DNA from: an uncultured Lachnospiraceae bacterium
GTDB lineage: Bacteria > Bacillota > Clostridia > Lachnospirales > Lachnospiraceae
DNA length: 22,336 nt
Assembly (NCBI GenBank): GCA_958405355.1
Contig: CATYEA010000004.1
Coordinates: 1-22,336 of the forward strand
Reading direction: 5' to 3'
Positions 1-22,336 of this stretch are shown in pieces. Position 1 is the stretch's first letter. The number at the start of each line of letters is the position of its first letter. A program made the position numbers and the translations under genes. Under the pieces are notes generated by a model. The model did not search any database. It was given only the letters and a program-made list of their open reading frames with translations, and was not told where the DNA came from.

Positions 1-276
1 AGGATTACCCAGCGGTCCAGTCACATCTTCAAAAGCATCTCCCGCTTTTAAACCAGCCATGCGTTCCGTGGATGCACCAACGGTCTGGAAAACAATGCTG
101 ATGGTTCCTTCCTCTCTATTATAATCGCAGATAGTCAGCGGAATCCGCTCACCTCTCTCATCCATTCTCACAATAACGAATTCTCCCGGCTGGCAAGCCT
201 TAGCAACTCGTGGTGCCTCAACTTCCATAAAGAAGATTTTCTCTGCCAGTTTTCTGGCCTCCCGTATTTTAAACAT
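1..276 (-). CDS. nfnA: NfnA-type ferredoxin-NADP+ reductase / sulfide dehydrogenase FAD subunit, N-terminal part (3' end cut by window)
   Basis: The minus strand reads from an ATG at 274-276 for 92 codons without a stop to the window edge. The protein begins MFKIREARKLAEKIF and contains MEVEAPRVAKACQPGEFVIV, then a GERIPLTICDY segment and GASTERM, ending at VTGPLGNP. This is the N-terminal FAD-binding beta-barrel of the family named NfnA, SudB or 'sulfide/dihydroorotate dehydrogenase-like FAD/NAD-binding protein'; RxPLTxxxY binds FAD. In the family, NfnA pairs with NfnB to transfer electrons between NADH, reduced ferredoxin and NADP+. The [2Fe-2S] C-terminus and the expected nfnB lie outside the window. 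A GGAGGGG ribosome binding site (282-288) precedes the start. It has its own promoter (338-366). The functional tie to the bifurcating hydrogenase further along is inference. Confidence 0.85.
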   Translation of the reverse strand, partial: MFKIREARKLAEKIFFMEVEAPRVAKACQPGEFVIVRMDERGERIPLTICDYNREEGTISIVFQTVGASTERMAGLKAGDAFEDVTGPLGNP

Positions 277-337
277 ATTTCCCCTCCTGGAATATCTTTA
301 ATTCTTTACCCAATTGAAGTATCGATTTTGTGTGTAG

Positions 338-366
338 ATTATACTCCGATTTGCATAGAAATGCAA
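338..366 (-). promoter_or_regulatory. Sigma-A type promoter of nfnA with an inverted repeat covering the -35 and spacer
   Basis: On the minus strand, TTGCAT (361-366) and TATAAT (338-343) are separated by 17 bp, a near-consensus housekeeping promoter about 60 bp upstream of nfnA. The -35 is one arm of the inverted repeat TTGCAT-AGAA-ATGCAA (351-366), which could be an operator. The promoter assignment is solid by pattern; the operator is inference. Confidence 0.7.
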
Positions 367-392
367 GGTAAGTTTAGGACTTAACAATGTAT

Positions 393-1790
393 TTAATATT
401 TTACGGCATATTTCTCCCGGAGTGCCTTGACGACCTCCTCTTCGTGCATCCCCCGCGACCCCTTTACAAGAATCGCATCGCCGCCGGATACATTCTCCAA
501 AAGCCATACAATGGCTTCTTCATTCGTATCAAAACTGCACACGGCAATACCTGCTCCCGAATCAATGATCGCCTTCGCCAGAGCTTTCATTTCCTGGCCG
601 ACAGTAACAACCATATGAAGCTTTTCCTCCGCTATGGCAAGCCCTGTATCATAATGACACTGCCAGGACACATCCCCCAGTTCCAAAATATCACCAAGCA
701 CCGCAATCTTTCGGCCCGGATTATCCAATTGCATCAATACATCCACGCCGGATTTGACCGAAGCCGGACTGGCATTATAGGTATCATCAATCACTTTGAT
801 GCCGCAGGATAAATGATTGATCTGCTGACGCATCGGAATACCTTCGTAATCTTTCAGTCCTTTTTTGGCTTTGTAAGGTTCAATACCGAAATATCTGGCT
901 ACCGCAATAGCTACCAGTGCATTCTGCACATTGTGAAGCCCAAGCTGCTGGATGACCACGTCTTCCCGTCCTTCCGGATATACCAAAGTAAAACAATTTT
1001 TTCCATCTTCAATATGAATATTTTCCGCCCGATAATCGCACCCTTCTGAAGTTCCGAAGAGAGTCACCGGACATTTCATTGTCTCTGCCGCCTGACGCAG
1101 GAGTGAATCATCTCCATTGAGGAAAATCCGCTGCTTCTCCGTAAAATTCATAGCAATTTTCAACTTTTCTTTCATTGTATTTTCTTTTTTTCCAAATTGG
1201 GCAATATGAGCCTCACCAATATTGGTTACTACAGCCACATCCGGCTCTACAAAACGAACCAGATTTTCCATTTCGCCAAATTCACTGATTCCCATCTCTA
1301 CTACGGCCAGTTCCTGCCCCTTTTCCATACGGAATAATGTCAACGGAACACCAATCTGGCTGTTCTGATTTCCCGCTGTTTTCATAATATGAAACCCTGT
1401 CTCCAGGGCTGCACTGATCATTTCCTTTGTGGAAGTCTTACCGACACTTCCCGTGATACCAACAATCGGCATACGGAACTTTTTCCGATAATGCGCCGCC
1501 AAATCCCCCAGAGCTTTCACTGTATCTTTTACCAGGATATGCACTTTGTCTGGGTTCACCACATCACCATGGGACATGAAGGCCCCGGCCGCACCGTTAT
1601 CCAATACCTGAGCAATAAATTTATGGGCATCCACCTTTTCGCCGATAATCGGCACAAAAAGACTTCCTTCCTTTGCTTCCCTACTGTCAATACATATATG
1701 TTCAATCACTGTTTCCGGATTTCCGGCCAGTAATGCACCGTCTACTGCTTTCACAATTTCCCCTGCAGTCATCGCTTCCACTTCAATCAT
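393..1790 (-). CDS. murF: UDP-N-acetylmuramoyl-tripeptide--D-alanyl-D-alanine ligase MurF
   Basis: Cytoplasmic ATP-dependent Mur ligase that adds D-Ala-D-Ala to UDP-MurNAc-tripeptide, the last cytosolic step of peptidoglycan precursor assembly. 465 aa, normal for the family. Visible: N-terminal substrate domain with CIDSR (33-37), ATP P-loop GITGSVGKTSTK (111-122), GNQNSQIGVPL (141-150), VVEMG (163-167), TNIGEAH (189-195), the lysine region TMKEKLKIA (205-213), HNVQNALVA (286-294), DDTYNASP (335-342) and LGDILELG (365-372), all hallmarks of MurF. The start is uncertain: the ATG at 1788-1790 has its SD-like GAAGGGATGA overlapping it, so the GTG three codons later (1779-1781) or the ATG at residue 7 may be used. 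It has a strong own promoter at 1826-1854. No clear terminator separates it from nfnA, so some read-through is possible. Confidence 0.95.
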   Translation of the reverse strand: MIEVEAMTAGEIVKAVDGALLAGNPETVIEHICIDSREAKEGSLFVPIIGEKVDAHKFIAQVLDNGAAGAFMSHGDVVNPDKVHILVKDTVKALGDLAAHYRKKFRMPIVGITGSVGKTSTKEMISAALETGFHIMKTAGNQNSQIGVPLTLFRMEKGQELAVVEMGISEFGEMENLVRFVEPDVAVVTNIGEAHIAQFGKKENTMKEKLKIAMNFTEKQRIFLNGDDSLLRQAAETMKCPVTLFGTSEGCDYRAENIHIEDGKNCFTLVYPEGREDVVIQQLGLHNVQNALVAIAVARYFGIEPYKAKKGLKDYEGIPMRQQINHLSCGIKVIDDTYNASPASVKSGVDVLMQLDNPGRKIAVLGDILELGDVSWQCHYDTGLAIAEEKLHMVVTVGQEMKALAKAIIDSGAGIAVCSFDTNEEAIVWLLENVSGGDAILVKGSRGMHEEEVVKALREKYAVKY

Positions 1791-1802
1791 CCCTTCTATA
1801 AT

Positions 1803-1870
1803 AAAAATACAGGTCTTCCGCGTAGATTATATCAAGAAATCCCGTACCTGTCGATAATTTCTGTATTTTT
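1803..1870 (-). promoter_or_regulatory. murF promoter flanked by a 10-bp inverted repeat
   Basis: Minus-strand TCGACA (1849-1854), 17-bp spacer and TATAAT (1826-1831) form a good sigma-A promoter about 35 bp upstream of murF. It is bracketed by a perfect 10-bp inverted repeat, AAAAATACAG (1803-1812) and CTGTATTTTT (1861-1870), and by a nested shorter pair, ACAGGT (1809-1814) and ACCTGT (1846-1851). The arms lie before the -35 and in the 5' leader, so a regulator-binding role is possible but unproven. Confidence 0.65.
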
Positions 1871-1910
1871 TATCCGCCAGTCAATTTACCACCATTTTTT
1901 TACAATTTCC

Positions 1911-1939
1911 TTGACCCCACACTATACATTTGTTATTCT
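1911..1939 (+). promoter_or_regulatory. Promoter of the SNF-family transporter
   Basis: TTGACC (1911-1916), 17-bp spacer and TATTCT (1934-1939) lie about 37 bp before the transporter start. The -10 is imperfect. The ribosome binding site AGGGGGA (about 1964-1970) follows before the ATG at 1976. Confidence 0.5.
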
Positions 1940-1975
1940 TATAAGGATTATGAACACGTAAAAAGGGGGAAAATT

Positions 1976-3349
1976 ATGGAAAAGAGAGAACATTTCTCAT
2001 CCAGACTCGGATTTATTCTTATCTCAGCCGGCTGCGCCATTGGTCTTGGCAATGTATGGCGCTTCCCATATATCACTGGCAAATACGGAGGTGCCGCCTT
2101 TGTATTGATTTATCTTGTATTCCTTGTCATTCTCGGACTGCCCATCATGGTCATGGAATTTTCCGTGGGACGTGCCAGCCAGAAATCCGCAGCCAGAAGT
2201 TTTCATGTTCTGGAACCTTCCGGAACGAAATGGCATATCACCGGCTACCTGGCCATGGCCGGTAATTATCTTCTCATGATGTTTTACACCACAGTAGGCG
2301 GATGGATGCTCTACTATGTTTACAAAATGCTCCGCGGCGAATTCGTTGGAACCACACCGGAAGAGGTCGGCGGCATATTTAACGGCATGCTCGGAGACCC
2401 GGGCACCATGACTCTCTGGATGCTGATCACCGTCCTGCTTTGCTTCGGCATCTGCAGTCTCGGTCTCCAAAAAGGCGTTGAACGTATCACAAAAGTAATG
2501 ATGAGTTTTCTTTTGGTCATTCTTATTATTTTATGTATACGCAGCGTTACCCTGGATGGTGCGGCTGAAGGTATTCGTTTTTATCTGATTCCTGACTTTG
2601 GAAAAATTATAGAAAACGGTCTCGGTGAAGTTATTTTTGCCGCTATGGGTCAGGCTTTCTTTACTTTGAGCCTCGGTATCGGTGCCATGGCCATCTTTGG
2701 AAGCTACATCAGTAAAGAACGGCGGCTTCTCGGCGAATCTATGAATATCTGCCTGTTGGACACACTGATTGCCTTAATGGCCGGACTGGTCATCTTCCCG
2801 GCCTGTTTTGCTTTCGGCGTGGACCCTGGCGAAGGCCCTGGACTCGTATTTGTCACCTTGCCGAACATTTTTAATCAGATGACTGGCGGACGGATTTTCG
2901 GCACATTATTTTTTGTTTTTATGTCCTTTGCCGCCATGTCCACAATTATTGCCGTGTTTGAAAATATCTTAGGCTTTTCTATGGATTTATGGGGATGGGA
3001 ACGAAAAAAGGCTGTTTTAATTAATGGCATTTTAATCATCATTCTGTCCATGCCTTGTGTCCTTGGCTTCAATGTCCTCAGTGGGATTACACCTCTCGGT
3101 GCAGGAAGCACGATTCAGGATTTAGAAGATTTTATCGTCTCCAATAACCTGCTGCCGATCGGAAGCCTTTTGTACCTGCTCTTTTGTACAAGCAAGAGGG
3201 GTTGGGGCTGGAAAAACTTTATCAATGAAGCCGATGCCGGAAAGGGTCCGAAATTTCCTCAATGGTCCCGGTTCTACGTCAGCTACATTCTGCCTCTTAT
3301 TATCCTTTTTATCCTTATTATGGGATACTGGCAGAAATTTTTTGCATAA
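1976..3349 (+). CDS. Sodium-dependent transporter of the neurotransmitter:sodium symporter (SNF/LeuT) family
   Basis: Membrane Na+-coupled symporter, in bacteria usually importing amino acids; the substrate cannot be told from the sequence. 457 aa, typical for the prokaryotic branch (about 440-500). The first helix carries the family signature SAGCAIGLGNVWRFPYITGKYGG (residues about 17-39), whose unwound centre binds Na+ and substrate. There are about 11-12 hydrophobic helices, for example near 40-62, 82-107, 140-160, 170-188, 215-240, 253-280, 300-325, 340-365 and the last at about 430-455. GQAFFTLSLGIGAM near 219-232 is the TM6-region motif. It is single-cistron, with its own promoter and terminator. 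It is flanked by minus-strand genes, and nothing links it to the redox genes. Confidence 0.93.
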   Translation: MEKREHFSSRLGFILISAGCAIGLGNVWRFPYITGKYGGAAFVLIYLVFLVILGLPIMVMEFSVGRASQKSAARSFHVLEPSGTKWHITGYLAMAGNYLLMMFYTTVGGWMLYYVYKMLRGEFVGTTPEEVGGIFNGMLGDPGTMTLWMLITVLLCFGICSLGLQKGVERITKVMMSFLLVILIILCIRSVTLDGAAEGIRFYLIPDFGKIIENGLGEVIFAAMGQAFFTLSLGIGAMAIFGSYISKERRLLGESMNICLLDTLIALMAGLVIFPACFAFGVDPGEGPGLVFVTLPNIFNQMTGGRIFGTLFFVFMSFAAMSTIIAVFENILGFSMDLWGWERKKAVLINGILIIILSMPCVLGFNVLSGITPLGAGSTIQDLEDFIVSNNLLPIGSLLYLLFCTSKRGWGWKNFINEADAGKGPKFPQWSRFYVSYILPLIILFILIMGYWQKFFA

Positions 3350-3363
3350 CTGTAATGAATAAC

Positions 3364-3422
3364 AAAAATCGTTACGGACGAAAGCTCCAGCATAGAGCTT
3401 TCCTGTTCGTAACGATTTTTTT
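3364..3422. terminator. Strong bidirectional rho-independent terminator
   Basis: Long hairpin: AAAAATCGTTACG (3364-3376) pairs with CGTAACGATTTTT (3408-3420), and AAAGCTC (3381-3387) with GAGCTTT (3395-3401), followed by a T-run. The A-run on the left makes it work for the minus strand too, so it ends both the transporter (+) and the convergent coiled-coil gene (-). Confidence 0.9.
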
Positions 3423-3428
3423 GCTTTA

Positions 3429-4013
3429 TTATGCAATTTTATCTATCTGTTCTTTCACTTGCCGCATTTCTTTTTCAAGATTTGTCACCCGAAGTGCGAT
3501 TAATTCTTCTTCATTTGTAATTTTCAATGCCTCGTGCAGTTTCCTATGTAAGTCAAAATGAGCTTCTGCAATGATTTTTATCCCATGTGCTATCTCGTTT
3601 TCCAACGTCGATTCTATCGACTTAACTGAACTTTTCAGTTCCCCTACTTCCTCTTTCAACTCCTGCACATCATCTTTTGTATCCTGGATGTCCTTTTTCA
3701 TAACACAGATATCCGCTTTGACTTCCTTCATATCTGCTTGAAGTTCTCTGATATCTTCTTTCATTTCCTGGATATCGGCTTTCACTTTTTCCATCTCCCC
3801 CTGAAGGTCCCTGATATCGGCTTTCACTTCTTTCATCTCTTCCTGAAGTTCTCTAATATCAGCTTTCATCTCCTGGATATCGGCTTTCACTTCTTTCATT
3901 TCTTCCTGAAGCTCCCTGATATCGGCTTTCATCTCCTGGATATCGGCTTTCACTTCTTTCATCTCTTCCTGAAGTTCTTTGACATCCGATTGGACATCCA
4001 ATACTATCGTCAA
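3429..4013 (-). CDS. Repetitive coiled-coil protein of unknown function, non-ATG start
   Basis: About 194 aa. Residues about 9-125 are an unbroken run of heptads of the type EEMKEVK / ADIQEMK / ADIRELQ, with hydrophobics at a and d and Lys/Glu elsewhere: a long parallel coiled coil. The C-terminal part (about 130-194, with AEAHFDLHRKL and LRVTNLEKEM) is less repetitive and ends in another short coil. No enzyme motif, signal peptide or membrane segment is seen. The reading frame has no ATG before the coil. The first standard start is TTG (4011-4013), but a strong AGAGGAGGGA site (4051-4060) sits 37 nt upstream and the frame stays open through it (in-frame ACG, ATA, TTA codons only). The true start may therefore be a rare codon or a lost ATG. 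A TATAAT/TTGAAT promoter lies at 4081-4109. Proteins of this shape are common and unannotated in Lachnospiraceae; I do not assign a function. Confidence 0.65.
   Translation of the reverse strand: MTIVLDVQSDVKELQEEMKEVKADIQEMKADIRELQEEMKEVKADIQEMKADIRELQEEMKEVKADIRDLQGEMEKVKADIQEMKEDIRELQADMKEVKADICVMKKDIQDTKDDVQELKEEVGELKSSVKSIESTLENEIAHGIKIIAEAHFDLHRKLHEALKITNEEELIALRVTNLEKEMRQVKEQIDKIA
3690..3980 (-). repeat. Tandem 63-bp (3 x 21-bp) repeats encoding heptads
   Basis: Two adjacent 63-bp units, 3839-3901 and 3902-3964, match at 58 of 63 positions by eye. Flanking DNA continues in more diverged 21-bp steps from about 3690 to 3980. Each 21-bp step codes one heptad, so gain or loss of units keeps both frame and coiled-coil register. 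Confidence 0.85.
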
Positions 4014-4080
4014 TATTGTCTGTAATATTTCTCTATCCTGCGTTTTATCTTCCCTCCTCTCTTTCTTTAAGTTAATTACT

Positions 4081-4109
4081 ATTATACTCTAAGTGAAATT
4101 ACAATTCAA
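4081..4109 (-). promoter_or_regulatory. Promoter of the coiled-coil gene
   Basis: Minus-strand TTGAAT (4104-4109), 17-bp spacer, TATAAT (4081-4086), about 20 bp upstream of the AGAGGAGGGA ribosome binding site (4051-4060). Confidence 0.6.
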
Positions 4110-4143
4110 TTTCTATTTTAATAATCGTACGCCAGGATTCGGC

Positions 4144-4175
4144 AAAAAGGCCCGGGCTTTTCAACAAGCCCAGGC
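4144..4175 (-). terminator. Rho-independent terminator at the end of the hydS-to-M15 transcription unit
   Basis: On the minus strand a 10-bp stem, GCCTGGGCTT with AAGCCCGGGC (one G-U pair; 4166-4175 and 4150-4159), is followed by CTTTTT (4144-4149). It lies 11 bp after the stop of the M15 peptidase gene. Confidence 0.88.
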
Positions 4176-4185
4176 ACTTTCTTTT

Positions 4186-5064
4186 TTATCTTTTTTCAAA
4201 GTGTTGATAGTCTTTGGGATTCTCCCAATCGCCGCCCCATGTAAAACCATGGTCGATGAACAATTGATAACACAAATCCTCATGATCTATCATATGTTCC
4301 AGAGACATATCTTCTCTGTCCATGTAAGGCACTGACACATCAAAATAAGTATCCATTCCCCAATCATAATAAGTAACATAGGGATTTTGCAGCGGATTAA
4401 TGTCAATGGCACAGCCATAAGCGTGATTTGACAGCGTCACACCATCCAACGTGGATACTCTGTAATTAAAAGCGGAGGTATTGTTATTTTCAATGGACCA
4501 ATTATCATCTGCCCCAAAATCATCTACAAGAAGCATCTTCTCGATTTCATACTGATTCTCATAAAGAACCTTGAATATTTCCAGGAAATCCTCCGCCAGA
4601 CCTGCATTGACCATAAGCTCACCCACATAAATCTGCTGGTCGTAGCCATAATGAAGTACCTTTAAATATCTGAGTTCTTCTAACGGAATCGTGCAATCTT
4701 CTTTATAAGACAGACCATAAATTCTGTCGAATAAAACATTGTCAATGGGATAGCTTACGAAATAATTATCCAGCGCTCCGCCTTCAATATCTTCCGGAAG
4801 AATGATTGTTCCCGCTGCCAATTCATCCAAATTCTCTATTTTCGGTCCGGCCGCCATTTTTCTTTCTCTTCCATCAGAGGTCTCGACCGCCGCAATTGCC
4901 GCCTCTGCATCCACAGCAGACGTTTTGTCTGACACGGCTGCAGTTTCAACGATAACAATATTGCTCTCTGACCGGGATTCAGCCGGCACGTTCTTTGTCC
5001 GACATCCGGTCAAGCATAAGACCATGCATAAGCTTAAACCCATCATTATTTTTTTATTCGCCAT
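4186..5064 (-). CDS. Lipoprotein M15-family (VanY / D-Ala-D-Ala carboxypeptidase-like) peptidase
   Basis: Predicted surface-anchored zinc peptidase acting on peptidoglycan peptide stems. 292 aa. The N-terminus MANKKIMMGLSLCMVLCLTGC is a lipoprotein signal peptide with lipobox LTGC, lipidated on Cys21. A low-complexity Ala/Glu/Ser linker follows (about 22-75). The catalytic domain is C-terminal: SNHAYGCAIDINP (212-224) supplies zinc ligands His214 and Asp221, and WGGDWENPKDYQHFE (276-290) supplies His288, as in M15C/VanY enzymes. D,D-carboxypeptidase versus L,D-endopeptidase activity cannot be decided. The start overlaps the end of the M48 protease gene by 11 bp, which suggests translational coupling. 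It is the last gene of the unit before the 4144 terminator. Confidence 0.85.
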   Translation of the reverse strand: MANKKIMMGLSLCMVLCLTGCRTKNVPAESRSESNIVIVETAAVSDKTSAVDAEAAIAAVETSDGRERKMAAGPKIENLDELAAGTIILPEDIEGGALDNYFVSYPIDNVLFDRIYGLSYKEDCTIPLEELRYLKVLHYGYDQQIYVGELMVNAGLAEDFLEIFKVLYENQYEIEKMLLVDDFGADDNWSIENNNTSAFNYRVSTLDGVTLSNHAYGCAIDINPLQNPYVTYYDWGMDTYFDVSVPYMDREDMSLEHMIDHEDLCYQLFIDHGFTWGGDWENPKDYQHFEKR

Positions 5065-6757
5065 ATGCTCTCACTTCCGCTATACAAGTATCCTGCCAAT
5101 CCCGGCCCTCATAGATGCTGTTAATTGTCAGGCGTATTTTTGAAGCCGGTACCGGCTGGGAAAATTCGATACATTGCTCAATCTGGCCATCCGGGAATTC
5201 CTGGGTCGTTGTGTACTCTCCCACCTGGATTGTCAGGCTCTTTGGACGGTTATTGTCATAAAACCAATCCGAACTGCGCCAATTACCAAGATTCAAAATC
5301 AGATATTTAATGGCATGTTCACCATCCAGATAAACTTCAAGATACTGTCCTTCCCCGTTTCCGTCAACGCCTTCCTGCCAGGAAGTTTCCAGAAGGCCAT
5401 CCACAGCCACCATGGCCGAATTATCATACCCCTCCTGAGCCACAACCGAGCTGGCATAAGCATCCACAAAATTAAACTGGACAGCAGATGAAAGATCCAC
5501 ATTCGCCGCGTCTTTTCTTACCGCCTGAACCGATGACAAATCCACGCTTTCCGATACCTTTTCTGTTTCCTGGACAGTCTCATCCCCAATCGTTTCCGTC
5601 AGAACCGTTTCGTTCTCCATGGTCTCCAACTTTCCTGAGCCGATTTCTGTCGATTTTGTCTGAATTTCCTGTGGACGCTGTTTTTTCTTACTTCCTCCGG
5701 ATTGCATCACTGTTCCAATGATACCGAAAATAACAGCAGCCAAAACAAGGATGACAACAACGCCGCAGCCAATCATGCAGCCTTTTTTCTGTTTTTTCTT
5801 GCTGAGTTTGTATTCTTCAATCAACGCCTGCCGTCTTTCCGGTGACATACCTGTAAATGGCACACCGAAGTTCTGGAGATTTTCAATACGCTCCGGAGAT
5901 GACGGGTGGTCCCTGAACATTCCTTCAAATAAATCCTTCGGTGTATCGTTTCCCCACGTATCGAACAGTTCACACAGCGGAATACCATATCCCAGTTTTG
6001 CGGCAAAAATATCTGCCTCAAATTCCTGATTTCTGCTGGCTTTTGCAAGCATGATCTGACCGAACCGTACCCAGACGAGCTGGGCTACACCCAGGGCGAG
6101 CTGACTGAACCAGGAGGACAACTGAATAAAGAAATAAGCCAATCCGCCGTCGTCATCCGCTGTAAAAATGGCAAAGATACTGCCGATTAAGTGCATCATG
6201 CCGACACCGATACTGCATAATACAAAAAACATATTAATGATCAGGTTACCGACATTTACAAACAACAGTAAATCCGTGTCATGATGAGCAATATGACCGA
6301 ACTCGTGTGCCAGAACCGCTTTAATTGTTTCATCATCATGACGCTGAAGTGTTCCCGTATGTATACAAATTGTTTTTCTTCCGGCCGCAAAAGCATTAAC
6401 GCTGTCATCTTCCAGATAATAAAATTTAATATCATCCGCAAGTTCCGGATTTTCTTTTTTGGCCCGGCTGTATACCTCGCTGATTAAAGGCATGACCGCA
6501 GACTCCAACTGCGGATTTTTTTTCAATGAGATACAATGCAGCTGACGCCGCCGCATCCACTCTCCAAAAGGTGAAAGCGAGATAAACACAGAAACCGCAT
6601 AAAGCCCGATACCCACAGCAATACCAATACCGATATTCACATTTACAAAACAAAGGGCAATAATACCAACAACAATCAGCATGTTAATAAAAAAGTATAT
6701 TAAAATCGTCGTGTTGCCCTTTTTAAATACCTTTCTCAAAAAATCGCCAAGATACAT
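5054..6757 (-). CDS. Membrane M48 (HtpX-like) zinc metalloprotease fused to a C-terminal discoidin/NADase-type glycan-binding-like domain
   Basis: 567 aa, about twice a plain HtpX (near 290). Two N-terminal membrane helices (about 17-38 and 41-60) precede an M48 catalytic domain: HEFGH (151-155) gives two zinc ligands and the catalytic Glu, and SRNQEFEAD (241-249) gives the third ligand, probably Glu245. Hydrophobic stretches lie at about 163-198 and 207-230. A third membrane segment (about 328-350), preceded by a Lys-rich stretch (318-326), leads to a Ser/Thr/Glu-rich linker (355-425). The C-terminal domain (about 430-567, with AVDGLLETSW, LILNLGNW, RLTINSIYEGRDWQDTCIAE) resembles F5/8C-like domains attached to many Firmicutes surface proteins and probably binds glycan. 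Family role: membrane or envelope protein quality control. It is 22 bp from the M18 gene upstream and coupled to the M15 gene downstream. Confidence 0.88.
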   Translation of the reverse strand: MYLGDFLRKVFKKGNTTILIYFFINMLIVVGIIALCFVNVNIGIGIAVGIGLYAVSVFISLSPFGEWMRRRQLHCISLKKNPQLESAVMPLISEVYSRAKKENPELADDIKFYYLEDDSVNAFAAGRKTICIHTGTLQRHDDETIKAVLAHEFGHIAHHDTDLLLFVNVGNLIINMFFVLCSIGVGMMHLIGSIFAIFTADDDGGLAYFFIQLSSWFSQLALGVAQLVWVRFGQIMLAKASRNQEFEADIFAAKLGYGIPLCELFDTWGNDTPKDLFEGMFRDHPSSPERIENLQNFGVPFTGMSPERRQALIEEYKLSKKKQKKGCMIGCGVVVILVLAAVIFGIIGTVMQSGGSKKKQRPQEIQTKSTEIGSGKLETMENETVLTETIGDETVQETEKVSESVDLSSVQAVRKDAANVDLSSAVQFNFVDAYASSVVAQEGYDNSAMVAVDGLLETSWQEGVDGNGEGQYLEVYLDGEHAIKYLILNLGNWRSSDWFYDNNRPKSLTIQVGEYTTTQEFPDGQIEQCIEFSQPVPASKIRLTINSIYEGRDWQDTCIAEVRAYGE

Positions 6758-6779
6758 AACATCTTCCCTTTTCTTTTAT

Positions 6780-8087
6780 CTACCGAATTGTAAAAATTCC
6801 ATCTTCGGCACACCCAATATCGCTTTCAAAAAATTGTCTGGCTGCCCTTATCAGATATTCGGTATCCTTTGCCCCGGCTGTTTCATAGGCCGAATGCATT
6901 GCCAACTGGGCCAGTCCGATATCCACCGTATTCATTGAAACCTGTGTGCCTGCAATATTTCCCAGCGTAGAACCTCCGGCAATATCGGAACGGTTGACGT
7001 ACACCTGGTAAGGTACACCCGCTTTCTCACATATCATTTTAAATATTGCCGATGATACGCCGTCGGAAGTATACCTCTGATTTGCATTATATTTAATAAC
7101 AATGCCTTCATTCATAAACGGCCGATTCACCGCATCGGATTTTTCCATATGATTCGGATGGGCCGCCTGAGCATTATCCGCGGACACCATAAAACTTGAC
7201 GCCATGATCCGACTTCGTTCAACTTCATCCATGCCGCTTTCACGACAAATCCTGAAAATCGTTTCTTTTAAGAAATCCGAAGCCGCGCCCTGCTTTGTCG
7301 TACTTCCGACCTCTTCATTATCCAAAACCGCCATCATTGCCACCTGCTGAAAATTCTCTGCCAGCGTGAGACCTTTCACGGAAGCAAAAACGCATTGAAG
7401 GTCATCCAGCCGCGCCGATGAAATATAACATTCATCATCGCCCCACAGGCTGCCATGAACTCTCGGATAAAGGAACAGATCATGCCCCATGATATCCCGA
7501 ACATCCACCCCCGCCGATTCTGCAATTCTCTCCATAAATGTTCCCGAGGCCTCCCCATCACCATATAACGGCAGCAAATCCTTCTGAACATTAAATTTAT
7601 ACCCGTCATTCACTCCCCGATTCATATGAATCGCCAAGCTTGGAATGACAAGTAAATCCCGGTCCACATTGACCAGCATGGAAATGATGCGCTCTTTATC
7701 CCGAACCAGTAACCTTCCCGCTACCGATAAGGGACGGTCAAACCAGGTAGACATGAGCATTCCGCCATAACCTTCCACATTGAGTTTCGTATATTTCTTT
7801 TCCACACCGATCTCCGGAAGTTCTTTCACCTTAAATGTCGGTGAATCACTGTGACTGGCCATAATATGAAAGCCATTGATGATTTCCGGTACACAAAAAG
7901 CAATGATGGAAGAACCATTACGGGTCACATAGTATTTCCCACCGGCCGTTAATTTCCACCGGCTGCTTTCCTGAAGCTTCTCAAACCCTTTCTCACGCAG
8001 TATATTTTCCAGTGTAGCTACCACCTGAAAACAGGTCGGACTTTTTTCAATAAATTCAAGTAATTCTTTCGGACTGTAACCTTGCAT
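6780..8087 (-). CDS. M18 family aminopeptidase (aspartyl aminopeptidase type)
   Basis: Cytosolic di-zinc exopeptidase that removes N-terminal residues, often acidic ones, from peptides. 435 aa, the normal length. Metal ligands are visible in order: His79 in ASHSDSP, Asp228 in SARLDDL, Glu258/Glu259 in LDNEEVGS, Asp304 in VSADNAQAAHP and His398 in AMHSAYE; IAGGSTLGNI (369-378) is a typical M18 motif. The start ATG has GAAGGAGA upstream. The gene lies inside the co-directional unit, 45 bp from the Nudix gene and 22 bp from the M48 gene, with no terminator between. Its product would be a general peptide-recycling enzyme; its place in a hydrogenase-sensor operon is unexplained. Confidence 0.93.
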   Translation of the reverse strand: MQGYSPKELLEFIEKSPTCFQVVATLENILREKGFEKLQESSRWKLTAGGKYYVTRNGSSIIAFCVPEIINGFHIMASHSDSPTFKVKELPEIGVEKKYTKLNVEGYGGMLMSTWFDRPLSVAGRLLVRDKERIISMLVNVDRDLLVIPSLAIHMNRGVNDGYKFNVQKDLLPLYGDGEASGTFMERIAESAGVDVRDIMGHDLFLYPRVHGSLWGDDECYISSARLDDLQCVFASVKGLTLAENFQQVAMMAVLDNEEVGSTTKQGAASDFLKETIFRICRESGMDEVERSRIMASSFMVSADNAQAAHPNHMEKSDAVNRPFMNEGIVIKYNANQRYTSDGVSSAIFKMICEKAGVPYQVYVNRSDIAGGSTLGNIAGTQVSMNTVDIGLAQLAMHSAYETAGAKDTEYLIRAARQFFESDIGCAEDGIFTIR

Positions 8088-8132
8088 GTCTGTCTCCTTC
8101 TTTAGCTTTTACTAATATTCCCCATCGGCACT

Positions 8133-8678
8133 TCAATGACCGTACACTGAATTTCCTTCCAGGGTCAAAGCGGTAATTCCACCCTCCGCCAGCATCTTTT
8201 CATATTTGCCAATGCTGAACACATCTGCCGAAAATGCCAGCGGCGGCAGGTCGTCTACATCAAACCATCCGGCATCGATAATATCGTCGCCTGGCTTCAG
8301 AGGCTCACTCCCATGATAATAGGAAATCATCACTACAACCAGAGAATGAACGCCATTATCAAACATATTTGAAACGACGTTGATAATACCGTCCGGCGGA
8401 CTTGTAATGCCTGTTTCTTCTTTTGTTTCCCGTATCGCTGCTTCAAAATATGTCTCATCATATTCTATGTATCCGCAAGGGAGACACCACTTCCCCGGAT
8501 AGATGGATTTCTCACCGCGCTTTCCGAGTAATACCTGTCCCTGGTCATTAATTACCAGCACGGCCACACATGGATAAGGATTTTTATAATGAATATAGCC
8601 GCAGTGCGGGCATTTCTGCCGGAGGATTCCGCCTTCCTCAAAATCTTCACATTCGGCTCCGCATTTGATACAAAACAT
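8133..8678 (-). CDS. Nudix hydrolase with N-terminal zinc ribbon (NADH/ADP-ribose pyrophosphatase-like)
   Basis: 181 aa. A small zinc ribbon at the N-terminus has Cys3, Cys6, Cys23 and Cys26 (CIKC and CPHC). The Nudix box, GX5EX7REXXEEXG, is at 69-91 (GYIEYDE ... RETKEETGI), with the Mg-binding glutamates present. The zinc ribbon plus Nudix layout is shared with NADH pyrophosphatases (NudC) and related NDP-sugar or ADP-ribose hydrolases, but the NudC-specific motif after the box is not recognised, so the substrate stays open. The ribosome binding site AAGGAGG overlaps the stop region of the phosphatase gene 10 bp upstream. If it acts on NAD(H) or its breakdown products, that would fit a redox-sensing operon; this is inference. 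Confidence 0.88.
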   Translation of the reverse strand: MFCIKCGAECEDFEEGGILRQKCPHCGYIHYKNPYPCVAVLVINDQGQVLLGKRGEKSIYPGKWCLPCGYIEYDETYFEAAIRETKEETGITSPPDGIINVVSNMFDNGVHSLVVVMISYYHGSEPLKPGDDIIDAGWFDVDDLPPLAFSADVFSIGKYEKMLAEGGITALTLEGNSVYGH

Positions 8679-8688
8679 GATTGCCTCC

Positions 8689-9858
8689 TTAATAATATGT
8701 AATATTTACCTGTTTGCCCAAATGCTCCATCGCATCCTTCAACTGGACAACCAGATTTTTGCGTACACTGATGTCAAATAACTGATTATTTTCATAATTT
8801 GCCTGATTATTGGCCTTACCCACAAAAAGATTCAGTTCAGTACATTCTTCCAATAAAATACGTGCCAGATGGGCGCCGCCGTTCTCTGCGTCCAGAGCCT
8901 CAAAAAAGTCAGCGTCAATATCTCCCTCATCAAACTGACGCAGCAATTTAAATGTATGGCTCATGGTCAGAACACCCTCCGTAACCAAATCCAGACCACG
9001 GATATTGGCCGTCGGCGGCACATCCTTCGTACCGTCGTTATTATTCGTCATTTCCCGGTTCAGATACCGGGCCGCAATCTGGCTGCTTGTACCGCCACAG
9101 ACAATCTTCTTGCCGGCGGCGGCCATAAAATCTTTCATCAGCCGGACATCGTCCTCTTTCTTTTCCGGAGGTCCGGTAAAAATATTGACAATATGACGTT
9201 CAATAATTCTGGTCACAGCCACCGTCGTATCATCTCCAGGCCGCTGCTGGTACAGATCATCACAGGCCTGACTGAGCATGGAAGCAATTCTCGCTGCCGA
9301 CTTGGTTTCCTTCACACATTTTAAGGTGTATTCGGCCATACTTTCCCAGGTCCATCCAAAATTCAGCAGTTCGCCCACACCGGCGTAAATCGTACCATCG
9401 CTCATAAGTACAAAACAGTCATCCGGCTGAACCTGAAAACGATACTCCCGGATTTTTCTTCCGCTGATCTCCCGAAAATTATCCGGTATGGTCATCAACC
9501 GTTTATTCCGAACAAATATACAACCCGGATTGTCAAATTCGACAAGATACGCATCACCGCTGTGGAAAATCTGTAAAATACTGAAAGTCGAATAAGATAC
9601 TCCCCGCACTTTACAGACTGGCAGAGTACTGGCCAGCGTTTCTACTGCTTCCTCAATCGGTTCACCCTTTAAAAACATGGTTCCCAGAATCTTTGATGCC
9701 AACGTTGCCAGAATATTTGCCTTCACACCGCTTCCCATGCCATCGGCCAAAATAACGATATCCGAGTCCTCCGTCTTTAAGATTTCCACCTTATCTCCGC
9801 ATAATTCCTCGTCATGTTTATTCAAACTTTTCCATGACACATCGATACTGACATTCAT
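8689..9858 (-). CDS. SpoIIE-type PP2C serine/threonine phosphatase with an unassigned C-terminal region
   Basis: 389 aa. Residues 1-220 form a SpoIIE/PP2C-like domain: ILADGMGSGVKA (36-47) with the metal-binding Asp39, LMSDGTIYAG (151-160) with Asp154, and PGDDTTVAV (207-215) with Asp209/Asp210. Such enzymes dephosphorylate Ser/Thr-phosphoproteins, classically anti-anti-sigma (STAS) proteins. No PAS, GAF, HAMP or membrane segment is attached, so the input should come from a partner protein. Residues about 225-389 (with VCGGTSSQIAARYLNRE and GLDLVTEGVLTM) are not a domain I recognise. The gene follows the PAS-hydrogenase gene by 18 bp, so the pair is surely co-expressed. A phosphatase next to sensory-type [FeFe]-hydrogenases is a recurring arrangement in Clostridia. 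Confidence 0.85.
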   Translation of the reverse strand: MNVSIDVSWKSLNKHDEELCGDKVEILKTEDSDIVILADGMGSGVKANILATLASKILGTMFLKGEPIEEAVETLASTLPVCKVRGVSYSTFSILQIFHSGDAYLVEFDNPGCIFVRNKRLMTIPDNFREISGRKIREYRFQVQPDDCFVLMSDGTIYAGVGELLNFGWTWESMAEYTLKCVKETKSAARIASMLSQACDDLYQQRPGDDTTVAVTRIIERHIVNIFTGPPEKKEDDVRLMKDFMAAAGKKIVCGGTSSQIAARYLNREMTNNNDGTKDVPPTANIRGLDLVTEGVLTMSHTFKLLRQFDEGDIDADFFEALDAENGGAHLARILLEECTELNLFVGKANNQANYENNQLFDISVRKNLVVQLKDAMEHLGKQVNITYY

Positions 9859-9876
9859 TTCACACCAACCTTCCGC

Positions 9877-11631
9877 CTATCTGCCGTCATCCTCTAACAT
9901 GGAACGCTTCAACTGGTTCAAAGTGGCCTTAGTTTCCGCCGTCGTTTCTCCAAGCAATCCGGCAATCTCCTGAGCCACCATCATCTGCTTATCAATGACC
10001 ATCTGGGCCGCTTCCACGGTTTTCATCTTCAACTGATACTGATGCTCCAGTTCCTTTTCTTCCGCCGTGATATCCTGAATGATCGTCAGCAGTGAATCCT
10101 GATTTTCCATATAAATCACGCTGGTCAACACCGTCATTCCATACGGTTCCAACTCCATTTTTCTTCGGTGGATAGACTGGTGGGTCTTTAAAATATCCTC
10201 AAACAAAGACGCATCCATAAATTCATAAATGTAACGCTCCAACGCTTCCTGCCTGGAAACCTTAAATACCTTTTCTGCCTTCACGTTAAACTCACTGATA
10301 CGCAAATCGTGACGAATAATCAAAATCATATTCGGTGTGGCCTCAAGAACCAGATTAGACATGGACTGGGCCTGTTCATATGTATGCGGAAGACACATAT
10401 CCAGTTCCGCCTTGCCCTGAAATACGGCAATGGCCTTCTCCCGGCAGCTTGTATAACCACAGGCACCGCAGTTTAATTCCTGGTCTTTGTTATACTTTCC
10501 GGTAGCCTTCAGAATTTCCTGAATCTCCTCTTCCGTCGGCATATGGTCATTTTCTTTTCTTGAATAGAATTTCTTAGCCATGACCACATCTACCGGCGCT
10601 TCCAAAGTTTCAGCCGGCGCATATTCTACCTGATCTTCGATATTAAAACGGGCCCGATATCTGGAGAATTCCATCTTCGTCGTCGCCGGTCCCTTGATAC
10701 ATCCGCCTTCACACATATTCATCTCTATAAAACAGTTCTGAATCTCTCCGGCTTCCATGGCTTCCAAAAGCTCCCGGCAGTTTTCAATACCATCCACAAA
10801 CATATGCCTGTATCCGGCTAACTGATCATCCGGACTCGCCAGAGTCTCCGGCTCACCGGAGTCAGGTCTTGACATCATGACCGACTGGATAACGCCCCGG
10901 CTCACCGGATACAGCCGATTGATCTTCGGGTCCGGATTGGCCATCGGACGATTTTCGCATTCACTGAGTACAATATTTTCCGACTGCATCCACTCTTTTA
11001 ATTCTCCAAAATGAATGACCGCATCGATAGCGCCTTCCGTTCGCTCATCTTCTTCCGCCTCTTCCTTCTTTGCCACACACGGGCCTAAGAAAACGACCTT
11101 CGTATCTTCACCATAAAGCTTCTTTATAAGCCGTCCATGGGCCACCATCGGCGACACTACCGGAGCAAGAAACTTCACCAGCGACGGATAATATTTCTCG
11201 ACCAGATCATTCACACTCGGACAGCAGGTTGTGATCATATTTGTCATCTGTCCCTCTGAAAGAATCTTTGCATATTCCTCCGTTACCAGAGCAGCGCCCT
11301 CCGCTGTCTCCCGGACGGCCGTAAACCCAAGCTTCAACAGACCATCCACGACCTGTCCCGGCGTATCATAATCCATAATTCCCAGATAAGACGGAGCAAT
11401 GGACACGACAACCTTTTCGCCGGAACGAATATAATATTTTACCCGGTCCAGATCACTGACAAAGGTCTTGGCATTCTGCGGACAGACTTCCAGACATTTG
11501 CCACACAAAATACAGTATTCCTTCATAATCTGCGCCTGGGCATTTTTCACCCGAATTGCCTTCACTGAACAGGAACGCACACATTTGTAGCAATGCTTAC
11601 AGCTTGCATTCTTAAAATCAATAATCTTCAT
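9877..11631 (-). CDS. hydS: Sensory-type (group C-like) [FeFe]-hydrogenase with PAS domain
   Basis: 584 aa. Order: two [4Fe-4S] ferredoxin clusters (Cys11/14/17/21 and Cys40/43/46/50); an H-cluster domain with altered loops, TTCCPSV (134-140), LGPCVAKKE (182-190) and EMNMCEGGCIKG (303-314), keeping Cys136/137, Cys185, Cys307 and Cys311; a further Fe-S motif CGACGYTSC...C (388, 391, 396, 413); a PAS domain (about 422-520); and a C-terminal helical tail (520-560). Catalytic enzymes have TSCCPxW, MPCxxKxxE and GCxxGGG. Here Trp, Met and the Gly-rich tail are missing, as in putative H2-sensing hydrogenases. No transmembrane segment is present. The PAS and helical tail end before the PP2C phosphatase gene, its likely output. 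The start is an ATG after AGGGGAGAG. It could instead be an Fe-S redox sensor without H2 chemistry. Confidence 0.87.
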   Translation of the reverse strand: MKIIDFKNASCKHCYKCVRSCSVKAIRVKNAQAQIMKEYCILCGKCLEVCPQNAKTFVSDLDRVKYYIRSGEKVVVSIAPSYLGIMDYDTPGQVVDGLLKLGFTAVRETAEGAALVTEEYAKILSEGQMTNMITTCCPSVNDLVEKYYPSLVKFLAPVVSPMVAHGRLIKKLYGEDTKVVFLGPCVAKKEEAEEDERTEGAIDAVIHFGELKEWMQSENIVLSECENRPMANPDPKINRLYPVSRGVIQSVMMSRPDSGEPETLASPDDQLAGYRHMFVDGIENCRELLEAMEAGEIQNCFIEMNMCEGGCIKGPATTKMEFSRYRARFNIEDQVEYAPAETLEAPVDVVMAKKFYSRKENDHMPTEEEIQEILKATGKYNKDQELNCGACGYTSCREKAIAVFQGKAELDMCLPHTYEQAQSMSNLVLEATPNMILIIRHDLRISEFNVKAEKVFKVSRQEALERYIYEFMDASLFEDILKTHQSIHRRKMELEPYGMTVLTSVIYMENQDSLLTIIQDITAEEKELEHQYQLKMKTVEAAQMVIDKQMMVAQEIAGLLGETTAETKATLNQLKRSMLEDDGR

Positions 11632-11649
11632 AAACGCTCTCCCCTACGT

Positions 11650-11681
11650 GCAACATTCTATACCCATTCGTGTATAGTTGC
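11650..11681 (-). promoter_or_regulatory. Hairpin in the hydS 5' leader
   Basis: CTATAC (11672-11677 read on the minus strand) pairs with GTATAG (11658-11663) over an 8-nt loop, extended by GCAA/TTGC (11678-11681 and 11650-11653) with a 4-nt bulge. It lies between the likely transcription start and the ribosome binding site, so it may be an operator or an RNA control structure. No known riboswitch consensus is recognised. Confidence 0.4.
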
Positions 11682-11709
11682 TTTCACCCCTGAAATATTT
11701 TTCTATTGT

Positions 11710-11738
11710 ATTATATCATTCTTTAGTAAACTTTTCAC
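11710..11738 (-). promoter_or_regulatory. Promoter of the hydS transcription unit
   Basis: TATAAT (11710-11715) is perfect; the -35 at 17 bp, GTGAAA (11733-11738), matches only 4 of 6. The strong -10 with a weak -35 suggests an activated promoter. It is the only clear promoter seen for the six genes from hydS to the M15 peptidase. Confidence 0.55.
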
Positions 11739-11803
11739 CTTCCATTCCGTGTTCTTTTTATATTCTTGTACAACTATAAAATTCTTATCATAGTTTTATA
11801 AAA

Positions 11804-11848
11804 GAACCAGCCGCCCTGCTCCCTGGCAAAGAGCAGAACGGCTGGTTC
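11804..11848 (-). terminator. Terminator after the multidomain FAD oxidoreductase gene
   Basis: Large hairpin: GAACCAGCCG (11804-11813) with CGGCTGGTTC (11839-11848) and CTGCTC (11816-11821) with GAGCAG (11831-11836). On the minus strand it is followed by TTTTATAAAA. Confidence 0.88.
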
Positions 11849-11915
11849 AGCAAAATATTTTTCTCTAAAAGTGGCACGAATTGTAAAAATCCGTCCTGAA
11901 TTGTAATTTCAAAAG

Positions 11916-14486
11916 TTAACAGGTTGCACCGCCAACGACGGTTTTTTCAAGAATCTGTTTCTTATCAATCTTACTGTTCAGCAGCTTATCCTGCACATAA
12001 TCAAAACCTAATCTTGCAATTGTATCTGCAAAACGTTCTCCGGAAATTCCTTCATCACGGAAGAACAGGATGGCACGCTCTACCACATCAATGACCTCTT
12101 CTTCGGAAGTAAAAATTCTATCCAATGCACGTCCCTCGGCCACCTTTTTGCCCCAACGTCCGCCGATATATACTTTATAGCCGGTCAGAGATTCGTTGAC
12201 AGCGCCGAATGGACATTTGCCTATACAGCGTCCGCAGTGATTACACTCGTCCAAATGAATCTGAATCTTTCCGTCAACCATTTGCGCTACTTTAATCGGA
12301 CAATTATTCTGAACCTGGCATACTTTACAGCCCTTACATTTTGCCAGGTCAATCTCCGGCAGTCTCTGACCGATAATACCAAGGTCATTTAAATTCGGTT
12401 TTACACAGTTATTTGGACAGCCGCCCACGGCGATTTTAAATTTATGAGGTAAAGATACTCCATGATAACCAACATAATACAAATGATGCAGCTTCTCAGA
12501 AAGATCGAAGGTATCGATTAAGCCATACTGACAGGTAGTTCCTTTACAGGATACCACCGGACGCACTTTGGAACCGGTGCCGCCGGTCTCCAGTCCGGCT
12601 TCCGCCAGGAATGCAAATAACGATTCCAGATTGTCATATGATACACCCTGGATCTCCAAAGTCAAACGGGTCGTCATAGTCACTTCGCCGGAACCGAATT
12701 TTTCAGCAGCCTCAGCCACTTTAATCTGTTCTTCGGAAGTCAGTTTTCCGTTCCGGGTAATCACGCGCACATTAAATACATCATCATATCTCTTATCCTG
12801 CAGACATCCCAAACCTTTGACACGTTTAATCTCGTCTGCCGAAAGCTTCTGTCCGTTACGAGGTACTTTCACATCATTAAAGAAAGCGCCGCCTTCCAGT
12901 ACCTTTGTATTCGTATAACCATAAGCTTTCAGGCGATTCTGCAGGAAGTAACCTCTCTTTCCTTTCGCACATACAAGCAAAAGTTTTGCATCCTTCGCCA
13001 ATCCATCAATCGGCCCATCAACATCAGAAAGATTAATCCAACGGGCGTTCGGAAGGGCTGGAGCCGGCTGTACATCCAATACCGTGTATTCTTTCGCCGC
13101 ACCTGCAGAATATTCCGCCGGACTCATAGAATTAAGGAGCCCATCCATTTTATTTTCCAGAACATAACATGCGGTAACGAACGGATGAATCGCCGTTGAA
13201 AACGGAGGCGCATAAGCAAAATCAAGGGTATCAAAATCATTCAGCTTCATTCCCTGGGAAATGCCTACCACGGCAATATCCGCCATCTTATCAACCGCAC
13301 CTGCACCAAGCACCTGAAGGCCCAGCAGCTTTCTGGTAGCTGTTTCAGCAATCAATTTAACGGTAAATGCAGATGCACCCGGATAATAATGGGCCTTATC
13401 ATCAACTACACAGATAATGGAGGTTGTCTCATATCCTTCCGCTTTCGCCTGAGCTTCCGTAAGACCAGTACGGCCGCCATTTAAAGTCGGAAGCAGACGT
13501 ACCACACCTGTGCCAAGGCATCCGCCGTAACCGTTCCCGATGCCATTCAGAGATTTTGCCATGGCACGGGCCGCCAGATTGGCCGTTGACCCCATGGCTG
13601 ACCATTGATTCCGGCCGGTCAAAGCATTTTTGACCATAGCACAGTCACCAACAGCATAGACATCCGGCAAATTTGTCTTCATGTGTTCATCCACCAGAAT
13701 GGTTCCTCTGACCATTTCAAGCCCTGAATCGGATAGAAATTCTGTTGCCGGGCGAACACCTATAGCCAAAATTACAATATCCGCTGCCAATGTGCCATTA
13801 TCTGTGATGACTTTTTCTGCTTTATCCGCTCCTTCAATACCTTCCAGACTGGTCAATGTCAACACACGCATGCCTGCAGCTTTGAGTTGCTTCTTGGCAT
13901 AATCTGCCATTTCTTCATCAAAAGCATTTGGCATAATCTGAGGTGCCGCATCAATTACAGTCACTTCAAGCCCCTGCGCCATCAGATTTTCTGCCACTTC
14001 CAGGCCAATAAATCCGGCGCCGCAGACAACAGCCTTACGGCATTTTTTCGCCTCTATGTAAGCACGGGCCGAAACCGCATCATCCGGTGTACGCACGCAA
14101 AATACCCCTTGAAGCTGTACGCCGTCTACCGGAGGAACAAACGGCATTGCCCCCGTAGCAATAATTAATTTGTCATAGCTTTCCGTCAATATCTCTCCTG
14201 AATTTTTTTTCAGACAGACCGTCTTTGCACAACTGTCAATCTCAGTTGCCTCCCATGCTGTGAAAACTTCAGCCCTAGTCAGTCCGGAATATTTTTCCGG
14301 CGTGTTCACAATCAGACTTTCTCGCGACGGAATATCTCCGCCTATGTAATAAGGAAGTCCGCATCCGGCATAAGAAATGTCTTCGCTCTTGGTATAGACT
14401 TTCACAATGGCATTACGGTCACAGCGTTTTAACTTAGCTGCCGCTTTTGTGCCCGCGGCCACACCGCCAATAATTACATACTTCAT
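11916..14486 (-). CDS. Multidomain FAD/NAD(P)H oxidoreductase: CoA-disulfide-reductase-like + rhodanese + sirohaem reductase-like + 2x[4Fe-4S]
   Basis: 856 aa. Domain order: FAD/NAD(P)H disulfide oxidoreductase (1-455), with Rossmann motif VIIGGVAAGTKAA (4-16), active Cys42 in SYAGCGLPYY, NAD motif GAGFIG (156-161), FAD motif VYAVGDC (276-282) and YAPPFS (425-430) as in CoA-disulfide reductases/NADH oxidases; rhodanese-like (about 464-545) with candidate persulfide Cys506 (LLVCAKGKRG); sirohaem nitrite/sulfite reductase-like half domain (about 555-705) with CKGTTC (647-652) and GGCPNNC (688-694); and a ferredoxin domain with Cys717/720/723/729 and Cys748/751/754/758. This suggests NAD(P)H-driven reduction of a sulfur compound such as sulfite, polysulfide or a persulfide; the substrate is inference. 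Start chosen at 14486 because AAGGAG lies 11-12 nt upstream; an in-frame ATG at 14507 lacks a ribosome binding site. The divergent LysR is the likely regulator. Confidence 0.82.
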   Translation of the reverse strand: MKYVIIGGVAAGTKAAAKLKRCDRNAIVKVYTKSEDISYAGCGLPYYIGGDIPSRESLIVNTPEKYSGLTRAEVFTAWEATEIDSCAKTVCLKKNSGEILTESYDKLIIATGAMPFVPPVDGVQLQGVFCVRTPDDAVSARAYIEAKKCRKAVVCGAGFIGLEVAENLMAQGLEVTVIDAAPQIMPNAFDEEMADYAKKQLKAAGMRVLTLTSLEGIEGADKAEKVITDNGTLAADIVILAIGVRPATEFLSDSGLEMVRGTILVDEHMKTNLPDVYAVGDCAMVKNALTGRNQWSAMGSTANLAARAMAKSLNGIGNGYGGCLGTGVVRLLPTLNGGRTGLTEAQAKAEGYETTSIICVVDDKAHYYPGASAFTVKLIAETATRKLLGLQVLGAGAVDKMADIAVVGISQGMKLNDFDTLDFAYAPPFSTAIHPFVTACYVLENKMDGLLNSMSPAEYSAGAAKEYTVLDVQPAPALPNARWINLSDVDGPIDGLAKDAKLLLVCAKGKRGYFLQNRLKAYGYTNTKVLEGGAFFNDVKVPRNGQKLSADEIKRVKGLGCLQDKRYDDVFNVRVITRNGKLTSEEQIKVAEAAEKFGSGEVTMTTRLTLEIQGVSYDNLESLFAFLAEAGLETGGTGSKVRPVVSCKGTTCQYGLIDTFDLSEKLHHLYYVGYHGVSLPHKFKIAVGGCPNNCVKPNLNDLGIIGQRLPEIDLAKCKGCKVCQVQNNCPIKVAQMVDGKIQIHLDECNHCGRCIGKCPFGAVNESLTGYKVYIGGRWGKKVAEGRALDRIFTSEEEVIDVVERAILFFRDEGISGERFADTIARLGFDYVQDKLLNSKIDKKQILEKTVVGGATC

Positions 14487-14507
14487 AATCCCCGTTTCTC
14501 CTTTCAT

Positions 14508-14627
14508 TATCCCGAAATAAACCGTTTTTTTTATTATAATACTTGTTATCCATAAATAAAAATCGTAAAATATAATTTATAATATTGAAAAAATCTATAT
14601 ATACAGAATCTTTCAGGGGGAATACAT
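14508..14627. promoter_or_regulatory. Divergent promoter region of the FAD oxidoreductase and lysR
   Basis: Very AT-rich, 120 bp. Minus-strand TATAAT at 14533-14538 (weak -35 TTTTAT at 14556-14561) serves the oxidoreductase. Plus-strand TTGTTA (14543-14548), 17-bp spacer and TAAAAT (14566-14571) is a candidate lysR promoter. The imperfect palindrome AATAT-N8-ATATT (14569-14586) could be a LysR box. AGGGGGAA lies upstream of the lysR ATG. Confidence 0.5.
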
Positions 14628-15602
14628 ATGACTATTCGACATTTGAAAATATTTATTACAGTGGCAGAAACCGGCTCCATGAGTACTGCAGCCAATCGCC
14701 TTTATTTATCACAGCCGACTGTCAGCCAGGCAATCCGGGATTTGGAAAATCACTATCAGATACAATTATTTGAACGTTCACACAAGAAGCTTTTTATTAC
14801 GGAGGAAGGCCGCCAATTACTGAATCTGGCCCGCATGACTGTGGGTAACTTTGACAGTCTGGAGCTTTCCATGCAAAGTTTCCAGGAGCGCATCCATCTG
14901 CGCATCGGGTCCTCTCTGACCGTAGGAACCTGTCTTATGGCAAAGGTTATTTCTGACCTGGAAAAAGAATATCCTAAGATGGATATCTATTCCTTCGTCA
15001 GCAACACCGCGGAAATTGAGCAGAAATTACTCCGGCATGAACTGGACGTCGCCATCGTGGAGGGAATCATCGAATCTCCTGAATTAGCCAGTATACCGAT
15101 TGTAGAAGACTCCCTCGTTCTTGTGTGCGGAAAAAATCATGACTTTTATGAAAAAGAGGTTGTCTACGCTTCGGAGCTGGAAGGACAGAAGTTTGCCATA
15201 CGTGAAAAAGGCAGCGGAACCCGGAAATTATTCGAACAATATCTATCCACGCATAACATCCATATAAAAACCTCCTGGGAGGCCAACTGCCCCCGCACAA
15301 TTATGAATGCTGTCATTTATAATAACGCCCTCGCCGTTATATCTGAACGATTGGTAAAACACGAATGTATTCACAAGACAGTAAAAATCTTCCATTACGA
15401 AACCGGGGAATGGAACCGTCATTTTAAATTAGTTTATCTGAAAAACAACTCTGGCGGCGCTGACCATTTCTGCTGTCCTGCCGGCAGCAAGGTTTCCTCC
15501 CCTGGCATTGAAAATCTGCGGACCGTGCTGGAACGTTACCGTACTATAAATCTTCCCCAGGAAATTTCCTCCTGCGTATTTAAAAACGATAAAATATCTT
15601 AA
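14628..15602 (+). CDS. LysR-family transcriptional regulator
   Basis: 324 aa, the standard LTTR length. The N-terminal winged helix-turn-helix is clear: MTIRHLKIFITVAETGSM, then AANRLYLSQPTVSQAIRDLE (about 21-40) and LFERSHKKLFITEEGRQLL (residues about 46-64). The effector-binding domain covers about 90-300, with the LRIGSSLTVG start and LDVAIVEGIIE (about 137-147). The start is an ATG preceded by AGGGGGAA. The gene is divergent from the FAD/rhodanese/sirohaem oxidoreductase, which such regulators usually control; an effector linked to sulfur or cysteine metabolism would fit but cannot be read from sequence. It is convergent with the hydrogenase operon, sharing the terminator at 15610-15641. 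The C-terminal 40 residues, with CVFKND at the end, are poorly conserved in type. Confidence 0.92.
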   Translation: MTIRHLKIFITVAETGSMSTAANRLYLSQPTVSQAIRDLENHYQIQLFERSHKKLFITEEGRQLLNLARMTVGNFDSLELSMQSFQERIHLRIGSSLTVGTCLMAKVISDLEKEYPKMDIYSFVSNTAEIEQKLLRHELDVAIVEGIIESPELASIPIVEDSLVLVCGKNHDFYEKEVVYASELEGQKFAIREKGSGTRKLFEQYLSTHNIHIKTSWEANCPRTIMNAVIYNNALAVISERLVKHECIHKTVKIFHYETGEWNRHFKLVYLKNNSGGADHFCCPAGSKVSSPGIENLRTVLERYRTINLPQEISSCVFKNDKIS

Positions 15603-15609
15603 AGCAAAA

Positions 15610-15641
15610 CAGGAAGAGCTTATTGCTCTTCCTGCATTTTT
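15610..15641 (+). terminator. Terminator of lysR, possibly also of the hyd operon
   Basis: Perfect 10-bp stem CAGGAAGAGC (15610-15619) and GCTCTTCCTG (15625-15634) with a TTATT loop, then CATTTTTG. On the minus strand the same stem is followed by TTTTGCTTT, so it may weakly terminate the convergent hydA. Confidence 0.88.
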
Positions 15642-15653
15642 GTTATAAATTAC

Positions 15654-17402
15654 TTAGTTTCCATTAACACTCCGTTTTACATAGGTTGTATGGAGGACTT
15701 CATGAGCCTTATGGCTTCCCGGTTCTCCAAAATACTCTTCGTAGACCTTCTTGATAGAAGGATTTTCATGAGATTTACGGATTGTCTTTGCAGCATCATT
15801 GTCATACAGCACTTTCGCACGGATTCCCTGAACATCCACAGTATTGCGGACGGTTCCGGATACCTGAGGCTGACCGCCGCCATTGACGCAGCCGCCAGGA
15901 CAGCCCATGATCTCAATAAAATGATAATCTGCTTCGCCGGCTTTTACTTTTTCAAGAAGCTGTCTTGCATTGCCGAGACCGGAAGCTACGGCAACTTTCA
16001 CATCCATACCGGCCACATTGTAAGTGGCTTCCTTGATTCCCTTTGTTCCGCGGACATCGACAAAATCCGGATTCGGAAGTTCTTCGCCAGTCAGAGTTTC
16101 TACTGCAGTACGAAGGGCTGCTTCCATAACACCGCCGGTAGCGCCGAAGATGACAGCTGCACCGGTAGATTCGCCCAATGGGTCATCAAAGCCTTCATCC
16201 GGCAGCTCGTTAAACCGGATGCCGAGGCGTTTGATCATACGGGCCAGCTCACGAGTCGTCATGGCATAGTCCACATCCGGTACACCCGCTGCACTCTGGT
16301 CCGGACGGCCGATTTCAAATTTCTTAGCTGTACACGGCATAATGCTGACACTGACGATCTTCTTCGGATCGATGCCCATCTTTTCCGCATAATAGGTCTT
16401 TAACACAGCACCGAACATCTGCTGCGGGGACTTACAGGAGGACAGATTTTCTGTCATATCCGGGAAGTAATGCTCGCAGTATTTAATCCAGCCCGGTGAG
16501 CAGGATGTGATCATCGGAAGAACACCGCCGTTCTGTACCCGGTCAAGGAATTCGTGGGCCTCTTCCATAATGGTCAGGTCCGCACTGAAATCCGTATCAA
16601 AGACTTTATCAAAACCAATTCTCCGAAGGGCTGCTGCCATCTTGCCTTCCACATCGGTGCCCATTGGATAACCAAATTCTTCGCCGAGGGCGGCACGTAC
16701 CGACGGAGCCGTCTGAACACAAACATATTTTTCCGGATCAGCCACAGCTTCAAGGACCTCATCTATATAATCTTTTTCTCTCAATGCGCCCGTTGGACAG
16801 ACAGCAATACACTGTCCGCAGGATACACAGCTTGTCTCCCCAAGCCCCATATCAAAAGCGGAACCAATATAAGTTTTGAAACCACGCTCATTCGCTCCGA
16901 TAACACCGATGCCCTGAACTTTTTCACAGACAGCCACACAACGGCGGCAGAGAATACATTTACTGTTATCACGAATCATATGTGCGGCGGAAGTATCGAT
17001 TTCACTCGCAAGCATCTCACCATCATATTTATGTTCATCGGTCACACCCAAATCCCGGCAGAGCTGCTGTAATTCGCAGTTTCCGCTGCGGACACAGGAA
17101 AGACATTCTTTCCTGTGATTGGAAAGAAGCAATTGAAGTGTCTTTTTCCGGGATTCTAAAACTTTTGGTGTGTTGGTCCATACTTCCATACCCTCGTTGA
17201 TCGGGTAAACACAGGCAGTCACCAATGTTCTTGCCCCCTTCACCTCAACAACGCACATACGGCAGGCACCGATTTCATTAATCTCTTTTAAATAACATAA
17301 GGTTGGAATTTCAATATGCACCAGTCTGGCCGCCTCAAGAATCGTGGAGCCAGCCGGAGCGGTTACATCCATACCATTGATTTTAATTGTAATATCGCCC
17401 AT
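15654..17402 (-). CDS. hydA: NAD(P)-linked [FeFe]-hydrogenase catalytic subunit HydA (HndD-like, group A3)
   Basis: Catalytic H2-activating subunit of the soluble HydABC(D)/Hnd complex. 582 aa from the chosen start, like HndD; the extra C-terminal [2Fe-2S] domain of Thermotoga HydA is absent. N-terminal [2Fe-2S]: Cys36/47/50/64. His-ligated [4Fe-4S]: His96, Cys100/103/109. Two further [4Fe-4S]: Cys149/152/155/159 and Cys192/195/198/202. H-cluster loops: TSCSPGW (299-305), MPCTAKKFE (355-363) and EIMGCPGGCVNGGG (497-510). L1 has TSCS where model enzymes have TSCC. The start at 17402 is preferred since GGAGGG lies 8 nt upstream; an ATG at 17417 overlaps the hydB stop (TAATG) but has only a weak site. 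It is last in the operon. Electron bifurcation to ferredoxin plus NAD is the likely role, by family. Confidence 0.95.
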   Translation of the reverse strand: MGDITIKINGMDVTAPAGSTILEAARLVHIEIPTLCYLKEINEIGACRMCVVEVKGARTLVTACVYPINEGMEVWTNTPKVLESRKKTLQLLLSNHRKECLSCVRSGNCELQQLCRDLGVTDEHKYDGEMLASEIDTSAAHMIRDNSKCILCRRCVAVCEKVQGIGVIGANERGFKTYIGSAFDMGLGETSCVSCGQCIAVCPTGALREKDYIDEVLEAVADPEKYVCVQTAPSVRAALGEEFGYPMGTDVEGKMAAALRRIGFDKVFDTDFSADLTIMEEAHEFLDRVQNGGVLPMITSCSPGWIKYCEHYFPDMTENLSSCKSPQQMFGAVLKTYYAEKMGIDPKKIVSVSIMPCTAKKFEIGRPDQSAAGVPDVDYAMTTRELARMIKRLGIRFNELPDEGFDDPLGESTGAAVIFGATGGVMEAALRTAVETLTGEELPNPDFVDVRGTKGIKEATYNVAGMDVKVAVASGLGNARQLLEKVKAGEADYHFIEIMGCPGGCVNGGGQPQVSGTVRNTVDVQGIRAKVLYDNDAAKTIRKSHENPSIKKVYEEYFGEPGSHKAHEVLHTTYVKRSVNGN

Positions 17403-17416
17403 TTTTCTGCCCTCCA

Positions 17417-19207
17417 TTACTCTTTATAAATTGCGCCAAAACGGCATTTTTCCATACAAGCGCCACACTTGATACATTTATCCTGATGAATCATATGCGG
17501 TTCCTTAACCTTGCCTTCGATAGCTCCGGCCGGACAGGTTCTGGCACAGAGCGTACAGCCACGGCATTTGTCCGCATCAATATGATAGGACAGGAGCGCC
17601 TTACAGACGCCGGCCGGACAGTGCTTATCTACAACGTGGGCCACATACTCATCTCTGAAGTAACGCAGGGTGGACAATACCGGGTTCGGTGCAGTCTGAC
17701 CAAGACCACAGAGGGAATTATCCTTAATATAATAAGCCAGTTCTTCCAGACGATCCAAATCTTCCAATGTTCCCTGGCCTTTTGTAATCTTATCCAGAAT
17801 CTCATACATACGTTTTGTACCGACACGGCACGGCGTACATTTTCCGCAGGACTCATCCACTGTAAATTCCAGGAAGAATTTGGCAATATCTACCATACAG
17901 TTGTCCTCATCCATGACGATCAGACCGCCAGAACCCATCATGGAACCGATTTCGATCAGGTTGTCATAGTCGATTGGAATATCAAAATGCTCTGCCGGAA
18001 TACATCCACCGGATGGGCCACCGGTCTGAGCCGCCTTAAACTTCTTACCATTTGGAATGCCGCCGCCGATTTCCTCAACAACGGTACGCAGCGTCGTTCC
18101 CATAGGAATTTCCACAAGACCGGTATTATTAATCTTACCGCCAAGGGCAAATACTTTCGTTCCTTTGGATTTTTCCGTACCCATGGACGCAAACCATTCG
18201 GCACCATTTAAAATAATCTGAGGAATATTCGCATAAGTTTCTACATTATTTAAAATCGTCGGGCTGGCAAATAAACCTTTAACAGCCGGGAACGGCGGTC
18301 TCGGTCTCGGCTCACCACGATTACCTTCGATGGAAACCATAAGAGCAGTCTCTTCACCACAGACGAAAGCGCCTGCGCCCAAACGTAAATCAATATCAAA
18401 ATTAAATCCTGTTCCAAAAATATCTTTACCAAGCAGACCATATTCTCTGGCCTGATTAATGGCAATTTCCAGACGTTTTACAGCAATCGGATACTCAGCA
18501 CGGACATAGATATAACCCTGATCTGCTCCGATCGCATAACCGGCAATGGCCATGGCCTCCAGAACAACGTGTGGGTCACCTTCCAGAACAGAACGGTCCA
18601 TGAATGCGCCCGGATCACCTTCGTCGGCGTTACAACAGACATATTTCTGAACCTCGCCCCGGTTGGAGGAGGCAAATTTCCATTTCAGACCCGTCGGGAA
18701 ACCGGCGCCGCCACGGCCGCGAAGACCACTGTCCAGAATGACCTGAATAACTTCATCCGGTGTCATCTCGGTAAGTACCCGACCAAGGGCTTCATAACCA
18801 TTAGTTCCGATATATTCATCAATATTTTCCGGATTGATCACACCACAGTTGCGCAGAGCAATCCGGTGCTGTTTCTTGTAAAAATCTGTTTCTGCAAGGG
18901 ATTTTACACCATCATCCGTCAATGTCTCATCATAAACAAGACGTTTAACGACACGGCCTTTGAGCAGATGCTCTTCAACGATCTCCGGAATATCTTCCTC
19001 TTTTACCATCGAATAGAAAATGGCTTCCGGATAAACAACCATGATCGGACCAAGGGCACACAGACCATGACATCCGGTCTGAACAACGGATACTTCTTTT
19101 GTCAATCCCTGTTTATCAAGTTCTCGTTTTAATCTCTCTAAAATTCTCTGGCTGCCGGAGGACGTACATCCTGTGCCACCGCATACCAGAACATGCGCAC
19201 GATACAT
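17417..19207 (-). CDS. hydB: Hydrogenase subunit HydB (HndC/NuoF-like, NAD(P)H- and FMN-binding)
   Basis: 596 aa. The N-terminal thioredoxin-like [2Fe-2S] domain has CGGTGC (9-14) and CHGLC (46-50). The NuoF core binds FMN and NAD(H): GLRGRGGAGFPTGLKWKF (161-178), NADEGDPGAF (193-202) and GAGAFVCGEETAL (277-289). The [4Fe-4S] site SCGKCTPCRVG (453-463) uses Cys454/457/460/500. The C-terminal ferredoxin domain has two [4Fe-4S] clusters (Cys548/551/554/558 and Cys578/581/584/588). KHCPAGVC (528-535) precedes it and may form part of the zinc site reported in HydABC structures (from memory). This is the flavin subunit where NAD(H) reacts and bifurcation is thought to occur. AGGAGG precedes the ATG. 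It is 17 bp downstream of hydD. Confidence 0.95.
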   Translation of the reverse strand: MYRAHVLVCGGTGCTSSGSQRILERLKRELDKQGLTKEVSVVQTGCHGLCALGPIMVVYPEAIFYSMVKEEDIPEIVEEHLLKGRVVKRLVYDETLTDDGVKSLAETDFYKKQHRIALRNCGVINPENIDEYIGTNGYEALGRVLTEMTPDEVIQVILDSGLRGRGGAGFPTGLKWKFASSNRGEVQKYVCCNADEGDPGAFMDRSVLEGDPHVVLEAMAIAGYAIGADQGYIYVRAEYPIAVKRLEIAINQAREYGLLGKDIFGTGFNFDIDLRLGAGAFVCGEETALMVSIEGNRGEPRPRPPFPAVKGLFASPTILNNVETYANIPQIILNGAEWFASMGTEKSKGTKVFALGGKINNTGLVEIPMGTTLRTVVEEIGGGIPNGKKFKAAQTGGPSGGCIPAEHFDIPIDYDNLIEIGSMMGSGGLIVMDEDNCMVDIAKFFLEFTVDESCGKCTPCRVGTKRMYEILDKITKGQGTLEDLDRLEELAYYIKDNSLCGLGQTAPNPVLSTLRYFRDEYVAHVVDKHCPAGVCKALLSYHIDADKCRGCTLCARTCPAGAIEGKVKEPHMIHQDKCIKCGACMEKCRFGAIYKE

Positions 19208-19224
19208 AGAACGCTACCTCCTGA

Positions 19225-19596
19225 CTATAATCTTGTTTCGTTTAATGTATATTTTCCCAATACATGACCGCGGACCAAATGCTGCTCCAGCATTTCCATA
19301 GCTTTATCCACGTTCATCTTCACATAGGTTACTTTTTCTTTACCCGGTTCCAGCACCTCAACAATCGGCTCATACTGACACAATCCGATACATCCGGTCT
19401 GAGTTACAACCACGTTGCTCATGCCCCGTTTCTGAACTTCATCGGATAATACATTAAGTACCGGTCTTGCGCCGCTGGCAATACCGCAGGTCGCCATACC
19501 GACAATGACACGCGTCTGTCCCGAATCCTCGGAACGCATGCCGACTTTTCCCTGCATCTTCTCACGAATAGCTTTTAATTCTTCAAGCGATTTCAT
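19225..19596 (-). CDS. hydD: Hydrogenase accessory subunit HydD (HndB-like thioredoxin-fold ferredoxin)
   Basis: 123 aa, thioredoxin-like [2Fe-2S] ferredoxin fold. The first half has GMATCGIASGARPV (33-46) and the second VTQTGCIGLC (64-73). Only three cysteines of the usual four are present: Cys37, Cys69 and Cys73. The residue where a second N-terminal Cys would be expected is Ser41 or Gly42. HndB-type proteins and A. woodii HydD belong to this group, and A. woodii HydD is, as I recall, found in the purified complex without an assigned cofactor. The role is therefore structural, or it holds an unusual or absent cluster. AGGAGG precedes the start, 19 bp after hydE and 17 bp before hydB. Confidence 0.88.
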   Translation of the reverse strand: MKSLEELKAIREKMQGKVGMRSEDSGQTRVIVGMATCGIASGARPVLNVLSDEVQKRGMSNVVVTQTGCIGLCQYEPIVEVLEPGKEKVTYVKMNVDKAMEMLEQHLVRGHVLGKYTLNETRL

Positions 19597-19615
19597 AATA
19601 ATAGCTACCTCCTAT

Positions 19616-20173
19616 TCAAATGATGGCCCCGCCATCCACGTCCATTTTATTCTCCGTTAAATATTCCCGTATGTACTCAGCCACCTCCGGCGTATCCAGA
19701 GGAATGCCGCCGAGAATCTCTTTCATCTGCCGCGTATCCAAAATAAATTCCCTGTCATCGTACCGATAGGTATAACAAAATTCTACCTCCGGATGAAAAT
19801 GAATCAGTGTGTAGATTGTCCCGCTGATATCTCCCAGAGGCATCCGGTCAATATGGCTCAATCGAAACTCTGCCCGAACAAGGGTGCCTTCACCGACCTT
19901 CGAGTCAATCTGAAAATCCCCGTCCGCACTGAGCGCCGCCATCTTAAAGAAAGGAACTCCGAGTCCCACTTTTCGTGTTGTCCGCGTCGTAAAAAAAGGA
20001 TCCTCCACCTGAGCAAGCTGCTCCTTCGTCATACCGCAGCCATCATCCTTAATGATGATCGTCAGCCGGTCCGTCAGATTATCTACCAGAACACTGATCT
20101 CCACAAGAGAGGCCCCGGCCCGGGTGGAATTTTCTGCTACATCAAGAATATTTAAGGAAATCTCCGTCATCAT
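19616..20173 (-). CDS. hydE: GHKL-type ATPase (HydE-like) inside the hydrogenase operon
   Basis: 185 aa. Residues 1-105 are an HATPase_c domain: N-box ILDVAENSTRAGA (9-21) with Asn15, G1 box DDGCGM (43-48), and a short G2/lid TRKVGLGVPFF (66-76) followed by GEGT (94-97). There is no His-phosphotransfer, receiver or membrane domain, so it is not a normal sensor kinase; a Ser/Thr protein kinase of RsbW type or an ATP-dependent chaperone are alternatives. The C-terminal 80 residues (DRMPLGDISGTIYTLIHFHPEVEFCY...) are not a domain I recognise. It starts 3 nt after the hydC stop without a good ribosome binding site, so translation is probably coupled. The same position holds hydE in the A. woodii hyd cluster (from memory), where its role is unknown. 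Confidence 0.85.
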   Translation of the reverse strand: MMTEISLNILDVAENSTRAGASLVEISVLVDNLTDRLTIIIKDDGCGMTKEQLAQVEDPFFTTRTTRKVGLGVPFFKMAALSADGDFQIDSKVGEGTLVRAEFRLSHIDRMPLGDISGTIYTLIHFHPEVEFCYTYRYDDREFILDTRQMKEILGGIPLDTPEVAEYIREYLTENKMDVDGGAII

Positions 20174-20176
20174 AAC

Positions 20177-20671
20177 TTAGTCATATTTCGCCAGGATGGC
20201 TTCAACATCATCTACAGACAGACGTCCGTATACCTCGTCGTTGATCATCATGACCGGTGCCAGACCACAGGCTCCGACACAACGGCAGGCATCCAGAGAA
20301 AACTTTCCATCCGGCGTACATTCACCGCCGACAATCCCCAGTAAATCCATAAGTTTATTATAAATATCTCCGGACCCCTTAACATAGCAGGCGGTTCCAA
20401 GACAGACAGAAATCTGATAACGCCCCTTTGGATTTAATGCAAACTGTGAATAAAAGGTTGCCACACCATAAATCTTTTCCAGAGGCACATGAAGCTCGTC
20501 GGAAATCATCGTCTGTACCTCAATCGGCAAATATCCGTAGATTTCCTGGGCCTTCTGCATGATCGGCATCAGAGAGCCCTTTTCTCCCTGGAGCTCATGA
20601 ATTGCAGAAAGCAATGCCTCTTTCTGCTCTGCTGTTCCAGTAAACGGAACACTCTGTTTCTTACTTCCCAA
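20177..20671 (-). CDS. hydC: Hydrogenase subunit HydC (HndA/NuoE-like [2Fe-2S] protein)
   Basis: NuoE-type thioredoxin-fold subunit that passes electrons within the HydABC complex. The [2Fe-2S] ligands are CLGTAC and CVGAC, at Cys93/98 and Cys134/138 when counted from the upstream GTG; IYGVATFYSQF and HydC-typical DACRCVGACG are present. Start: an SD-like AAGGGGTGA lies 5-6 nt before TTG (20669-20671), giving MGSKKQSVPF and 164 aa. The GTG at 20678-20680, within the SD itself, would add three residues; neither is an ATG. It is first in the operon hydC-hydE-hydD-hydB-hydA and lies divergent from the DRTGG gene. Confidence 0.93.
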   Translation of the reverse strand: MGSKKQSVPFTGTAEQKEALLSAIHELQGEKGSLMPIMQKAQEIYGYLPIEVQTMISDELHVPLEKIYGVATFYSQFALNPKGRYQISVCLGTACYVKGSGDIYNKLMDLLGIVGGECTPDGKFSLDACRCVGACGLAPVMMINDEVYGRLSVDDVEAILAKYD

Positions 20672-20704
20672 AATAATCACCCCTTAATTAAAATCTAGTA
20701 ACTA

Positions 20705-20733
20705 ATTATACCACTATTTTTGTAAAATTTCTA
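20705..20733 (-). promoter_or_regulatory. Promoter of the hyd operon
   Basis: Minus-strand TATAAT (20705-20710) is perfect. The best -35 at 17 bp is TAGAAA (20728-20733), 4 of 6 matches. It lies about 35 bp upstream of the TTG start. The weak -35 suggests activator dependence. No match to the Rex consensus (TTGTGAA-N4-TTCACAA) was seen. Confidence 0.5.
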
Positions 20734-20752
20734 TATATATGCGCGAAAACAA

Positions 20753-20800
20753 TATACAATTTTTCCAATTTCATGGTATAATTGTACTAATTGGTACAAT
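20753..20800 (+). promoter_or_regulatory. Promoter plus 20-bp palindromic operator of the DRTGG-RsbW-hydrogenase-like operon
   Basis: TATACA (20753-20758), 18-bp spacer, TATAAT (20777-20782). The palindrome ATTGTACTAATTGGTACAAT (20781-20800) matches its own reverse complement at 18 of 20 positions, and begins in the -10 and covers the transcription start: a classical repressor position. A third half-site, ATACAAT, is at 20754-20760. AGGAGGAG precedes the ATG at 20823. Confidence 0.75.
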
Positions 20801-20822
20801 CCATAAAATCAGGAGGAGCAAT

Positions 20823-21179
20823 ATGACAGTTCAATCCATAAAAGAATTATTAAACGCCCGTGTGTTGGGCGGAGATGACATGCTTGACCGTGAAGTTTTT
20901 ACTGCCTGCGGCTCAGATATGATGAGCGATGTCCTTGCCCATGTGGATGATCAGGCAGTCCTTATCACTGGTCTCTGTAATCCTCAGGTGCTTCGCACCG
21001 CGGAAATGATGGACATTGTCTGTGTCATCATGGTCCGAAACAAACAGCCGGATGACGCCATGATTCAGATGGCTGCTGAGCGGAATATTTGTCTGCTTGC
21101 CACGTCACTGCCTATGTTTACAACCTGCGGACTTCTTTATGACGCCGGACTTCGGGGAGGTGGACAACATGGAAAATAG
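20823..21179 (+). CDS. DRTGG-domain protein
   Basis: 118 aa, starting at the ATG after AGGAGGAG. MTVQSIKELLNARVL, ACGSDMMSDVLAHVDDQAVLITGL and RNICLLATSLPMFTTCG match the DRTGG domain, a small domain also found before HPr kinase and in phosphotransacetylase-like proteins. It occurs alone beside clostridial hydrogenase operons. Function is unknown; binding of a small ligand or a regulatory partner is often suggested. There is no catalytic P-loop. It overlaps the next gene by 11 bp (ATG within the last codons), so the two are translationally coupled. It is divergent from hydC and carries its own operator. Confidence 0.82.
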   Translation: MTVQSIKELLNARVLGGDDMLDREVFTACGSDMMSDVLAHVDDQAVLITGLCNPQVLRTAEMMDIVCVIMVRNKQPDDAMIQMAAERNICLLATSLPMFTTCGLLYDAGLRGGGQHGK

Positions 21180-21600
21180 TCTCATGTCTTTAAAATACCA
21201 TGTATCACCTACTGACTTTACCCGGGCTGGTGAGGCGAGCAGCGACGTGAAAAATAAATTAAAAAAGCTTGGTGTGCCGCCGGAAATTATTCGAAAAGTT
21301 GCCATTGCCATGTATGAAGGTGAGATCAATATGGTCATCCATGCCAACGGCGGTGACATTTCCGTCGATATTACACCGGATGCCATTTTTATGGAATTAA
21401 AAGATGTCGGTCCCGGCATCGAAGATATTGATAAAGCCATGCAGGCCGGTTATTCCACAGCCCCGGATAATGTTCGTTCCCTCGGTTTCGGCGCTGGTAT
21501 GGGTCTTCCAAATATGAAAAAAAATTCCGATACTATGGATATCCAGACCGTACTTGGTCAGGGAACGACCGTGACCATGACAGTAAATATGCCGGAATAA
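21169..21600 (+). CDS. Anti-sigma-factor-like (RsbW/SpoIIAB-type) GHKL serine kinase or ATPase
   Basis: 143 aa from the ATG at 21169, after GGGGAGGTGG. A lone HATPase_c domain: N-box MYEGEINMVIHA (48-59) with Asn54, G1 DVGPGI (79-84), and G2 GFGAGMGLPNM (106-116) followed by GQGTTV (130-135). The length and the lack of any other domain match RsbW/SpoIIAB anti-sigma kinases, which phosphorylate a Ser on an anti-anti-sigma protein and hold a sigma factor. Neither a STAS protein nor a sigma factor is seen here, so the target is unknown; the neighbouring DRTGG protein, hydrogenase or phosphatase may be partners (inference). It is coupled to the DRTGG gene by an 11-bp overlap and followed after 37 bp by the hydrogenase-like gene. 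Confidence 0.83.
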   Translation: MENSLMSLKYHVSPTDFTRAGEASSDVKNKLKKLGVPPEIIRKVAIAMYEGEINMVIHANGGDISVDITPDAIFMELKDVGPGIEDIDKAMQAGYSTAPDNVRSLGFGAGMGLPNMKKNSDTMDIQTVLGQGTTVTMTVNMPE

Positions 21601-21637
21601 CCGGATATCGAGAACTATTAGAAAGGATGGTGTGTTT

Positions 21638-22336
21638 ATGGATAATCATAAGTTCTTCCACTCCGTCTATTTAAATGAAGAATTATGCAACGGCTGCATC
21701 AACTGCATCAAACGATGTCCAACTCAGGCGATCCGTGTACGCAACGGCAAGGCCGTCATTACAAGCCAGTTTTGTATTGACTGCGGCGAATGTGTACGCA
21801 TCTGTGCCCATCATGCCAAACGCAGCCATTATGACCGACCGGATATTCTCAGCAACTTCAAATATACCGTGGCACTTCCGGCGCCGTCCCTGTACAGCCA
21901 ATTTAATAACCTGGATGATATCAACATCGTATTGACCGCCTTAATCTACATGGGTTTTAACGATGTTTTTGAAGTGGCCTCCGCTGCAGAGATCGTTTCA
22001 GAAGTATCCCGGAAATATATCGACGAACACCCTGAAAAATGGCCTTTGATCAGTACGGCCTGTCCTTCAGTGGTCCGTCTGATTCGTGTACGCTTTCCGA
22101 ATCTGATTGACCATCTGCTGCCGATTAACCCACCAGTGGAAGTTGCCGCCCGGCTGGCCCGGAAATACGCTGTCGAAAAAACAGGTATGGCCCCGGAAGA
22201 TATCGGCATCATTTTCATCTCTCCGTGCCCTTCCAAGGTTACCTACGCCAAAGAACCTCTTGGAACAGCAAAAAGTGATATTGACGGTGTTCTTGCTATC
22301 AAGGATATCTATCCGATACTCCTTCCGCTTATGGTG
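21638..22336 (+). CDS. [FeFe]-hydrogenase-like Fe-S protein, N-terminal 233 residues (3' end cut by window)
   Basis: Open from the ATG at 21638 (after AAAGGATGG) to the window end. Two ferredoxin [4Fe-4S] clusters come first: Cys17/20/23/27 and Cys46/49/52/56 (LCNGCINCIKRCP and FCIDCGECVRIC). The H-cluster domain follows: STACPSV (139-145) in place of TSCCPxW and ISPCPSK (195-201) in place of MPCxxK. The first Cys of the L1 pair, the proton-relay position in active enzymes, is Ala141; the cluster ligand Cys142 is kept, and Cys197 is the L2 ligand. The L3 loop and any C-terminal domain lie beyond the window. This suggests a sensory or regulatory hydrogenase homologue rather than a turnover enzyme. 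It is third in the DRTGG/RsbW operon. Confidence 0.83.
   Translation, partial: MDNHKFFHSVYLNEELCNGCINCIKRCPTQAIRVRNGKAVITSQFCIDCGECVRICAHHAKRSHYDRPDILSNFKYTVALPAPSLYSQFNNLDDINIVLTALIYMGFNDVFEVASAAEIVSEVSRKYIDEHPEKWPLISTACPSVVRLIRVRFPNLIDHLLPINPPVEVAARLARKYAVEKTGMAPEDIGIIFISPCPSKVTYAKEPLGTAKSDIDGVLAIKDIYPILLPLMV

Follow-up and report, generated by a model that had tools for sequence, protein, structure and literature searches.

Part of a co-inherited set of six regulatory-looking genes, with a putative sensory hydrogenase of group D type, at a bifurcating hydrogenase operon in a Lachnospiraceae bacterium

Sensory hydrogenases and partner switches

Three papers already describe H2 sensing via a phosphatase for group C [FeFe]-hydrogenases (PMC5037454, PMC6776011, PMC5707799). 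An earlier sequence-only reading of the DNA analysed here, a stretch of 22,336 nucleotides from an uncultured Lachnospiraceae bacterium (hereafter the window), put forward a phosphatase-based H2-sensing idea which, because of these papers, is not new. One part of the window (module 2), in which a PAS-containing hydrogenase lies beside a Ser/Thr phosphatase, is like the group C3 arrangement proposed to sense H2 (HydDB; HydS/HfsB with HfsC; PMC5037454, PMC6776011, PMC5707799, PMC11837493). Unlike the C3 type as portrayed in those passages, no HfsD-type hydrogenase gene lies beside module 2 in the window, the module is near an A3 hyd operon containing a GHKL protein (GHKL1), and its hydrogenase still has the tandem CC in loop 1.

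A second hydrogenase-like protein, HydSD, belongs to the other part of the window (module 1). Its family resembles TamHydS, a putative sensory hydrogenase of group D (M2e) from Thermoanaerobacter mathranii (PMC8163306), in lacking a PAS domain, in the loss of the proton-transfer cysteine C299 (stated in that paper for M2e and M2f), in the replacement of M353 by Ser/Thr, and in a C-terminal Cx2Cx4Cx16C motif. Its gene likewise lies near bifurcating hydABC genes and a histidine-kinase-like ATPase. The passages on TamHydS name only a flanking ATPase and an AraC regulator as neighbours; beyond that description, we add DRTGG proteins, a PHP phosphoesterase, GHKL1, co-inheritance and gene fusions.

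Sensory [FeFe]-hydrogenases have so far been studied as enzymes, and their signalling partners are the question, especially for the PAS-less group D. The SpoIIAA-SpoIIAB-sigmaF and RsbV-RsbW-SigB operons follow the order phospho-acceptor, kinase, sigma factor. Module 1 is similar in that its GHKL2 protein carries the N-box Glu and Asn and in that an acceptor candidate, a kinase candidate and a third partner follow one another. Unlike in SpoIIAA/SpoIIAB/sigmaF, however, no STAS or sigma family was reported among the 20 ORFs of the window that were scanned, in line with the sequence-only reading, and both here and in relatives the position of the STAS protein is occupied by a DRTGG protein and that of the sigma factor by a hydrogenase-like protein.

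Genes of the window

Pfam and NCBIfam profiles were scanned against 20 ORFs of the window (Table 1). All parts listed in the sequence-only reading are present, but they are split into two modules. The HydA/HydB/HydC domain set of a group A3 bifurcating hydrogenase is complete, and both GHKL proteins are, as claimed, ATPases without a histidine-kinase part (Pfam HATPase_c for GHKL1, HATPase_c_2/HATPase_c for GHKL2, no HisKA match for either).

Table 1. Features of the window, with profile evidence or remarks
Feature	Coordinates	Strand	Evidence or remark
SpoIIE-type PP2C phosphatase, C-terminal part without clear structural match	8689..9858	-	Pfam 50.1 bits, cut-off 25
PAS-containing sensory hydrogenase, group C3-like	9877..11631	-	Pfam PF02906 (Fe_hyd_lg_C), PF00989 (PAS), PF04060 (FeS)
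Terminator-like hairpin between the 11916-14507 gene and module 2	11804..11848	-
HydA, catalytic [FeFe]-hydrogenase subunit	15654..17417	-	NCBIfam NF040763 923 bits, cut-off 765
HydB, NADH/FMN subunit	17417..19207	-	Pfam
Fd2, small thioredoxin-like [2Fe-2S] protein, hyd operon	19225..19596	-	Pfam PF01257 19.6 bits, below cut-off of 24.8; NCBIfam also below cut-off
GHKL1, stand-alone MutL/TopoVI/GyrB-type GHKL protein within hyd operon	19616..20173	-
HydC (NuoE-like) subunit	20177..20680	-	Pfam PF01257, 170 bits
Divergent intergenic region, promoter-like sites for both arms	20681..20822	.	Consensus matches only
DRTGG-a	20823..21179	+	Pfam PF07085 30.9 bits, cut-off 25.2; start moved from 20739
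GHKL2, SpoIIAB-like ATPase/kinase candidate	21169..21600	+	Pfam PF13581 (HATPase_c_2) / HATPase_c
HydSD, group-D-type sensory [FeFe]-hydrogenase-like protein	21638..22336	+	Pfam Fe_hyd_lg_C; truncated by window end

Module 1 is represented in the window by DRTGG-a, GHKL2 and HydSD, and the six-gene set adds DRTGG-b, PHP and GHKL1. The first two of these additional genes come after HydSD in relatives and would fall beyond the window end here. DRTGG-a probably starts at 20823, because AGGAGG precedes this ATG and the corresponding Met is aligned in 56/58. The first codons of GHKL2 overlap the end of the DRTGG-a gene, and the two frames share a four-base overlap in 22 of 60 pairs. GHKL2 aligns with SpoIIAB chains, its N-box ExxxN (Glu and Asn) is present in 94/94 sequences and the GHKL G boxes are kept. 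Because its TIGR01925 score (55.3 bits) is below the equivalog cut-off of 135, we call it SpoIIAB-like rather than SpoIIAB. Neither DRTGG nor GHKL2 had a PHROGs match at 0.001.

Both hydrogenase-like proteins have altered H-cluster loops, in agreement with the earlier reading. The position of CpI M353 is G in the PAS hydrogenase and its seven relatives (8/8) and S/T in 59/60 HydSD relatives (alignment rows no shorter than 350 aa; numbering follows PMC8163306). The four H-cluster cysteines are intact in 60/60 HydSD relatives, the C299 position is Ala in 57/60, and the C-terminal Cx2Cx4Cx16C occurs in 59/60. The window copy has the loop sequences STACP and ISPC and ends before the C-terminal part; Pfam found no PAS domain in the HydSD copy of another locus (L033). 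Judged by these loop residues and the C-terminal motif, mostly as seen in relatives, HydSD is probably a group-D-type (M2e) hydrogenase. PHP, which the earlier parts list did not include, also belongs to the cassette in relatives and has a complete metal site, with its residues conserved in 110-111 of 111. Thus, the active-site residues of HydSD, GHKL2 and PHP are intact in relatives.

GHKL1 (185 aa) is of another type. In a VIA-align structure comparison, its predicted model fits best on MutL/TopoVI-B/GyrB ATPases, with which the model shares fold beyond the GHKL core. Unlike MutL, topoisomerase VI-B and GyrB, it is a stand-alone protein in an oxidoreductase operon and its N-box carries Asp, not Glu (Asp in 135/136, at the position where SpoIIAB-type proteins carry Glu). 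Because the catalytic Glu is replaced, we speak of a MutL-like fold and not of a MutL-family member. Histidine kinases are absent among the 50 GHKL1 matches listed by VIA-align, an absence that excludes nothing; WalK is the rank 2 Foldseek match, and its PHROGs matches (E 6e-10 to 4e-8) comprise one family with a kinase annotation and two without an assigned function. The suggestion that both GHKL proteins are RsbW-like kinases is therefore unsupported for GHKL1, given its predicted structure and Asp N-box.

In the divergent intergenic region, the palindrome TTGTACTAATTGGTACAA is located 3' of a promoter-like -10 box. As a conserved operator between the divergent arms it was rejected, since it is not among the palindromes listed for 41 other divergent loci (exact 6-base arms; up to six per locus).

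Co-inheritance and possible function of module 1

We surveyed 100 hydA-centred regions, taken as the best-scoring hydA matches, of which 96 had at least 8.5 kb upstream. GHKL1 is carried by 46 of the 96, while 49 hold none of the six module genes and one holds only HydSD and DRTGG-b; A3 hydrogenases therefore exist without GHKL1 (50/96). The 46 GHKL1-positive regions contain GHKL2 in 43 cases, HydSD in 42, DRTGG-b in 44, PHP in 38 and DRTGG-a in 34, and fusions conceal additional ones (DRTGG-a 8, DRTGG-b 2, GHKL2 1). GHKL2 is missing from all 50 regions without GHKL1 (Fisher p 4e-24 for the two together, kinship ignored). A quick hydA tree gives 12 changes for GHKL1, and in six starred independent pairs (starred branches of this tree being less certain) the other genes change with it: GHKL2 the same way in 5.7 (median p 0.031), HydSD in 5.6 and PHP in 5.4 (p 0.031 each), and DRTGG-b in 5.4 and DRTGG-a in 5.1, these two of the five tests reaching only p 0.063. 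Opposite changes number 0.0 in all five, and the HydSC label gives 1.2 the same way and 0.2 opposite (p 1). As a control, 20 arbitrary 19.7-kb regions from 20 sampled genomes hold none of the families (0/20), as against GHKL1 in 47/100 hydA regions, so their presence near hydA exceeds chance.

The genes are also joined in frame. DRTGG-GHKL2 fusions occur in eight relatives, CBS-GHKL2 in three, HydSD-DRTGG-b and PHP-GHKL1 in two each, and GHKL2-HydSD and GHKL1-Fd2 in one each (the last in L140, by custom profile). Among 62 loci with both GHKL1 and GHKL2, the arms are divergent in 41 and on one strand in 18, and in three the set lies between HydC and GHKL1. The six genes are thus handed down together; literature searches yielded no description of the set. 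The hydrogenase-linked, signalling-type cassette of the sequence-only reading does exist, with DRTGG, both GHKL proteins and HydSD co-inherited and in some relatives fused.

GHKL1 reaches other phyla as well (24/118, 2/148 and 7/121 genomes), and PHP or DRTGG-b is present in 17/17 loci read there, three of which repeat loci L077, L079 and L080. Among nine cassette loci read that have no detected A3 HydA, four, two of which look near-identical, show HydSD-DRTGG-b-PHP-GHKL1 followed by genes matching no profile used, and in one the partner is a subunit of molybdopterin type. One cassette locus in the phylum of L077 adjoins a complex I 49-kDa gene. Given these loci without a detected A3 HydA, the target of the set is not necessarily the hydrogenase.

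With moderate confidence, we propose that module 1 is one functional unit that tunes an NADH-linked HydBC-type oxidoreductase, here HydABC, to H2/redox and nucleotide status. HydSD would bind H2 or track ferredoxin potential through its H-cluster and pass a conformational signal to GHKL2, which the DRTGG domain (or, in some relatives, CBS domains) would also supply with a nucleotide signal. GHKL2 might then phosphorylate or clamp a partner, and the PHP enzyme, paired with GHKL1 as an ATP-binding switch, would reverse or complete the signal at the HydBC module. We infer the H2/redox input, nucleotide binding and kinase activity of this scheme, together with the PHP substrate, the target and the direction of control.

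It is also conceivable that the genes form an assembly or repair cassette, in which GHKL1 (as a MutL-like ATPase) and PHP build or protect the Fe-S/flavin module of HydBC, with HydSD serving as scaffold or carrier rather than as sensor. GHKL1 sits between structural genes and is once fused to Fd2, it models on MutL/GyrB-type ATPases, and the set accompanies HydBC-type modules also where no A3 HydA was found. However, the H-cluster cysteines and the loop features of group D are retained in HydSD relatives, the SpoIIAB-like GHKL2 has an N-box of kinase type and in some relatives carries CBS or DRTGG domains, and 50/96 hydA regions manage without GHKL1; we consider this unlikely.

As families, DRTGG and CBS domains bind nucleotides. 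Perhaps PHP produces or breaks down a small phosphorylated signal that these domains recognise, the GHKL proteins being ATP-gated switches without protein kinase activity. PHP does match 3e0f and 2yb1 in sequence (E 0.0044 and 0.0051), but these matches are weak and span about 75 residues, and GHKL2 has an N-box and G boxes of SpoIIAB type, so that we judge a nucleotide-signal cassette unlikely.

A more speculative and quite doubtful reading of module 1 is a sigma-less partner switch. Here, DRTGG would replace the STAS phospho-acceptor and the group D hydrogenase the sigma factor, the H2/redox state of the H-cluster would set GHKL2's partner, and the freed partner would drive a post-translational PHP-GHKL1 output on HydBC-type NADH modules (hydrogenases, molybdopterin-type enzymes, complex I).

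Because of their co-inheritance and natural fusions, GHKL2, the two DRTGG proteins, PHP and GHKL1 are likely partners of HydSD, and the signalling question therefore becomes directly testable with six proteins. The answer would shed light on the way in which fermenters adapt the bifurcating hydrogenase to H2 and their energy state, a match on which yields of acetate and ethanol depend, as do those of methane in the rumen.

A phosphatase and PAS hydrogenase inherited separately

The metal-binding Asp motifs of the PP2C phosphatase (D22, D39-G40, D154-G155, D209-D210) are conserved in 8/8 sequences, and its top Foldseek match is the SpoIIE phosphatase 5mqh (E 8.9e-13). The listed whole-protein matches span roughly the length of the phosphatase domain, the C-terminal part being residues about 230-389. 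The neighbouring PAS hydrogenase is called C3-like only, because the tandem CC of loop 1 is kept in 8/8 family members, unlike the C299 loss stated for M2e/M2f.

The sequence-only reading had placed this pair, both GHKL proteins, DRTGG and both hydrogenase-like proteins in a single phospho-signalling system. In the window all parts do fit into 14 kb, PP2C and the PAS hydrogenase fall within the fetched flanks of GHKL1 in 7/80 loci, and Catenibacillus scindens has a PAS hydrogenase of 63% identity 8.5 kb from hydA. However, PP2C occurs in 0/46 GHKL1-positive hydA regions, and GHKL1, GHKL2 and HydSD occur in 0/20 regions centred on the PAS hydrogenase (fetched DNA), although 9/20 hold another HydCBA set. 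In the window, module 2 is also set apart by a terminator-like hairpin and by a promoter-like site of its own. A single system is therefore highly improbable: DRTGG, both GHKL proteins and HydSD are co-inherited, and PP2C with the PAS hydrogenase is separate.

In our view, PP2C and the PAS hydrogenase make up a second putative H2-sensing unit, inherited on its own and located nearby in this lineage, where cross-talk between modules 1 and 2 may occur. PP2C is adjacent in 19 of the 20 PAS-hydrogenase regions and 3.3 kb away in L201, where the GHKL1-bearing hyd operon begins shortly beyond the fetched stretch. Three short PP2C-profile matches (156-159 aa; L131, L148, L151) are doubtful, L148 having no Pfam match at 0.001.

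Co-occurrence of regulatory genes with the hyd operon

The sequence-only reading had joined the SpoIIE-type PP2C phosphatase, the GHKL ATPases, the DRTGG protein and both hydrogenase-like proteins into a single candidate phospho-signalling system. An alignment of relatives of GHKL1, the stand-alone MutL/TopoVI/GyrB-like ATPase of the hyd operon (see table), led to at least 343 confirmed stretches in titled genome contigs. The best 80 loci of these, many of which end at contig ends, carry GHKL1 in all 80, HydC in 77, HydB in 75 and HydA in 60. Where 5 kb or more of upstream DNA was available (59 of these best 80 loci), DRTGG is found in 52, GHKL2 (a SpoIIAB-like ATPase) in 50 and HydSD (a group-D-type sensory hydrogenase-like protein) in 49, and all three occur together in 49. 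The phosphatase accompanied by the PAS hydrogenase appears in only 7 of the best 80 loci, adjoining each other in all seven. In the 34 of these loci flanked by 9 kb or more on each side, this pair is present in 5, GHKL2 in 26 and HydSD in 25. Co-occurrence therefore upholds the proposed association for DRTGG, GHKL2 and HydSD but not for the phosphatase and the PAS hydrogenase.

In the 62 loci with both GHKL1 and GHKL2, the arrangement is divergent in 41, on one strand in 18, and in 3 has the gene set placed between HydC and GHKL1. Downstream of HydSD, relatives usually carry a second, shorter DRTGG protein (DRTGG-b) and then a PHP-domain protein. Judging from these relatives, the window copies of both would lie beyond 22336, where a STAS or sigma factor gene had been hoped for. 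Named close relatives of GHKL2 and of the phosphatase carry the labels Frisingicoccus or Lachnospiraceae.

Features of the window, and hydrogenase-AAA+ fusions of relatives (L-numbers denote their DNA regions)
Feature	Position	Orientation	Remark
HydC	20680-20177	leftward	first gene of catalytic hyd operon
GHKL1	20173-19616	leftward	hyd operon, between HydC and Fd2
Fd2 (small thioredoxin-like Fd)	19596-19225	leftward	hyd operon
HydB	19207-17417	leftward	hyd operon
HydA	17417-15654	leftward	hyd operon, last gene
DRTGG	probable start 20823	divergent from hyd operon	
GHKL2	21169-21600	divergent from hyd operon	
Hydrogenase-like protein (HydSD)	from 21638	divergent from hyd operon	cut by window end
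LysR gene			left of hyd operon
863-aa flavin/sulfite-reductase-like gene	11916-14507	divergent from LysR gene	
Terminator-like hairpin	11848-11804		between 863-aa gene and PAS hydrogenase
Promoter-like site	11738-11710		ahead of PAS hydrogenase
PAS hydrogenase	11631-9877		paired with phosphatase
SpoIIE-type phosphatase	9858-8689		paired with PAS hydrogenase
Hydrogenase-AAA+ fusions	L106:12807-15053, L095:10860-13139, L109:4839-7067, L123:2838-5078, L127:12700-14946, L145:6582-8807, L164:6338-8548, L081:11143-13827, L141:14610-16898, L169:2030-4699

A second sample, anchored on hydA and so chosen independently of the regulators, comprised 100 regions, each no longer than 20 kb. GHKL1 is present in 47 of these regions, DRTGG-b in 45, GHKL2 and HydSD in 43 each, PHP in 39 and DRTGG-a (the first DRTGG protein) in 34; none of the genes occurs in 20 control regions from 20 of the sampled genomes. 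For 96 of the regions, 8.5 kb or more of upstream DNA was covered; 49 of them hold none of the six genes, 46 hold GHKL1, and one holds only HydSD and DRTGG-b. GHKL2 is found in 43 of the 46 regions with GHKL1 versus 0 of the 50 without it (Fisher p 4e-24, kinship ignored). A quick maximum-likelihood tree was built from the HydA proteins of these 96 regions; GHKL1 presence changes 12 times on it, and six starred independent pairs were compared. GHKL2, HydSD and PHP follow GHKL1 in 5.7, 5.6 and 5.4 of the 6 pairs (median p 0.031 each), as do DRTGG-b, DRTGG-a and Fd2 in 5.4, 5.1 and 4.6 (median p 0.063 each), and all oppose it in 0.0. The HydSC label follows in 1.2 of the 6 pairs and opposes in 0.2 (p 1).

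At the genome level, 299 genomes represent the phylum that includes Catenibacillus scindens, which we take to be Bacillota; 208 of them have A3 HydA, the catalytic subunit of the bifurcating hydrogenase (NF040763 at E 1e-180). It is present in 113 of the 123 GHKL1-positive genomes and in 95 of the remaining 176 (odds ratio 9.6, p 2e-13, without correction for kinship).

The PAS hydrogenase and its phosphatase

Matches to the PAS hydrogenase (E 1e-60) occur in 124 of the 299 genomes, partly via the hydrogenase domain alone. In 19 of 20 regions examined around full-length matches, the phosphatase adjoins the PAS hydrogenase (split over two frames in L202); in L201, from Catenibacillus scindens, the two lie 3.3 kb apart. 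Another HydCBA set occurs in 9 of the 20 regions and an HfsD-type hydrogenase in 6, and none of GHKL1, GHKL2 or HydSD was seen within the fetched stretches of the 20, a hyd operon with GHKL1 lying just outside that of L201. The phosphatase thus probably belongs with the PAS hydrogenase, apart from the GHKL genes. The pair is similar to the C3 type of HydDB, which is linked to a phosphatase (PMC5037454). The tandem CC of loop 1 is kept in 8 of 8 PAS hydrogenases, unlike in M2e/M2f, whose first loop 1 Cys is described as not conserved (PMC8163306).

For group C hydrogenases, H2 sensing together with a phosphatase has already been proposed (PMC6776011, PMC5707799, PMC5037454), as it has for group D, where an ATPase flanks the hydrogenase (PMC8163306). 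In Clostridium thermocellum, hyd operons are described with phosphatases, kinases and PAS sensors lying upstream (PMC3492117), and hfsB or hfsC deletion in Thermoanaerobacterium saccharolyticum is reported to alter fermentation products or their regulation (PMC5707799). One paper that mentions both the PHP domain and FeFe hydrogenase gives a Rex site predicted ahead of a PHP gene. Nothing related was found for DRTGG with hydrogenase, nor any paper combining at least two of DRTGG, FeFe hydrogenase and histidine kinase-like ATPase. No account of the six-gene set was found in the literature covered, which was read partly by title and abstract and left most subscription papers outside.

Gene fusions and loci without A3 HydA

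In-frame fusions, detected with our own profiles, join DRTGG to GHKL2 (8 regions, alike in look, which may reflect a single event), GHKL2 to HydSD (L139), HydSD to DRTGG-b (L118, L129), PHP to GHKL1 (L231, L232) and GHKL1 to Fd2 (L140). Taken together, they form two chains, DRTGG-a/GHKL2/HydSD/DRTGG-b and PHP/GHKL1/Fd2. CBS domains are fused to GHKL2 in L080:494-1501, L248:2541-3533 and L081:2341-3192, which hints at possible nucleotide sensing. Of the fusions scanned with Pfam, both parts were confirmed in eight (L080, L231, L087, L139, L118, L081, L248, L232) and the ATPase part alone in L140.

At E 1e-40, GHKL1 also occurs in the phylum of L077 (titled Deltaproteobacteria; 24 of 118 genomes), that of L079 (titled Bacteroidetes; 2 of 148) and that of L080 (titled Thermoflexales; 7 of 121). 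All 17 short loci read from these phyla, three of which repeat L077, L079 and L080, carry PHP or DRTGG-b, and HydC is present in 7 of 8 loci from the first phylum, in neither of the 2 from the second and in all 7 from the third. The gene order in L228 is complex I 49-kDa subunit, DRTGG-b, GHKL1, HydC, Fd2 and HydB. In the phylum of Catenibacillus scindens, 10 genomes have GHKL1 without A3 HydA at threshold, and 9 of these loci were read. Four (L236, L240, L241, L243; L236 and L243 near-identical in look) carry HydSD, DRTGG-b, PHP and GHKL1, followed by genes unmatched by our profiles. L235 pairs a molybdopterin-type subunit with HydBC, L239 and L242 hold HydC and HydB, L237 has a 352-aa frame matching the front of HydA alone, and L238 has a piece of HydA at one end of the fetched DNA. 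HydSD is present in 7 of the 9 and is more than a mere accessory of the A3 hydrogenase. These loci and L228 therefore indicate that the unit goes more widely with HydBC-type NADH modules.

Because its genes are co-inherited and fused, the cassette very likely constitutes a functional unit. That it senses H2 or redox state and tunes HydBC-type enzymes is a proposal to which we give about even weight, and Ser/Thr phosphorylation as its means of doing so is a more tentative possibility. S63 of DRTGG-a is an invariant Ser (87 of 87).

Other hydrogenase-domain proteins and nearby genes

Loop 1 of HydA reads TSCSPGW in 59 of 59 HydA proteins, so that the residue preceding Pro is Ser, whereas it is Cys in the window's hydrogenase-like proteins; this Ser is presumably a known trait of the HydA class. 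Of 13 HydSC-like proteins in the hydA regions, 11 were scanned, and 10 fuse a sigma-54 activator AAA+ domain to an [FeFe]-hydrogenase domain, mostly just downstream of hydA. Eight of the 10 also have a helix-turn-helix match at 1e-8. By their domains, they are putative hydrogenase-domain transcription activators, a type absent from the names of HydDB classes C1-C3. Furthermore, L162:2526-5732 (1068 aa) joins GAF domains and a histidine-kinase-type HATPase to a hydrogenase domain.

An RseC/MucC-family protein directly follows GHKL1 in L233:1404-1895 and L239:3122-3580. Proteins of about 440 aa lie between DRTGG and hydC in L016:7875-9224, where Pfam finds PAS-GGDEF, and L021:7692-9014, which is similar by eye. 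In the window, the 863-aa protein fuses pyridine nucleotide-disulfide oxidoreductase, rhodanese, nitrite/sulfite reductase and 4Fe-4S domains, 5054-6757 joins an F5/8-type NADase_transloc domain to an M48 peptidase, and 3429-4013 encodes a coiled-coil protein of low complexity in which EEMKEVKADIQEMKADIREL units recur.
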